This document shows, one piece after another, positions 1 through 64,000 of a stretch of DNA of 64,000 nucleotides (the first letter of the stretch is position 1; every line of letters begins with the position of its first letter). The notes beneath the pieces are model-generated. The model did not search any database. It had not been told where the DNA came from and saw only the letters and a program-made list of their open reading frames with translations. Location: NCBI GenBank assembly GCA_002841375.1, contig PGZO01000001.1, positions 62,001 through 126,000 of the forward strand, written 5' to 3'. Source of the DNA: Firmicutes bacterium HGW-Firmicutes-7 (GTDB taxonomy: Bacteria; Bacillota; Clostridia; Lachnospirales; Vallitaleaceae). The position numbers and the translations under genes were made by a program.

Positions 1-2
1 TA

Positions 3-152
3 AAAACCCATACGAATAACATTCAATTAGAAAAAATGGAAACAAGCTTGAAATTAACCGTTGAGTACATTTTGGAAATTAATAAAAGCTCGTCAGGTAC
101 TGCTTGTTTTGAGCTACATGCCAGAGAAATAAACGAAGACCATGTTTTGTAA
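3..152 (+). CDS. C-terminal end of an unidentified protein, cut by the window edge
   Basis: An open frame runs in from the left edge and stops at TAA 150-152, giving 49 visible codons. The peptide ends in FELHAREINEDHVL and is hydrophilic with mixed charge, with no membrane segment or motif I recognise. It is the longest open plus-strand frame before the first repeat, and its composition looks like real protein. No function can be given. The 63 bases after the stop are AT-rich and hold no clear terminator before the foldback repeat at 216. It could be a chance frame, so confidence is modest. Confidence 0.4.
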   Translation, partial: KTHTNNIQLEKMETSLKLTVEYILEINKSSSGTACFELHAREINEDHVL

Positions 153-215
153 TATAATTGTAAACGAATTTGTCTTAAAAAATGCGAAAGTTATGCCGAA
201 ATAATAACATAGGAT

Positions 216-335
216 GGTTGTAGCGTCAAAAGTAAGTTAGTTCTAATTCTTGCACAACATATAGCGATGGTTAAAGCATCCATGCACTATATGTTGTGCA
301 AGAAAGAACAACTATATACTTTTGACACTATAACC
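216..335 (-). repeat. 120-bp foldback (MITE-like) repeat, copy 1, inverted relative to copies 2 and 3
   Basis: Almost the whole unit is one imperfect inverted repeat: arms of about 49 bases that end in GGTTGTAGCGTCAAAAGTA and the complementary form, around a loop of about 20 bases. The innermost stem pairs TTGCACAACATATAG with its complement perfectly. The reverse complement of this copy differs from copy 3 (3470-3589) at about 2 of 120 positions, so the copies are recent. It contains no open reading frame. It ends 35 bases before the start codon of the SLH gene. A non-autonomous transposable element is the best explanation. A TTGACA lies in its right end, but no convincing -10 box follows. 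Confidence 0.85.
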
Positions 336-370
336 AAAGGATAAAAGAGAAATCTATATTGGAGGCCTTT

Positions 371-3337
371 ATGAGAAGAAATATATTAGCAATGGCAATG
401 GTCGTGATTTTATTGGTACATAGTGTATATTTGATTTACGGAGCAACAGATTCAAGTGTATTATCTGAACCAGTAAGTGGTATTTATACCGCGAGAGCTA
501 CAGGAAACAATATTATTAACAACCTACGCTTTGCAGACCTTCAGGCTTCTCATTGGGCAAAAGAGCCAATTACAAGATTAGGTGCCCTTGAGATTATAAA
601 AGGTGATTCTAACGGAAGATACAGGCCAAACAGTTCAGTATCAAAAGAAGAAGCACTCGCACTATTGGTTAGAATGATTGGACGGGAAGAAGATGCAATT
701 CGTGCTGCACAGCAGTTGGATGCAGGAAATGAAACGAACGAGTCGTTAAATACCATATGGTCAAGAGGCTATATGAATATAGCGAATAAAATTGGCCTAA
801 TCACAGCAGCAGAATATAGAGATGCTATCTCAGAGGATCAAGGCACCTTAGATCCTACTTCAAGTTTCATAAGACAAAATCCAGTAACAAGAGAACAAAT
901 TGCAAAGTGGATTGTTCAGGCAGTAGGCACCATCAAACCAGAACAATTGAGTCCTGTTTATACACAACAGGCTATTTTCAATTATACTGATTGGAATAAT
1001 ATGGATGCTCAGTATACGCCATATATAGAAGCAGTTACGATAGGCAAAATCATGGTGGGAAGTGGTGGCAGATTTCAACCAAAGTCTTCATTAACCAGAG
1101 CTGAACTCGCACAGGTTCTTAAGAATATGGATAAGATCCTTTATGAAACGATGACGATTGAACAAAAGGGTGGATTTGTTGGCGCTATTACAGATACGAA
1201 TGTAATTGACCCTATTACCGGTACAGCTATACGATCCTTCTTAATTCGTAATAATGAAGGAGGCGTTGATCAGCTAGACTATGAGTATAAAAAGAATGCA
1301 ACAAACCAAATAGCTACGAAGGATGCACCAGTGTATCAAAATGGTGCTGTAAATAGCATGCTTTCTCTAAAGGAAGGCGAGGCAATAGAGTATTTAGTTG
1401 ATCAAGAAACAAATGAACTGCTTTATGTATATAGTAAGGGGAACCCATCCCCGGAGAAGGTGACTGGTATATTGCAACCCGTTACGGATCTTGATAAGGG
1501 CCAAATTACAATTAAGACAACAGCTGGAGCGCTATTTACTTATTCGTTAAGCGGTAGCCTTTATGATGCGGTTAATAATACAGTAAATATTAATGGCATA
1601 GTATACACACCAGAAAAAGCACCGGTAAGCTCATCTGTTAAATTAACATTGGTTAATTCAATCGTTACAGAGATTAGCTTACTTGGAACTGAAACTGTGT
1701 ATTCTGAAGTAAGTGGTATTGTTAAGGATAATAACACTGCTTTTTCCTATATTACAATAATTGATTGGAATGGAAATGAAGTTACTAAAAACTATAGAAA
1801 AACCAGTGTTGAGGTTGAAAAGCAGAATTATTATGATGAATCAGATGAAATTGGTTACATTGATCAAATGTTCCCTGATTATAGATTTGATGAAAAGGAC
1901 AGTGGTGTTGAAGAGATTGAGGTTGGCGACATCGTACACATGAGAATAGACCCAACGAATAAAGACTATGTGGCAGCTATTAGTGCTAAGACAAATTATG
2001 TTGTTAAGTATGGAACGGTTAAAGATATTTCTTATAAAGGTGCAGAAGGTGCAAATATCATCATTACATATGATGACTTATCAATTGACACATTTGCAAT
2101 ACCTTCAACTTTGCCAGTATTAAAATCAGGAAAAAATGTAGGGTTATTAAACTTACTACCAGGTGATGTCGTTAGAATGCTCGTGAACCAAGCAGTAATC
2201 GAACCAGGGAATGTAAGAGAATCGGTCAAGGAGCTAATTATTGATCAATATGGAAATGAAGTGGCTAATGTATATAAAGGTGAAATGGGCACCATTAATA
2301 AGCAACAAAGAAAAGTAACTTTGAATAGTACATATGAATTGACCTCTTTAGGATGGGGAAGTTATGCGCCGGCAAAATCTTTAGATATATCAGCAGCAAA
2401 TGTTGAATATTTCCAAGGAGGCAAACAAATTTCTTTAGAATATGCGGAGAAATATTTAACCCAGGATAGCATAGAAGTATATGTGGTAACTTCTCAGTAC
2501 TATGGTACAGAAAAGGTGGAGAAAATTACTTTTAGAGAAGGAAGAGATTCTGTATTATCGCCAAGTAATGTGACGTATTCCAATGGACAAGATAAGATGA
2601 AACTTTTATCAGAAAGTGGTACAATAGCTATGGACTCAGGGACTATTGTCATAAAAAATGGTAAGCTGGTACAAGCAGGAAATGTTATTGCGCCAGATTA
2701 TGCCCAGGTTATATTAAATGGGGGTTCTAGTGCTGCGATTGTAAATATAGAACCAGAACCTAATAACGATGCTGTTTCAGTGTTTAGAGGAAGAATACAG
2801 GGAATCAAAAAAGGGGAATCCTTCCAAGTACAGTCTCATTCAGTGCTAATGGACACGGAATGGATTTATTCGCCAATACCAAGGATTTATAACATAACAA
2901 GAAATACACAAATCTATGATGAAGATGGATTCGTATCTTTTGATGATTTTATAGATTATTCAGACATATCAAAGGTAGACGAAGTATATACTATTATTGC
3001 AGAAGGGACTAATGCAAGTTATGTTGTGAAAAATCCATATGCTACAGAAGGCGTAAAAGGGCAAATATATGAAGTGGAAGATGGCTCCATTATGATAAAG
3101 GATGCATTAGTGTATTCCTCAACTACAAATAAATGGTCAAATTTAAGCTTGAAGAATAATTATGCGGAAATTAATACCTTTATCAATTCAGTGATTATTA
3201 AGAATAATAAAGTAATTGAAGTGGATGATCTTAAGATTGGCGACAATATTAAAATCATGACAACTGAAGATTTGTCTAAGAAGCTTTTATTAACTTCTGA
3301 AAGAGATGTTGACGGATATATTATTTTCGTAGAATAA
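371..3337 (+). CDS. large exported SLH-domain surface protein
   Basis: The product has 988 residues. It begins with a signal peptide (MRRN, then a hydrophobic stretch to about residue 24). At least two S-layer-homology repeats follow, at about residues 53-107 (FADLQASHWAKEPITRLGA and the following GRYRPNSSVSKEEA) and about 203-258 (GRFQPKSSLTRAELAQVL). SLH repeats bind pyruvylated secondary wall polymer, so the protein should sit on the cell surface. The remaining 700 residues are beta-rich, Asn/Thr-rich and repetitive, with no catalytic motif that I recognise. The ATG at 371 was chosen because GGAGG (361-365) precedes it at good spacing; the TTG at 359 lies upstream of that site. Inverted copies of the 120-bp repeat flank the gene. 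A structural S-layer or adhesin role is inference. Confidence 0.85.
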   Translation: MRRNILAMAMVVILLVHSVYLIYGATDSSVLSEPVSGIYTARATGNNIINNLRFADLQASHWAKEPITRLGALEIIKGDSNGRYRPNSSVSKEEALALLVRMIGREEDAIRAAQQLDAGNETNESLNTIWSRGYMNIANKIGLITAAEYRDAISEDQGTLDPTSSFIRQNPVTREQIAKWIVQAVGTIKPEQLSPVYTQQAIFNYTDWNNMDAQYTPYIEAVTIGKIMVGSGGRFQPKSSLTRAELAQVLKNMDKILYETMTIEQKGGFVGAITDTNVIDPITGTAIRSFLIRNNEGGVDQLDYEYKKNATNQIATKDAPVYQNGAVNSMLSLKEGEAIEYLVDQETNELLYVYSKGNPSPEKVTGILQPVTDLDKGQITIKTTAGALFTYSLSGSLYDAVNNTVNINGIVYTPEKAPVSSSVKLTLVNSIVTEISLLGTETVYSEVSGIVKDNNTAFSYITIIDWNGNEVTKNYRKTSVEVEKQNYYDESDEIGYIDQMFPDYRFDEKDSGVEEIEVGDIVHMRIDPTNKDYVAAISAKTNYVVKYGTVKDISYKGAEGANIIITYDDLSIDTFAIPSTLPVLKSGKNVGLLNLLPGDVVRMLVNQAVIEPGNVRESVKELIIDQYGNEVANVYKGEMGTINKQQRKVTLNSTYELTSLGWGSYAPAKSLDISAANVEYFQGGKQISLEYAEKYLTQDSIEVYVVTSQYYGTEKVEKITFREGRDSVLSPSNVTYSNGQDKMKLLSESGTIAMDSGTIVIKNGKLVQAGNVIAPDYAQVILNGGSSAAIVNIEPEPNNDAVSVFRGRIQGIKKGESFQVQSHSVLMDTEWIYSPIPRIYNITRNTQIYDEDGFVSFDDFIDYSDISKVDEVYTIIAEGTNASYVVKNPYATEGVKGQIYEVEDGSIMIKDALVYSSTTNKWSNLSLKNNYAEINTFINSVIIKNNKVIEVDDLKIGDNIKIMTTEDLSKKLLLTSERDVDGYIIFVE

Positions 3338-3344
3338 AGAATAT

Positions 3345-3465
3345 GGTTATAGTGTCAAAAGTATATAGTTGTTCTTTTCTTGCACAACATATAGTGCATG
3401 GATGCTTTAGCCATCGCTATATGTTGTGTAAGAATTAGAACTAACTTACTTTTGAGGCTACAACC
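3345..3465 (+). repeat. 120-bp foldback (MITE-like) repeat, copy 2
   Basis: It starts 7 bases after the stop codon of the SLH gene, with GGTTATAGTGTCAAAAGTA, and ends with GAGGCTACAACC. Relative to copy 3 it has one inserted T and one A/G change. It folds into the same long hairpin and lies opposite in orientation to copy 1. As RNA downstream of the SLH gene it could also act as a transcription stop or an RNA-stabilising hairpin, although no T-run follows. Confidence 0.85.
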
Positions 3466-3469
3466 ATAT

Positions 3470-3589
3470 GGTTATAGTGTCAAAAGTATATAGTTGTTCT
3501 TTCTTGCACAACATATAGTGCATGGATGCTTTAACCATCGCTATATGTTGTGTAAGAATTAGAACTAACTTACTTTTGAGGCTACAACC
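3470..3589 (+). repeat. 120-bp foldback (MITE-like) repeat, copy 3
   Basis: This copy is in direct tandem with copy 2, separated only by ATAT. Short AT-rich junctions (ATAT before it, ATTAT after it) suggest insertion at a TA- or AT-type target. It is nearly identical to copy 2 and to the reverse complement of copy 1. Confidence 0.85.
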
Positions 3590-3594
3590 ATTAT

Positions 3595-3616
3595 GGTTAT
3601 AGTGTCAAAAGTATAT
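3595..3616 (+). repeat. remnant of a fourth foldback repeat copy
   Basis: The first 22 bases match the start of copies 2 and 3 (GGTTATAGTGTCAAAAGTA then TAT), after which the similarity stops abruptly. It follows copy 3 by 5 bases, so the array 3345-3616 holds two full units and one truncated unit. Confidence 0.75.
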
Positions 3617-3677
3617 CGCTTTTCTAAAATACTTATATATATAAAATTAGCTAGAAAATAAAGAAAGAGGTGATATT

Positions 3678-5186
3678 ATGAGAAGAACTTTAGGGATTGT
3701 TTTATGCGTTTCTTTAATAATGGTTTCATTTGTTTCTATTTCTCATGCAGATGATGGCGGAGAAATGGGTTATTCAGGTGGAATTTCTGAGGGAACAAAT
3801 TTACCGTATACAATGGACAAGTATGTTGATTCTAAGATTAAAAAACAAACAGTATTTGATTATCGTGAAATGGTTTTTCTAACAGGAGAACCAATTGAAT
3901 GTATTGGAACTATTACTGTTGTTAAAGGTACAGTAGATTATATTAAGTCGCCAAGTGGTACATATAAAGAAACTTATACGATTAAAGCAAGTGACGCAGA
4001 AGGCACTACAATAATAAGTAGAGTCCTAAACTTTACAACTTCTTATCGAGTTAAAGAAGGGGAGTTTAAGAGACAAATTGTCCGAAATTCACAGATTACA
4101 AAATGGACAGAATCTATCATAACACCAGAAGAAACCTATACGCTAAACAGTGATGCATCTACCTATTCAAAGTCTTCAATTGAAGATATGACACCTGGAG
4201 TTAGCTATTATGATACAGTGATTTCTTATAATGCGCGTTATAGTACAAGTGAAGATGAGGATCTTGTTTCTATGGTAAGTGGAAATATATATGGCTATTC
4301 ACAGCCGTGGTCAAAAGTGGAAGCGCAAAACTTGAGAATGGAGATTTCTGGTGATGGTGGTCTAACCTTCGATACGGTAGTAGAATTAAAACCTGTATTA
4401 GAAGCGAAAAAAACTTTGTATTATGACGAAACCAATCCTTATCCAATTAGTTTTGGAGGAAGTTTTAACCAAAGGCTTGAGAGAGAATCAACGTTATCCT
4501 ACAATATAATATCATCAAGTAAAACGTTGAGTAGTAAAAAGAAGAAAGGAAGCATTTTGATTTCCCCAGCGAATAATATTGAAAAGCTACCAATTTCAGA
4601 AAATTTAGATTTTCTAACGGGTCATTGGGCAGAGGAAGATGTTAAGAAAATGTATAGTATGGAAATTTTTACAGAGACACCTAACACGGGAATGCAGTAC
4701 CAAGCGATGCATAGGGGAGATTTTGTAAAAGCTTTATGCTTGGCTATGGATATCAGCACCGAAAAATATGAAAAGATTACGAGAACTTCACCTCAGATAT
4801 TTGCAGATGTGCCTACAACCCATCCGCTATATAAATATATTATGGCAGCCTATGATGCGAAGCTTATAAAGGGTATTGGGACTAGCTTCGACATTGCCGT
4901 TCCAATTACAAGGCAAGAGGCCTTTACTATTTATGTAAGAGTAATAGGCTTAGAGCGACTTGGGGTCACTGATAGCCCACAGACACCGTTTGTTGATGAT
5001 AAAATGATTTCTCCCTGGGCAAAGAAAGAAATCATGGCAGGCTTTAAGTTAGGAATTATTAAAGGTGATGCGCAAGGTAGGGTGCTACCTACTCAATGGA
5101 TTTCAAAAGCAGAGGCAGCAGCAATTATTAATAGGCTTGTCGATTATCTAAGAGAAGAAATTTCCTTAGATTATAGAAATTACTAA
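3678..5186 (+). CDS. exported protein with three C-terminal SLH repeats
   Basis: The product has 502 residues. It has an N-terminal signal peptide ending near SISHA (about residue 24) and a beta-rich middle of about 280 residues with no family that I recognise. The C-terminus carries three SLH repeats at about residues 312-370 (GHWAEEDVKK), 373-425 (FADVPTTHPLYKYIMAAYD) and 435-492 (SPWAKKEIM, then GDAQGRVLP). The SLH block suggests non-covalent attachment to the cell wall. The start is fixed by AGAGGTGAT just before ATG 3678. It follows the repeat array and precedes the S41 protease by 48 bases in the same direction, so the two may be co-transcribed. A role in the cell envelope is inferred from export and SLH only. 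Confidence 0.85.
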   Translation: MRRTLGIVLCVSLIMVSFVSISHADDGGEMGYSGGISEGTNLPYTMDKYVDSKIKKQTVFDYREMVFLTGEPIECIGTITVVKGTVDYIKSPSGTYKETYTIKASDAEGTTIISRVLNFTTSYRVKEGEFKRQIVRNSQITKWTESIITPEETYTLNSDASTYSKSSIEDMTPGVSYYDTVISYNARYSTSEDEDLVSMVSGNIYGYSQPWSKVEAQNLRMEISGDGGLTFDTVVELKPVLEAKKTLYYDETNPYPISFGGSFNQRLERESTLSYNIISSSKTLSSKKKKGSILISPANNIEKLPISENLDFLTGHWAEEDVKKMYSMEIFTETPNTGMQYQAMHRGDFVKALCLAMDISTEKYEKITRTSPQIFADVPTTHPLYKYIMAAYDAKLIKGIGTSFDIAVPITRQEAFTIYVRVIGLERLGVTDSPQTPFVDDKMISPWAKKEIMAGFKLGIIKGDAQGRVLPTQWISKAEAAAIINRLVDYLREEISLDYRNY

Positions 5187-5234
5187 GTAAGTTAAGTAAA
5201 TAAAATAATTGAAGAAAAGCGGAGGTATTTTTAA

Positions 5235-6635
5235 ATGAAAAAGATTATTATGGTCCTTGCGGTACTTATTATGCTTAGCACGCCAATGGCAAGTAGCTAT
5301 GCCCAGGCTGATGTTACAGTACAAACGAACGTGGAATATGAAAAAATGTTTAAAGAGGTAATGGAGTTTTTGCGTGAGTCTTACGTGGAGGGAGATAAGC
5401 TTACAGATAAACAACTTTTTGAGGCTGCTATGAAAGGGATGTTTAATGAATTAGATGCTTATTCTGAATTTATGACACCCGAAGAGAGCGAACAATTTGT
5501 TAAATCCTTAAATTCAAATTATGTTGGTATTGGCGTACAACTTTCAACGGTTGGAGATTATATTGGAATCACCAAAGTATTTAAGGGCTCTCCAGCATTA
5601 GCAGCAGGCGTTGAAACAGGAGACTATTTTGTTAATGTTGATGGAGTAGATGTAAAAGGTTACTCATCTAAAAAATTATTAGATTTGGTACTAGGAGAAG
5701 AAGGTACGAATGTGAAGATTACCTTTGGAAGAGGCGGATCGACGTATAATGTGAATATTAAAAGAGCTTTAATATCAATTCCTACAGTTGAATCTGTAAA
5801 AGTAACGGATTTATATGAAGATTTAAATTCTGAAGAAGAGGCGCAAATAGCGTATATTTCTATATCAAGCTTTTCAAAAAATACGGGCACAGAATTTGAA
5901 GGTGCAATAGAAGAAGCAAAAACAGCCGGAGCTAAATACCTTATTTTGGATATGAGAAACAATAGTGGTGGCTATGTATCAACTGCTGTAAAAGTTTCCC
6001 AAAGTATAGTTCCTAAAGGTGGAATTGTTCACTTTGTTAATTCAAATGGAATTGTTGTTGATCATACTTCAACACTTGAAAGTGCTCCATTTGAGATTGT
6101 AGTATTAGTGAATGAATATAGTGCTTCTGCTACCGAATTTGTAGCTGCAGCAATACAAGAATCAAATGCGGGAAAAATTGTTGGAGAAAGAACTTATGGA
6201 AAAGGTGTTGCACAGTACTCTATACCTTATGGCCAAGATTATACGATTAAATTAACGATGGAAGAATTTTTTACTAGAGATTACAATAAAATTAATCATA
6301 TAGGTGTTAAGCCAGATTATTTTGTTGAAATACCTGATTATATTATCGGAGATGCGAAATACTATTTATATGATAATCTTGATGGTGTTACACAGGTAGA
6401 AAAGGTATTAGACTTTTTGGGTTATGATGTAGGTACACCAGATGCCAATTATGACATGAAGACATTTAATGCAGTAAAGAAATTCCAAATTGACAATGGA
6501 TTATATGGCTATGGGATTTGTGATTTTACAACACAAACTAAGCTAAATGAAGTCATGATTAAATCTATTGAAAAAAATGACCCACAATTTAATAAGGCTA
6601 TCCAGTTAATTTTGGGCAAAATACATAAAAAATAA
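5235..6635 (+). CDS. S41 family C-terminal processing peptidase with PDZ and peptidoglycan-binding domains
   Basis: The product has 466 residues. Order: signal peptide (to SSYA, about residue 23), N-terminal helical part, PDZ domain (about 95-180), S41 serine-protease core (about 190-355) and a C-terminal peptidoglycan-binding-like domain (about 395-455, FNAVKKFQIDNGLYG). The Ser/Lys dyad is visible: Ser298 in EYSASATE and Lys323 in RTYGKG, with the 25-residue spacing of the family. CtpA/CtpB enzymes cleave exported proteins near their C-termini; in Bacillus CtpB acts in sporulation signalling. An AGCGGAGGT site precedes ATG 5235. Next to two SLH proteins it may process envelope or spore proteins, but the substrate is unknown. 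Confidence 0.92.
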   Translation: MKKIIMVLAVLIMLSTPMASSYAQADVTVQTNVEYEKMFKEVMEFLRESYVEGDKLTDKQLFEAAMKGMFNELDAYSEFMTPEESEQFVKSLNSNYVGIGVQLSTVGDYIGITKVFKGSPALAAGVETGDYFVNVDGVDVKGYSSKKLLDLVLGEEGTNVKITFGRGGSTYNVNIKRALISIPTVESVKVTDLYEDLNSEEEAQIAYISISSFSKNTGTEFEGAIEEAKTAGAKYLILDMRNNSGGYVSTAVKVSQSIVPKGGIVHFVNSNGIVVDHTSTLESAPFEIVVLVNEYSASATEFVAAAIQESNAGKIVGERTYGKGVAQYSIPYGQDYTIKLTMEEFFTRDYNKINHIGVKPDYFVEIPDYIIGDAKYYLYDNLDGVTQVEKVLDFLGYDVGTPDANYDMKTFNAVKKFQIDNGLYGYGICDFTTQTKLNEVMIKSIEKNDPQFNKAIQLILGKIHKK

Positions 6636-6756
6636 TTAATAGCTTGACTTATAATGAGACTAATAATAAACTATAGAAGTTGTATTTTTATAAATGGAAC
6701 AACTACGTAAAATATGAACTTAATAATAATTCAAATATATGTGAGGTAAACACGCA

Positions 6757-8355
6757 ATGGAGACAAAGTACATTTTCGTTACAGGTGGAGTTGTATCAGG
6801 ATTAGGAAAAGGTATTACGGCAGCGTCTTTAGGAAGACTGCTTAAGGCACGAGGAAAGAAAGTTACCATTCAGAAGTTCGATCCCTATATTAATATTGAT
6901 CCAGGTACAATGAGTCCATATCAACACGGCGAAGTGTTTGTAACTGAAGATGGCGCAGAAACAGATCTTGACTTAGGACATTACGAAAGGTTTGTTGATG
7001 AAAATTTAGGTCAATACAGTAATGTAACAACAGGTAAGGTATATTGGACAGTACTCAATAAGGAAAGAAAAGGTGAGTTCCTAGGAGCAACTGTACAAGT
7101 AATCCCTCATATTACGAATGCAATTAAAGATAGAATATACCGCGCTGGTAAAAGTGTTCAATCTGACATAGTAATTACTGAAATTGGCGGCACTGTCGGT
7201 GATATTGAAAGCTTGCCCTTTTTAGAAGCTATAAGACAAGTTGCCTCTGATGTAGGAAAAGAAAATGTGATATATATGCATGTTACTTTAATTCCCTTCC
7301 TAAAAGCTTCTCAAGAAATGAAAACGAAACCTACGCAACACTCTGTAAAGGAACTCAGATCCATCGGAATTCAGCCTGATATATTGGTTTGTAGAACGGA
7401 ACAGCCATTGTCTGAGGATATGAAGGAAAAAATGGGATTGTTTTGTAGTGTAGATAAAGAGTGTGTTATTCAAAATTTAGATGCTGCATCTTTGTATGAA
7501 GTTCCGTTAATGTTAGAAAAGGAAGGTCTTGCAAAAATCGTTTGTAAAAGACTTGGTATGAAATGTACGATTCCTGATTTGACTGAATGGGAAGAAATGT
7601 TAGAAAAAGAAAGAGCTCGTAAAAATCAAGTTAAAATCGCACTTGTTGGTAAGTATGTTGAGCTTCATGATGCGTATATTTCTATTGTAGAATCGTTATA
7701 TCATGCTGGTATTTTTCATGAAACTTATGTTGAAGTATTGTGGATTAATGCAGAAGAGGTAACTTGCAATAATGTGAATAAGCTTCTAAGTGAGGCAGAT
7801 GGTATTTTGGTGCCTGGAGGCTTTGGTGATCGTGGTATTGAGGGTAAGATTTGTGCTACTAATTTTGCAAGAGTAAATAAAATTCCATTTTTTGGAATTT
7901 GTTTAGGTATGCAATGTGCGGTTATTGAGTATTCAAGGAATGTATTAGGCTTAACAGATGCACATAGTTCTGAGCTGGATCCAGATACGCTTCATCCTGT
8001 AATTGATTTAATGCCAGAGCAAAAGGATATTGATGGACTTGGTGGTACGATGAGATTGGGTGCATACCCTTGTAAAGTAGAGAAGGATTCTTTCGCATTT
8101 GATGCATATAAGGAAGAGCTTATTTATGAAAGACACAGACATAGATATGAATTCAATAATGAATATAGAGAAGACTTAGTGAAACAAGGTATGAAATTTG
8201 TTGGTGTCTCACCTGATGAACGTCTTGTGGAAATGGTCGAAATAAGTGATCATCCGTGGTTCGTTGGTGTTCAGTTTCATCCAGAGTTTAAGTCTAGACC
8301 AAATCGTTGTCATCCGCTTTTTAGAGATTTTATAGGTGCAAGTATTAAAAAATAA
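6757..8355 (+). CDS. pyrG: CTP synthase
   Basis: The product has 532 residues, the normal length of the family. It makes CTP from UTP, ATP and glutamine in the cytoplasm. The N-terminal synthetase domain carries the P-loop-like [11 protein letters not shown] (residues about 10-20). The C-terminal class I glutamine amidotransferase domain has the nucleophile Cys382 in FGICLGMQ and the HPEF motif near the end. All key residues are present. GTGAGG lies before ATG 6757. It is separated from the upstream protease by 121 bases with no obvious terminator. No attenuator-like G-run was noticed in the leader, so regulation is unclear. Confidence 0.98.
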
Positions 8356-8819
8356 AAATTGGGAGCTGCTTCGTACAGAGTTTCTTAATAGGAAGGGCTA
8401 TTTTGCTGTAGATTATGTCTATGGTGAGATAGCTTTTTGTTTATTCGCATTTATTGGGTTTATTATTATGTGGAATGAGAAATGAGTATAAGCGCAAGAA
8501 ATGAGGGTTACTAAAAGGGTCAGTATTTTTATTGGGGTATGTGGTTAGGGCAAACCGATAGGGGATTCCTTCAGCCACCTATTTGCGCGTCCGTGCACAA
8601 GATGGGTGGGCACTCGCTCCTGCACGTTCTGAAGGAATCCCCTATCGGATTGCCTGTGAGAGTACGGGGGATTTTCATAAAAATACTTCGGTATAGATTT
8701 TTGGATATCTTCATGTAATTTTTGAGAGATTGAAAAAATCGACATATTTGAGAGAAAACCACAAATATGTTGCATAAATTACTTTGGTAAGTGTATAATA
8801 GTAAGAGGAGGTGAGTGAA
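8356..8819. other. non-coding stretch between pyrG and the AAA ATPase gene
   Basis: The 464 bases hold the 166-bp structured repeat described at 8522-8687. Bases 8356-8521 contain no open frame with a plausible ribosome site, and I see no strong terminator behind pyrG. Bases 8688-8805 are AT-rich and presumably carry the promoter of the ATPase gene, which I could not assign. Minus-strand frames across this stretch merely read through the repeat. Confidence 0.6.
8522..8687 (+). repeat. 166-bp structured foldback repeat, copy A
   Basis: The outer ends are short inverted repeats (AGTATTTTTAT at 8522 and ATAAAAATACT at 8677). Inside is a 106-base core (8549-8654) that is clearly more G+C-rich than its surroundings, with 26-base arms pairing at all but one position (left arm GGCAAACCGATAGGGGATTC). 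A second small stem, CCACC...GGTGG, lies in the core. Copy B (10335-10500) is the same element in inverse orientation, about 89% identical over the core. Several differences are compensatory, so the hairpin is kept. It holds no gene. It could be a MITE, a REP-like element or a structured RNA. Confidence 0.8.
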
Positions 8820-10058
8820 ATGCTCATACAATTTAATTTCTCGAATTTTAAATCCTATTTAAATGAAACTACTTTAGATTTATCTTCAACTAACCTGAGT
8901 GAATTGAAATCTAATACTATTAATTATAAGAAAAATGAAGAGTATTTAAAAGCAATTTCAATATATGGCTCCAATGCGAGTGGAAAGTCGAATGTTTTGG
9001 ATGCCTTTCAACAGATGAAATTTTGGGTTTTAAAATCATTTGTCCTTTCAACTGAAAGAAAGGTAATACCGTTAAAGCGTTTTCAATTTAGTGAGTTTGG
9101 GAAAAATGGTAATTCTCTTTTTGAGGCTTTTTTCACTGTTGATGATAAAGAATATCAATATGGTTATAGTCTTGACGAAAAATCTATACAATCTGAATGG
9201 CTGTACAAGCGTAACTTTAAATTTAAAAACAAATATGAACTTGTTTTTGAAAGAGAAAATCAGAAATTTAATTTAAGTACGAAACTAAATAAAACAAAAG
9301 ATTTAATCAGTTCAATGAATGAGAAGACTTTATTAGTAACCTTGTTATCCAGTTTGAAAATTGATGATGCTATAAATGTTTCCAAATGGTTTGAAGACAC
9401 TGAAGTTATTAATTTTGGGGATACAACATTCGAATTTATGGTTTCACGTTCTCTTCCAAAAGTTGATTTTTTAAATGAAGCAGAATATAAGAGATTTATA
9501 GATTTTCTTAAAGCAATAGATTTAGGGATTCAAGGGGTGAGAATTGAAAAAGTTGACAATGTGAATGAAGATATGGAAAGAAATGGTGAAAGATATAAAA
9601 TTTATACTCAGCATCGTAATATTGACAATAATGATTTTGAGGAAATTCCTTTAAATGATGAGTCAAGTGGCACAGTTAAAATGATAAGTCTATATTATTT
9701 TTTAAACGAAGCCCTTGAGAAAGGCAAAACCTTATTTGTTGATGAGATGGATGCTAAACTACATCCATTATTAACAAGATATATTATTAATTTATTTCAG
9801 GATTCAGACAGTAATAACAATAATGCACAGTTGATTTTTACAACGCATGATACAAATACCTTGAATAAGGAACTTTTTAGAAGAGATCAAATTTGGTTTG
9901 CTGAGAAGAATGATAAAGGAATTTCTGAATTATTTTCTTTAGCTGAATACAAGATTAATAATGCTAAAATCAGAAAAGACGCGTCTTATAACAAAGACTA
10001 TTTAGGTGGGAGATATGGTGCAATACCTAACTTAAGTTTGTTTAAGGACGGTGAGTAA
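8820..10058 (+). CDS. AAA15-family (RloA-like) ATPase
   Basis: The product has 412 residues. It has an ABC-type ATPase head: Walker A GSNASGKS (residues 50-57), signature-like DESSGTVKM, Walker B TLFVDEMDAKLHP and the H-loop FTTHD. The opening MLIQFNFSNFKSY is typical of the COG1106/AAA15 group, which includes RloA and ATPases of abortive-infection and retron defence systems. ATG 8820 was chosen over GTG 8811 because AGGAGGTG (8806-8813) ends just before it. The stop codon abuts a tiny ORF that looks like the start of RloB. The protein looks intact, but its usual partner is broken, so a working defence pair is doubtful. The locus sits between inverted 166-bp repeats and next to a conjugation-gene fragment, suggesting horizontal gain. 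Confidence 0.85.
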   Translation: MLIQFNFSNFKSYLNETTLDLSSTNLSELKSNTINYKKNEEYLKAISIYGSNASGKSNVLDAFQQMKFWVLKSFVLSTERKVIPLKRFQFSEFGKNGNSLFEAFFTVDDKEYQYGYSLDEKSIQSEWLYKRNFKFKNKYELVFERENQKFNLSTKLNKTKDLISSMNEKTLLVTLLSSLKIDDAINVSKWFEDTEVINFGDTTFEFMVSRSLPKVDFLNEAEYKRFIDFLKAIDLGIQGVRIEKVDNVNEDMERNGERYKIYTQHRNIDNNDFEEIPLNDESSGTVKMISLYYFLNEALEKGKTLFVDEMDAKLHPLLTRYIINLFQDSDSNNNNAQLIFTTHDTNTLNKELFRRDQIWFAEKNDKGISELFSLAEYKINNAKIRKDASYNKDYLGGRYGAIPNLSLFKDGE

Positions 10059-10145
10059 ATGGTAGACCAATTTTTTAATAAACGGAAGGGACAAAAGAAA
10101 AAAAGGGAAGCTGAAAGCAAAAAGCCTTTGTCTAGAAGATTATGA
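10059..10145 (+). pseudogene. truncated RloB-like partner of the AAA ATPase
   Basis: A 28-codon ORF starts directly after the ATPase stop codon (no intervening base), as a translationally coupled partner would. The peptide starts MVDQFFNKRKGQKKKREAE. A short lead followed by a Lys/Arg-rich run is how RloB proteins begin, from my memory of the family. The frame ends at TGA 10143, where the rest of the family would continue for some 200 residues, and nothing downstream resembles it. I infer a deletion remnant. It might instead be a genuine small basic peptide. Confidence 0.5.
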
Positions 10146-10178
10146 CAATGAGGCTTTTTCTGCTTTTAGGAGAAAGTC

Positions 10179-10331
10179 ATGAAAAATAATAGTGAAAAGT
10201 TAGAATTGAACAGCACATTAATCAACACTATAGCCCCTATGGGTCTGGAAATAAAAGGTAACTGTCTCATAATCGGTGAAAACACCGGAAAAGTCTATGG
10301 TATTGTCATATACCCACAAAGAAGCGATTGA
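10179..10331 (+). pseudogene. N-terminal fragment of a VirB4-like conjugation ATPase
   Basis: The ORF has 50 codons with a good site (AGGAGA before ATG 10179). The peptide includes NTIAPMGLEIKGN and IIGENTGKVYGIVIYPQ. It resembles, from memory, the first residues of VirB4/TraE-type ATPases of Firmicute integrative conjugative elements, which are normally 600-800 residues long. It is cut off at TGA 10329, three bases before repeat copy B starts at 10335. The simplest reading is that arrival of the repeat, or a deletion ending there, truncated the gene. A database search would settle the identity. Confidence 0.5.
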
Positions 10332-10334
10332 CTA

Positions 10335-10500
10335 GGTATTTTTACGCAAATGAGTGACAGATGTATAGGCAATTTAATAAGGGATTCCTTCAGAGCGTGC
10401 AGGAGCGAGCGGCCACCCATCTTGTGCACGGACGCGCAAATGGGTGGCTGAAGGAATCCCTTATTAGGTTGCCAGAGCAGACAGCCTAAGTAAAAATACC
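10335..10500 (-). repeat. 166-bp structured foldback repeat, copy B, inverted relative to copy A
   Basis: It has the same length and layout as copy A: outer ends GGTATTTTTAC and GTAAAAATACC and an inner core at 10368-10473. The 26-base arms pair completely if two G-T pairs are allowed. Where copy A has GATAGGGG/CCCCTATC this copy has AATAAGGG/CCCTTATT, so both sides of the stem changed together. The pair A/B brackets the ATPase island as inverted repeats 1.6 kb apart. Confidence 0.8.
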
Positions 10501-10543
10501 GGACCTCCTTCAATTACAACGTCCCTACTAATGCGCTATTACA

Positions 10544-10612
10544 ATAAAAAAAGAAAATGTACCCCGAGACGTGGAGATTATTTTTAGTCACTACGTCTCG
10601 ATATACATTTTC
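10544..10612 (-). terminator. rho-independent terminator for the minus-strand gene at 10625
   Basis: Read on the minus strand, GAAAATGTA and TCGAGACGT pair with ACGTCTCG and TACATTTTC around a loop of about 20 bases. A run of seven T (10545-10551 on the plus strand as A) follows. It lies 13 bases past the stop codon of the Lys/Ala-tailed membrane protein gene. Confidence 0.8.
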
Positions 10613-10624
10613 ATATTACCCAAC

Positions 10625-11134
10625 TTACTTTGTCGCTTTTGCTTCTTTTGTAGCTTTTGTAGCTTTAGGAGCTTTAGGAGTCTTAGGAACTTTTACTGCT
10701 TTTGCATCCTTCTTAGTAGTAGCTTTTGTTGTAGCAGGAGCCTTTGCAGTAGCACTTGTTCCGCCTTTGATCGCTACAATATACAAGCCTGCAATTTCAA
10801 CCTTTATTTGTTTCTTAACAGGTATGTTCTTGAAAATCTTTTCATCACACATTAACGTTGTAATCTTCGGTCCAATCTTTGCCTTAACCAATGGTACTTT
10901 TCTAAATTTTAAATAGAAAGGTACTTGCTCTTGAATCATCTTAGGTAAGTTTGATTCGGAAATCTTCATTTTCTTTTTATCAATCACGAGGATTGAGGTT
11001 GTCATCTTGCTTTGATCTATTAATGATTGTTGATCGTTGACCTTAGTTTGCATTTTCTTGCCGAGAAAGTATAAAACCCCAAGAGCAATAGCGACTACGC
11101 CAAGTATAATTAATAGTATATAATACCACTCCAT
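10625..11134 (-). CDS. membrane-anchored protein with a Lys/Ala/Thr-rich C-terminal tail
   Basis: The product has 169 residues. One N-terminal transmembrane segment follows the start (MEWYYILLIILGVVAIALG). A soluble domain of about 100 residues comes next, including a repeated sense of KKMKISESNLPKM and IKVEIAGLYIVAIKG. The last 45 residues are low-complexity, made of Lys, Ala, Thr and Pro (repeats such as KVPKTPKAPKATKATK), reminiscent of histone H1 tails. The start at 11134 was chosen because GGAGGA lies before it on the minus strand; upstream in-frame starts lack such a site. I do not recognise the family. A basic tail could bind nucleic acid, membrane or wall polymer. It ends in its own terminator and lies 81 bases downstream of plsC. 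Confidence 0.75.
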   Translation of the reverse strand: MEWYYILLIILGVVAIALGVLYFLGKKMQTKVNDQQSLIDQSKMTTSILVIDKKKMKISESNLPKMIQEQVPFYLKFRKVPLVKAKIGPKITTLMCDEKIFKNIPVKKQIKVEIAGLYIVAIKGGTSATAKAPATTKATTKKDAKAVKVPKTPKAPKATKATKEAKATK

Positions 11135-11215
11135 TAACGTTTCCTCCAATCTGTATGTTGCCCATGAACTGGACAATACTAATTTTACCATTATTATGAA
11201 AAAAATCAAGAGGCA

Positions 11216-11953
11216 TTAACAAAAACTTTTGTCCATCTCTAAATACATGGCTTGTATAATTTCTTGAACATAATGCGCACTTTTTTTCTTTTCTTCAATA
11301 CTCATTTGAGATAAATCAATTGGCGCTCCGAAAGTAAGTGAAACATTACTAGGCGTAATTCTAAAACCATGGTTGCCAAATAGTTCATCGGTACCTTTTA
11401 GAGCAAAGGGAATAATTAGAACATTTGCTTTTTCTGCAAGTTTAAGGCTACCTTGTTTGAAAGGTAATAAGGTATTTGATTTGCTTCTTGTTCCTTCAGG
11501 GAAAATTAAGAGGGATTCACCTCTTTTAAGCTTAGTTACACCTTCTTTTATTATTTCAAGAGATTGTCTAACATTTGCTCGATCCATAAATAAACAGCCT
11601 AATAAAGTCATAACCTGACTTACAAAAGGTACCTTTTTTAAGTCAACTTTAGCAATAAAAGCAAGAGGATAAGGAATATGCTTGATTAATAATGGGATAT
11701 CCATATAGCTCTTATGATTTCCGACAAAAAGAACTGCCTTACCATTTCTTTCCACATTCTCTAAACCATTAACCGTTATATTAGAACCAGAAAATGTATA
11801 AAACACATTTGATGCAAAACAAGCAATTCCCCTTGCAATTTTATAACGGAGTTTCATTGATACGGTTCCTACCAAAAAGCCAAAAAGAACAATAGGAAAA
11901 GTAACAATTAAAAATATAATAAATAACACTAAAACTACAATTGCTCGAATCAT
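11216..11953 (-). CDS. plsC: 1-acyl-sn-glycerol-3-phosphate acyltransferase
   Basis: The product has 245 residues. It acylates lysophosphatidic acid to phosphatidic acid at the membrane in phospholipid synthesis. Signature blocks are present: the HX4D catalytic motif in NHKSYMD (His80, Asp85) and the FPEGTRS phosphate-binding motif (151-157), after an N-terminal hydrophobic segment (about residues 5-30). The start follows AGGGTGATGAC on the minus strand. It lies downstream of malQ with 76 bases between them and upstream of the Lys/Ala-tailed protein gene. Confidence 0.93.
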   Translation of the reverse strand: MIRAIVVLVLFIIFLIVTFPIVLFGFLVGTVSMKLRYKIARGIACFASNVFYTFSGSNITVNGLENVERNGKAVLFVGNHKSYMDIPLLIKHIPYPLAFIAKVDLKKVPFVSQVMTLLGCLFMDRANVRQSLEIIKEGVTKLKRGESLLIFPEGTRSKSNTLLPFKQGSLKLAEKANVLIIPFALKGTDELFGNHGFRITPSNVSLTFGAPIDLSQMSIEEKKKSAHYVQEIIQAMYLEMDKSFC

Positions 11954-12008
11954 GTCATCACCCTTTTTAAGTCAATAAGAAATTTTTATTAGGAAATTTG
12001 AAAAGCGA

Positions 12009-12031
12009 CAAAAAACAATTAGGTATTGTTT
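12009..12031 (-). terminator. possible short terminator at the end of malQ
   Basis: On the minus strand AAACAAT pairs with ATTGTTT across a 5-base loop and is followed by a T-run. The 7-bp stem is weak and overlaps the malQ stop codon, so it may only partly separate malQ from plsC. Confidence 0.4.
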
Positions 12032-13547
12032 AACGTCCAAAAAGAGTAGTAATAGAAGCTAATCTTTTCGTAATGTGATCAGTTAACATTTCAGGTGTAT
12101 ATCTAAATTGCCAGTTGTCTTCGGCTACACCAGGGGTGTTCATTCGTGACCAGCTGTCAAACGACAATACATCCTGTAAAGGTACGATTGCCATTGAGGC
12201 TACAGATCCAAAACAGATTCTAATAAAATCCCAGGCAATATTATTGCCGTCTGTATTCATATAGCAACGTACCCGATCCTTGCTCTTTTCGGTAGCCTTT
12301 ACATACCAACCGATTGATGTATCATTATCGTGTGTTCCAGAATAACAAACACAATTTGAAGTAAAATTATGAGGTAATAAATTGTTTTCTTCAACATCTT
12401 GAAAAGCAAATTGAAGTACTTTCATGCCTGGAAAGTTAAAGGAATCTCTTAAAATCTCTACCTCAGGGGTTATTATTCCAAGATCTTCAGCAATAATCGG
12501 GAGATTTTTACCTAAAGCTTTTTCTAGCGCATAAAATAAATCTTTTCGTGGCCCATCTTCCCATTTTCCGTTAATTGCATTTATAGAACCATAAGGAACT
12601 GCCCAATAAGTCTCAAAGCCTCTGAAATGATCAATTCTTAATATATCGACAGATGTAAGTGTATATGAGATTCGATCGATCCACCAGGAATAATTGCTTT
12701 GTTTGTGTTTTTCCCAATCATATAGAGGATTTCCCCATAGTTGACCAGTTTCTGAAAAATAATCTGGGGGAACACCAGCAACTTCTGTTGGATAGCCTTT
12801 TGAATCTAATAAGAAGAGCTCTTTATTTGCCCATACGTCTGCGCTATCATAAGCAACGAAAATTGGGATGTCGCCAATGATTTGAATTCCCTTTTGATTT
12901 GCATATGCCTTTAAAGCACGCCATTGTTTATAAAAAAGAAATTGAATAAATTGATAGAAGGTTAAGCTGTCTGCTAATTTAGCTGCCCACTCTTTTTTTG
13001 TATCCTCAGTAGGGAAAGCAATTGTCTGATCCCAATGCGTCCAAGCAATGCCATCATGAGCATCCTTCACTGCCATAAATAACGCATAATCATAAAGCCA
13101 CGAAGCCTGGTTTTCACAAAAAGCAGTAAATTCACATGAAAGCTCGGTGAAATTACTAGCTGTAAAGTTAGCATAGGCTTTCTTTAGTAGAGAAAACTTA
13201 TAAGTAATTGCTGGACCATAATCAATTTTTAGCGGATCGAAGTAGGGGATATTTGCTAAGTCCTCTTGTGTTAATAAGTTCATTTCCAAGAGTCCTTCAG
13301 GACTAATAACTAAGGGCTGTCCAGCAAAGGAGGAAAAGGCTTGATATGGAGAATCACCATAGCCTGTAGGACCCAGAGGAAGTATTTGCCATAACTTTTG
13401 TTTAGAATTTTCTAAAAAGTCTACAAATGAATAGGCAAAAGAGCCAAGATCTCCTATACCATAAGGACTAGGAAATGATGTAGGGTGTAGTAAAATTCCA
13501 CTCTTTCTAGGGGGATATTTTTTTGAAGTATCTTCAGTATTTATCAT
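12030..13547 (-). CDS. malQ: 4-alpha-glucanotransferase (amylomaltase, GH77)
   Basis: The product has 505 residues, the normal GH77 length. It transfers alpha-1,4-glucan segments between maltodextrins in the cytoplasm. Motifs seen: the nucleophile region RIDHFRGFE, the acid/base region IIAEDLG and the third-carboxylate region SGTHDNDT, plus SGILLHPTSFPSPYGIGDLG at the N-terminus. ATG 13547 follows GGAGG, which overlaps the end of the upstream gene; the 13-base gap indicates co-transcription with the nicotinate phosphoribosyltransferase gene. It fits functionally with the glycogen phosphorylase at 21.4 kb. Confidence 0.96.
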   Translation of the reverse strand: MINTEDTSKKYPPRKSGILLHPTSFPSPYGIGDLGSFAYSFVDFLENSKQKLWQILPLGPTGYGDSPYQAFSSFAGQPLVISPEGLLEMNLLTQEDLANIPYFDPLKIDYGPAITYKFSLLKKAYANFTASNFTELSCEFTAFCENQASWLYDYALFMAVKDAHDGIAWTHWDQTIAFPTEDTKKEWAAKLADSLTFYQFIQFLFYKQWRALKAYANQKGIQIIGDIPIFVAYDSADVWANKELFLLDSKGYPTEVAGVPPDYFSETGQLWGNPLYDWEKHKQSNYSWWIDRISYTLTSVDILRIDHFRGFETYWAVPYGSINAINGKWEDGPRKDLFYALEKALGKNLPIIAEDLGIITPEVEILRDSFNFPGMKVLQFAFQDVEENNLLPHNFTSNCVCYSGTHDNDTSIGWYVKATEKSKDRVRCYMNTDGNNIAWDFIRICFGSVASMAIVPLQDVLSFDSWSRMNTPGVAEDNWQFRYTPEMLTDHITKRLASITTLFGR

Positions 13548-13560
13548 GAACTACCTCCAA

Positions 13561-15006
13561 TTAATAGTATTGCATTAGCATTTTTTGTTTGAGATCGTAA
13601 AGCTCTTGTGATAAGTCTACATAAACAGTTTGAGCATTCACTAATCTTCTTGATTCATCCCAGAGTGTCGATAGTTCTTCTTCGCAGTGCTTTTTAATTT
13701 CAAAGGTAGAAGGGGATGAATATAAACATTTTCCTTCTTTGAAAATAGGGATTAAAAGTTCCTTAATAGTATAAGTCCCAGCCTCAAGTCTTTTCTTTTT
13801 CCATGTACTTTTTGGATCAAATAAGATAAGAGGGTTTGCTTCAGAATATTCTTCGTGTTCTAGAACAATTAGGTCTGCTATAATTTTGCCTGATTTCTTA
13901 TCATATATTCGTAGTATTTTTTTATTGCCTGGATTTGTTACTTTATCAGGATTTTCGGAAATTTTTATTTTAGAAACAAAGTCATCCTTTTCATAAATAG
14001 CAGCTAATTTGTAAACACCGCCAAATGCAGGGCAGTCTTTTGAAGTAATAAGATGGGTGCCAACGCCCCATAGATTAACTTGTGCACCCTGAAGTTTTAG
14101 GTCGCGTATTAAATACTCATCTAAATCACTTGATGCACTAATGATTGCATCTTTAAAGCCTGCTTGATCAAGCATAATCCTTGCCTTTTTTGATAAGTAG
14201 GATAAGTCACCACTATCCAAGCGAATGCCATATGCATTTAGATGAATACCTTGATCGCGCATTTCCTCAAAAACCTTGATGGCATTAGGTACCCCAGATT
14301 TTAATGTATCATACGTATCAACAAGAAGTAAGCATGTAGTTGGATATTGCTTTGCATAGGCTCTAAAAGCAGCTAATTCTGAATTAAAGCTCATAACCCA
14401 ACTATGAGCATGAGTTCCCTTTACAGGAATATCAAAGAGCTTGCCTGCTAATACATTAGAGGTAGCTGAACAACCACCAATTACTGCTGCACGTGCCCCT
14501 AGTATTCCAGCATCTGGACCTTGAGCACGTCTAAGCCCAAATTCTAAAACAACATCGTCGCCTGCAGCCCATTTTACTCTTGACGCCTTTGTTGCAATGA
14601 GGCTCTGATGGTTGATTATATTAAGTAGGGCTGTTTCGATAAGCTGGGCTTGTACAATAGGAGCGATAACTTTTAAGAAGGGTTCATTTGGAAAAATAAT
14701 TGTTCCTTCCACAACAGAATACAAATCACCTGTAAATTTAAAGCTTTTCAGGTACGCTAGAAAATGTTCATTGAAAATATCCAATGACCTCAGATATTTA
14801 ATATCCTCGTTTGAAAATGACAAATTATTTATATAATCTATTGCTTGATGAAGACCTGCGGCGATAGAAAAGCTACCATCATGGGGGTTAGATCTGAAAA
14901 ATAAATCAAAGACCACAAGTTGATCTTCTTTGTCGTTCTCAATATACCCCTGCATCATCGTGAGTTGATAAAAATCTGTCAATAATGTTAAATCTAAATT
15001 TGGCAT
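13561..15006 (-). CDS. pncB: nicotinate phosphoribosyltransferase
   Basis: The product has 481 residues. It joins nicotinate and PRPP to give nicotinate mononucleotide, the first step of NAD salvage. It has the family opening (LTDFYQLTMMQGYIE), FGLRRAQGPDAG, the GTHAHSWVMSF active-site block and RLDSGDLSYLSKKAR. The ATG at 15006 is preceded by AGAAGG at a 7-base spacing. The upstream in-frame ATG at 15024 has no ribosome site, so the shorter start was preferred. It is the first gene of a two-gene minus-strand operon with malQ; the metabolic link between the two is not obvious. Confidence 0.95.
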   Translation of the reverse strand: MPNLDLTLLTDFYQLTMMQGYIENDKEDQLVVFDLFFRSNPHDGSFSIAAGLHQAIDYINNLSFSNEDIKYLRSLDIFNEHFLAYLKSFKFTGDLYSVVEGTIIFPNEPFLKVIAPIVQAQLIETALLNIINHQSLIATKASRVKWAAGDDVVLEFGLRRAQGPDAGILGARAAVIGGCSATSNVLAGKLFDIPVKGTHAHSWVMSFNSELAAFRAYAKQYPTTCLLLVDTYDTLKSGVPNAIKVFEEMRDQGIHLNAYGIRLDSGDLSYLSKKARIMLDQAGFKDAIISASSDLDEYLIRDLKLQGAQVNLWGVGTHLITSKDCPAFGGVYKLAAIYEKDDFVSKIKISENPDKVTNPGNKKILRIYDKKSGKIIADLIVLEHEEYSEANPLILFDPKSTWKKKRLEAGTYTIKELLIPIFKEGKCLYSSPSTFEIKKHCEEELSTLWDESRRLVNAQTVYVDLSQELYDLKQKMLMQYY

Positions 15007-15343
15007 GACATAACCTTCTTCCATTTTATTGGTAACTATGTAGTTAGTTTATAACATTTGCATTAAAGTATCAAGTAAAAGTGCTATTTTTACTGTCAAG
15101 GAACGCGCTTACACGTTGATGCAGCTCATGAAGGGAGATGCGTTCATAGTAGCGTAAAAAAATAATGCATTGGGGAATAAGTACTAGTGACAAAACTACT
15201 AAAAAGATTGATAAAAAAAGTAGTTTTATGTATAATTATGAGGGGATGTAAATCGTTTACAAAGAAAAAATCAATTTTGAAGCATTGCTAGAGTAAGATT
15301 TATCTTGAAGGAAATGCGTAATAACAATGTGGAGGGGCAACAA
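15007..15343. other. divergent intergenic region between pncB and the GGDEF-EAL gene
   Basis: The region holds the plus-strand promoter at 15208-15236 and a 9-bp hairpin (AAAACTACT at 15192 with AGTAGTTTT at 15219) that overlaps its -35 box. A minus-strand promoter for pncB must lie here but was not assigned. I looked for a cyclic-di-GMP riboswitch core in the roughly 100-base leader and saw none. Confidence 0.5.
15208..15236 (+). promoter_or_regulatory. sigma-A-type promoter of the GGDEF-EAL gene
   Basis: The boxes are TTGATA (15208-15213), a 17-base spacer and TATAAT (15231-15236). Transcription would start near 15243, leaving a leader of about 100 bases. The hairpin at 15192-15227 spans the -35 box and spacer and could be an operator or a chance palindrome. 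Confidence 0.65.
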
Positions 15344-17299
15344 TTGAAGAGAAATATTTTATTTGCTATGGATTATTATCCACTAGCAATAAGGTTGGAT
15401 AGCGAAATGTCAATAGTCATTGCATTTTCAGCTCTTTTAAGTATTGCCTTGGTGCTTTTTGTTTTTGTCGTAAGACAGTACCTTTTAAGAGCCAAAGCGG
15501 AAAAGGAATATGCTATTGCGCAAACGAATTTTGAGGCGACAAATTTGCAGCTAGTTGAAAGTGAAAAAGAGCTTAATAGACAATTTCATAAAATAAATGA
15601 ACAAAAGGAAAAATTGAAGATCAGCAGAGAACGATACAGACTAGCTGTTGAAGGTGCAGAGGTTGGTATCTGGGATATTGATATGTCTAAAAGAGAGGTA
15701 TATATATCAAAGAAAGGCCAGCAAATTGTTGGTTTTGAAAATTGCACCAATAGCTTTATTACGTTAGAGGATATAAAGAATAAAATATTAAATACAGATC
15801 TCGAAGAGGTTACAGAAAAATTTCATAAGCATTTAGATAAAGAATCAGAAACCTTTGAAGTTAAGTGTCGGATCCATGTTGAAAACGATAAATATTCGTG
15901 GGTTAATATAAGAGGACGAGCATTACATGATCAAGAAGGTAATGCGATTCGTATTGCAGGTTCACTGAATAATATTAATAAAGAAAAGCTAGTAGAAGCA
16001 AGGATCAATAAACTAGCATATTATGATTCACTAACAGCTTTGCCAAATAGAGCCTATTTCAATCAGTTAATAGAACAGTATATACAGATTAAGAAAGTCG
16101 AAAAATTTGCACTTTTTTTAGTGGATATTGATAATTTTAAAGCTGTAAATGAATCTTTAGGACACTCCTATGGAGATGAAATTATTATTAAAGTTGCCGA
16201 ATTACTTAAACTACATCTAAAAGAGAATACGGAGCTTATACGGTTAGGTGGAGATGAATTTGTAATTGTAGTGTCACATATTAGTGAAAATGCTGAACTG
16301 AAAGATTATGCAAATCAAATAATTGAACAGTTTGGAAAACCTTTTTCTTATAAGGGCGTATCCTTTCCAATTACGTTGAGTATGGGTATTTCTACATATC
16401 CAATGGATGGCTTGAAGGCAGATGAACTGTTGAAGCATGCAGATATGGCGCTATATGACGTGAAGGTCAATGGTAAAAATGGATATAAAATGTTCTCTTT
16501 TGAACTTGATGAATCTTTTAATAAACGATTGACATTAGAGAGAGATTTAAGACAAGCAATACTAAAAGAAGAATTTGAATTATATTATCAACCTAAACTA
16601 GATATTGAATTAGGAAAAGTATTAGGATATGAAGCTTTAATTAGGTGGAACCATCCACAAAAGGGATTAATATATCCCCTAGAATTTATTCCGCTTGCAG
16701 AAGAAACAGGCCTTATCATTCCTCTTGGAGAATGGGTTATATGTCAGTCAGCAAAACAGCTTAAGGAATGGCATATAATGGGACATAATGAACTTACTAT
16801 TGCAATAAATTTGTCAGCAAAGCAATTCAAAGATGTTCATTTAGTCAATCTTTTTAAACGAATCAAAGTTGAAACAGATGTTGATATTACAAAACTTGAA
16901 CTTGAAATTACAGAGTCCACAGCACTAGTCGATATGAATTTTGCGATTCAAGTATTAAATGATTTGAAGAGGTTGGGCCTTAAGTTGTCACTTGATGATT
17001 TTGGGACAGGATATTCCTCCTTAAATTATTTAACACAGCTGCCAATAGACCATCTAAAAATAGATAAGTCCTTTCTTAACAATACAATTGAACATAAATC
17101 AGGTGAAGAAATAATTAAGTCGGTCATTTCCCTTGCCCATGCTTGTAAACTTAAAGTAATCGCAGAAGGTGTTGAAACCAAGAAACAATTAGATTTTTTA
17201 AGAGGTGAAAACTGCGATATGATTCAAGGATACTATATAAGTCGTCCAGTACCAACAAGCGAAGCGCTTGAATTTATATGTAAAGATTATAATGAATAA
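15344..17299 (+). CDS. membrane-anchored PAS-GGDEF-EAL cyclic-di-GMP enzyme
   Basis: The product has 651 residues. Order: one transmembrane helix (about 22-45), coiled coil (about 50-95), PAS domain (about 96-215), GGDEF diguanylate cyclase (about 222-385; intact LGGDEF with GGDEF at 302-306) and EAL phosphodiesterase (about 395-645; GYEALIRW with Glu430, then NLSAKQF, DDFGTGYSS and AEGVET). Both catalytic sets look complete, so it may make and break c-di-GMP. The inhibitory RxxD I-site ahead of GGDEF is absent (KENT there). The TTG at 15344 was chosen because GGAGGGG (15331-15336) lies just before it; the ATG at 15314 is an alternative. A promoter is visible at 15208. Confidence 0.93.
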   Translation: MKRNILFAMDYYPLAIRLDSEMSIVIAFSALLSIALVLFVFVVRQYLLRAKAEKEYAIAQTNFEATNLQLVESEKELNRQFHKINEQKEKLKISRERYRLAVEGAEVGIWDIDMSKREVYISKKGQQIVGFENCTNSFITLEDIKNKILNTDLEEVTEKFHKHLDKESETFEVKCRIHVENDKYSWVNIRGRALHDQEGNAIRIAGSLNNINKEKLVEARINKLAYYDSLTALPNRAYFNQLIEQYIQIKKVEKFALFLVDIDNFKAVNESLGHSYGDEIIIKVAELLKLHLKENTELIRLGGDEFVIVVSHISENAELKDYANQIIEQFGKPFSYKGVSFPITLSMGISTYPMDGLKADELLKHADMALYDVKVNGKNGYKMFSFELDESFNKRLTLERDLRQAILKEEFELYYQPKLDIELGKVLGYEALIRWNHPQKGLIYPLEFIPLAEETGLIIPLGEWVICQSAKQLKEWHIMGHNELTIAINLSAKQFKDVHLVNLFKRIKVETDVDITKLELEITESTALVDMNFAIQVLNDLKRLGLKLSLDDFGTGYSSLNYLTQLPIDHLKIDKSFLNNTIEHKSGEEIIKSVISLAHACKLKVIAEGVETKKQLDFLRGENCDMIQGYYISRPVPTSEALEFICKDYNE

Positions 17300-17355
17300 T
17301 GAAAATGATAAAATGAACTTTATAGTAAGCGTTCACAAGATTCTGTTAAGCAAAG

Positions 17356-17757
17356 TTAAGAAGTCAAAAAGGAAGTCCACCCAGATGGTAGATTGGTATC
17401 TGATATCTGAGGTGGACTTCCTTTTTGATCCAGCAGGAAAGTTCTACATAAGCAATTGGAAAATATTGTGTGAATATAAATATTTATAGTATATGTATCC
17501 TGATACTTGTAGGAACTTTTAAGCTCTATAATCTTAAGAGCAAGAGTGTCATTAATTGAATGAGAAGGTTTACGCCCTCTATTTCCATGAATAATGGATT
17601 CTACGCCGTGTTCTTTTACCTCCTTTTTTAACTGCTTGATACGGCGTTCTGACAACCCCAAAGCATTAGCAGCTTCTGCAACAGTGATCTTACGCTCTAA
17701 TGCACAATTGATAACATGTAACTTTTTTAGTTCTTTATCAGTCATTGTATATATCAT
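17356..17757 (-). pseudogene. truncated IS transposase (N-terminal helix-turn-helix part)
   Basis: The reading frame has 133 codons. The first 85 residues (AANALGLSERRIKQLKKEV, then GNRGRKPSHSIND) match what I know of the N-terminal helix-turn-helix region of ISNCY/IS481-like transposases, which run to about 400 residues with a DDE core. After LKSSYKYQD the sequence is no longer family-like and the frame runs on to a stop inside a hairpin at 17365-17427. The catalytic core is missing, so this is a deletion remnant. The start is ambiguous (17757 or 17745). Confidence 0.7.
17365..17427. terminator. long perfect hairpin between the GGDEF-EAL gene and the IS remnant
   Basis: CAAAAAGGAAGTCCACC (17365-17381) pairs perfectly with GGTGGACTTCCTTTTTG (17411-17427) across a 29-base loop. 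With A- and T-rich ends on both sides it can stop transcription in both directions, and it lies 65 bases past the stop codon at 17299. It may equally be the surviving end of the IS. Confidence 0.6.
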
Positions 17758-17784
17758 TCCTTAAGATTACCATTATTTACGATA

Positions 17785-17826
17785 GGGTGAAATAATCATA
17801 CGATAATCTTAAGGGTGAAATTATCA
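17785..17826. repeat. paired 14-bp direct repeats at the left end of the IS remnant
   Basis: GGGTGAAATAATCA (17785) and GGGTGAAATTATCA (17813) differ at one position and lie 28 bases apart, upstream of the transposase start. They probably are transposase-binding repeats of the element end. The outer boundary of the element is not visible to me. Confidence 0.4.
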
Positions 17827-17896
17827 CAGATTAAAGACAATACAAATGTTTAGGGCTTTACAAAACTACCAATAATCGTTATAATAAAACATTGAG

Positions 17897-17924
17897 TTGA
17901 AACGTAACTTTCAAGATATATAAC
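17897..17924 (+). promoter_or_regulatory. candidate promoter for ileS
   Basis: TTGAAA (17897-17902) and TATAAC (17919-17924) are 16 bases apart. The leader would be about 55 bases, with a small hairpin (TGCCC...GGGCA near 17930-17949). No T-box antiterminator sequence is seen. Confidence 0.4.
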
Positions 17925-17984
17925 AATGTGCCCCATCTTGAAGGGCATTTTGAATTTTAATAGAGCTGTAAGGAGGCAAACCCC

Positions 17985-20900
17985 GTGTACGATAAAGTAT
18001 CCACGAACTTAAATTTCGTCGAAAGAGAGAAAAAAGTATTAGAATTTTGGCGAGAAAACAATATCTTTGAACAAAGTATTGAAACAAAAAAAGAAGGTCC
18101 AACCTTTACCTTCTATGATGGACCACCAACTGCAAATGGCATGCCACATATTGGACATGTATTAACCCGTGTCATCAAGGATATGATTCCACGCTATAGA
18201 ACAATGAAAGGTTATAAAGTTCTAAGAAAAGCAGGTTGGGATACACATGGTCTGCCAGTTGAGCTTGAGGTTGAAAAGCTACTAGGTTTAGATGGTAAAG
18301 AGCAAATAGAAGAATACGGTTTAACACCATTTATTGATAAATGCAAAGAAAGCGTATGGAAATACAAAGGACTATGGGAAGACTTTAGTGGTACGGTAGG
18401 TTTTTGGGCAGATATGGACGATCCTTATGTTACGTACCACAACGAATATATTGAGTCTGTTTGGTGGTCACTAAAACAAATATGGGAAAAGGACTTGTTA
18501 TACAAAGGGCACAAAATTGTACCTTATTGTCCACGTTGTGGTACACCCTTATCAAGTCACGAAGTAGCACAAGGCTATAAAGATGTCAAAGAAAAATCAA
18601 TGATTGCTAAATTTAAAAGTGTAGATGAAGAAAATACATTTTTCTTGGCATGGACAACAACCCCTTGGACATTACCTTCAAACGTAGCGCTAGCAGTTAA
18701 TCCGAAAGAAACCTATGTAAAGGTAAAATACCAAGATGAATATTTAATATTAGCGGAAGCTTTAGTCTCCAAAGTAGTAGGTGAAAATTGCGAAATAGTT
18801 GAAACCTATTTGGGAAAAGACTTAGAATATAAAATATATGAGCCATTATTTGACTTTGTTAAACCTGATAAAAAGTCATACTATGTTACCTGCGCGGATT
18901 TTGTTACATTATCTGATGGTACAGGTATTGTTCATATTGCACCAGCCTTTGGTGAAGACGATGCAAAAGTTGGAAAAGCGTATGATTTACCTTTCGTTCA
19001 GTTAGTAGATAGCAAAGGTGAATTTACACCTGAAGCATATTTATGGAAAGGTGTATTTGTCAAAGATGCAGATCATGATATCATTAAACACTTAGAACAA
19101 GAAGGGAAGATGCATAAAGTTTTAGATTATGAACATTCTTATCCGTTTTGTTGGCGTTGTGATACACCACTTTTATATTATGCAAGAGAATCCTGGTTTA
19201 TTGAAATGACAGCGGTAAAAGATAAAATGATTGCCAATAATAAAAAGATTAACTGGTTACCAGAAAGTATTGGAACGAAACGTTTTGGAGATTGGTTAGA
19301 AAACTTAATTGATTGGGGAATTAGTAGAGATAGGTATTGGGGAACACCACTTAACATTTGGGAATGTGAATGTGGACATAAACATGCGATTGGCAGTATT
19401 GCTGAATTAAAACAAATGAGCGATAATTGTCCAGACGACATTGAGTTACACAGGCCATTTATTGATGATGTTTTAATTAATTGTCCAAAGTGTACGAATA
19501 AAATGAAGCGTGTTCCACAGGTTATTGACTGTTGGTATGATTCAGGAGCGATGCCTTTTGCACAATGGCATTATCCTTTTGAAAACAAAGAAATATTTGA
19601 AGACAATTTTCCAGCTGACTTTATTAGCGAGGCTGTTGACCAGACAAGAGGTTGGTTTTATTCTCTTCTTGCTATTTCAACCTTACTATTTGATGAGCCA
19701 GCCTATAAAAATGTACTTGTTTTAGGACTTGTTCAAGATGAAAATGGACAAAAAATGTCAAAATCAAAAGGAAATGCAGTGGATCCATTTGATGCACTTG
19801 GAAAATATGGAGCAGATGCAATTCGCTGGTATTTCTATAATAATAGTGCCCCATGGTTACCTAATCGTTTTTATGATGATGCGGTAGTTGAAGGCCAAAG
19901 AAAGTTTATGGGAACGTATTGGAATACGTATGCGTTCTATGTTTTGTATGCAAATATCGATGAATTTAATCCTATGGACTATAAGCTTGATTACGAGAAA
20001 CTATCTTTAATGGATAAATGGTTGTTATCAAAGTTAAATACGTTAATTAAAATAGTTGATAAGAATTTAAATAATTATAGAATTACAGAATCATCAAGAG
20101 CAATTGAATCTTTTGTTGATGATTTAAGTAATTGGTATGTTAGAAGAAGTAGAGAAAGATTCTGGCAAAAGGATATGCCCCAAGATAAAATTAATGCGTA
20201 TATGACTTTATATGAAGCACTTATTACATTGTCTAAAGTATCAGCGCCTTTCGTTCCATTTATGACAGATGATATTTATAGAAATCTAGTGGTTAAACTT
20301 GATGCAAATGCACCAAAAAGCATTCATTTATGTGATTTTCCTATTGCAGATGACAGTAGAATTGATCCTAAGCTTGAGGAACAAATGGACTTGGTTCTTC
20401 AAGTTGTTGTTGCTGGTCGTTCTTGTCGAAATTCAGCAAATATTAAAAATAGACAACCACTAGCAAAGATGTATGTTAAATCTGAGCTTAAGCTTGATAA
20501 AAATTATGAAGAAATCATAATGGAAGAGTTAAATGTGAAAGCAGTAATATTTACACAAGATGTAAGTGGATTTACAACGTATCTCTTCAAGCCGCAACTA
20601 AGAACGGTTGGACCAAAGTACGGTAAAATGTTAAATCAAATCAGAACCTATTTATCAGAGGTAGATGGAAATAAAACGATGGGTGAATTAGAAGAAGCTG
20701 CTTGCATTAAGTTTACCGTAGAAGGTGAAACAGTTGAGCTTACGAAAGAAGACCTATTAATTGAACCAACGAAACAAGAAGGTTTTGAATCAGTATCGGA
20801 TAAAGATTTAACAGTTATAATAGATATGAATTTAACTGAAGATTTGATAGAAGAAGGTTTTGTAAGAGAAATTGTAAGCAAGATTCAAACTATGAGAAAA

Positions 20901-21104
20901 GAAGCGGGATTTGAAGTAATAGATCATATTCATTTTTACTATAATAAAAATGAAAAGATTTCAAGTATTATTGCAAGAAATAAAGAACAAATAAGTAGTG
21001 AAACGCTAGCAGATAGCATGTCAGAAGGTTTAACTACTGAAGGCTACACAAAAGAATGGCAAATAAATGGTGAAAATGTTAACTTTGCTGTTATAAAAAA
21101 ATAA
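17985..21104 (+). CDS. ileS: isoleucyl-tRNA synthetase, long (IleS2-like) form
   Basis: The product has 1039 residues. It charges tRNA-Ile in the cytoplasm. Motifs: class I HIGH in NGMPHIGH (residues 55-58), zinc-type CPRCG cluster, and KMSKS at 590-594 (EWN-like regions follow). The length (about 1040 rather than about 930) and the form of the HIGH region (GPPTANGMPHIGH) match the IleS2/eukaryote-like group, which as a family tends to resist mupirocin. Translation starts at GTG 17985 after AAGGAGG (17970-17976). It is followed by a terminator, so it stands alone as a transcription unit. Confidence 0.97.
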   Translation: MYDKVSTNLNFVEREKKVLEFWRENNIFEQSIETKKEGPTFTFYDGPPTANGMPHIGHVLTRVIKDMIPRYRTMKGYKVLRKAGWDTHGLPVELEVEKLLGLDGKEQIEEYGLTPFIDKCKESVWKYKGLWEDFSGTVGFWADMDDPYVTYHNEYIESVWWSLKQIWEKDLLYKGHKIVPYCPRCGTPLSSHEVAQGYKDVKEKSMIAKFKSVDEENTFFLAWTTTPWTLPSNVALAVNPKETYVKVKYQDEYLILAEALVSKVVGENCEIVETYLGKDLEYKIYEPLFDFVKPDKKSYYVTCADFVTLSDGTGIVHIAPAFGEDDAKVGKAYDLPFVQLVDSKGEFTPEAYLWKGVFVKDADHDIIKHLEQEGKMHKVLDYEHSYPFCWRCDTPLLYYARESWFIEMTAVKDKMIANNKKINWLPESIGTKRFGDWLENLIDWGISRDRYWGTPLNIWECECGHKHAIGSIAELKQMSDNCPDDIELHRPFIDDVLINCPKCTNKMKRVPQVIDCWYDSGAMPFAQWHYPFENKEIFEDNFPADFISEAVDQTRGWFYSLLAISTLLFDEPAYKNVLVLGLVQDENGQKMSKSKGNAVDPFDALGKYGADAIRWYFYNNSAPWLPNRFYDDAVVEGQRKFMGTYWNTYAFYVLYANIDEFNPMDYKLDYEKLSLMDKWLLSKLNTLIKIVDKNLNNYRITESSRAIESFVDDLSNWYVRRSRERFWQKDMPQDKINAYMTLYEALITLSKVSAPFVPFMTDDIYRNLVVKLDANAPKSIHLCDFPIADDSRIDPKLEEQMDLVLQVVVAGRSCRNSANIKNRQPLAKMYVKSELKLDKNYEEIIMEELNVKAVIFTQDVSGFTTYLFKPQLRTVGPKYGKMLNQIRTYLSEVDGNKTMGELEEAACIKFTVEGETVELTKEDLLIEPTKQEGFESVSDKDLTVIIDMNLTEDLIEEGFVREIVSKIQTMRKEAGFEVIDHIHFYYNKNEKISSIIARNKEQISSETLADSMSEGLTTEGYTKEWQINGENVNFAVIKK

Positions 21105-21113
21105 TATTAAAGA

Positions 21114-21145
21114 AAATCTTACCTTGAAAAAGGTAGGATTTTTTA
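21114..21145 (+). terminator. rho-independent terminator of ileS
   Basis: AAATCTTACCT pairs with AGGTAGGATTT (one G-T pair) around a 6-base loop, followed by TTTT. It lies 9 bases past the ileS stop codon. Confidence 0.85.
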
Positions 21146-21384
21146 ATAGCATAATTGATATTTATGTTATTATAAGCTATAATAACTCATAGGACGTTTA
21201 GGGATATAACTTATGTATTTTTTGTTTCCTGTTGAGTAGCTAAGTTCATTAAAATTAGCTGTTTTAATACTATAAGTGGCAAAGTCATTTTTGTCTAATA
21301 TTAGGGGACATATAAATGCTTGAATTTGATAATCCTAGTATTATTATAACAAAGGCTACTAACAAAATGAATGGAGGACATCAT

Positions 21385-23856
21385 ATGAATAGATTGAATG
21401 TCACAAAAGAGGTTTTTAAAGAGGCAGTCTTAGAAAATATTAAAATAATGTTTAGAAAAACAATTGATCAAGTTTCTGAGGAACATATTTTTCAAGCGGT
21501 AGCTTATGCAGTACGTGATATAATTGTTGATGAGTGGATTGAAACTCATAAAACCTATGAAGAAAAAGATGCAAAAACTGTATACTATTTATCTATGGAG
21601 TTTTTGATGGGTCGTGCCCTGGGCAATAATATAATTAGCTTAGGTGTCAATGATATTATTAAAGAAGTACTTGATGATTTAGGACTAGACTTAAATACAA
21701 TTGAGGATAATGAGCCAGATGCTGGTCTTGGAAACGGTGGTCTCGGTAGGTTAGCAGCTTGCTTTTTAGATTCTTTAGCAACCTTAGAATACCCCGCATA
21801 TGGATGTGGTATTCGATATCGATATGGGATATTTGAACAAAAAATAATTGATGGCTACCAATTTGAAAAACCAGATGAATGGTTAAAAAATGGAAACCCT
21901 TTTGAGATACGAAGAGATGAATATGGTGTAGAAATAAAATTTGGTGGAAACGTAAGAGTTGTTAAAGGCGATAATGGAAGAGAAAAATATATTCAAGAAG
22001 ATTATCAGTCTGTTAGAGCTGTTCCATATGATATCCCAATTATTGGTTATAATAACAATACAGTGAATACCCTTCGTATTTGGGATGCTGAGGCACTTCA
22101 AAGCTTTGATCTTAAATCATTTGACAGAGGAGATTACAACAAGGCTGTAGAGCAACAGAACTTAGCAAAAACGATTGTTGAGGTTCTATATCCGAATGAT
22201 AATCATTACCAAGGAAAAGAGCTTAGACTTAAACAACAATACTTTTTTATTTCAGCAACAATACAACAGGTTGTTAAGAAATTTAAACAAAACCACCCTG
22301 ATATTAAAGACTTGCCAAGTAAGGTAATATTTCATATTAATGATACGCATCCATCTTTAACGATACCAGAATTAATGCGTGTTTTAATGGATGATGAAGG
22401 TTTAGAATGGGGCGCTGCATGGGCGATAGTCAAAAAGACTTGTGCTTATACAAATCATACCATTATGTCAGAGGCTTTAGAAAAATGGCCTATTGAATTG
22501 TTTAGCAGATTATTACCTAGAATTTATCAAATAGTGGAAGAGATTAATAGAAGATTTTGTGTTGAACTTGTTGATAAATATGGTCAAGATAATGAAAGAC
22601 TTAGAAGGATGGCCATTGTATCCGATGGGCAAATTAAGATGGCTTGGCTTTGTATTGTTGGCAGTTTTTCTGTTAATGGTGTTGCTAGACTTCATACCGA
22701 AATACTAAAGAATGAAGAGCTTAAGGACTTTTACGAAATTTATCCTAAGAAGTTTAATAATAAAACCAATGGAATTACTCAAAGAAGATTTTTATTACAT
22801 GCGAATCCAAAGTTATCTGAATGGCTTAAACGAAAAATTGGGGATGAGTGGATAACCGATTTGAGTAAAATTAGCAAACTGAAAGAATTCGTTGACGATT
22901 CTCAAGCTCAAAAGGATTTTATGCATATAAAATATGAGAATAAGGTTAGACTTGCTGAATATATTAAAAAGCACAATGGTATTGAGGTTGACCCAAGATC
23001 AATTTTTGACGTTCAAGTAAAAAGATTACATGAGTATAAGCGTCAACTTTTAAATATTTTACATGTTATGTATTTATATAATCAACTTAGGGAAAATCCA
23101 GATTTAGATATGATGCCAAGAACATTTATCTTTGGAGCTAAGTCTGCACCTGGTTATGAGAGAGCGAAACTTATTATTAAGCTAATTAATAATGTAGCGA
23201 ACGTTATTAATCATGATTTAAGTATTAATAATAAGATAAAAGTCGTATTTATTGAAAATTTTAATGTATCAAATGCAGAAATAATTTTTGCAGCTGCAGA
23301 TGTAAGCGAACAAATTTCTACTGCAAGTAAGGAGGCATCTGGTACAGGTAATATGAAATTAATGTTAAACGGTGCAGCTACAATTGGCACACTTGATGGG
23401 GCAAATATTGAAATTGCTGAAGAAGTTGGAATGGATAATTGTTTTATTTTTGGACTTACATCAGATGAAGTTATTAAAATGATCCATGAAAAGTCTTATG
23501 ATCCTTGGGAACTTTATAACAATGATCAAGCGATTCGAAAAGTTGTTACCCAACTAATAAATGGCTTCTTTTCTCCAGAGAATCCAGATCTGTTTAGAGT
23601 GATATATGATTCCTTACTTAAAACGGAGGGTGTTCCTGCTGACCAGTACTTCATTTTAAAAGACTTTGCAGCATATGCACGAACGCAAGAAAAGGTTGAT
23701 ATGGCATTTAGAAATCAAAGTCAATGGGCAAAAATGGTTATGCTTAATACCGCAAGCTCAGGCAAATTTTCATCAGACCGTACGATTGAGGAATATGTTA
23801 ATGAAATATGGGAATTAGAAAAAACGAAAGTTACTATGGAAACAAATAATAAATAA
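21385..23856 (+). CDS. glgP: glycogen/alpha-glucan phosphorylase
   Basis: The product has 823 residues, the usual GT35 length. It releases glucose-1-phosphate from the non-reducing ends of alpha-1,4-glucans, with pyridoxal phosphate held on Lys658 in SGTGNMKLMLNGA. The N-terminal blocks YLSMEFLMGR and GLGNGGLGRLAACFLDS are typical of the family. The ATG at 21385 follows GGAGG (21373-21377); an earlier in-frame ATG at 21316 has no ribosome site. A terminator follows. It would work with MalQ (13.5 kb) in glycogen or maltodextrin turnover. Confidence 0.96.
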   Translation: MNRLNVTKEVFKEAVLENIKIMFRKTIDQVSEEHIFQAVAYAVRDIIVDEWIETHKTYEEKDAKTVYYLSMEFLMGRALGNNIISLGVNDIIKEVLDDLGLDLNTIEDNEPDAGLGNGGLGRLAACFLDSLATLEYPAYGCGIRYRYGIFEQKIIDGYQFEKPDEWLKNGNPFEIRRDEYGVEIKFGGNVRVVKGDNGREKYIQEDYQSVRAVPYDIPIIGYNNNTVNTLRIWDAEALQSFDLKSFDRGDYNKAVEQQNLAKTIVEVLYPNDNHYQGKELRLKQQYFFISATIQQVVKKFKQNHPDIKDLPSKVIFHINDTHPSLTIPELMRVLMDDEGLEWGAAWAIVKKTCAYTNHTIMSEALEKWPIELFSRLLPRIYQIVEEINRRFCVELVDKYGQDNERLRRMAIVSDGQIKMAWLCIVGSFSVNGVARLHTEILKNEELKDFYEIYPKKFNNKTNGITQRRFLLHANPKLSEWLKRKIGDEWITDLSKISKLKEFVDDSQAQKDFMHIKYENKVRLAEYIKKHNGIEVDPRSIFDVQVKRLHEYKRQLLNILHVMYLYNQLRENPDLDMMPRTFIFGAKSAPGYERAKLIIKLINNVANVINHDLSINNKIKVVFIENFNVSNAEIIFAAADVSEQISTASKEASGTGNMKLMLNGAATIGTLDGANIEIAEEVGMDNCFIFGLTSDEVIKMIHEKSYDPWELYNNDQAIRKVVTQLINGFFSPENPDLFRVIYDSLLKTEGVPADQYFILKDFAAYARTQEKVDMAFRNQSQWAKMVMLNTASSGKFSSDRTIEEYVNEIWELEKTKVTMETNNK

Positions 23857-23865
23857 AGAATTTTT

Positions 23866-23902
23866 AAGGCTCTCTTGGACATGTGCTAAGAGGGCCTTTT
23901 CT
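23866..23902 (+). terminator. rho-independent terminator of glgP
   Basis: AAGGCTCTCTT pairs with AAGAGGGCCTT (one G-T pair) across an 11-base loop, followed by TTTTC. It begins 9 bases after the stop codon. Confidence 0.8.
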
Positions 23903-23972
23903 ATCATTATAAAAGGCTTCTCATATTTCTCCAAAGCAATGCATATAGATATGTACAGGGAGGGGAGCAATA

Positions 23973-24917
23973 ATGAAGGAAAAAATAATATCAAAGGGTT
24001 TAATTGTTTTAGCTGTTTTTTTTATACCGATTTTTATTACCACCTTACTAACTGATTTTAGAAAAAGCCCAAATAATATTGAGGATAAGTTAGTAACAAT
24101 TCATTATAATGAGGGAGAACTTCAAATCCCGTTAGAATCCTATTTGGTTGGTGTAGTAGCTGCAGAAATGCCAGTTTTTTTTGAAGGCGAGGCATTAAAA
24201 GCACAAGCAGTTACAGCAAGGACCTATACAATGAAAAGATATAATCAAAATCCGAATATCGTTTTTACGAAGGATATTCAAAGCTACTACTCTGATAAGG
24301 AGCTTGAGGAATTATGGGGTATAAATGACTATGCCTTTTACTATTCAAAAATTCGAGATGCTGTAAAAGAAACAAGTGGCCAAGTAATTACCTACAAGGA
24401 TGAATTAATAGATGCAGTGTTTCACTCAACAAGTATAGGTAGAACAAGAAGTGCAAAGGAATTATGGGGACAAGATATACCGTATCTTGAAGGAGCTGAA
24501 AGTCTGGAAGATATTAATGCACCTACTTATTTACATCAATTTGTATTTGATTTTATTGAATTTCAGGATATTGTACAGCAGTTTGATTCGAGTATATCTT
24601 TTAGTAAAGAACTTCCAAATGAAATACAAATTATTGAACGAAATAAAGAGGGATATGTTTTATCCATTCAAGTTGGAAATAAGATATTTTCAGGAGAAGA
24701 TTTCAGAAAAATACTTGAAATTGCCTCTAGTAATTTTACGATTTCCTTTGATGAGAATTCAGTTAATATAGTATGTAAAGGATATGGACATGGAGTAGGT
24801 ATGAGTCAATATGGTGCTGAGGCATTTGCGAATATGGGGAAAGGTTATCAAGAAATTCTTAAGCATTACTATAAAGATATAAATATAATCGGTTTGCAGG
24901 AGCTAAAAGATCAATAA
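23973..24917 (+). CDS. spoIID: stage II sporulation protein D (peptidoglycan lytic transglycosylase)
   Basis: The product has 314 residues. One N-terminal membrane anchor (about 8-27) is followed by the SpoIID domain. The catalytic Glu65 lies in VVAAEMP, followed by EALKAQAVTARTY, and the C-terminal GHGVGMSQYGA block is present. In the SpoIID-SpoIIM-SpoIIP machine this enzyme cuts glycan strands during engulfment of the forespore. GGAGGGGAGC precedes ATG 23973. It is followed 110 bases later by the spoIIQ-like gene, an order known from Clostridia, and both are probably made in the sporangium. No sporulation sigma promoter was assigned. Confidence 0.94.
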   Translation: MKEKIISKGLIVLAVFFIPIFITTLLTDFRKSPNNIEDKLVTIHYNEGELQIPLESYLVGVVAAEMPVFFEGEALKAQAVTARTYTMKRYNQNPNIVFTKDIQSYYSDKELEELWGINDYAFYYSKIRDAVKETSGQVITYKDELIDAVFHSTSIGRTRSAKELWGQDIPYLEGAESLEDINAPTYLHQFVFDFIEFQDIVQQFDSSISFSKELPNEIQIIERNKEGYVLSIQVGNKIFSGEDFRKILEIASSNFTISFDENSVNIVCKGYGHGVGMSQYGAEAFANMGKGYQEILKHYYKDINIIGLQELKDQ

Positions 24918-25027
24918 AATTTATTTTACAAATGAATATAAAGCCATCTTATGGTAATAATAAAGGTGTATACGAGATGCATTTAAATCATGCACTCATA
25001 AATTTAATTATTGCTAGAGGTGATTTT

Positions 25028-25834
25028 ATGAAAAAAAACAAAGTACTCGAATATATTGCTGATAAAAAATACTATCTATCCTTGCTTGGTGGCTTATTGG
25101 TTATATTAGTAGCGATAGGTGTCATTTATAATAATGATCGGCAATACGAAGAAATTGCAAATCTAAATGAAGCCATTCAAAAGGAAGGCCTAGTAGATAA
25201 TCCTATTGATGTACCAGTAGAATCAGAGGTTGACAGTTTTAATGAAGTTCCTCATGTGACTATTCACGATGAAGAAGTTGTACCTGATAATATCCCATAT
25301 GAAACGGAGCTTGTCACAGAGGGATCAAATGAGCCTATAAGTACAAATGAAGAAGCGGAGTTAGAAGAACTTGAAGAATTTATGCCTGTTATAAAAATAC
25401 AACAACCTAATCTATCTTTTACTACTGAGGAAGGCATGATGATGCCTTTAGAGGGCGAGATTTTAATTGGTTATAGTGAGGACATTCCAGCTTACTTCAA
25501 AACCCTTGAACAATATCAAGTTAATAAAGCGTTATATATTTCTAGTAAAATTGGATCAGAAGTTAAGGCTGTATCCGATGGTGTAGTAGAGAAAATTGAA
25601 ATGAATGGAACTCGTGGAAATTGTATTTCCATCTATCATGGTAATGGATATATGTCTTCTTATGGACAACTTCAAGAGGATATGAATGTTAAGGAAGGGG
25701 ATCTTGTAGAGAGAGGTACAATTATTGGATATATTAACGAACCTTCAAAATTCTATAAATTAGAGGGTCCTCATTTATTCTTTGAAGTATTAGAAAATGA
25801 TAAACCCATTAATCCTATAAGTTTAATAAAATAA
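25028..25834 (+). CDS. spoIIQ: SpoIIQ-like protein with a degenerate LytM (M23) domain
   Basis: The product has 268 residues. It has a transmembrane helix (about 17-33), an acidic linker (about 60-135) and a C-terminal M23/LytM fold (about 145-265; SKIGSEVKAVSDGVV and the late PHLFFEV). The zinc ligands of active M23 peptidases are not retained: the usual HxH is HLF and the first H..D pair is missing, so it should be inactive as a peptidase. SpoIIQ forms the forespore half of the channel with SpoIIIAH. ATG 25028 follows AGAGGTGAT; the upstream ATG at 24932 has no site. Position after spoIID supports the call. The spoIIID gene that often follows is not here. Confidence 0.85.
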   Translation: MKKNKVLEYIADKKYYLSLLGGLLVILVAIGVIYNNDRQYEEIANLNEAIQKEGLVDNPIDVPVESEVDSFNEVPHVTIHDEEVVPDNIPYETELVTEGSNEPISTNEEAELEELEEFMPVIKIQQPNLSFTTEEGMMMPLEGEILIGYSEDIPAYFKTLEQYQVNKALYISSKIGSEVKAVSDGVVEKIEMNGTRGNCISIYHGNGYMSSYGQLQEDMNVKEGDLVERGTIIGYINEPSKFYKLEGPHLFFEVLENDKPINPISLIK

Positions 25835-25922
25835 TTCTCGTATTATGGATGACTTTCTGAATAAAATATGGTAAAATATCAGAATGAAACCATTTTAATT
25901 GATCAAATGAAGGAGGAATTAT

Positions 25923-26525
25923 ATGAAATTAAAAACAATTTTAATTATAGCACTATTAGTGACGAGTATATTCGTTGTAGGAGGTTGTGCAAAAGATCAG
26001 GATGAAACACCGAATGTAGATGAAAACACAGGTGACCAAACAGATGACGAAACAGATGAAAATGAAGACCCAGATGTTGTTACAACAGCATCTATCGTTG
26101 ACAATGGTGAAGATTTTTTAGAAGCTGTTGGGCCAGATGCGTTTTGGTTAGCTGCAATCGTAAAAGATATTACGATTGATGAGGACATTGTAGTAGAAGG
26201 AGAATATACGGTGCCTGACAGGGAGGACCCAAGTAAAGAAGTGCCCGCTGGTCGTAAAATTGCTCTTTATGCACAAGATGAAGATCGGAATAAAACAGCT
26301 AGTTACACATTAACAGCGCCAAGAATGATTGTGAAGAGTAAAGATACAAAGATTCAAGGTGGAACCTTTGTTGGGGATGTTTATGTTCAAGAAACGGGTT
26401 TCAATTTAGTTGATGCAACGATTGAAGGGAATGTATATTTTGCAAGTGAAGAATTGATGACATCATTTAAATTCGATGATAAGAGTGAAGTTACAGGTGA
26501 TACAGAAGTTAAAACAGAGCAATAA
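25923..26525 (+). CDS. lipoprotein of unknown function
   Basis: The product has 200 residues. The signal peptide ends in a lipobox (VVGGC, Cys about residue 22), so the mature protein should be lipid-anchored outside the membrane. A strongly acidic, Asp/Glu/Thr-rich linker (about 25-58) follows. The C-terminal 140 residues are beta-rich with short repeats (IDEDIVVEGEYTV and TKIQGGTFVGDVYVQ) that look like a right-handed beta-helix of parallel strands. No enzyme motif is seen. AAGGAGGAATT precedes the ATG. It lies behind spoIIQ with an 88-base gap and ends in a terminator, so it may be co-expressed during sporulation, but that is inference. Confidence 0.8.
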   Translation: MKLKTILIIALLVTSIFVVGGCAKDQDETPNVDENTGDQTDDETDENEDPDVVTTASIVDNGEDFLEAVGPDAFWLAAIVKDITIDEDIVVEGEYTVPDREDPSKEVPAGRKIALYAQDEDRNKTASYTLTAPRMIVKSKDTKIQGGTFVGDVYVQETGFNLVDATIEGNVYFASEELMTSFKFDDKSEVTGDTEVKTEQ

Positions 26526-26541
26526 ATAAGCTGAATTATGT

Positions 26542-26579
26542 GGTGTAGCTTTTCATTTAAGAAAAGTTACACCATTTTT
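26542..26579 (+). terminator. rho-independent terminator after the lipoprotein gene
   Basis: GGTGTAGCTTTT pairs with GAAAAGTTACACC around a short AT-rich loop and is followed by ATTTTT. It starts 16 bases past the stop codon at 26525. Confidence 0.85.
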
Positions 26580-26711
26580 CAATTAGGTTGCCCTCTACCC
26601 CTTTGTTCTATTTACAGAAAATGGTATACTAATGATCAGGTATATATTAACCTAACGAGTGCAGAAGGTTTGTAGCATTGACTCAAAATGTTAAAAAAGG
26701 GGAATCAATAA

Positions 26712-26873
26712 ATGGAGATGTATACTTATATATGCAATGAATGTGGATTTATTCATTGTGTACCAGCATACTGGACATCCTTTACAAAAGATAAGGATAT
26801 AGAAATACCTCACTTAAATCTTGAGCGCAAAGAGGTATGTCCAAATGAAGTATTAATACTTGTTCAGGAATGA
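26712..26873 (+). CDS. 53-residue cysteine-containing small protein
   Basis: A 54-codon ORF with AAGGGGA before its ATG. It encodes a peptide with CNEC near the N-terminus (MEMYTYICNECGFIHC) and a further Cys in EVCPNE, so four cysteines in all: a possible zinc- or iron-binding knuckle. It sits alone between two good terminators (26542-26579 and 26888-26918), which argues for a real gene. I do not recognise a family. It may be a sporulation or regulatory small protein. Confidence 0.7.
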   Translation: MEMYTYICNECGFIHCVPAYWTSFTKDKDIEIPHLNLERKEVCPNEVLILVQE

Positions 26874-26887
26874 GTGTTGCCAAGTAG

Positions 26888-26918
26888 AAGAGTGTTTATG
26901 TGAACGCTCTTTTTTCTT
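26888..26918 (+). terminator. rho-independent terminator after the small Cys protein gene
   Basis: AAGAGTGTT pairs with AACGCTCTT (one G-T pair) across a 6-base loop, followed by TTTTTCTTTT. It is 14 bases past the stop codon. Confidence 0.8.
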
Positions 26919-26966
26919 TTGTGACTATAGATTAGCTAACTGGGAATAATGTTATTAGGTGATTAT

Positions 26967-28505
26967 ATGGGTAAATCTAATAATAATGAAGGTAATAAGC
27001 TTACAGAGAAATGTTTAAACAAGCGTCTTCAGGATAATATTAACTTAATCAAAAGCATTTTTACAAAGGACGATACACTTATCGTTAGGGAGTTTAATAG
27101 TGAATATCAAGGTTCAATAATGTGCGCGGTTATATATATCGATAGTATGGTAAATACGCAAGTGGTAAATGAAAACATCATTCAAGCGATCATGTGTACA
27201 ACCTTAAAAGAATATACGATTAATAACTTGCTAAAGGAATTGCAGAACAAGGTAATACGCTCAAACGAAGTAATTAGAAGCTCGGATATGAATAGAATTA
27301 CAGAAGCGATAATCATAGGGGATACCGTGTTTTTGCTTGAAGGCTATAATGAAGCATTAATTATTACGTCGGAAGGATGGCAGACTAGAGCCATTGAAGA
27401 GCCCAGCGCCGAAATGGTAATTAGTGGACCAAGGGAAGGGTTTACGGAGTCTATAATGGTGAATTTAACTTTGATTCGAAGGAGGCTAAAAACTCCAGAT
27501 CTTAAATTTGAATTTAAAGAAATTGGTGAAAGATCAAAAACAAAAATTTGTATCTGTTATCTCCAAGAGTTAGCTAGCCCCAAAATCATTAATGAACTTT
27601 TTGAAAGACTTGCTAGTATTAATATTGATGGTATTTTGGACTCAGCGTATATTGAAGAACTGGTACAGGATTCGCCTTATACTCCCTTTAGAACGATAGG
27701 ATCCACAGAAAGGCCAGACGTGGTAGCCGCTAAGCTATTAGAGGGACGTATAGCCGTTTTTGTTGATGGGACACCATTTGTTTTAACGTTGCCATTTGTT
27801 TTTATTGAATATTTTCAGTCAAATGAAGATTATTACCAAAATTTTTTAATGGGATCTATAAACAGAATTATTCGGATAATTGGAATACTCCTTACAATTA
27901 GTGTTCCTGCAATTTATGTTTCACTTGTGACATACCATCAAGAAATGATCCCATCGCAATTGTTATTAAGTATTGCGGCAGCAAGAAAGGATGTTCCACT
28001 TCCGACTATAGTTGAGGCTATTGCCATGCTTTTCGTATTTGAAGTGTTAAGAGAGTCGGGGGCAAGAATGCCAACTTCTATGGGACAAGCAATCACTATA
28101 GTAGGCGCATTGGTATTAGGGCAAGCAGCAGTTGAAGCGCGTATTATTAGTGCACCTATGGTGATTGTTGTTGCATTGACTGGAATAACTGGATTACTTA
28201 TACCAAAGTTTAAATCTGCAAGTATAATAATAAGATTTATTTTTCTAATCATGGCGTCCATATTAGGTTTATATGGGTATATTTTTGGTTTTATGGGATT
28301 ACTGTTAATGTTATTTAGTATGAGGTCTTTTGGTGTCCCTTATATGTTAACATTGAATTCTTTGGATCCACAGGAAGTTAAAGATACTATTATTAGAGCG
28401 CCATGGTGGTATATGCACTACCGTCCGCACATTATAGGGGCTAAAAATCAATTTAGGCTAAAGAGTCAAAATAGGAGGCAAAATAATGGCAAAAATAAAG
28501 TGTAA
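26967..28505 (+). CDS. gerKA: spore germination receptor subunit A (GerA family)
   Basis: The product has 512 residues. An N-terminal cytosolic domain (about 1-290) is followed by four to six membrane segments (about 285-470) and a basic tail. This is the A subunit of a GerA-type nutrient germinant receptor of the spore inner membrane. The family pattern is clear in PYTPFRTIGSTERPDVVAAK and the membrane segment AIYVSLVTYH. ATG 26967 follows TTAGGTGATT; the ATG at 26949 precedes that site. It is the first gene of an A-C-(small)-B operon and overlaps the next gene by 20 bases. Which germinant is sensed cannot be told from the sequence. The letter K is a family guess. Confidence 0.92.
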   Translation: MGKSNNNEGNKLTEKCLNKRLQDNINLIKSIFTKDDTLIVREFNSEYQGSIMCAVIYIDSMVNTQVVNENIIQAIMCTTLKEYTINNLLKELQNKVIRSNEVIRSSDMNRITEAIIIGDTVFLLEGYNEALIITSEGWQTRAIEEPSAEMVISGPREGFTESIMVNLTLIRRRLKTPDLKFEFKEIGERSKTKICICYLQELASPKIINELFERLASINIDGILDSAYIEELVQDSPYTPFRTIGSTERPDVVAAKLLEGRIAVFVDGTPFVLTLPFVFIEYFQSNEDYYQNFLMGSINRIIRIIGILLTISVPAIYVSLVTYHQEMIPSQLLLSIAAARKDVPLPTIVEAIAMLFVFEVLRESGARMPTSMGQAITIVGALVLGQAAVEARIISAPMVIVVALTGITGLLIPKFKSASIIIRFIFLIMASILGLYGYIFGFMGLLLMLFSMRSFGVPYMLTLNSLDPQEVKDTIIRAPWWYMHYRPHIIGAKNQFRLKSQNRRQNNGKNKV

Positions 28506-29652
28506 TAAATTGAAATACCTTTTTGCTATTATTCTCGTAGTAGTAACCTTTACAAGTTGCTGGAATTATAGAGAAATCGAAAAACTTGGGATTGTTACAG
28601 GCATTGCAATAGATTATAACGAAGAAAGTAGTAAATATATCGTTACATTTGAAATTGTTGATATGCAAGCTGGGGATAAAGCAAGTATGATTAATACGCA
28701 GGTTATATCAAATGAGGGAGATTCTATTTTCGAAGCAATTAGAATTTCAATAAAAAGTGCAAGCAAAAAGCTTTATTTTAGTCATGCTCAAGTTTTAATA
28801 ATTGGAAAGGATATCGCAGAACGTGGAATAATTCCTGCCCTTGATTTTATTAATCGGCATGGTGAAACTCGACATAACATTGCTATACTCGTCTCCTCAT
28901 GTGAGGCATCCAAATTATTTACAGAAAAGAAAAATACTTCTGAAATTTTATCTTATAAAATTGCAGAAACCATCAAAGTAGCTGATGAAAATCTGCCTAT
29001 TATTCCTAAGATTGACTTGTGGCAATTTGTAAATCGGATATCAGCTGAGGATGAATCAGCTGTTTTACCTATGATACATGAGATATATGAGGAAAATATT
29101 ACAACACTTGATATTGACGGAGCTGGGATCTTCAAGGGTCAAAAGTTAATAGGGTATCTTGATGGCGAAGAAACGCGTATGCTTCTTTTTATTAGAGATG
29201 AAATAAAAGATGGCATATTAGTAATAAAAGACATTTATGAAGATAAGGCGGAAAATGTAAGTATAGAAATTACAGAAAGTAAAACCAAAATAACGCCTCA
29301 TTATTTGGACGGTACATTTATAATGAATATAAATATTAGATGTGAGGTCGTATTAGGAGAGAATACTGGCTTTAAGGATTTTAATTCTGAGGAAGGAATG
29401 AAAAAATTAAAAGATACAGCGGAGCAGCAAATTGAAAAAGAAGCTGAACAGTTGATTAAAAAAGTTCAGCGAGAATATGGAAGCGATATTTTTGGATTCG
29501 GAAAGGCAATTAGAGTTCAAAGAGCAGATTTATGGAAAAAATACAAAAAAGATTGGCGTTCCATGTTTTTACTAGTGGAAGCTGAAGTAAAGGTAGACAT
29601 GGCTATAAAGAACAGTGGAATGCAAGGGAAACCTACAAAGGTAGGCTATTGA
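28486..29652 (+). CDS. gerKC: spore germination receptor lipoprotein subunit C (Ger(x)C)
   Basis: The product has 388 residues. The lipobox FTSC (Cys about residue 25) is followed by WNYREIEKL, the classic start of mature GerAC-type proteins. The rest shows the three-domain Ger(x)C pattern (RHGETRHNIAILVSS and a late DIFGFGKAI). It is lipid-anchored at the spore membrane and works with the A and B subunits. ATAGGAGGC precedes ATG 28486. Overlap with the A gene (20 bases) indicates coupled translation. Confidence 0.92.
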   Translation: MAKIKCNKLKYLFAIILVVVTFTSCWNYREIEKLGIVTGIAIDYNEESSKYIVTFEIVDMQAGDKASMINTQVISNEGDSIFEAIRISIKSASKKLYFSHAQVLIIGKDIAERGIIPALDFINRHGETRHNIAILVSSCEASKLFTEKKNTSEILSYKIAETIKVADENLPIIPKIDLWQFVNRISAEDESAVLPMIHEIYEENITTLDIDGAGIFKGQKLIGYLDGEETRMLLFIRDEIKDGILVIKDIYEDKAENVSIEITESKTKITPHYLDGTFIMNINIRCEVVLGENTGFKDFNSEEGMKKLKDTAEQQIEKEAEQLIKKVQREYGSDIFGFGKAIRVQRADLWKKYKKDWRSMFLLVEAEVKVDMAIKNSGMQGKPTKVGY

Positions 29653-29653
29653 T

Positions 29654-29869
29654 ATGATCATTATAGTGTTATTTTTATATTTATTTGTCATATTATTTGA
29701 TTTTATTCCAATTTATACACAATTAAGCAAGAAGGATATTGGCATATATATTGTTTTAATCATTACAGCACTTACCCTTAGTGTTGCAATTGAAATGGGC
29801 ATAGAAATTCCTAGTCCGGCTAAGCCGCTAGAAGGTATCATTAGTTTTTTAATTGGTGAAGACAAGTAG
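29654..29869 (+). CDS. small two-helix membrane protein inside the germination operon
   Basis: The product has 71 residues. It has two hydrophobic helices (about 2-20 and 30-48) and a short amphipathic end (PLEGIISFLIGEDK). It starts one base after the stop of the C subunit gene and precedes the B subunit start by 16 bases, so it belongs to the operon. Clostridial ger operons sometimes carry such a small ORF; I recall no function with confidence. It may be an accessory subunit that tunes receptor assembly or sensitivity. The ribosome site is weak. Confidence 0.75.
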   Translation: MIIIVLFLYLFVILFDFIPIYTQLSKKDIGIYIVLIITALTLSVAIEMGIEIPSPAKPLEGIISFLIGEDK

Positions 29870-29885
29870 AATAAGAGGAAGAAGT

Positions 29886-30992
29886 ATGGAAAAAGAGATT
29901 GTTACTAATAAGCAAGTAATTAATATCATGACAATGTTTTTAATAGGTAGTACGTTGGTATTAGGTGTTGGTTCAGATGCAAAACAAGATTCCTGGATAG
30001 CTATTATCATTGGAATAGGGTATGTGATACCAACCGTATTAATATATTCGAGAATATTATGGCTGTTTCCAGGTAAAAATTTATTTCAAATATTAGAGCG
30101 GATCATGGGTAAATATGTAGGAAAAGCTGTTTCTTTACTATTTATTTGGTATGCATTTCATCTAGGAGCATTAGTCACCAGAAATTTCTCTGAGTTTATT
30201 AATATTGTTGCACTACTCGAAACACCTCCACTTGTTCCAGTGCTGGTGTTAATTATGCTTTGTATATGGGGCGTAAAAGAGGGGATCGAAGTGTTAGGCA
30301 GATGGTCACAGTTCGTTTTACCTATACTGACGACAATACTTTTTATAACCGTCATTTTATCTTTCCCATTAGGAGATTGGACCAATATTAGACCAATCAT
30401 GTATAATAATCTTGGTCCAATATTAAAGGCTTCCTATGGTGTGTTTTCTTTTCCATTTGCAGAAACAGTAATATTTATGATGATATTAGGAGGATTAAAG
30501 GGTCAAAAAGGTTACTACAAAGTTTACTTAAAAAGTATTTTATTGGGCGGCTTCATAGTTTTAATTATTAACTTAAGAAATATAGTAATACTTGGATATG
30601 AATTTATTGATAACATTTATTTTCCTTCATATGCGGCTGTTAGTTTAATAAATATTGGTGATTTTCTTCAAAGAATAGAGATACTGGTTTCAGTCGTATT
30701 TCTATTTGCAGGTTTCATTAAAATTTGTATTTGCTTGTTAGCAGTTTGTTATGGAGCAGCACAAGTACTAAATATTACAGAATATAGAATACTTGTTACA
30801 CCTATTGGGTTAATGATGATGATCTTGTCTCTCATAATTTATGATAGCATGATGGAAATGCAGGAGTGGGCATTTGTTTACTATAAGTTCTACGCATTCC
30901 CATTTCAGGTAATACTGCCCCTTATTATTTGGATGGTGTGTGAAATAGTTGTAAAACAAGGAAATAAAAAGAGTATAGCAAAAAGTACTTGA
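29886..30992 (+). CDS. gerKB: spore germination permease-like subunit B
   Basis: The product has 368 residues. About ten transmembrane helices span the protein, with the APC-superfamily spore-permease pattern of GerAB proteins. It forms the membrane sensor/channel of the receptor together with A and C. The ATG at 29886 follows AGAGGAAG; an in-frame TTG at 29853 lies inside the preceding gene and lacks a site. The stop codon overlaps a TTGACA that may serve the next gene. Confidence 0.92.
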   Translation: MEKEIVTNKQVINIMTMFLIGSTLVLGVGSDAKQDSWIAIIIGIGYVIPTVLIYSRILWLFPGKNLFQILERIMGKYVGKAVSLLFIWYAFHLGALVTRNFSEFINIVALLETPPLVPVLVLIMLCIWGVKEGIEVLGRWSQFVLPILTTILFITVILSFPLGDWTNIRPIMYNNLGPILKASYGVFSFPFAETVIFMMILGGLKGQKGYYKVYLKSILLGGFIVLIINLRNIVILGYEFIDNIYFPSYAAVSLINIGDFLQRIEILVSVVFLFAGFIKICICLLAVCYGAAQVLNITEYRILVTPIGLMMMILSLIIYDSMMEMQEWAFVYYKFYAFPFQVILPLIIWMVCEIVVKQGNKKSIAKST

Positions 30993-31017
30993 CAAAACGA
31001 GGGATATATAATACATA
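30989..31017 (+). promoter_or_regulatory. possible promoter of the flavodoxin gene
   Basis: A TTGACA (30989-30994) overlaps the gerKB stop. A TATAAT-like stretch (31007-31012) lies too close at 12 bases; TACATA (31012-31017) gives a 17-base spacer but a poor match. The assignment is tentative. Confidence 0.3.
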
Positions 31018-31057
31018 TATAGTAATGTGTTACATATTTTTTGTGAGGTGAGTAAAT

Positions 31058-31534
31058 ATGAAGGTATTAGTATTATACGCAACAAAGCACGGGGCTACAG
31101 AAAATTGTGCGAAGCTATTGGCTGAAGCGCTTGAAGGAAATGTAGCGCTTTGTAATATTAAAAAGGAAAAAGTAGATGCGACTAGTTATGACAAAATCAT
31201 CATAGGTGGATCTATTTATGCAGGGAGTATTCAAAAGGAAATTAAGAATTTTTGCGCTGTTAATGAAGAGCTATTAAAAGGCAAGAAAACAGGATATTTT
31301 ATTTGTGGAATGACAGAAGGTGAGAAAGGAAAAGACCAATTAAAGGCAGCTTTTTCTTCAGAGTTATTAAACAATGCTTCAGCAATGGATAATTTTGGAG
31401 CAGAGGTGATATTAAGCAAGATGGGATTTTTTGAAAGAACGATTATTAAGAAAGTAGCCAAGCTTGAAAAAGACTATTCTAATATTTTAAAAGAAAATAT
31501 CAAAGAGTTTGCAAAGGCAATGAACGAAGCATAA
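31058..31534 (+). CDS. flavodoxin-fold protein (HemG-like)
   Basis: The product has 158 residues. The N-terminal YATKHGATENCA is the FMN phosphate-binding loop, and GGSIYAGSIQKEI and YFICGM follow as in protoporphyrinogen-oxidase HemG-type flavodoxins of Firmicutes. The true substrate is uncertain: it may be a general menaquinone- or flavin-linked electron carrier. GTGAGGTGAG precedes ATG 31058. It is transcribed alone, with a terminator directly after it. Confidence 0.85.
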   Translation: MKVLVLYATKHGATENCAKLLAEALEGNVALCNIKKEKVDATSYDKIIIGGSIYAGSIQKEIKNFCAVNEELLKGKKTGYFICGMTEGEKGKDQLKAAFSSELLNNASAMDNFGAEVILSKMGFFERTIIKKVAKLEKDYSNILKENIKEFAKAMNEA

Positions 31535-31535
31535 G

Positions 31536-31558
31536 AAAAAGGGCGTGAGCCCTTTTTT
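31536..31558 (+). terminator. rho-independent terminator of the flavodoxin gene
   Basis: AAAAAGGGC, tetraloop GTGA, GCCCTTTTTT. It directly follows the stop codon at 31534. Confidence 0.9.
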
Positions 31559-31626
31559 ATAATGCTGATTGTATGTAATAGGTAAATAGAATTTAATAAT
31601 GTAGGTGCTAATGATTCCTATTTCTA

Positions 31627-32442
31627 TTAGTCACGTTCTGATTTGCTCATTAATAATATTGCAATAAAACCTATGATAAATGCGACGATCGATGGTGTGG
31701 TTTCAAGTTTTGTAGGAATACCAGGATATACCGCAATTAACGAACCAAGTACAAATCCCATAATGAGCATATAGGTATTTCTTGGGTATTTTTGAAGCAG
31801 CTTTTCTATTATTTTAGTCGCTGCTAAAATACCAAAAGCTACACCTAATACAAGTGGAATAAGAAAAGGAATGTTTATATTATCTAGTTGAATTGCATTT
31901 AAGGTCATACCATATAAACCTAAGGTTAGTAACATGAAAGAACCACTAATACCAGGAAGAATAAATGCAACTGCAATTACAATTCCTGCAATAAAGAGGT
32001 AAAGCATGCCTAATAATCCTTGAGAAGTGGCTATATTAGTTGACATTTCTGGGTCTGGGGCCATTAAGAGTATTGTTATGAAACCAATAAACAAGAAGAT
32101 ATAATCCATTAGACCACTTTCGCCTACTGAGGTACACTTTCTATAGAGTACGGGGAGCCCTCCAATAATAATTCCCATAAATAAAAACTGCATAGTAAAA
32201 GGGAATTTAATAATTGCATTTTCGAGAAGATGGCTAAATAGCACTACGCTTAGAAGTGCGCCTAATCCAAGTTCTAATAGCAACAGGGTATGTTTCTTCC
32301 AATCTTCAAAAAAAGAACTAATTGCGTGGATTAAATCATCATATATACCTAGTATTACAGCCATCGTTCCGCCGCTGACGCCAGGCACTAAAGTAGCGAT
32401 GCCAATAATCATACCCTTCAAAAAATTTCTTAAATATTTCAT
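31627..32442 (-). CDS. popT: DUF368 membrane protein, probable undecaprenyl-phosphate flippase (PopT family)
   Basis: The product has 271 residues. It has eight or so hydrophobic helices and the family hallmark VPGVSGGTMAVILGIYD near the N-terminus, repeated in part as LPGISGSF in the second half (an inverted-repeat architecture). DUF368 proteins have been reported to return undecaprenyl phosphate to the inner leaflet for reuse in peptidoglycan and teichoic-acid synthesis. GGAGGC precedes the start on the minus strand. It is divergent from ddl-murF, so three peptidoglycan-linked genes adjoin. Function is assigned by family, not seen directly. Confidence 0.85.
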   Translation of the reverse strand: MKYLRNFLKGMIIGIATLVPGVSGGTMAVILGIYDDLIHAISSFFEDWKKHTLLLLELGLGALLSVVLFSHLLENAIIKFPFTMQFLFMGIIIGGLPVLYRKCTSVGESGLMDYIFLFIGFITILLMAPDPEMSTNIATSQGLLGMLYLFIAGIVIAVAFILPGISGSFMLLTLGLYGMTLNAIQLDNINIPFLIPLVLGVAFGILAATKIIEKLLQKYPRNTYMLIMGFVLGSLIAVYPGIPTKLETTPSIVAFIIGFIAILLMSKSERD

Positions 32443-32784
32443 TTTCAGATAGCCTCCAAAGTAGTTTACATTGTCTATTCTAACAGAATACCAATCGCTG
32501 TCAACAACTGTTAATAAAAATTAATAAATCCGCCAATCTTGACACAGGAAACAAAATAAATTCAAATAAAAATTGCAATAAGGCATACCAATTCAACTAT
32601 AATATTATGAACGATGTAATGACCCTAAGAGGGAATAGTATTTTGGTTAGTACGCGCTATTGGGTAGGAAGAAATAACTAAATCCTTCTGTTATAATTGC
32701 ATTTATATAAAGATAGGTCTATAATATTGATAGATTAGCAGAATAAAATAAAATAATATTTAATGATACAAGCGGAGGTTAGGC
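32443..32784. other. divergent intergenic region between popT and ddl
   Basis: The 342 bases hold the ddl promoter at 32697-32725. Another TTGACA at 32539 and a TATAAT at 32598 face the same direction but are not spaced as a pair. I see no ORF, hairpin or riboswitch core here; the popT promoter on the minus strand was not assigned. Confidence 0.5.
32697..32725 (+). promoter_or_regulatory. promoter of ddl-murF
   Basis: TTGCAT (32697-32702), a 17-base spacer and TATAAT (32720-32725). Transcription would start near 32732, about 50 bases before ATG 32785. Confidence 0.55.
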
Positions 32785-33861
32785 ATGAGTAAGAAAATTA
32801 ATGTAGGTATCCTTTTTGGTGGTAAATCAGTAGAACATGAGATTTCTGTGCAGTCATCTAAAAATGTTTATGATGCAATTAATAAGGATAAATACAATGT
32901 TATCATGATTGGTATTTCCAAGGATGGCAGATGGTTATTAAATCCACTTATTACTAAAGAAGGCTGTGTTACAGGTAACAATCCTCTAGCGCTTATACCA
33001 GGCACTGAAGGAAGTCAGCTTATTGATATTGAAGGGAAAAATGAGATTGGTAAATTAGATGTTATTTTCCCAATTCTTCATGGCCCATATGGTGAAGATG
33101 GTACGATACAAGGGTTACTTAAGATTCTTAATATACCTTTTGTAGGTCCAAGTGTACTTGGTTCTGCAGTAGGAATGGATAAAGAAGTTATGAAAAGATT
33201 ATTAAAGGATAGCCAAATTCCAAGTGCAAAATACTTGGTTATGAATAAATACATTGATGATGTGCCAAATCCAACCTATGAAGAGGCTAAGGATACATTG
33301 GGAATTCCTTTTTTTATTAAACCAGCCAACTTAGGGTCTTCTGTTGGAATTAGTAAAATTCATAGTAAAGATGAATTTGAAGGAGCAATTGCAGAAGCTT
33401 TTAGATTTGATCTTAAATTGATAATTGAAACGAATATTGTTGGTAAAGAAATAGAATGTTCAGTACTAGGAAATGAAAAGCCCATGGTTTCTCTACCGGG
33501 TGAAGTGAAAAGCAACCATGAATTTTATTCTTATGAAGCAAAATATTTGGATGAACACGGAGCAGTATTAGAGATTCCTGCAAAATTAAACGACAATATT
33601 GTTCGAGAAATTCAAAAACTAGCGGTTAAGAGCTTCAAGGCACTTTATTGTGAAGGGTTAACGAGAGTTGATTTTTTTGTAACGGAGCAAGACCAGGTTC
33701 TTGTAAATGAAGTGAATACGATACCAGGCTTCACGAAAATAAGTATGTATCCAAAGCTATGGGAAGCAAGTGGGATCTCTTATACAGAATTAATTGATAA
33801 ATTAATTCAATATGCAATTGAAAGATATAAGAAGGAAGCCCAGCTTGAAACATCTATATAG
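32785..33861 (+). CDS. ddl: D-alanine--D-alanine ligase
   Basis: The product has 358 residues. It makes the D-Ala-D-Ala dipeptide for peptidoglycan precursors. The ATP-grasp fold is visible: LFGGKSVEHEISVQSSKN, FVGPSVLGSAVGMDK, ANLGSSVGISK and NEVNTIPGFT. The omega-loop has a Tyr in FYSYEAKY, as in normal D-Ala-D-Ala ligases rather than depsipeptide ligases. AGCGGAGG precedes ATG 32785. It is followed by murF, whose product uses the dipeptide, 72 bases later. Confidence 0.96.
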   Translation: MSKKINVGILFGGKSVEHEISVQSSKNVYDAINKDKYNVIMIGISKDGRWLLNPLITKEGCVTGNNPLALIPGTEGSQLIDIEGKNEIGKLDVIFPILHGPYGEDGTIQGLLKILNIPFVGPSVLGSAVGMDKEVMKRLLKDSQIPSAKYLVMNKYIDDVPNPTYEEAKDTLGIPFFIKPANLGSSVGISKIHSKDEFEGAIAEAFRFDLKLIIETNIVGKEIECSVLGNEKPMVSLPGEVKSNHEFYSYEAKYLDEHGAVLEIPAKLNDNIVREIQKLAVKSFKALYCEGLTRVDFFVTEQDQVLVNEVNTIPGFTKISMYPKLWEASGISYTELIDKLIQYAIERYKKEAQLETSI

Positions 33862-33933
33862 GCCATACTTATTATTATTAGGGTGTAGAAAAGGATTAAC
33901 TGGGATATTACGTTAGATTTTTGGAGGGTTTTT

Positions 33934-35286
33934 ATGGAAAATATTTCTGTACATGAAGTGATAGCTGCTGTTAATGGTAATTGTAATAATGACCGTGATT
34001 TACAAATTCGTAGGGTTTGTACGGATAGCAGAAAGATAGAAAAAGGCGATCTTTATATTGCATTATCAGGTGAAATTTATGATGGTCATGATTTTGTCTC
34101 TACAGCTATAAGTAAAGGCGCAGTCGCTGTAATTGTGTCAAAGGCTGTTGATATGTCTTTCGATGTTCCGGTCATATATGTAGAAGATACGTTAAAAGCT
34201 ATGTGGCAGCTTGCCACTTATTATAGGGAAAAATTAGCAAAACCTGTAGTTGCAGTTACTGGAAGTGTTGGCAAAACAAGTACCAAAGACGTGATAGCAA
34301 CGATATTATCTGCAAGATATGATATTCACAAAACGCAAGCAAACTTTAATAACCATATCGGCATGCCCATGACAATACTTGGAATGGAAAGTAGTCACGA
34401 TGCTATTGTTGTCGAGATGGGAATGAGAGGTCTTGGAGAAATTAGTACACTAACACATATTGCAAAACCTTCGATTGCAGTAATTACAAACATTGGTATA
34501 TCTCATATTGAAAGACTGGGAACAAAGAAAAATATTTTAAAGGCCAAGTTAGAAATTGTTGAAGGACTTAAGGATAATGGGTTATTGATACTGAATGCCA
34601 ATGACTCTTTGTTACAATCAGTTGAACAAGATATTACAAAAAGAATTGTTTATGTTGGCGTGGAAACGCCTTGTGATTATAGGGCATACGCAGTAGTTGA
34701 TCATGGAGAAGAAGGCGTACAGTTTAAGATCATTCTTCACGATAAGGAATATGATATTCATATTCCAGCAGTTGGTAAGCATAATGTATACAATGTTCTG
34801 TTTGGTATAGCTTGTGGAATAGAGCTTGGTATGAGCCCAGAAGAAATTATAACAGGCGTGCAAGCTTATCAACCTGAGAAAATGAGATTAAATATTGTTG
34901 AAAAAGAAGGTATTAAGTTTATTGATGATTGCTATAATGCAAGTCCAGATTCTATGAGCGCTGGCTTACAAGTGCTCAGTAGTTTATCTAAAGGAACGAG
35001 ATCAATCGCTATTATTGGTAATATGTTTGAACTTGGTGATATGGCCAGTACCGCTCATGAAGCTGTGGGTAAAATGTGTGCTGAACTTGACATAGATTTT
35101 ACTGCTATTATTGGTGAAAATGCAATAGATGTTGCAAAGGGTATTGATGATGCAAATAAATATAAAATATTTGATACACATCAAGAAATTGTACAATATC
35201 TAAAAAAATATTTGCAGCCGGGTGATTTCGTATTAATCAAAGGTTCAAGAGGTATGAAAATGGAGCAGATTTTAGACCTGTGGTAG
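33934..35286 (+). CDS. murF: UDP-N-acetylmuramoyl-tripeptide--D-alanyl-D-alanine ligase
   Basis: The product has 450 residues. It adds D-Ala-D-Ala to UDP-MurNAc-tripeptide in the last cytoplasmic step of peptidoglycan precursor synthesis. The P-loop VTGSVGKTSTKD is intact, with FNNHIGMPMTIL and the C-terminal FIDDCYNASPDSM as in the Mur-ligase family. TTTGGAGGG precedes the ATG. It follows ddl in the same direction, as in many Firmicutes. A bidirectional terminator follows. Confidence 0.97.
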   Translation: MENISVHEVIAAVNGNCNNDRDLQIRRVCTDSRKIEKGDLYIALSGEIYDGHDFVSTAISKGAVAVIVSKAVDMSFDVPVIYVEDTLKAMWQLATYYREKLAKPVVAVTGSVGKTSTKDVIATILSARYDIHKTQANFNNHIGMPMTILGMESSHDAIVVEMGMRGLGEISTLTHIAKPSIAVITNIGISHIERLGTKKNILKAKLEIVEGLKDNGLLILNANDSLLQSVEQDITKRIVYVGVETPCDYRAYAVVDHGEEGVQFKIILHDKEYDIHIPAVGKHNVYNVLFGIACGIELGMSPEEIITGVQAYQPEKMRLNIVEKEGIKFIDDCYNASPDSMSAGLQVLSSLSKGTRSIAIIGNMFELGDMASTAHEAVGKMCAELDIDFTAIIGENAIDVAKGIDDANKYKIFDTHQEIVQYLKKYLQPGDFVLIKGSRGMKMEQILDLW

Positions 35287-35309
35287 GTTCCTATTAAGAA
35301 AAAATGATT

Positions 35310-35350
35310 AACCTTCTACTGTATTTTATAAATCAGTAGAAGGTTTTATT
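35310..35350. terminator. bidirectional terminator between murF and the GH18 gene
   Basis: AACCTTCTACTG pairs perfectly with CAGTAGAAGGTT across a 12-base AT-rich loop; A/T tracts flank both sides. It serves the convergent murF (plus) and GH18 (minus) genes. Confidence 0.85.
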
Positions 35351-37157
35351 ATTCATCCTCATTTAAAATTCTATTCATAAGTGTTGCCATTTCTTGACGT
35401 GATGTTGAATTGGTTGGGCGAAAGGTACTATCAGGATAGCCTTTATATATACCTGTTGAGGTCATATTATTAATAGCTTCTTCAGACCAACTTCCAGTCT
35501 CAACGTCTGTAAAGGAAGGGTTTTGAATGGAAGTAAACGGTTCTTGTTCTAATACACGATATAATAGCATTGCCATTTGCTCACGTGTTAATGGTTGGTC
35601 GGGTGAAAAGGTATCGCTACTCATTCCCTGCATTATGCCATGGGCTACAATGATATCAATATTATCCTTGGCCCAATGGGTGTTAGGAACATCTTTAAAG
35701 CTTTTGATTTCCTGCTCCAAAGGTTGTAATTGTAAGGCCCTTACTAAAACGGTGGCTCCTTGGGCTCTAGTTAATGTACCTTGGGGGGAAAATTTTGTTT
35801 CAGTCATACCTGTCATTATTTTTTTCTGTACAATAGCCATAATATCATCTTTAGCCCAACTCTGATCAATATCTTCAAAATACTTACCATTTAGCCATAA
35901 ATTATAATACATCCATACATTATTAAGTTCCTGGCCTAAACTCCAGCTTCCAGTTCCCTTAATGTTATATTTTTGTACTAACAATAGCTTGTTTTTGATG
36001 GAATCATCATTTTCATACCATATCGTATATGTTCCGGGTGCTAGCGGTTTACCGAAAACATGTACGATTGGATCTGTGTCCTTTATAGTAACAACGACCT
36101 TTGGTGATTGGGCCTTATAATCGTAAGTTACGGTGTTTTCATAAGTATCCATAATTTCTTTTATTTTGGTCAAGTGAATACCGTTTCCTTTGATGCCTTG
36201 GGCTTCATTCCAATAACGCCCATAAAAGGATATTCCAAGGACTACTTTTTGAGCAGGAACGTGGGTTAATGCATACTGGAGAGAACGCTCAACAAAATCA
36301 CTACTAGCAACTGGACCTGGTTCAGAACCGTAATAACTTTCATCGTAACCCATGATCATTAAGTAATCAGCGTATTTTCCAAGTTCTTTATAATCATAAG
36401 ATCCGTGCCAACCTTTCGTCCAGCCATTAGGATTAGCTGCGACTGCAACGGACACTTCTTTATCAGAAGGCAATCTCTCTCTAAGCTTCTTAACCAAGTC
36501 TGTATATAATTCTTTTTCTTGATGGGTGACATTTTCAATATCTACATTTATACCGTCTAAATTATATGTCTGGATTGCATTAACGATTTGATCTACTAAT
36601 TGGTCGCGATTTTCTAATGCCTTGATGCCTTTAGCTCGATCCCAATGATTGCTTAAGAAAGGAACAACTTTTATACCATGTTTATGCATTTCATTAACAA
36701 AATTAGCATTAAGTAGCGGTGTTAATTGTAAATTACCAGTATCATTTAAATCAAAATAACTAGGGGATACTACTTGTAAGGAGTTATTGGTGCTAAGCAC
36801 CCGGTCTATATGGGTACTAGCGCTTCCAAAATAAATATAGGTCATATTAAATTTATTTGTAGTTTGTGCATATACTTGGTTTGATTGGATTGGGTTCGTA
36901 TCGGTGTTTTCAAATTGTGACGGAATAGGAATGGTTATTAATAAAAAAGTACCTAACATAATCCTTACAGTATGAATTTTAAGCTTTGGGGCTTGTTCTT
37001 TGGACCAATTAATAATCCATTTTTTTAAATCTGTTGTAACTTCCTTTTTAGAATCTAGAATTTCGTTCGCAAATTCTGTATTCGTTCCTTCAAGATATAT
37101 AATTAAATTATAACCGTCTGTGTCCTTCTCTAATAAATAATCCTTTAATACTTTCAT
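35349..37157 (-). CDS. membrane-anchored GH18 glycosidase with three SLH repeats
   Basis: The product has 602 residues. It has a soluble N-terminal domain (about 1-60), a hydrophobic anchor (about 65-80), a GH18 barrel (about 105-410) and three SLH repeats (about 425-480, 490-545 and 550-602). The GH18 catalytic motif DGINVDIE (201-208, acid Glu208) is intact. The family hydrolyses chitin or peptidoglycan-type glycans; related YaaH/YdhD-type enzymes act on spore cortex. The unusual cytosolic-looking N-terminal domain before the anchor is not one I recognise. The SLH repeats would tie it to the cell wall. It is transcribed toward murF and diverges from the polyketide operon. Substrate is unknown. 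Confidence 0.88.
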   Translation of the reverse strand: MKVLKDYLLEKDTDGYNLIIYLEGTNTEFANEILDSKKEVTTDLKKWIINWSKEQAPKLKIHTVRIMLGTFLLITIPIPSQFENTDTNPIQSNQVYAQTTNKFNMTYIYFGSASTHIDRVLSTNNSLQVVSPSYFDLNDTGNLQLTPLLNANFVNEMHKHGIKVVPFLSNHWDRAKGIKALENRDQLVDQIVNAIQTYNLDGINVDIENVTHQEKELYTDLVKKLRERLPSDKEVSVAVAANPNGWTKGWHGSYDYKELGKYADYLMIMGYDESYYGSEPGPVASSDFVERSLQYALTHVPAQKVVLGISFYGRYWNEAQGIKGNGIHLTKIKEIMDTYENTVTYDYKAQSPKVVVTIKDTDPIVHVFGKPLAPGTYTIWYENDDSIKNKLLLVQKYNIKGTGSWSLGQELNNVWMYYNLWLNGKYFEDIDQSWAKDDIMAIVQKKIMTGMTETKFSPQGTLTRAQGATVLVRALQLQPLEQEIKSFKDVPNTHWAKDNIDIIVAHGIMQGMSSDTFSPDQPLTREQMAMLLYRVLEQEPFTSIQNPSFTDVETGSWSEEAINNMTSTGIYKGYPDSTFRPTNSTSRQEMATLMNRILNEDE

Positions 37158-37588
37158 GATAGCTCCTTATTAATAATTCATTCTATTGTTATGCCCATTA
37201 AGTAGCATTCTTAGCTATTTTTTGTAAAATATAGAAATACAATTCATTGGATTCGTTGTCTTAATAATACTAAACGAGAAATGAATAATAGAAAAGAATA
37301 ATTTCATCGACAAAAGAATAATTCCATTGACAACGATGAGCATAAAGGCCTATTTTCTAGCAAAACCTCTGCAGTTCGTACGGATATAGCTGTCGTTTGT
37401 ACATGAACCATTGACTTTGCCCATGATTTTGGTAATGTAAAAATGTGTAAATATTTTATATTCTATACTTGTGAGTACATATAAATAGTAGAAAAAATCC
37501 GTCCTACCAATTTGTTAATAAATTATCAATACAATATTAATATTCACTTTTGATAATCGTTTATTTGAATAATAAGGAGGACCTAAAA
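37158..37588. other. intergenic region upstream of the polyketide operon
   Basis: The 431 bases carry two tandem 20-bp repeats (37292-37331). I found no ORF. A TTGACT at 37411-37416 is the best -35 box for the operon, but only a poor -10 (TAATGT near 37433) follows, so the promoter is not assigned. The minus-strand promoter of the GH18 gene must also lie here. Confidence 0.45.
37292..37331. repeat. two tandem 20-bp direct repeats upstream of the polyketide operon
   Basis: AAAAGAATAATTTCATCGAC (37292-37311) and AAAAGAATAATTCCATTGAC (37312-37331) are 18 of 20 identical and directly adjacent. Two-turn spacing suggests a dimeric regulator site, but no cognate regulator is visible. Confidence 0.5.
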
Positions 37589-38341
37589 ATGGTAGAAGAA
37601 TACATGCCAAGGACGACTATGAAAAAAATAACCATTAACTTTATGAAAGATGAATATAAATCAATTGGTTGTTTTTGTTATTTTAAAGACCAGAGCAATT
37701 ATGATCATGCAAGAAAGCGGTTACATATTAAAGAACAAAACCATTTATCTTGTTTGAAATATGAGAAGAGACAAAAAAGTTATATTCTTGGAAGATACTG
37801 CGCCAAAAGGGCTATTTCGGGATATCTAGACGAGGAAGATGCTATGTATATTTCAATAGATCAGGGCGTTTTTAATCAGCCAATAATTATCGGTTCCAAT
37901 GATGAAAACCTTCAAGTTAGTATATCTCATTGCGGAAATTTTGGGGGAGCGATTGTATATGAAGAAAGATTTTTAATGGGATTAGATATTGAAAGAATTG
38001 ATGAAAGAAATAGATCAACCTTAGAAAATGAAATGACGACAGAAGAGAAGGTCATAGTGGCTTCCCTACCATTTGAAACGAACTATGGACTAACCCTGTA
38101 TTGGACAGCGAAGGAAGCTTTATCTAAGGCTTTAAAGACTGGATTAATGACGCCTTTTAGTATTTATGAAATTAATAAAATTCAAATTGAAGAAGGTTAT
38201 GCTAGTTGTTACTTTAAATTCTTTGCTCAATATAAGACTAGATCATTCCATATTGGCCAATATATGTGCTCAATAGTTTATCCTAAAAATATTGAGATTG
38301 ATATTGATGTTGAAAATATTTCAATGCTTCTTAATGTTTGA
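37589..38341 (+). CDS. Sfp-type 4'-phosphopantetheinyl transferase
   Basis: The product has 250 residues, the usual length of Sfp enzymes. It transfers the phosphopantetheine arm from CoA to the serine of carrier domains. The two signature blocks are complete: GLDIERID (131-138, magnesium-binding Asp133 and Glu135) and [12 protein letters not shown] (172-183). ATG 37589 follows AAGGAGG (37574-37580) with good spacing; an upstream TTG at 37550 lacks a site. It is the first gene of the operon and lies 28 bases before the AT-AT-ER gene, so it most likely activates the carrier domains of the two large synthases. Confidence 0.93.
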
Positions 38342-38369
38342 AAATCTGTGTGGTTATAGGAGGAAGAGT

Positions 38370-41300
38370 ATGAAAAAGTCAATTGTCTTTATGTTTTCAG
38401 GCCAAGGATCCCAGTATTATCAAATGGGAAGAGAACTGTTCTCTAATAATACGGTTTTTAAGAAGTGGATGTTAGAGCTAGATTATATTGCAAAAAGCAT
38501 TATGGGAGAGTCCGTAATTAAAGAAATTTTTCATATGAATAAAGGGAAGGCAGATGTTTTTAATCAAATCAAGTTTACACATCCAGCACTTTTTATTATA
38601 CAGTATGCATTAGCGCAAACCCTTATAGAAGATGGTATAAGACCAAGTCATGTAGTTGGCACAAGCTTAGGTGAATTTGTTGCAGCAGCAGTTGCCAAAG
38701 TCATTACTGTAAAGGAGGGGTTAGAAGGAGTAATATGCCATGCAAAGCTTGCAGAACAATATTGCGCTAAGGGTGGCATGACAGCAGTGATGGACGAAAA
38801 GACTTTGTACTTCCACATTCCGGTAATTAGAGAGAACAGTGAATTAGCATCCGTAAATTATCATAAGCATTTTGTTATTACGGGGGAAGAAGATAAGTTG
38901 AAAAAAATACATAAGTATTTAAAGACAAAAGAAATCATGTATCAAGAGCTTCCTGTGACTTATGGATTTCACTCTTACTTAATGGACCCCATTGAAGAGG
39001 AGTACAAAAAAGTTGTAAGTAAAATAAAATATCGCAAGCCTTCCATTGCTTTTATCTCAAGTATTTATGGTACAAGTATGGAAAAAATCTCAAAGGATTA
39101 CTTATGGGAAGTAACAAGAAAACCAATTAATTTTCCAAAGGCATTGGCTTTAATTGAAAAGCAAGGAAAATGTGTTTATATTGATCTTGGGCCATCGGGT
39201 ACTTTAGCAAATTTTGTAAAGCAAAATATGGATGATCAGATGGAAAGGGAAATATTCGCTACCTTAAACCCCTTTGGTCAAGATAGTATGAATTACAAGA
39301 AAATTATTGAAACTTTAAATAATAATGTTGAAGTTGAGAAGGAGGAAAAAGGTATGTTTGCTTACGTATTCTCGGGTCAAGGGTCACAAAAAAAAGGAAT
39401 GGGTGCAGAGCTTTTTGATGAATTTCCTGAATTAACAGCTAGCGCGGATAAGATATTAGGATATTCAATAAAAGAGCTATGTACAGAAGATAAAAAAAAT
39501 CAGTTAAATAAAACTGCATTTACACAACCTGCCTTATATGTAGTAAATGGATTAAGCTACTTAAAAAAGCTTAAAGAAACAGGGAAAACTCCAGATTATG
39601 TGGCAGGACATAGTTTGGGAGAATACAGTGCGCTTTTTGCTGCAGGTGCTTTTGATTTTGAGACAGGTTTAAAGTTAGTTAAAAAAAGAGGAGAGCTAAT
39701 GGGCAAGGTCATCAATGGAACAATGGCTGCGGTAGTTGGGTTAGATGAAGACCGGATCAAGAAAATATTGAATGAAAATAATTTTCACAGCATTGACATT
39801 GCTAATTATAATACACCAACTCAAATTGTTCTGTCAGGTCCAAAAGAATCTATTAAAAACGCTAAGGAGGTTTTTGAGAATGAAGGAGCTAGCCTCTATG
39901 CAATTTTAAACGTAAGTGGTGCTTTTCATTCAAGATACATGGACGATGCTAAAGATGCGTTTTCAGAATTTTTAGAAGACATCTCATTTAAAGAAATGCA
40001 TATTCCTGTAATCTCTAATGTGGTAGCAAGACCTTATAAAAAAGATCATATTAAAAATTATTTATGTGATCAAATAACACATTCAGTAAAATGGACAGAA
40101 AGCATTCGGTATTTGATGGGCAAAAAAGTTGAAAATATTGAGCAGGTGGGACCTGGAACAATATTAACAGGTCTTGTAAGCACGATTATCAATGAAGCAC
40201 AGCCATTAATCGTTGAAGCAGAAGAGGATGAACAGGAAATAGTTGAAGAGCAAGAAGACAAAGAGCAAGAAGACAAAGAGCAAGAAGAGAAAGAGCAAGA
40301 AGACAAAGTGCAAGAAAATGATGAAATTTTAGAAGTGCTTTTTGAAGAAAAGAATACGTATGAAGTGAATGAAGGCTCTGGCGCTGTCCTAGAAGAAAAA
40401 AACACTTCAAATAAAAAAGAGAAAAGTTATTCAATTACGGCATCCTCTCTAGGAGATGCTCAATTTAAGAAAGAAAATAATTTGAAATATGCATATTTAT
40501 CAGGGTCTATGTATAAAGGGATTTCCTCGAAAGAGATGGTCGTTAAGATGGGAAAAGCTGGACTTATGGGATTTTATGGGGCTGGAGGAGTCAGTACGGA
40601 AGAGATTGAAGAGGCCATTAAATATATTCAAGGAGCGTTAAATGAGGGGCAATCCTACGGAATGAATCTTTTGTATAACCCTATTGAAGTTAATAAGGAA
40701 GATGAAATAGTAGATTTATATTTAAGATACGGCATAAAAAATATAGAAGCTTCCGCATATATGAGTGTAAATAGTGCCCTTGTAAGATATAGGCTAAAGG
40801 GACTTAAAAAAGATAAGGCTGGAAGAATATATTCGGAAAACAAAATTATTGCTAAGATTTCTAGGCCAGAGGTAGCTGAAGTCTTCCTAAGTCCTGCACC
40901 AGATAAAATAGTGAATAAACTCTTAAACGAAAATAAAATTACAGCTACGGAAGCTGAACTTTCTAGAAAAATTGCTATGGTAGATGCTATTTGTATTGAA
41001 GCAGATTCGGGTGGTCATACGGATCAAGGCGTTGCTTACGCTTTAATGCCGGCCATAATAAAATTAAGGGATGAGATGGTTTCAAAATTTAATTATGAAA
41101 GAAAAATAAATATTGGTGCAGCGGGAGGAATTGGTACGCCAGAAGCTGCTGCAGCTGCATTTATTTTAGGGGCTGATTTTATAGTAACGGGTTCTATTAA
41201 TCAATGTACAGTTGAAGCAAGAACAAGTGAAGCGGTAAAAGATTTGCTTCAACAAGCAAATGTACAAGACACTGTATATGCACCGGCGGGAGATATGTTT

Positions 41301-41774
41301 GAATTAGGTGCAAAGGTTCAAGTTCTTAAAAAAGGATTGTTCTTTCCAGCAAGAGCAAATAAGTTATATGAGCTATACAGACAATACGATTCCTTAGATG
41401 AAATAGATGAAAAAACGAAGGATCAAATTCAAGAAAGATACTTCAAGAAAAACTTTGAAGAAATATTTGAAGAAGCAAAAGATTTTTATTCAAAGGAAGA
41501 AATGATTAAAGCGGAATTAAATCCTAAGCAAAAAATGGCAATGATTTTCAAGTGGTATTTCGGACATTCGACAAAACTTGCGCTTCGTGGAAGCCATGAA
41601 CAAAAAGTTGATTACCAAATCCACTGTGGGCCTGCATTAGGTGCTTTTAATCAATGGGTAAAAGGAACGGAGCTAGAAAATTGGCAGGATAGAAATGTTG
41701 ATATAATTGGTGAAAAAATTATGGAAGGTACAGCAGAGCTGTTAAATAAAAGGTTTTATGCATTGACAATATAG
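38370..41774 (+). CDS. trans-acting acyl hydrolase / malonyl acyltransferase / enoyl reductase fusion
   Basis: The product has 1134 residues. Domain AT1 (about 1-290) has a GxSxG serine in GTSLGEF (Ser99) but His124 where malonyl-binding ATs have Arg, so it is more like an acyl hydrolase that frees stalled chains. AT2 (about 329-610) has the canonical GHSLGE (Ser415) and Arg440 in KKRGELM, so it should load malonyl onto the carriers of all modules. A Glu/Gln/Lys-rich linker (about 625-660) joins to a PfaD-like flavin enoyl reductase (about 690-1134; [27 protein letters not shown]). The AT-AT-ER order resembles mupirocin MmpC. ATG 38370 follows AGGAGGAAG. No AT domain is found inside the two synthases, which confirms a trans-AT system. 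Confidence 0.93.
40248..40320 (+). repeat. 15-bp tandem repeat coding the EQEDK linker
   Basis: Four in-phase copies of GAGCAAGAAGACAAA (one with G for C in the last triplet pair) plus a degenerate fifth encode [20 protein letters not shown] and VQEND. It is a low-complexity, charged linker between AT2 and the enoyl reductase and can vary in length by slippage without breaking the frame. Confidence 0.85.
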
Positions 41775-41827
41775 TAAATGGGGGGCATAGACGACTATTG
41801 TTTTTTGCATAAGGAGGTAAGGGTAGG

Positions 41828-44800
41828 ATGAATTCTAGTGAAAATAATACTTGTTATTTAATTGGTGAGGCTTCTTTATTAATAAAGTGTGGAGAGATAT
41901 TAATAAATAATGGATTTATAATTAAAGGTGTAATATCTAAAGAAAAGAAAATATGTGAGTGGGCGACCAATAATGATTTAGATCGTATTAATCCTAAAGA
42001 AGCGTACTTTAAAGTTCTTAAAAAAGAACCCTTTGACTTTTTATTTAGTATTGTTAACTATCAAGTACTTAAAAAAGATGTATTAGATCTTCCTAAAAAA
42101 ATGGCAATAAATTTTCATGATGCTATTTTACCAAGGTATGGGGGCATACATGCTACCTCGTGGGCACTTTTGAACGACGAAAAGGTTCATGGTATTACGT
42201 GGCATATTATGGAAGAAGGTGTAGATCAAGGAAATATTTTAAAACAAAAGACAGTGGAAATTGACAATAAGGAAACAGCATTTTCACTGAATTTGAAATG
42301 TTACATTGCTGCTGTAGATGCTTTTGAAGAACTTGTTAAGGAGCTTACAACAAATACGTATACAGAAACGCCACAAAAGCTAGAAGATAGAACCTACTTT
42401 GAAAAAAACAAAAGACCTGAAAACGGAGGCATCGTATCTTGGCCTACAAGTGCGGAAGCTGTGGATAGACTTGTTAGAGCTATGGATTTTGGTGGAAAAG
42501 CCAATGGCTTTGGTTGTGTAAAAATAGTTATAATGGGCCATTTTTATATAATATCTAAAACAGAAATATTAAGAGCTAAATCAAATCTGAATTCAGGAAA
42601 AGTTCTTAAAGTAGAAAAAAGTTCCTTAGTGATTGGAACAACGACCTATAATATAAGGATCTATTTAAAATCCCTTACAGGCAAGGAATTAGATCTGTTT
42701 GATGATGAAAATATAAAGGGATTGCAGGAAGGTTATTTGTTAGAAAATGTGGATGGAAATATTAAGGAGAAAATAAATACCTTATACAGTAATTTTAGTA
42801 AATATGAAAGCTATTGGAAAAAAAGATTGGTAAATATTGAAAAACCGATAATTCAAGACATTTCGCGGATTCAGGAAAGTGAAGAAGATTTTTATATTAA
42901 GCAGCAAATTCAATTACCAAATAGTTTTATTAATTATGTTAATGGTTTAGAAAATGGACGAAGTCTAGTTGAATATATTTTTATTGCCATTAGTGCATTT
43001 ATAGCAAGAATTGGGGAAAATCAGTTTTTTGATATTGGTTTTTCTAGTGAAGAATTAAAGCTTGAATTAGCTGGCGTTGAAGACCAATATGCAAACATTG
43101 TTCCATATAGAGTTGAAATAACAGCACTTCAAAATCTAGAGGAATTATTTTCTATAATGGGGGATTATATAGAAAACATCAATAAGAAAAAAACCTATCC
43201 ATTTGAAATGATTTCTAGGCAGCCTGAATTATTTGCAGCAAGTGAAGAAGAAACTGCACTTACAATCCCTATTGTAGTTGAACAAAATAGAGACTTAAAG
43301 GAAATCCACTCAAAGGTGAAAGGTGATTTAGTATTTCTCATAGATGATCGTACGATGAATTGCCACATCATATTTAAAGGCAACAAGTATGATGAGAAAA
43401 AAACCATTGAATTAATGAAAAGGTTAACAATTTTTTTGAGTGAAATAGCCTTAAAACCGAATACACCTGTGATGAAAACAAATATTTTAACAACTGAAGA
43501 ATACAATAAAATCGTTGTTGAATGGAACAATAAAAGTGTTGAATACCCAAGAGAAAAATGTACCTATGAATTAATAGAAGAACAAGTTATAAAAACACCT
43601 GATCGTATTGCTGTGATTTATGAAGCCCAGCAGCTTAGTTATAAGGAGCTAAATGATCGAGCTGATCAGCTATCTCGCTATTTGAAGTGCAAAGGAATTC
43701 AAGAAGGTAAGCTTATTGGCGTTTTTATGGAACGATCAATCGATTTACTTGTAGTGTTAATAGGAATTTGGAAGGCAGGTTGTGCATATGTACCATTAGA
43801 TCCAATTTATCCAAAGGAAAGACTTTTATATATGATCGAAGACGCACACCTTCCATTAATAATAACTCAGTCTGATTTAATTGGTAGACTTCCAGATACT
43901 GCGGCTAAAAAGGTTGAAATTGACCTTGAAAAGGTAGAAATATTTGACGAAACAACTGCAATGCTTCCTAGCAAAAAAGGTAGAAGTAGGAAGAAGCTTT
44001 CTACAAAAGATAGACTAGCCTATGTGATTTTTACGTCGGGTTCAACAGGTAAACCAAAAGGAGTTGAGATTACCCAACGAGGGTTAACAAATTATCTTTG
44101 GTTTGTTGTAGAAAGCCAAGGATTTACTGAAAAAGATAAATTTATGGCACTTACAACGATATGCTTTGACATTTCATTATGCGAATTGTTTGCAAATTTG
44201 ATCAAAGGTGGGCAGGTGGAAATACTTCCAACTGAAATGCAACGTGATCCATATCTGTTAATGGAAAAAATAGAAAATAACTGGACTACTGCAATCCAGG
44301 CAACGCCTGCTACTTGGGAAATGCTTCTTTCAGTAGGTTGGAATAAGAAGTTGCCTTTAAAAATATATTGTGGTGGGGAAGCAATGAGCCCAGAGCTTGC
44401 CGAAAAGCTTATACCTCGATGTAGTGAGCTTTGGAATATTTATGGTCCAACTGAAGCAACAATTTGGTCCTCAATACATCATATTAAATCAACTGCTATA
44501 ACAATAGGACATCCGATATATAATACGCAATATTATGTTTTAGACAAATACTTAAACCCAGTACCTGAGGGAACACCTGGAGAGCTATATATAGGTGGAG
44601 ATGGGCTTGCTAGAGGATATCTTAACAGAAAAGATATGACTGCTGAGCGATTTATTTCTAATCCCTTTGATTTTGAAAAGAGTGATAGGATTTATAAAAC
44701 AGGAGATTTTGTTAAGTTTCTTCCAGGTGGGGAGGTTGAATGGTTAGGAAGAATTGATAATCAAGTTAAGCTAAGAGGTTTTAGGATAGAATTAGGAGAG

Positions 44801-47800
44801 ATAGAAACTGTTCTAAAGCAACAAGAAGAGATTGATTCAGCGGTCGTTGTTTTAAGAGAATATCGGGTAGGTTTTAAAGGTTTATACGCTTTTATATTGG
44901 CAGAAAAAGCGGGTAATCTTAATGTGAATACGAAGCTTAATGAAAAAATTAAAGAATATTTACCTGGTTATATGATGCCAAGACACTATGTTTATTTAAA
45001 GCATTTTCCGCTTACAATGAATAATAAGGTGGACAGAAAATCATTGACTACTATGACAATTGACGAGATAAAAAATAAATATGGTGATCATGAAAGAAAT
45101 AAAATAAAGGAAAGCCGTGCAATTAAGCTTATAGAAAATTTGAAAAATGATTTACTGAATTTAGCTGCAAAGGTTTTAAAAGTAGATGGAGGCACCATTG
45201 ACTTTGTGACGCCACTTGGTGAGTATGGTTTTGATTCAGTTAGTTTTACAGAATTAAGTGTAAGAATAAAAGAAAAATACAATGTAACCTTAAGTCCAGC
45301 AATTTTTTATTCATACGCAACACTTGAGAAGCTTTCTAATTATATTTTTGATGTCTATGAAGAAGTTATTTTAAAGGAGTATAAAGAACCATCAATTGCT
45401 ACGAATCAAATAGAAAAAGCGAAGGGTGCTATTGATGAAAAGGCGCTGCAAGCTTTAAGTAGTATAAAATATAATGAAAATTTAGCGTGCAATAATAAAA
45501 CTTTAGAGAGAGAGCCGGTTGCAATAATAGGCATCGGAGGAATAATGCCTTTATCACCGAATCTGGAACTGTTTTGGGACAATCTTATTAATGAAAGAGA
45601 CATGATTACAGAAGTTCCAAAGGATAGATGGGATCCTAACGGTTTTTATGGAGAGGCTGCTATGGCGGGAACAAATAGCAATCCAGCTAGAGCAGGATTT
45701 GTAGAGGATGTTGATAAATTTGATGCAGCGTTTTTTAATATTTCCCCACGAGAGGCCCAATTAATGGATCCACAACAAAGATTGTTTATGGAAACTGCTT
45801 GGAAAACTGTTGAAGATGCAGGCTATAAGCCATCTGATTTATCAAATTCAAAAACAGGCGTATATGTTGGCGTAGTTGCTACAGATTATTGGGATTTAAT
45901 GTCACAAAATCCTTTAAATATGGACACTTTTACTACTTCAGGAAGAATTAATTGTGTTATAGCAAATAGGATTTCTTATATGTTTAATTTAAGAGGACCA
46001 AGTGCCGTAATAGATACAGCTTGTTCAAGTTCCCTTGTTGCTGTTCATAGAGCTGTTGCAGCAATTCAAGACGGGTATTGTGATGGAGCAATTGCAGGTG
46101 GAGTAAATGTAATGGTAAATCCATTTTTCCATGTGGCCATTGGTAAGAAAGGAATGCTTAGTGGGGATGGGCGTTGCAAAACATTTGATAAGGCTGCAGA
46201 TGGATATGTGAGAGCTGAAGGGGTAGGCGCAATATATTTAAAGCCATTGTCAAAGGCAAAAGCAGATGGAGATTATATATATGCAGTTATTAAATCGTCT
46301 GCTGAAAATCATGGGGGAAGAAGTAATTCCTTTACTGCGCCAAGTGCAGAAGCACAAACAGAGCTACTTGTAGAAGCTTATGAAAAGGCGGGAATAAGTC
46401 CAGATACTATTTCTTATATTGAAACCCATGGAACCGGCACGAGTCTTGGAGACCCTATTGAAGTGAATGCTTTAAAAGCTGCTTTCAACAAAATGTATGA
46501 TGAGCATGGAGAGACGAATTCTAAAAAAGGGTACTGTGGCATAGGATCAGTAAAAACAAATATTGGACACCTTGAAGCTGGTGCAGGAATTGCGGGAATG
46601 CTAAAAGTACTCTTGTCTATGAAGCACGGTGTATTACCAGGAAATATAAATTTTAATGAGATGAATCCATATATTGATATTGAAAATAGTCCATTATATC
46701 TTGTAAAAAAAACGAAGGAATGGACTAGAATTATTGATGATTTTGGTAACATAATTCCGCGAAGGGCGGGGATAAGTTCCTTTGGTTTTGGGGGTTCTAA
46801 TTCACATGTTACCTTAGAAGAATACCCCGAAAACAAGGTGGGAAATAGTATAAATACTGAGCCACAATTAATCATACTTTCTGCAAAAAATGAAGATAGG
46901 TTAAAGCTTTATACAAAAGCGCTGTTAGAATTTATTCAGAAAAATAAAGGCAAGGAAGAAATACCTTTACGGAGCATTGCCTTTACGCTTCAAAAGGGTA
47001 GGGAGGAAATGGAGGATAGATTAGCTATTATCACAAGTTCCTTGACAGATTTAGAAGAAAAGCTTTATCAATATGTTAATGGAATGACAAATATAGACAA
47101 TCTATTTACAAACAATATTAAAGGAAATAAAACAAGAACCAAATTGTTGATGGAAGGCAATGAAGGAGAAAATTTTTTAAAAAGTATTATTAATAACAAA
47201 AGGCTATCTAAATTAGCCCAACTTTGGATTATTGGTGTTGACATTAACTGGGATATTATTTATTCAGACAATAGACCAAGAAGAGTACCGCTCCCAACGT
47301 ATCCTTTTGAAAAGGTTAGACATTGGATTCCTACGCAACAAAGTCAAAATAATAATGATTTAGGTTTTACTTCAAAAGGGTTGCATCCATTTATTGATAG
47401 CAATGAATCAACGCTTGAAGAGCAGATCTATGTAAAAAGCATTCATAAGGTTGATGATAGCATAAAGGATCATATTGCAAATTACGACACGATATTTCCA
47501 GGGGTTGCATATTTAGAAATGGCTAGGGCTGCTGGTCAATTGGCTAATAATAAAGGCCTAGTAGTAAAGCTTCAAAATAATGTATGGCCAAAGGCACTTG
47601 TTTTGAAGGAAAACCCAATCGTTATGACGATTTCCCTAAATCCAACGAGCCAAGGCGTAGAATATAAAGTTGGTTCCAATGATGAGGAAGGGAATTCAAT
47701 TCACGCCCAAGGAAAGCTAGAATACAACAATAGCTATGCACCAGAGGAATTTTTAGATATTCCTGCATTAAAGGCTAAAATGGGAAATAGCCTTACGAAG

Positions 47801-50800
47801 GATGCGTGCTATCATTTGTTTTCAAATGCGGGTTATCAATACGGAAATACATATAAATCAATTGAACAATTGTATTACAGTCAAACTGAAGCATTGGCAC
47901 AAATAAAGTTGCCACTCGAGTGTAGGGCAAGTGCTAAGGAATTTGTTTTGCCTCCAGCACTTGTGGATGGTGCGCTGCAAAGTGTGATTGTATTTATTGG
48001 AAACTCTTTTGCTGAATCAGGCACGATATTTATGCCTTTTGCGATGGGTGAGTTAGAAATTTTAAGCGAGCTACCTGAAAAATGTTTTTCTTACGCAATT
48101 CAGACACATTACCAAGAAGGTGCGAGTTACAGTGTAGCGAAGTTTGCAATTTACATAACAGATGAAGCGGGCAAAGTCTTAGTTAAGATAAAGGATTTTT
48201 CATTAAGGGGTCTTGTGCCTTCTAACCAAGTAAAAAGATCTGTTGAAAACCCCCCATCTATGTATTATAGGATAAATAGTTGGGAATTGGCTTCTGTAGA
48301 GGCTGAAAGAGGTTTTGTTAATGTTATAGGAAATACAATGGTTTTTGACGACTCAGAAGAGATCTTTCAAGGCTTAGAGACTAAGCTAAAGGATAATCTA
48401 AGGCGTGTTGTTCTTGTGAAACCTGGTCTAGTTTATAAAGAATTAGAAGGAAATATATTTGAAATAAACATGGCGAATCAAGAAGATTATAGTAAACTGT
48501 TGCGTACACTTTTAGATAGAGAAATGATACCTGATAACATTTTGCATTTATTGTCAAAGGATAATTTAAGTTGGAATTATGAAAAAATTACGAACCAACT
48601 CAAGGATAGCGTATATTCTATGCTTTATTTAAGTCAGGCAATTATTGATTTAAAGCAAAAAAACAAAATAAAATTTGTTTATATACTTAGACCTAAAAAA
48701 ATCGGATGGTCGCCACAGTATTCTGCTGTTAAAAGTTTTTTGAAAGTACTTGAAAATGAGAATACAAGATTTTGCTGTAAAACGGTTGAAACCCTTCCAA
48801 TTTCAAATGTAAAAATGGTCGAACTATGCATGGATGAGCTTGGAGGAATATCTGCATGGAAAGACAAAATGGTGCGTTACGAAGCGGGAAAAAGATTTGT
48901 AGCAAAGTACGTTAATAGGGTAGAAAATGCCGAGGTAGAGGTCGGGGAGCTGCCAATAGTGGATGAAGGTGTTTATATTATTTCAGGGGGCGCAGGAAGT
49001 CTCGGCTTACTGTTTGCCGAATATTTAGCAAAAAAAGCAAAGGTAAACCTAATCCTTCTTGGAAGATCAGAGCTAGATGATGAACGTGCAAAAAGATTAA
49101 AAGAGATTGAAGCTCTTGGAAGTGAAGTTACCTATTTTAATATGGACATTTCAAAGGCAAAAGATGTTGAGCGTATGATTAAAGAAACGAGGGAAAAGTA
49201 CAGTAGAATAAATGGAATTATTCATTGTGCAGGTGTTACGAAGGATTCCTTTATTTTTAATAAGAAGCAGGAAGAGGTAGACGCAGTGATCGCTCCGAAG
49301 GTTTGGGGAACGATTTGGCTTGATGAATTGACAAAAGACGACAAATTAGATTTCTTCGTTATGTTTTCTTCGATTTCTTCTATTCTTGGAAATACAGGGC
49401 AAAGTGATTATGCCTATGCGAATGGTTTTATGGATGATTATGCTAAAATGCGGGAGTTCCTAAAAAACGAAGGTAGGCGCTATGGAAAAACGCTATCTAT
49501 TGGATGGCCTTTCTGGAAGACAGGCGGTATGAAAATAGCTTCTGAAACGGAAAAGTTTTTAATAAACACTTTAGGTATAGTTCCTATGGAGGTTGAAGAA
49601 GGGATTCATGCTTTTGAGATTGGGCTTACTCAAAAAGAAAATCATTTCATTGTTTTAAAAGGGTATAAAGAAAAGTTCAACGCTTTATTTGAGAAAAATA
49701 ATAACAATGAAAGTCAATCCTTATTAGAGGAAGAAGTAAAAAATAAAAACGTTCATAATGAGCCTAAAGAGCAAGGAGCTAGTGATTCAGAGAAAGAATT
49801 ACTAGAGATGGTCATTAAAGAGCTTATAAGTTTTACTTCAAAGGTCCAAAAGTTAAATTTAAAGGACATTGAGCCCCTAGCAGATATTAGTGAATTTGGC
49901 TTTGATTCAATTGGCTTTACTGAACTTAGTAATGAGATTAATGGAAAGTACAATATCAATATTATGCCATCTATATTTTTCGAACATTCTACGTTAGATT
50001 CTTTAGCGAAATATTTAGTGAAGGAATATTATGAACAGCTAAAGGCGGTCCATAAAGGATATCAGAAAAGAGAAAATGTTGTACTTAAAACGAAAAATAA
50101 TGATGCTTTATTGCCATCCCTTAGATTCAAACAATGGTCAAATAAAAAAGTTATTACAGAAGTTGAGGAAGAGGAAGAAGTTATAGATAAAACAAAATCC
50201 AAGGCTGAGGTTGCCATAGTAGGTATGAGTGGTGTTATGCCTCAATCAAAAGACCTTAAAGAGTTTTGGGACAACCTTGAAGCGGGGAAAGACTTGATTA
50301 CTGAAATTCCGAAGGAAAGATGGAACTATAATGAATATTTTGGAGATCCAACAAAAGAAGACAATAAAACAAATGTAAAATGGGGAGGCTTCATGAAGGA
50401 AGTGGATAAGTTTGATCCGCTGTTCTTTGGCATATCCCCAAAGGAAGCGGTTTTAATGGACCCACAACAAAGGATTTTTCTGGAAAATGCATGGAAGTCT
50501 CTAGAAGACTGTGGATTAAAACCATCAGATATTTCTGGTAGTAATACAGGCGTTTTTATTGGTGCAGGTGCATGGGATTACTTATATTTATTAAAAGAAA
50601 ATGATGTTGATATTCAAGCGCAAACATCTTCTGGGGTTTCTTTTTCAATACTTGCAAATAGGGTTTCCTATTTATTAAACTTAAATGGACCAAGTGAAAC
50701 GATTGATACCGCTTGTTCTAGCTCGTTAGTTGCGCTTCAGCGAGCAGTTGAACAAATTCAAAATGGTCATTGTGATATGGCTTTTGCTGGGGGAATTAAC

Positions 50801-53800
50801 GTTATGTCACATCCTGCAATATTTATTTCTCTTTCTAAGGCCGGAATGCTTTGTGAAGATGGTAGATGCAAAACCTTTGACAAAGCTGCAAATGGTTACG
50901 TAAGAGGAGAAGGTTGTGGTGTTCTTTTACTTAAGAATTTAAGTCAAGCAATTAAGGATAAAAATCATATATATGGTGTAATTAAAGGAAGCGCAACCAA
51001 TCATGGTGGACATGCAAATTCACTGACTACACCAAATCCAAATGCACAAGCTGAAGTGATTCAAAAAGCCTGGAGCCAGGCCCAGGTTAATCCAAGTACA
51101 ATTACCTATATTGAAACCCATGGTACAGGAACTAGTTTAGGCGACCCAATAGAGATTAACGGATTAAAGAAAGCTTTTGATCAGCTAAATAAGGAATGGG
51201 GTACGAATAAAATTGAAGCCCCATATTGTGGTCTTGGGGCATTGAAAACCAATATTGGTCACCTTGAATGGGGATCTGGAATAGCTGGGGTTATTAAAGT
51301 TTTACTTGCGATGAAGTATAAGAGAATGCCAGCTTCTATTCATTTCAATGAGCAAAATCCTTATATTAATCTTAAAGATAGTCCATTTTATATTATTGAT
51401 AAAACGATGGAATGGAAGTCATTAATTGATGAAGATAATAGGCCGATTCCAAGAAGAGCTGGCGTAAGCTCCTTTGGTTTTGGTGGTGTAAATGCGCATA
51501 TTGCCCTTGAAGAGTATGAAGATAAGGCAGCGTTACTTATTGAGAAAGAAACACAAGAAGAGGTCGTTTTACTGTCTGCAAAAAATGAAGAAAGATTAAT
51601 AGATTACGTGGGTGAAATGATCACTTTTATCAAAGAAAGTGAAGTTAAGTCAGCTTCTTTAGAGGTAGAGTATGCGCATATTTCTAGCTTGGTTCAAAAT
51701 GAAATAAAGTTACTAGCAGCAATAATAATGCATGTGAACAAGGAGGAAATCAGTTGTTCCAGGGCGTTAGAGGAATATGGCTTTGATCTGATTAGTTTTC
51801 ATAAACTTGTAGAACAAATTGGTGATCGATTTAAAATCGAAGTCAAAACTACAGAAGTTACAAGCTGCGCTACTATTGAAGAGATTGCTGAGCATCTATG
51901 GAATAAAGGGTATAGAACACTTAAAAAGCAGTTCTCCAAAAATACGAACAGCAATATTTTGCAGGAAATAGAATATAGCATTAACTTGAAGGATTTAGCG
52001 TATACACTTCGTACAGGTAGAGAGGAAATGGAGGTAAGGTTAGCAATTGTCACCAATAGTGTCAAAGACCTAATTAGTAAATTGGAGCAATTTGTGAAGG
52101 GCTATGAAAATATTGAAGGCGTAGCAGTGGGCAGTATTAAAGCGGATAAATTAAAAATTGATTTTCTAGTAACAGGAGATAAAGGAAAGGAATTGATTAG
52201 GGCGTTAATTGAAGATCAGAAGCTGTTAGAAGTGGCGCAGTTATGGACTTCAGGGGTGAAAATTGAGTGGAGTAAGCTGATTCATAATCATATATGCAGG
52301 TTGATATCTCTTCCAACTTATCCTTTTGCAAAGGAAAGATATTGGATCACTGATTATATGAATGGTAGATCAAGGTCTCTTGGTAATAAAGGAATTACGA
52401 CTACGTTACACCCGCTTGTTCACAAAAACACCTCCAATCTCTATGAACAGAGATTCACGACATTGCTTAATAAAAAGGCATTTTATTTAAAAGATCATGT
52501 TGTTAAAGGAGAAAGTGTTTTACCAGGAGCAGCAATCATTGAAATGGTTAGAGCAGCAGGACAAATGTGTGTTGGTAGTAGAATCTCAAAAATTTCAGAT
52601 ATAATTTGGGTAAAACCAATTATCGTTGAACAATCGGAAGAAATACATATTAGTCTTTTACCTGAAGGAGAAGCTATTGAATATGAGGTCGTAGCAATGA
52701 ATGAAGATCATAGCAGAACGATATATTCCCAGGGAAAACTAAGTATGGAGGCGGACGAAAAAGAGGAGCCGATAGAATATGTTGACATTGAGGAAATTAA
52801 ACGAAACTGTGTTGAAAAGAAAACAGGTGAAAATTGTTATAAAAAATTTGAAAAGATGGCTTTTAATTATGGAGAAAGCTTTCAGTCTATTAAGGAGCTA
52901 TATTGTGGAGAAGAGGAGGCGATTTCTAGGCTGGAATTAGCGGCAAGTTTAATGGAAGATTTTGATGAATTTATTTTGCACCCAGCGTTACTGGATGGCG
53001 CATTACAGACCATAATTGGTATCAAAAATCCAAATGTGGAGGGTGAGGAGGTTTATTTACCGTTTACGATGGGAGAGGTTGAAATATTAAAACCATTAGA
53101 AAAAGAGTGCTACGCTTATGGTCGATTGAACAATAGTTTTGAAAAAGATACGTCTAAAATAAGAAAGTATACGATTATTATTGCTGATACAAGTGGAAGG
53201 GTAATGGTAAGAATTAATGACTTTGTAATGAGAGCTATTGTGCCAAATGAGTTAAGGAAAACGGAAGATGTTCATTATTTTCATAGCCAATGGATAAATA
53301 AAGTGCTAGAACATACAGCGCATGATGAATTACAACATGAACATATATTGATCTTTGATACAAATGAAAACTTCTATAATATGTTGCAAAAGAAAATGCC
53401 GGAACATCAATCTAATATATGGCTTGTTAAGCCTGGAAAAAGCTTTAGAAAAGTTGGGGAGAATATCATTGAAATCGATCCAGAGGATAGCAACGCGTAT
53501 AAGCTGTTAATTGAAATGTTAAGGTTAGAAAATCAGATGCCTGATTATATTTTACACGCTTGGTCAAAAGAGAGCTTTGAAGAAAAGAAAGAACGATTAA
53601 AGATACAGTTGGATTTAAGTGTATTTTCTGTTTTTAATTTGTGTAAGGCACTAATTGCAGAGAAGATTAATAAAAAAGTGAAAGTGGTATATATTCATGA
53701 ACGTTTTGATGGAAATATCCAACCACATTATAGAAGTATAAGTGGACTTGCAAAAACAATAAATAATGAAAATCCTAACTTAATGATCAAAACCGTTGAG

Positions 53801-56800
53801 GTGGACGTTCCATTAGAAATTATTGACAGGTCACTTGAAGAACTTATTTTTGGTCATCAAGATAGAGAAGTGCGTTATGAAGATGGGTTAAGAACTGTTA
53901 GAAGTTATGAAAAATTAGAACTAGATAGGCTCAAAAAGGAGAAGGATATTCCAATAATAGACAATGGCGTATATTTAATTACTGGAGGCGTAGGCGAACT
54001 TGGTCTTATTTTTGCAGAATATTTTGCAAGAAGAACAAAAGTAAAATTAGTCTTAACGGGTAGATCCAATTTAAATGATGCGAAGTTGAATAGAATGAAG
54101 GAAATCGAAAAGTTAGGAAGTAAAGTAACCTATATAAAATGTGATATTTCTAAAAAAGATAATGTGGTGGAGTTAATTCATAAAATTAAGAATGAGTTTG
54201 GAAATATTCATGGAATTATTCATGCTGCTGGCGTTGTGAAGGACTCATTTTTATTAAAGAAATCACTTCAAGAAATGAAGGCAGTAATTGGACCGAAATT
54301 ATATGGAACAATATGGCTTGATGAGGCAACAAAGGATGAAAAACTAGATTTCTTTGTAATGTTTTCTTCTATAGCTTCAGTAATAGGCAATATAGGACAA
54401 AGTGATTATGCGTATGCAAATTCATTTTTAGATAACTATGTATATTTCAGAGAGGCGAAAAGAGAGAAAGAAGAAAGAAGTGGAATGACTATTTCCATCA
54501 ACTGGCCCTTATGGATAGAAGGTGGTATGAAGATGGACGAAAGCGCAACAAGGAGGATGAAGGAAGCGTTTGGGTTTTCACCCATTACTACGAGTATTGG
54601 CTTAAAAGCTTTTGAAGATGCGCTAACCTATTTGATTTCAAATATGCTTGTTGTAAAGGGAGAAGAAAGTAGCGTAAGAAGTGCACTTGAACTTCAAGTA
54701 AAAGATGATTCGCTAAACAATAAACAAGAGGTAATTAAAAATTCAAGAAACAATGACTTAGATTTAGTAGGTCAACTCGAAGAACGGTTGAAAATTATTT
54801 TATCAAAGGAAATCAATTTGCCTACATCAAGGATAAGTATTTTAGAGCCTTTTGAAAAATATGGGATTGACTCAATAATGATTGTAAGCTTAAATAGGGT
54901 GCTGGAAAATCACTTTGGCAAGCTTTCTAAAACATTGCTGTTTGAAGTTAAAAACATTAAGGAACTTGCAGTATATTTAATAGAAAATCACCGTAATCAC
55001 TTGGTTGATCTCGAACAAGGAGCTGCAGAGCTTCATACGAATGAAGCGCAAATAAAACCAATTAAGATGGCGTTTGAGAAAGAGAATATTAATAAGCCCC
55101 GATTCTTTTATAAAGGCGGTATTTCTTCTGAGAATAGTTTTTATAAGGAGAAAGATATTGCCATTATTGGCATGAGTGGAAGATATCCTATGGCCAACAA
55201 TCTAAATGAATTTTGGGAAAATCTTAAGGCAGGTAAGGATTGTATTACTGAAATACCTGAGGAAAGATGGGATAAAGACGAATACTATGACCCAGATAAA
55301 AATGCAAAAGGGAAGAGTTATAGCAAATGGGGAGGCTTTATTGAAGATGTAGACAAATTTGACCCAATGTTTTTCAATATTTCTCCAAAAGAAGCGGAGT
55401 TTATGGATCCTCAGGAAAGAATTTTTCTTGAAACGGTATGGCATACAATTGAAGATGCTGGATATACACGGGCGGCATTAGAGCAAGAAAAAGTGGGCGT
55501 ATTTGCAGGCATCATGTACAATCATTACCCAATGTACGCAGCTGAGGAAAGTATAAAAGGTAATGTAATTGCAGTAAATTCATCCTACGCATCCGTTGCA
55601 AATAGGGTTTCATATTATTTGAACTTAAGAGGACCTAGCATTGCACTTGATACAATGTGTTCTTCTTCCATCACAGCCGTTCATTTAGCTTGTGAAAGCA
55701 TTAAAAGAGGAGAAAGTGATTTGGCAATAGCAGGAGGTGTAAATGTTACGATTCATCCAAATAAATATATACTCTTGAGTCAAGGGAAGTTTGCTGCGAG
55801 TGATGGAAAATGTAAAAGCTTTGGAGAAGGTGGAGATGGATATGTGCCAGGAGAAGGCGTAGGTGCATTACTATTAAAACCGTTAGAAAAGGCTATTGCT
55901 GATGGGGATAAAATTTATTCGGTTATTAAAGGGAGTGCGCTAAATCATGGAGGAAAAACCAACGGTTATTCCGTTCCAAGCCCAAAGGCTCAAGGAGATT
56001 TGATTTTAGAAGCTTTTAAGCGCGCGCAAATAGATCCAAGGACAATTAGTTATGTAGAAGCCCATGGTACAGGAACTTCTTTAGGAGATCCTATTGAGAT
56101 AGCGGGCTTAGTTAAAGCCTTTCATACATTTACAAAAGAACAACAATTTTGCGCTATTGGTTCGGCGAAGTCTAATATTGGACATCTAGAATCAGCAGCA
56201 GGCATTGCAGGAATAACAAAGGTACTTTTACAGATGCAACATAAACAATTGGTTCCATCAATTCATTCAGATAGTAGGAATCCCAATATAGATTTTGAGG
56301 AATCCCCCTTTTATGTTCAACATGAGGTTGAGGAGTGGAAAAATCCAGTGATTGATGGAAAGAAATACCCTAGGCGAGCGGGTATAAGTTCCTTTGGTGC
56401 AGGAGGTTCAAATGCGCATATTATTTTAGAAGAGTATGAAAAGCCTGCGCTTAAAAGCATCAGCAGGGAACCACAGTTAATATTAATTTCAGCAAGAGAT
56501 GAAGAAAGATTAAGGGCATATCTACAAGAGATCATACAGTATTTAGAAGGACAAGTAGGATTGGAGCAACCTTCCCTTGAAGATATTGCGTACACCTTAC
56601 AGGTTGGTAGAGAAGGAATGGAGGAGAGAATTGGCATAGTTGCCTCAACCATTCAAGAATTAATTTCAAAATTAAAAAAAGGTTATGAGGCAGAATATGA
56701 TAACAAAGAAGTAATTAGAGGTCGTATTAAGAAGAGCAAAACAAAGACAGAGGATATAAATGGGCTAGAAAATAATCAAAAAAGGTTCTTAGAATTATTC

Positions 56801-57958
56801 AAAGCTAAAAACTTTAGTGAACTTGCGAAGGAGTGGGTACTAGGTGAAGAAATTAATTGGAAGACGATGAATTATGGTTCAAAAGCAAGTGTTATTTCTT
56901 TACCCGTTTATCCTTTTGCAAGAGAGCGCTATTGGATTACACAAGTAGAAGAACGAAATACTAGGTCTGACAACCATGGAAATAATTTAAGGCTTCATCC
57001 ACTTATCAATAGCAACATATCAACGTTAAAGGAACAAAGATTTTCTACTATTTTTAGTGGAGAGGAGTTTTATTTTACGGACCATATCGTTCATGGAAAG
57101 AAAATGTTGCCGGGCGCTGTGTATTTAGAAATGGCAAAAGCTGCTGGGGATTTATCTGAGGACAATAAGGTTGTAAAAATTAAAGATATTCTTTGGGCAA
57201 AGCCAATTATTATTTTTGATTCTTCAAAGGAAATAAATATCAGCCTCGTACCAGAAGAGGAGTATGTTGCGTATGAAATTAGTGAAAAGGTCAAAGGTGA
57301 AGAAAAGATAATTTATTCAAAGGGGAAGGTTGTTTATGAAACATTAAATGAAAGTAAGCCTATCCATGAAGTAGTTAATCTCGAGCGGATCAAAAACAAG
57401 TTCACTAAAGCACTCAGTAAACAAGCTTGTTATGAAGCATTTAATAAGCGTGGAATCCAGTACGGCACAAGTTTTCAAGTAATCGAAGAGCTTTTTGTTG
57501 GACAAAAAGATGCACTCGGCATAATTAAGCTTCCTAAAGAAGCCAAAGATATACGAAATGAATTTGTTCTTCATCCTTCTATTATTGATGGCTGTTTTCA
57601 AGTAGTTATGGGTGTAGGGTATGATATTAAAAAGGAAACTAATTTATACTTACCATTTTCTGTTGATGAGGTTCAATTATTCGATGAGCTTGTTGAGGAG
57701 ATGTTTGTATATGTTGAATTGATTCAAGAAGGTGTGGGTTCAAAGGAATATAATATTAGTCTGCTAGATTTTCAAGGAAGGGTGCTCATAAAAATGACCA
57801 ATTTTTCTATTATGGCATATGCAAATACCAATAGTACAAACTCAAATAATGTTGAAGTAGATAAGTTAATGGAACTACTTAATATGTTGTATGCCGGAGA
57901 AGTAGAGGTTGCTGCAATTAAGGATATGATGGGGGTGTTAATTAATGAGCAAAATTGA
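41828..57958 (+). CDS. giant trans-AT hybrid NRPS/PKS: formyltransferase loading module plus three extension modules
   Basis: The product has 5376 residues. Domains (approximate residues): formyltransferase 1-310 (NFHDAILPRYGG at 95-106), condensation-domain C-lobe only 318-570, adenylation 575-1075 (SGSTGKPKG, YGPTEATIW, RIDNQVKLRGFRI), ACP1 with Ser1137; KS1 1226-1665 (Cys1399, His1534, His1581), DH1 1850-2130 (His1882, Asp2047), KR1, ACP2 Ser2694; KS2 2793-3235 (Cys2963, His3098), serine-less ACP-like insert 3275-3355, DH2 (His3557), KR2, ACP3 Ser4349; KS3 4441-4880 (Cys4611), DH3 (His5086), C-terminal docking helices 5336-5376. No AT, MT or ER inside. KS sites have HGTGT and NIGHLE, so all look condensing. 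KRs keep the Asp of the B-type motif. AAGGAGG precedes ATG 41828. Confidence 0.95.
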   Translation: MNSSENNTCYLIGEASLLIKCGEILINNGFIIKGVISKEKKICEWATNNDLDRINPKEAYFKVLKKEPFDFLFSIVNYQVLKKDVLDLPKKMAINFHDAILPRYGGIHATSWALLNDEKVHGITWHIMEEGVDQGNILKQKTVEIDNKETAFSLNLKCYIAAVDAFEELVKELTTNTYTETPQKLEDRTYFEKNKRPENGGIVSWPTSAEAVDRLVRAMDFGGKANGFGCVKIVIMGHFYIISKTEILRAKSNLNSGKVLKVEKSSLVIGTTTYNIRIYLKSLTGKELDLFDDENIKGLQEGYLLENVDGNIKEKINTLYSNFSKYESYWKKRLVNIEKPIIQDISRIQESEEDFYIKQQIQLPNSFINYVNGLENGRSLVEYIFIAISAFIARIGENQFFDIGFSSEELKLELAGVEDQYANIVPYRVEITALQNLEELFSIMGDYIENINKKKTYPFEMISRQPELFAASEEETALTIPIVVEQNRDLKEIHSKVKGDLVFLIDDRTMNCHIIFKGNKYDEKKTIELMKRLTIFLSEIALKPNTPVMKTNILTTEEYNKIVVEWNNKSVEYPREKCTYELIEEQVIKTPDRIAVIYEAQQLSYKELNDRADQLSRYLKCKGIQEGKLIGVFMERSIDLLVVLIGIWKAGCAYVPLDPIYPKERLLYMIEDAHLPLIITQSDLIGRLPDTAAKKVEIDLEKVEIFDETTAMLPSKKGRSRKKLSTKDRLAYVIFTSGSTGKPKGVEITQRGLTNYLWFVVESQGFTEKDKFMALTTICFDISLCELFANLIKGGQVEILPTEMQRDPYLLMEKIENNWTTAIQATPATWEMLLSVGWNKKLPLKIYCGGEAMSPELAEKLIPRCSELWNIYGPTEATIWSSIHHIKSTAITIGHPIYNTQYYVLDKYLNPVPEGTPGELYIGGDGLARGYLNRKDMTAERFISNPFDFEKSDRIYKTGDFVKFLPGGEVEWLGRIDNQVKLRGFRIELGEIETVLKQQEEIDSAVVVLREYRVGFKGLYAFILAEKAGNLNVNTKLNEKIKEYLPGYMMPRHYVYLKHFPLTMNNKVDRKSLTTMTIDEIKNKYGDHERNKIKESRAIKLIENLKNDLLNLAAKVLKVDGGTIDFVTPLGEYGFDSVSFTELSVRIKEKYNVTLSPAIFYSYATLEKLSNYIFDVYEEVILKEYKEPSIATNQIEKAKGAIDEKALQALSSIKYNENLACNNKTLEREPVAIIGIGGIMPLSPNLELFWDNLINERDMITEVPKDRWDPNGFYGEAAMAGTNSNPARAGFVEDVDKFDAAFFNISPREAQLMDPQQRLFMETAWKTVEDAGYKPSDLSNSKTGVYVGVVATDYWDLMSQNPLNMDTFTTSGRINCVIANRISYMFNLRGPSAVIDTACSSSLVAVHRAVAAIQDGYCDGAIAGGVNVMVNPFFHVAIGKKGMLSGDGRCKTFDKAADGYVRAEGVGAIYLKPLSKAKADGDYIYAVIKSSAENHGGRSNSFTAPSAEAQTELLVEAYEKAGISPDTISYIETHGTGTSLGDPIEVNALKAAFNKMYDEHGETNSKKGYCGIGSVKTNIGHLEAGAGIAGMLKVLLSMKHGVLPGNINFNEMNPYIDIENSPLYLVKKTKEWTRIIDDFGNIIPRRAGISSFGFGGSNSHVTLEEYPENKVGNSINTEPQLIILSAKNEDRLKLYTKALLEFIQKNKGKEEIPLRSIAFTLQKGREEMEDRLAIITSSLTDLEEKLYQYVNGMTNIDNLFTNNIKGNKTRTKLLMEGNEGENFLKSIINNKRLSKLAQLWIIGVDINWDIIYSDNRPRRVPLPTYPFEKVRHWIPTQQSQNNNDLGFTSKGLHPFIDSNESTLEEQIYVKSIHKVDDSIKDHIANYDTIFPGVAYLEMARAAGQLANNKGLVVKLQNNVWPKALVLKENPIVMTISLNPTSQGVEYKVGSNDEEGNSIHAQGKLEYNNSYAPEEFLDIPALKAKMGNSLTKDACYHLFSNAGYQYGNTYKSIEQLYYSQTEALAQIKLPLECRASAKEFVLPPALVDGALQSVIVFIGNSFAESGTIFMPFAMGELEILSELPEKCFSYAIQTHYQEGASYSVAKFAIYITDEAGKVLVKIKDFSLRGLVPSNQVKRSVENPPSMYYRINSWELASVEAERGFVNVIGNTMVFDDSEEIFQGLETKLKDNLRRVVLVKPGLVYKELEGNIFEINMANQEDYSKLLRTLLDREMIPDNILHLLSKDNLSWNYEKITNQLKDSVYSMLYLSQAIIDLKQKNKIKFVYILRPKKIGWSPQYSAVKSFLKVLENENTRFCCKTVETLPISNVKMVELCMDELGGISAWKDKMVRYEAGKRFVAKYVNRVENAEVEVGELPIVDEGVYIISGGAGSLGLLFAEYLAKKAKVNLILLGRSELDDERAKRLKEIEALGSEVTYFNMDISKAKDVERMIKETREKYSRINGIIHCAGVTKDSFIFNKKQEEVDAVIAPKVWGTIWLDELTKDDKLDFFVMFSSISSILGNTGQSDYAYANGFMDDYAKMREFLKNEGRRYGKTLSIGWPFWKTGGMKIASETEKFLINTLGIVPMEVEEGIHAFEIGLTQKENHFIVLKGYKEKFNALFEKNNNNESQSLLEEEVKNKNVHNEPKEQGASDSEKELLEMVIKELISFTSKVQKLNLKDIEPLADISEFGFDSIGFTELSNEINGKYNINIMPSIFFEHSTLDSLAKYLVKEYYEQLKAVHKGYQKRENVVLKTKNNDALLPSLRFKQWSNKKVITEVEEEEEVIDKTKSKAEVAIVGMSGVMPQSKDLKEFWDNLEAGKDLITEIPKERWNYNEYFGDPTKEDNKTNVKWGGFMKEVDKFDPLFFGISPKEAVLMDPQQRIFLENAWKSLEDCGLKPSDISGSNTGVFIGAGAWDYLYLLKENDVDIQAQTSSGVSFSILANRVSYLLNLNGPSETIDTACSSSLVALQRAVEQIQNGHCDMAFAGGINVMSHPAIFISLSKAGMLCEDGRCKTFDKAANGYVRGEGCGVLLLKNLSQAIKDKNHIYGVIKGSATNHGGHANSLTTPNPNAQAEVIQKAWSQAQVNPSTITYIETHGTGTSLGDPIEINGLKKAFDQLNKEWGTNKIEAPYCGLGALKTNIGHLEWGSGIAGVIKVLLAMKYKRMPASIHFNEQNPYINLKDSPFYIIDKTMEWKSLIDEDNRPIPRRAGVSSFGFGGVNAHIALEEYEDKAALLIEKETQEEVVLLSAKNEERLIDYVGEMITFIKESEVKSASLEVEYAHISSLVQNEIKLLAAIIMHVNKEEISCSRALEEYGFDLISFHKLVEQIGDRFKIEVKTTEVTSCATIEEIAEHLWNKGYRTLKKQFSKNTNSNILQEIEYSINLKDLAYTLRTGREEMEVRLAIVTNSVKDLISKLEQFVKGYENIEGVAVGSIKADKLKIDFLVTGDKGKELIRALIEDQKLLEVAQLWTSGVKIEWSKLIHNHICRLISLPTYPFAKERYWITDYMNGRSRSLGNKGITTTLHPLVHKNTSNLYEQRFTTLLNKKAFYLKDHVVKGESVLPGAAIIEMVRAAGQMCVGSRISKISDIIWVKPIIVEQSEEIHISLLPEGEAIEYEVVAMNEDHSRTIYSQGKLSMEADEKEEPIEYVDIEEIKRNCVEKKTGENCYKKFEKMAFNYGESFQSIKELYCGEEEAISRLELAASLMEDFDEFILHPALLDGALQTIIGIKNPNVEGEEVYLPFTMGEVEILKPLEKECYAYGRLNNSFEKDTSKIRKYTIIIADTSGRVMVRINDFVMRAIVPNELRKTEDVHYFHSQWINKVLEHTAHDELQHEHILIFDTNENFYNMLQKKMPEHQSNIWLVKPGKSFRKVGENIIEIDPEDSNAYKLLIEMLRLENQMPDYILHAWSKESFEEKKERLKIQLDLSVFSVFNLCKALIAEKINKKVKVVYIHERFDGNIQPHYRSISGLAKTINNENPNLMIKTVEVDVPLEIIDRSLEELIFGHQDREVRYEDGLRTVRSYEKLELDRLKKEKDIPIIDNGVYLITGGVGELGLIFAEYFARRTKVKLVLTGRSNLNDAKLNRMKEIEKLGSKVTYIKCDISKKDNVVELIHKIKNEFGNIHGIIHAAGVVKDSFLLKKSLQEMKAVIGPKLYGTIWLDEATKDEKLDFFVMFSSIASVIGNIGQSDYAYANSFLDNYVYFREAKREKEERSGMTISINWPLWIEGGMKMDESATRRMKEAFGFSPITTSIGLKAFEDALTYLISNMLVVKGEESSVRSALELQVKDDSLNNKQEVIKNSRNNDLDLVGQLEERLKIILSKEINLPTSRISILEPFEKYGIDSIMIVSLNRVLENHFGKLSKTLLFEVKNIKELAVYLIENHRNHLVDLEQGAAELHTNEAQIKPIKMAFEKENINKPRFFYKGGISSENSFYKEKDIAIIGMSGRYPMANNLNEFWENLKAGKDCITEIPEERWDKDEYYDPDKNAKGKSYSKWGGFIEDVDKFDPMFFNISPKEAEFMDPQERIFLETVWHTIEDAGYTRAALEQEKVGVFAGIMYNHYPMYAAEESIKGNVIAVNSSYASVANRVSYYLNLRGPSIALDTMCSSSITAVHLACESIKRGESDLAIAGGVNVTIHPNKYILLSQGKFAASDGKCKSFGEGGDGYVPGEGVGALLLKPLEKAIADGDKIYSVIKGSALNHGGKTNGYSVPSPKAQGDLILEAFKRAQIDPRTISYVEAHGTGTSLGDPIEIAGLVKAFHTFTKEQQFCAIGSAKSNIGHLESAAGIAGITKVLLQMQHKQLVPSIHSDSRNPNIDFEESPFYVQHEVEEWKNPVIDGKKYPRRAGISSFGAGGSNAHIILEEYEKPALKSISREPQLILISARDEERLRAYLQEIIQYLEGQVGLEQPSLEDIAYTLQVGREGMEERIGIVASTIQELISKLKKGYEAEYDNKEVIRGRIKKSKTKTEDINGLENNQKRFLELFKAKNFSELAKEWVLGEEINWKTMNYGSKASVISLPVYPFARERYWITQVEERNTRSDNHGNNLRLHPLINSNISTLKEQRFSTIFSGEEFYFTDHIVHGKKMLPGAVYLEMAKAAGDLSEDNKVVKIKDILWAKPIIIFDSSKEINISLVPEEEYVAYEISEKVKGEEKIIYSKGKVVYETLNESKPIHEVVNLERIKNKFTKALSKQACYEAFNKRGIQYGTSFQVIEELFVGQKDALGIIKLPKEAKDIRNEFVLHPSIIDGCFQVVMGVGYDIKKETNLYLPFSVDEVQLFDELVEEMFVYVELIQEGVGSKEYNISLLDFQGRVLIKMTNFSIMAYANTNSTNSNNVEVDKLMELLNMLYAGEVEVAAIKDMMGVLINEQN
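51650..51892 (+). other. ACP-like domain without the phosphopantetheine serine, inserted after KS2
   Basis: Residues about 3275-3355 of the giant synthase have the carrier-protein pattern (helix, then EEYGFDLISFHKLVEQI, then a helix IEEIAEHLW), but the serine of the DSx motif is Leu3321 (codon CTG at 51788-51790). The block sits inside the linker that follows KS2, between the LSAKNEERLIDY helix and the LAYTLRTGREEM segment. These segments are adjacent after KS1 and KS3, so it is an extra insert. It cannot carry a substrate in the normal way and may be structural or a docking site. Confidence 0.75.
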
Positions 57959-60900
57959 TAAGGACAAGCTTAAAATAATTCATAGAATTAAAGATCAAGA
58001 GCTCACGCCTGAAGAGGGCTTTAAACTGATTATGGAATTAGACAATCATTCACAGCTCATTACCTATCAACAAGAATGGCTTGAAAAGGATATAGAAAGT
58101 ATAGGTTCTGGAAATTTTCTTCAGGGGACTACTATTATTTTTGATACAGACCAGGCATTAATGGAATTAATGAGCGGTTATTTTCGTGAGAACAATAGCA
58201 CTTCTCGTGTGATTTTGGTATTGAAGGGCAGCAGCTATAAAAAGATGGCAATTAATGAATACGAAATAAATCCACATAGTCAAAATGATTATAGTGAATT
58301 AATTAGCGACCTTAAAGGAGAAGGGGTTATCCCTCAAAATATTCTTCATTTCTGGTCAAAACACGATTTGAATCTTAAAAAAGATGAAAAATTATTAGAG
58401 GAAGCTTTAACTGAAAGCCTTTTTTCAATTTTTTACATTACCAAAGAGATGATGAAGTTAAAACCTGAAAGTAAAATTAATATGTTGTATTTATTTAAAG
58501 GAGATATTGTTGAAACACAGCCCCAATATGCCGGGATAGGAGGGTTTTTAAAAACTTTAAAAATTGAAAATCCACACTTTAATTGTAAATCAATTTCTTT
58601 AAAGGAAATACACAATAGGTCAGCAGTTATAGAAATAATTCTAGATGAAATGAAAGAAATAGACTTTGGAGAAACAGAGGTTTTTTATAATAAATTTTTT
58701 AAAAGACATGTTAGAAGCTATAAAGAATACAACCAAATTACGGAAAACTTAAAGTTGACAAAACTTAAAGATCAAGGTGTCTATGTTATTACTGGTGGTG
58801 CTGGAGAGATAGGTTTGATATTTGCTAAATATCTTGTAAGCCAGGTAAAGTGTAAGGTTGTTCTAACGGGAAGAGCGGATTTAAGTGAAGAAAAAAGAGA
58901 AAAAATAAAGGAGTTGGAAGAAGAAGGCTCTGAAATAACGTATTTAAAAGCGGATATTTCAAATAGAGTGGATGTACAAAGAATAATAGCAGAGATCAAA
59001 GAAAGGTTTAATGAAATAAATGGAATTATTCATTCAGCAGGTGTTTTGAGAGACGCTTTCCTCTTTAAGAAAACGAAGGAAGAGCTTGACTTGGTTATTG
59101 CTTCAAAGGTATTTGGAACGACTTATATTGATGAGGTGACTAAAAAAGAAAAGTTAGATTTCTTTGTGTGTTTTTCATCCATAGCCGCAACTTTAGGAAA
59201 TATAGGACAAGCTGATTATGCTTATGCAAATAGTTTTATGGACTATTTTGCAATGAGGAGGGCTCATTATGTAGTAAAGAATAAACGATTTGGCAAAACA
59301 ATATCCATTAACTGGCCACTTTGGAAAAATGGCGGAATGGAAATAGATGTAGAAACAATAGATTGGCTTAAGGAAAATAAAGGGTTCGTTCCATTGAGTA
59401 ACAATAATGGATTGTTAGCCTTTCAAGTAGCATTAGCTTCCTCGTTGAATCAGTTAATCGTTTTTGAAGGGAAAAAAGAAAAAATTAGAAAAATATTTTC
59501 CATAACTGATCAAGGAATAAGAAGATCGAAGGATTTTAATATAGAGGAAGATAAGGTTAGTTTAGAAGTCATAAGGGAGCATACATTACAATTTTTAAAA
59601 AGTTTGATTTCTATAGAGACGAAAATTCCTATTTCAAAAATTAAAGAAGAGGACGACTTTGAAAAGTTCGGATTAGATTCTGTTATGGTAATGAGCTTGA
59701 ATAGACAATTAGAAAAAGAACTTGGAGCGTTAACAAAGACGTTATTTTATGAAAATAATACGCTAGGTGAGCTTTCAAGTTATCTTGTAAATAACTATAA
59801 AGATCAAGTAGTAGAAAAATTCCAACCTTTTCAAAGTGAAACGAAGGATAGGGTTACTCTTGTAGAAGCAAAGGTTCATGAACTTGAGGAATTGCCTAGG
59901 AAGAGATTTATTAAATCAAAAACAGAAACCTTAACAGAAATCGTAATTGAAGACAACAATACAAATAAAGAAGAAATAGCTGAAAACGATGTTGCCATTA
60001 TTGGTCTTAGTGGAAGATATCCAATGGCTGAAAATCTAAATGAGTTTTGGTTTAATTTAACCCAAGGAATGGATTGTATAACTGAAATTCCAAAAGAAAG
60101 ATGGGATTATAAGGATTATTTTGATTCTGAAAAAGGAAAGAAAGGGAAAAGTTATAGCAAATGGGGAGGATTTATTGACAACGTTGATAAGTTTGATCCG
60201 CTGTTTTTTAACATTTCACCTAGAGATGCGAAATATATAGATCCTCAAGAGCGGTTATTTTTGCAAACTGTATGGCATACACTTGAAGATTCGGGGTATA
60301 CAAGGGCTAGGTTAAGTAAAGAAGATGTAGGGGTTTTTGTAGGAGTAATGTTCGGGCACTATCAATTATATGGCCCTGAAATGAGTTCCTCTCATGCATC
60401 CATTGCAAACAGAGTATCTTACTATTTAAACTTAAATGGCCCAAGTATTGGGTTAGATACGATGTGTTCTTCTTCCTTAACAGCAATCCATCTTGCAATA
60501 GAAAGCATTAAAAGAGGAGAATGTGCTGCTGCAATTGCTGGGGGTGTTAATCTAACGCTACATCCTAATAAATATATTTTATTAAGCCAAAACAATTTCC
60601 CGTCAACAGATGGAAAGTGTAGAAGCTTTGGGGAAGGAGGCGATGGCTATGTTCCTGGTGAAGGAACGGGCGCTTTACTTCTTAAGCCTTTGAATAAGGC
60701 TGTAGCGGAGAGAGATAGAATATATGGTGTAATAAAAGGAAGTGCCATAAATCATGGAGGAAAGACAACTGGATATTCTGTACCAAATCCAAATGCCCAG
60801 GCGGCTTTACTTTCAAGCGTGTTTAAAAAGTCTGGAATAGATCCAAGAACATTAAGCTATATTGAAGCCCATGGAACCGGAACTGCCTTAGGAGATCCAA

Positions 60901-63900
60901 TTGAAATTGCAGGGTTGGTTAAAGCGTTTTCAGCGTTTACAAAAGATAAAGGCTTTTGTTCTATCGGATCAGTAAAATCAAATATTGGACATCTCGAATC
61001 CGCTGCAGGCATAGCAGGAATTACGAAGCTGCTTTTACAAATGAAGAATAAATGCCTTGTGCCATCCCTTCATTCTAAAGAACTTAACAAGAATATTACA
61101 TTCGAAGAAACACCCTTTTTTGTTCAACAAACGCTAGAAGAGTGGAAAGAGGTGGAAATTGAAGGCGTTAAGTATCCAAGGCGAGGGGGCGTCAGTTCTT
61201 TTGGAGCTGGTGGTTCTAATGCCCATATTATTATAGAAGAATATATAAAAGTCGATGAACCAAAGACAATATCTAATTTTGAACCTCAAATATTTATACT
61301 ATCAGCAAAAAATAGAAATAGGCTTAAACAATATGCAAAAGAAATGATTGGTTTTCTTGAAAATTCAGAAGATTCCATTGAGGATATCTGCTATACACTT
61401 CAATTTGGACGAGAAGAAATGGATGAGAGACTAGCGATAATTGGTCGTTATAAAGAAATAATAATTGATAAATTAGAAAGATTTATTTCGGACGAGATAA
61501 ATGTTGATGAATTGTTTACAGGCAATATAAAGGATCAGAAGGAAGAAGAAACGATTTTTAATGAAAATTCCAAGTTAGACTATTTAAACCTTGCTAGAAG
61601 TTGGGTAAATGGTAGCCATGTGGACTGGCATATATGCCATAAAGGCAGTAATAAACAAATTATATCGATGCCGGGCTATCCCTTTGCTATGGAGTCCTAC
61701 TGGGTAGAAAATCAAATAGAAGGATTTGCAAAAGAGCTGAATCCATTAAAAAACAATAGTGAGTTTGGATATGATGAGTATAACGTAGAAAACAATGAAA
61801 CTAGTCCTATAACAAATGAAATAATGTATTTAAAAAGGGTTTGGCAACAAGCTCAAATCGAGCAACCTTTCAGAGAAGAAAGCGACCTTGATTATATACT
61901 TGTATTTGAAGATAAGAATAAAAGGATATTGGAACGAGACACGACAATTAAGGATCAACTTATTATCATTACAGAAGGGCAAGAATACGAAGAAATCGAT
62001 GCGTTTGAATATAAATTAAATCCAAGAAGACAAGAAGATTATGTAAGACTATTTAATAGGATTCAAGAAAGCAACATTGTAATTGGTACCATCATAAATT
62101 TGTGGACTTATAACAGCAAACCTTATGCTGATGATGAGTTGCAGCTAGACGATGACTTCATTTACGGCATCACTCATTTAGTTAATACCGTTAAGACGAT
62201 AGACCATCTGAAAATACATACAATAAGAAAAATTTTCAACTTAGTAAGTATTGGAGCGTACCCAACGAATCCTCTCTTTGAGAGTCTGCAAGGCTTTAAT
62301 CGGTCAATTAAACTGATTATGCCCAACTTGGAGATGTCCTGGATCGGATTAGATGAAAGCACTAAGATGCCTAAGGTTATTATGGAGCAAATAAACGCTG
62401 CGCCCTCATTAGATCAAGAGATTATTTATAGAAATAATAAAAAGTACATATGTAAAATTGAAGAAGTTCAAATTGATGAGGATGAAAGTGTCATTAAAAA
62501 TAATGGTGTTTATTTAATTACAGGTGGCGCAGGTGGATTAGGTCTTGTATTCGTTAAACATTTGACTGAAAAGTATAGCGCAAGGATTATCATTACAGGC
62601 CGGTCACCATTAAAGGGCGAAAAAGAAAAGCGTATAAATGAATTTCTAGCAAAAGGCCACGAAGTGATTTATATGCAAAGTGATGTTGGAAATTATGAAG
62701 AAATGAAACGAGTTATTAGAGACATTAAAAGTAGATTTGGAATACTGAATGGTGTTATTCATGGAGCCGGCTTTATGGAAGATAAAACGATTTTAGAAAA
62801 AGACATTCAAGCTTTTAATGGTTCTTTGTGGCCAAAAATTCAAGGAACAATTGTGCTTGATCGGGTGACAAAAGCAGAACAATTAGACTTCTTTGTGATG
62901 TTTTCATCTATATCTGCGGTGTTAGGTGATTTTGGTCAATGTGATTATGCTGTAGGAAATAAATATCTTGACGCCTATGTAAATATTAGAGAAGAGCTAA
63001 GGCTAAAAGGAAAGAGAAAGGGTAAAACAATCTCTATGCAATGGCCACTATGGAGAGAAGGTGGTATGCACTTAGACGCTGAGGGAGAAGCGTTATATTT
63101 ACAAACGTCAGGTATGTCTTACCTTGAAACACAAGCTGGAATAGAAGCCTTTGATAAAATATTAAAGGGTAGAGCGTCTACTGTAATGGTCATAGCTGGA
63201 CATAAAGAAAAGGTTGAAAGGTTTCTAGGTATTTCAAAGAAAACGCTTAAGGCTGATGCAAAAGATTTATATACAAAAAGCATTATTCAAGTGGTGGCTG
63301 AAGATATTAAACTGGATTCAATTGAAAAAGTAGAACGAGCGCTTCAAGCAGAAGCCTCAAAAATATTATGTATAGATCCAAACCTTATGGATATCAATGA
63401 GAACCTAGGTAATTTTGGCTTTGATTCAGTGAGTCTTAAAGAGTATAGTGATAAGATTTCTTTTATATTCGGTATAGAACTTCAACCAACAGTATTCTTT
63501 GCGTATAGTACTATAAAAAGTTTGACAGTCCATCTTTTAGATAAGTTTGGTGAGCTTGTAAAAGGTGGTGAAACAGAGGTAAGTAATTATGAAGTGGAGA
63601 ATCAACCAGATAAGGTGATTGAAAATATAAAACCAGATTCAAGTAGTTTAGATTACATAGAACTTATTGTTGAACCAGTTGCAATTATAGGCGTAAGTGG
63701 TATTTATCCTGGGGCAAAGGATATAAATGAATTATGGAATAATCTTGTTGAGGAAAAGGACATGATTACTGAAATTCCTCAGGAGAGGTGGGATTATCGT
63801 GATTATTTTGGAGAGGAAGCGACAGCGGATCATAAAATCAATACAAAGTGGGGTGGTTTTATTGAGGATGCAAATAAGTTTGACCCTAAATTTTTCAATA

Positions 63901-64000
63901 TTTCTCCAAGAGAAGCTGAGCTTATGGATCCTCAACATAGATTGTTTCTACAGACAGTATGGAAAACAATAGAAGATGCTGGATATAAACCTTCATCTCT
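57945..64000 (+). CDS. second trans-AT polyketide synthase, 5' part (continues beyond the window)
   Basis: ATG 57945 overlaps the end of the preceding gene by 14 bases, with GGGGGTG just before it. The frame stays open for 2018 codons to the right edge, so the gene is incomplete. Domains (approximate residues): N-terminal docking helix 1-35, KR 36-500 (GGAGEIG about 283, Tyr425), ACP Ser579, KS4 682-1115 (Cys841, HGTGTALGDP, NIGHLES), KR 1285-1760 (GGAGGLG, Tyr1668), ACP Ser1828, KS5 from 1910, cut by the edge. It starts with KR-ACP, completing the KS-DH half module at the end of the previous protein. KS4 is followed by a KR but no DH, so module 5 should leave a hydroxyl. No AT is seen. Confidence 0.95.
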   Translation, partial: MSKIDKDKLKIIHRIKDQELTPEEGFKLIMELDNHSQLITYQQEWLEKDIESIGSGNFLQGTTIIFDTDQALMELMSGYFRENNSTSRVILVLKGSSYKKMAINEYEINPHSQNDYSELISDLKGEGVIPQNILHFWSKHDLNLKKDEKLLEEALTESLFSIFYITKEMMKLKPESKINMLYLFKGDIVETQPQYAGIGGFLKTLKIENPHFNCKSISLKEIHNRSAVIEIILDEMKEIDFGETEVFYNKFFKRHVRSYKEYNQITENLKLTKLKDQGVYVITGGAGEIGLIFAKYLVSQVKCKVVLTGRADLSEEKREKIKELEEEGSEITYLKADISNRVDVQRIIAEIKERFNEINGIIHSAGVLRDAFLFKKTKEELDLVIASKVFGTTYIDEVTKKEKLDFFVCFSSIAATLGNIGQADYAYANSFMDYFAMRRAHYVVKNKRFGKTISINWPLWKNGGMEIDVETIDWLKENKGFVPLSNNNGLLAFQVALASSLNQLIVFEGKKEKIRKIFSITDQGIRRSKDFNIEEDKVSLEVIREHTLQFLKSLISIETKIPISKIKEEDDFEKFGLDSVMVMSLNRQLEKELGALTKTLFYENNTLGELSSYLVNNYKDQVVEKFQPFQSETKDRVTLVEAKVHELEELPRKRFIKSKTETLTEIVIEDNNTNKEEIAENDVAIIGLSGRYPMAENLNEFWFNLTQGMDCITEIPKERWDYKDYFDSEKGKKGKSYSKWGGFIDNVDKFDPLFFNISPRDAKYIDPQERLFLQTVWHTLEDSGYTRARLSKEDVGVFVGVMFGHYQLYGPEMSSSHASIANRVSYYLNLNGPSIGLDTMCSSSLTAIHLAIESIKRGECAAAIAGGVNLTLHPNKYILLSQNNFPSTDGKCRSFGEGGDGYVPGEGTGALLLKPLNKAVAERDRIYGVIKGSAINHGGKTTGYSVPNPNAQAALLSSVFKKSGIDPRTLSYIEAHGTGTALGDPIEIAGLVKAFSAFTKDKGFCSIGSVKSNIGHLESAAGIAGITKLLLQMKNKCLVPSLHSKELNKNITFEETPFFVQQTLEEWKEVEIEGVKYPRRGGVSSFGAGGSNAHIIIEEYIKVDEPKTISNFEPQIFILSAKNRNRLKQYAKEMIGFLENSEDSIEDICYTLQFGREEMDERLAIIGRYKEIIIDKLERFISDEINVDELFTGNIKDQKEEETIFNENSKLDYLNLARSWVNGSHVDWHICHKGSNKQIISMPGYPFAMESYWVENQIEGFAKELNPLKNNSEFGYDEYNVENNETSPITNEIMYLKRVWQQAQIEQPFREESDLDYILVFEDKNKRILERDTTIKDQLIIITEGQEYEEIDAFEYKLNPRRQEDYVRLFNRIQESNIVIGTIINLWTYNSKPYADDELQLDDDFIYGITHLVNTVKTIDHLKIHTIRKIFNLVSIGAYPTNPLFESLQGFNRSIKLIMPNLEMSWIGLDESTKMPKVIMEQINAAPSLDQEIIYRNNKKYICKIEEVQIDEDESVIKNNGVYLITGGAGGLGLVFVKHLTEKYSARIIITGRSPLKGEKEKRINEFLAKGHEVIYMQSDVGNYEEMKRVIRDIKSRFGILNGVIHGAGFMEDKTILEKDIQAFNGSLWPKIQGTIVLDRVTKAEQLDFFVMFSSISAVLGDFGQCDYAVGNKYLDAYVNIREELRLKGKRKGKTISMQWPLWREGGMHLDAEGEALYLQTSGMSYLETQAGIEAFDKILKGRASTVMVIAGHKEKVERFLGISKKTLKADAKDLYTKSIIQVVAEDIKLDSIEKVERALQAEASKILCIDPNLMDINENLGNFGFDSVSLKEYSDKISFIFGIELQPTVFFAYSTIKSLTVHLLDKFGELVKGGETEVSNYEVENQPDKVIENIKPDSSSLDYIELIVEPVAIIGVSGIYPGAKDINELWNNLVEEKDMITEIPQERWDYRDYFGEEATADHKINTKWGGFIEDANKFDPKFFNISPREAELMDPQHRLFLQTVWKTIEDAGYKPSS

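Follow-up and report, generated by a model that had tools for sequence, protein, structure and literature searches.

A trans-AT polyketide cluster with a predicted formyl-glycine starter, predicted reductive release and its own AccD copy in Firmicutes bacterium HGW-Firmicutes-7

What would a polyketide assembly line make if it opens with a formyltransferase and runs off the edge of the DNA in hand, and how would it let its product go? The window, a 64,000-nucleotide stretch of Firmicutes bacterium HGW-Firmicutes-7 (G000), had been described in a first-pass annotation as carrying a trans-AT cluster open at the right, with the line end, tailoring genes, release step and exporter lying outside. 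That edge belongs to the window only: the cluster ends within the same 252,887-base contig (C8, where contig position equals window position +62,000) and, with window numbering carried on past 64,000, occupies 37,550-91,619, about 54 kb with seven genes and 0 frame breaks. We considered whether it might be a fragment disrupted downstream, as the annotation had allowed, and rejected this because the contig continues and the downstream half is intact, leaving the cluster complete. The remainder of the second synthase, the third synthase, the thioester reductase (TR), an Fe-dependent alcohol dehydrogenase (Fe-ADH) and an AccD were indeed found beyond the edge, but open reading frames and domain searches gave no exporter gene between 37,550 and 91,619.

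Read directly from the DNA, the gene order is PPTase, AH/AT-AT-ER protein, three AT-less synthases (PKS1, PKS2 and PKS3; 5,376, 5,717 and 4,802 aa, with 10 KS in all), Fe-ADH and a second AccD. Spacing is operon-like, with a 14-base overlap between PKS1 and PKS2, an 8-base overlap between PKS2 and PKS3, and a 12-base gap before Fe-ADH. A sister species (G001) carries an orthologous cluster in the same order, 66-82% identical, with one additional gene. Promoter scans gave 7 promoter-like sites against 7.6 in shuffles and 15 against 11.5 (sd 3.0), and a terminator scan at the cluster found none. The host is probably a spore-forming bacterium. We are highly confident in the cluster and its module chemistry as assigned below.

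Features of the cluster, in window coordinates carried on beyond 64,000
Feature	Position	Strand	Remarks
PPTase (4'-phosphopantetheinyl transferase)	37550..38341	+	263 aa; Pfam ACPS 1.9e-13; G001 orthologue 66%
Free AH/AT-AT-ER protein	38292..41774	+	1160 aa ORF; likely start ATG 38370
PKS1	41828..57958	+	5376 aa: FT-half C-A-PCP, KS1-DH-KR-ACP, KS2-psiACP-DH-KR-ACP, KS3-DH
Formyltransferase (FT) domain	41828..42697	+	Formyl_trans_N 5.6e-19; N95-H97-D133 present
Condensation domain, C-terminal part	42815..43528	+	profile 293-455 only, 28.2 bits against cut-off 30.6
Adenylation domain, predicted glycine	43577..45028	+	AMP-binding 4.7e-83
Loading-module PCP	45149..45346	+	PP-binding 3.1e-14
Module 1, KS1-DH-KR-ACP (enoyl)	45512..50017	+	DH: Tyr in place of Gly in HxxxGxxxxP motif
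Module 2, KS2-[psiACP in linker]-DH-KR-ACP (enoyl)	50207..54979	+	
psiACP of module 2	51707..51898	+	PP-binding 37.5 bits, cut-off 20.8; EYGFDLISF replaces GFDS motif
Module 3, KS3-DH // KR-ACP (enoyl), split PKS1/PKS2	55151..59786	+	
PKS2	57945..64000, on to 75,098	+	window holds first 2018 of 5717 aa; KR-ACP, KS4-KR-ACP, KS5-DH-KR-ACP, KS6-psiACP-DH-KR-ACP, KS7
Module 4, KS4-KR-ACP (beta-hydroxyl)	59985..63536	+	following KS falls with KSs after KR-only modules
PKS3	75,091-89,499		KR-ACP, KS8-KR-ACP, KS9-psiACP-DH-KR-ACP, KS10(His to Gln)-ACP-TR
Fe-ADH	89,512-90,714		beyond window
AccD, cluster copy	90,762-91,619		beyond window; accD TIGR00515 360 bits, cut-off 317

The trans-AT assignment held, as AT-less modules stand beside a free AT gene in the cluster: no AT matched at E 0.001 across 13 PKS pieces, and AT was confined to the free protein. 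Among the closest PDB structures to KS2 are KSs of trans-AT lines, PksJ being one (618 bits). The PPTase call was borne out by its ACPS match, and the count of two AT-less synthases with at least five KS agrees with two synthase ORFs and five KS in the window: PKS1 contributes three, and PKS2 a complete one and a fifth that the edge truncates at 63,672. The free protein has two Acyl_transf_1 stretches (Pfam, 4.7e-83 over the whole protein), together with an ER part of NMO type that NCBIfam assigns to the PfaD family (680 bits, cut-off 449). Acyl-hydrolase and AT domains can be separated by a motif rule on GxSxG and Arg; by eye, domain 1 has GTSLG and no Arg and domain 2 has GHSLG with Arg, and for this reason domain 1 looks like the acyl-hydrolase of AH-AT-ER proteins. 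The annotated AT-AT-ER architecture thus stands for the two AT-like stretches and the ER, but the first would not be a true AT.

The synthases open with FT, half-C, A and PCP domains, in line with the N-formyl-aminoacyl starter proposed for this locus, and formylation is predicted from intact FT residues, N95-H97-D133 being what we take to be the catalytic triad. In the half-C domain, HHxxxDG was not seen on reading. Over the pocket region of the A domain, the best solved relative was 4zxh_A (ABBFA_003403; 171 bits), followed as a single-stretch match by 5u89_A (163 bits), both presumably glycine-activating, while LgrA reached 92 bits with its second A domain and 70 with its first. Because these two relatives outscore the LgrA domains, the A domain quite likely activates glycine. 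At the positions we assume to line the pocket, reading by eye gives DICQYGIIW, against DILQLGVVW in 4zxh_A. A nearest relationship to the second LgrA A domain was rejected: the E value of 1.8e-180 is a sum over both LgrA A domains, which match singly with 310 and 292 bits, and over the pocket 4zxh_A and 5u89_A lead.

Such a starter is of a known kind, and its description as unusual did not survive. F-A-PCP loading modules are named for gramicidin, rhizopodin, oxazolomycin, conglobatin and phthoxazolin in an extract of the literature (PMC5764310), and a pattern scan of genome contigs found relatives of the FT region at 14 loci, of which 9 also extend over the half-C domain, reaching residue 522 or further. 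They lie in Pelosinus, another Bacillota MAG, Planctomycetes, Gammaproteobacteria and Acidimicrobiales. The accompanying remark that trans-AT clusters are less common in strict anaerobes than in Bacillus or Pseudomonas is weak, as a 2012 list has them in several Clostridium species, one with 16 KS (PMC3250452).

The assembly line would load malonyl units by the free AT onto a chain begun by a loading module that would activate, then formylate, glycine. For the visible part, the reading of three enoyl units and a single hydroxyl unit stands, with DH and KR in modules 1-3 and KR only in module 4. Nine elongating modules would give, in order, (CH=CH)3, CH(OH)CH2, (CH=CH)2, CH(OH)CH2, CH(OH)CH2 and CH=CH. 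Cys-His-His is present in KS1-9, whereas KS10 reads EGQGTGT in both species; Tyr and Asn are present in 9/9 KRs, the Asp of B-type KRs is missing in KR7 and KR8, and DH1 deviates from its motif. In a tree of 59 KS, near-copies included and 14 of them without an assignable upstream module, KS1 grouped with a Pelosinus KS1 that follows the same starter (100/99), and KS5, KS8 and KS9, all after KR-only modules, formed one clade (100/99). Upstream chemistry was clustered on this tree, though far from cleanly (7 changes against 11.0 shuffled for OH, 14 against 20.0 for ene). The hydroxyl and enoyl pattern is less certain because modules are split and the ER in trans might act on any of the enoyl units. 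If that ER is idle, we infer a parent compound of about C21H31NO5 ([M+H]+ 378.2275), and each enoyl unit reduced would add 2 H.

We also observed a serine-less ACP fold (psiACP) inside the KS-AT linker of modules 2, 6 and 9. The AlphaFold model of the module 2 copy matches ACPs and PCPs; tandem ACPs in modules 2 and 9 were rejected, as the second PP-binding stretch is this linker insert. Across stretches partly picked for carrying it, psiACP occurred in 20 of 95 KS with the Ser kept in 0 of the 20, and it is also present in Bacillus, Paenibacillus and Klebsiella. It accompanies DH-KR and KR-only modules alike, with no link to module chemistry, and its tendency to occur once per polypeptide is not significant (19 of 33 polypeptides carry at least one and 1 has two, shuffles being as low in 8.7%). 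The known LINKS element of this linker consists of three helices. In an extract of PMC11907408, LINKS is an extra helical element believed to group assembly lines laterally; psiACP shares its place in the KS-AT linker but differs in that the inserted fold matches ACPs and has no serine. Literature searches found no description of psiACP in the KS-AT linker. We tentatively propose that psiACP is an old domain family of its own, spread between ketosynthases by recombination, which would carry no chain and act by protein contact, either zipping lines laterally in a LINKS-like way or recruiting the AT-ER protein to chosen modules. A copy in what we take to be the macrolactin synthase of Bacillus velezensis would, equally tentatively, belong to the same family.

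How the chain leaves the line turns on KS10 and what follows it. With its catalytic His lost, KS10 would only hand the chain to the ACP, the thioester reductase would free it from there as an aldehyde, and the Fe-dependent dehydrogenase would then yield a primary alcohol. The terminal TR domain scores above its curated cut-off (TIGR01746, 218 bits against 213.35), with GVTGVLGG and YERSK read in it, and release is very probably reductive. KS10 does keep Cys and the second His, and might elongate, making the chain 2 carbons longer, or the terminal module might be a relic with earlier release; we consider this very unlikely, given that the HGTGT His to Gln change is common to both species and that ACP and TR stand directly after KS10.

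The starter might instead be cyclised to an oxazole or oxazoline, in the fashion of oxazolomycin and phthoxazolin, making the product an oxazole polyene and not a formamide. Extracts of PMC5764310 describe PtxD, OzmP and CongE as carrying an ATP-pyrophosphatase domain that bears SGGKDS and as probably catalysing ring closure. A PP-loop gene lies near the cluster in G001, where it bears SGGKDS, and near FT-starter loci L074, L064 and L063 (the last by its sequence start); the three PP-loop genes scanned are WbuX-like at 154-176 bits, below the 203 cut-off. A candidate SGGKDS cyclodehydratase beside the loading module is thus present in G001 but absent from the G000 cluster, whose PPTase frame runs straight into the AT frame at the site of the G001 gene, and Pelosinus L062 has no such ORF either. 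The only relative found in the G000 genome is a domain of 31% identity that closes an NRPS of another cluster, and the DH and KR of module 1 would remove the keto group destined to become ring C5. For G000, cyclisation is unlikely, and formyl-glycine is the starter we carry forward.

What purpose, then, would a second AccD serve? G000 and G001 each hold two AccD copies, the first within the cluster and the second outside it; further trans-AT loci exist in both genomes, yet no more than these two copies. On the tree the two cluster copies group together (100/98), as do the two housekeeping copies (100/95), and the two groups are sisters with joint support of 100/99, so that the cluster AccD is a descendant of the genus's own housekeeping gene; an origin in the family's trans-AT clusters of accCDA type was considered and dropped. 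The cluster AccD keeps the zinc cysteines and SGGARMQEG, while 18 columns separate the two pairs, among them a T to C change beside the active-site loop, immediately ahead of ASGGARMQEG (T/S in 26/26 other AccDs, also in S. aureus and E. coli), and H to F at 194 (H in 25/26). The change in AdmT, which we place at E. coli AccD M203, is absent, with Thr in cluster AccD and housekeeping paralogue alike. Andrimid's admT, an accD copy in its cluster, confers self-resistance in the account excerpted from PMC13151354, and here too a second accD lies in the cluster with a housekeeping copy elsewhere. It is close to an even chance, though somewhat short of one, that the cluster AccD is a less sensitive target copy; bacterial acetyl-CoA carboxylase would then be the product's target, through inhibition of its carboxyltransferase, as with andrimid. 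The link from target duplication to product runs one way only, because the butuanimide producer, in the same excerpt, has no duplicated target gene though its product acts on AccA/AccD (PMC13151354).

The same pathway could use the extra beta subunit to raise carboxylase activity while the line is running and so supply malonyl-CoA, a close rival reading that we hold doubtful but not far-fetched. It is suited by two members of the same family (G009 and G013), whose trans-AT clusters carry accC-accD-accA adjoining AT and KS genes, accC and accA being named from sequence starts only. In G000, however, accD alone is duplicated, with one clear AccA copy in the genome (ACCA 413 bits); the same profile also matches more weakly, at 50 and 32 bits (cut-off 23), in the two larger carboxyl transferases (540 and 510 aa). 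A lone beta subunit depends on housekeeping partners, and the gene comes from the genus's housekeeping copy, not from those of G009 and G013. Taken as a whole, a formyl-glycine trans-AT polyketide with reductive release and AccD as resistant target copy is on balance the explanation we favour.

Reductive release, Fe-ADH and the lone AccD set this cluster apart. Pelosinus comes near it at L062, L074 and neighbours, with an FT-half C-A-PCP-PCP start, KS1 in a shared clade, KS-DH-KR modules and, by reading, a TR-like domain ending a fragment of each genome; it differs in fewer modules seen on broken contigs, a PPTase-like ORF (by reading) after the last PKS gene, and no AccD or Fe-ADH noticed among ORFs of the fetched stretches. 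Linear gramicidin is likewise formylated at its start and released reductively as an alcohol, as predicted here, but its synthetase (LgrA-E) makes a peptide, not a polyketide, and its A domains are not nearest over the pocket. The thailandamide cluster carries an AccA copy and differs in starter, release and chain. Andrimid shares a cluster-borne carboxyltransferase subunit copy (admT; PMC13151354) and differs in the same three respects. Oxazolomycin and phthoxazolin of Streptomyces, as covered in extracts of PMC5764310, share the F-A(Gly)-PCP start and an AT-less line with conjugated enes; G000 lacks their SGGKDS cyclodehydratase and NRPS termination, has DH and KR in module 1, and ends in TR and Fe-ADH with an AccD copy. 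A literature search found no paper on this combination of features.

The two species differ by a candidate starter cyclase lost or gained, and so would offer a ready-made natural comparison between a formamide and an oxazole product. If the target reading is true, the product aims at a validated antibacterial target, detected from sequence through its duplicated target gene.

The first-pass annotation had described a trans-AT polyketide cluster open at the right edge of the window. We confirmed the cluster and found its remainder further along the source contig, C8 (252,887 bases of a 4.08-Mb genome in 89 contigs, 99% complete). The window, bases 62,001-126,000 of C8, covers the genes for the PPTase, the AT-AT-ER protein and PKS1 together with the initial third of PKS2, and the whole comprises seven genes, with neighbours from PKS1 through the iron alcohol dehydrogenase (Fe-ADH) overlapping or separated by short gaps. 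AccD is followed by genes for a family 25 glycosyl hydrolase and for a protein without a Pfam match. Downstream frame disruptions, which the annotation had named as evidence against its reading, are absent: all seven frames are intact.

Cluster features, in window coordinates carried on along contig C8 beyond 64,000 (psiACP, serine-less ACP-like domain)
Feature	Position	Strand
psiACP of M2	51,707-51,898	+
psiACP of M6	69,735-69,911	+
PKS2	extends to 75,098	+
PKS3	75,091-89,499	+
psiACP of M9	82,603-82,767	+
Fe-ADH	89,512-90,714	+
AccD	90,762-91,619	+

Searching the first 567 residues of PKS1 against 96 genomes of relatives yielded full-length matches in two, the source genome (G000) and a sister species from its genus (G001; 67%); among the matches listed, other genomes gave only partial ones, mostly ORFs of ~300 aa. 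Gene order from PPTase to AccD is the same in G001 (the best-aligning segments are 66-82% identical), and both clusters share an upstream D-Ala ligase/Mur ligase pair and downstream genes matching 95,621-100,532. G001 carries a PP-loop protein gene between PPTase and AT that is missing in G000, and its loading module has tandem PCPs. A GH18 gene with S-layer homology repeats (window 35,349-37,157) lies before the cluster in G000 and after it in G001, which points to local rearrangement of the cluster border. A stray 797-aa half C-A fragment without FT (formyltransferase) and PCP is encoded upstream of the G001 cluster (G001:C6:88,389-90,782); 70% identical to PKS1 335-1091, it may be left over from a duplication or may be a loading protein in its own right. 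G001 has two more PKS regions (C6:245,001-300,000 and C1:318,001-338,000; L123-L126) with 12 and 5 KS and 3 psiACPs. Because window 28,486-30,992 holds GerAC-type and Spore_permease germination genes, the host is a probable spore former.

PKS1 begins with a formyltransferase, followed by the C-terminal portion of a condensation domain and then by A and PCP domains. The formyltransferase match covers 62-157 of the Pfam domain, and reading the sequence showed N95, H97 and D133 to be present; the partial condensation domain scores 28.2 bits, just below the cut-off of 30.6. Over the 197 residues holding the A-domain pocket, the closest relatives of known structure are 4zxh_A (ABBFA_003403, Acinetobacter; 171 bits) and 5u89_A (163), and the two LgrA A domains, compared singly, score 70 and 92 bits. 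We take 4zxh/4zxi and 5u89 to be glycine-activating; by eye, the pocket residues read DICQYGIIW in the cluster and DILQLGVVW in 4zxh_A. The first-pass interpretation stood in part, but its "unusual" starter did not: scanning genome_contigs (84,980 species) with two short patterns matched the FT-half C region at 14 loci across taxa, so the starter is a widespread loading unit. The half-C region was also matched in nine (three Pelosinus, another Bacillota MAG, two Planctomycetes, two Gammaproteobacteria, one Acidimicrobiales), and the remaining five, from Alphaproteobacteria, match to residue 269-330.

F domains are described in the loading modules of phthoxazolin, oxazolomycin, rhizopodin, conglobatin and gramicidin, and the phthoxazolin oxazole is thought to be made by the SGGKDS protein PtxD (PMC5764310). 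The extra PP-loop gene of G001 bears SGGKDS, and the PP-loop proteins of G001, Pelosinus L074 and another FT-starter locus (L064) resemble WbuX with scores under its cut-off. We found no such gene in the G000 cluster or at the corresponding place in Pelosinus L062; a 31% identical relative in G000 is the terminal part of an NRPS from a different cluster. Since the G000 cluster lacks the SGGKDS gene, we predict a formamide product, with a ring possible in G001. The source genome has a second trans-AT line (C48:149,407-179,208; L004, L005, L030), in which two PKSs (3,297 and 4,712 aa; 5 KS, 2 psiACPs) precede a 1,932-aa NRPS-like frame ending in a PP-loop domain; by motif, its PKS N-terminus is presumably an FkbH-type glyceryl loader. 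A third locus (C12:32,527-37,282; L006) has two KS and domain scores below the other two.

Pfam and models built from the cluster's own domains gave ten modules: KS-DH-KR-ACP in M1, M2, M5, M6 and M9, KS-DH//KR-ACP in M3, KS-KR-ACP in M4 and M8, KS//KR-ACP in M7 and KS-ACP-TR in M10. Cys-His-His is present in KS1-9; in both species KS10 carries EGQGTGT in place of the expected HGTGT. The catalytic Tyr and Asn are present in all nine G000 KRs, and the Asp by which B-type KRs are typed is absent from KR7 and KR8. In DH1, Tyr replaces the Gly of the DH motif, and a dead DH (His to Cys) retained in M8 of G001 is lost in G000. In a tree of 59 KS, KS1 groups with Pelosinus KS1 (100/99), and KS5, KS8 and KS9 form one clade (100/99), also containing a B. 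velezensis KS, consistent with M4, M7 and M8 yielding OH groups. Upstream-chemistry labels were clustered but not clean (OH, 7 changes versus 11.0 in shuffles).

The thioester reductase (TR) domain passes its cut-off of 213 with 218 bits, and the Fe-ADH adjoining PKS3 is conserved in G001 (82%). Given both, TR would release the chain as an aldehyde that Fe-ADH would then reduce to an alcohol. Three Pelosinus loci (L062, L063, L074) have an FT-start trans-AT line in common; in the L062 and L074 genomes, PKS fragments on other contigs end, read by eye, in a TR-like domain, and no AccD or Fe-ADH was noticed among the Pelosinus ORFs listed.

The KS-AT linkers of M2, M6 and M9 are interrupted by ~115 residues with an ACP-like stretch, the psiACP. 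PP-binding exceeded the Pfam cut-off in all four inserts tested (three from the G000 cluster, one from G001). Modelled with AlphaFold (mean pLDDT 68, pTM 0.54), the linker piece has an ordered helical core (pLDDT ~85-91, residues 41-120) and poor flanks. Of 411 Foldseek matches, the 50 listed are by title all carrier proteins or chains holding one (best E 3.8e-4). The serine is replaced by Leu, Pro and Pro in the three cluster copies. Over 16 stretches, 20 of 95 KS carry a psiACP, which is no frequency because the stretches were partly picked for having one; Ser stands at the serine column in 0/20 (12 Pro) versus 79/81 canonical ACPs drawn from nine of the stretches. These copies come from the G000 cluster (3), another G000 PKS (2), G001 (6), the family relative G009 (5), B. 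velezensis next to pdhABCD (2; by its neighbours presumably the macrolactin cluster), P. sonchi (1) and a K. grimontii plasmid (1), with none in a further relative, G013 (10 KS), or the Pelosinus stretches (11 KS). Full-length matches occur in 3/22 family genomes (5/22 with partial ones), in three of eight plasmid records with any match and in 1/398 of a phylum sample (G000), most of which may have no trans-AT PKS. On the K. grimontii plasmid pNY3A, the PKS/NRPS region with KS, psiACP and ACPs (79,462-103,974; L118) has much of its coding in frames without an annotated gene.

On the ACP tree, built on few columns, psiACPs need 2 changes versus 18.5 in shuffles, and on the KS tree their presence needs 10 versus 11.9, which approaches the pattern of a single family distributed over numerous KS lineages. 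Between G000 and G001 the psiACP diverges faster than its surroundings (49-63% identity; three ACPs have 74-79% and three KSs 86-89%). LINKS helices in the same linker are believed to join assembly lines sideways (PMC11907408), and a contact role would fit the fast divergence. Among the papers listed by searches of open-licence literature, we saw none describing a linker-embedded psiACP.

The cluster AccD is full-length (360 bits, cut-off 317), with the zinc cysteines and SGGARMQEG. The only further AccD of G000 is adjacent to AccA and a biotin-carboxylase-like ORF, within a group of fatty acid genes. This genome has one clear AccA, and two larger carboxyl transferases (540 and 510 aa) give weak ACCA matches. 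AccD matched at E 1e-30 in 46/59 genomes, and four (G000, G001, G009, G013) have two copies. The cluster AccDs of G000 and G001 are sisters (100/98), as are their housekeeping AccDs (100/95), and these pairs in turn group as sisters (100/99); the duplication therefore occurred within the genus before the two species split, and the copy was kept with the cluster in both.

In the alignment 18 columns separate the pairs. The cluster AccD has C for T before ASGGARMQEG, a column of T/S in 26/26 other AccDs, S. aureus and E. coli, and F for H at 194, a column of H in 25/26 others; the former position, we assume, adjoins the oxyanion-hole loop. The cluster AccD may well be a self-resistance copy, a reading we hold tentatively, and admT of the andrimid cluster is a precedent (PMC13151354). 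However, no change was found at the M203 position, and the butuanimide producer is without a copy, though its product inhibits AccA/AccD (PMC13151354). Malonyl-CoA supply is a somewhat less likely but close alternative role for the cluster AccD: trans-AT clusters of G009 (C20; L077, L089, L120-L122) and G013 (C1:1,266,001-1,335,000) hold accC-accD-accA groups with AT and AT-ER-like genes, so carboxylase genes in such clusters can serve a purpose other than self-resistance. The tree places the G009 and G013 AccDs apart from the cluster AccD. Beyond the psiACP, a side finding of wider reach, the cluster gives a testable target hypothesis.
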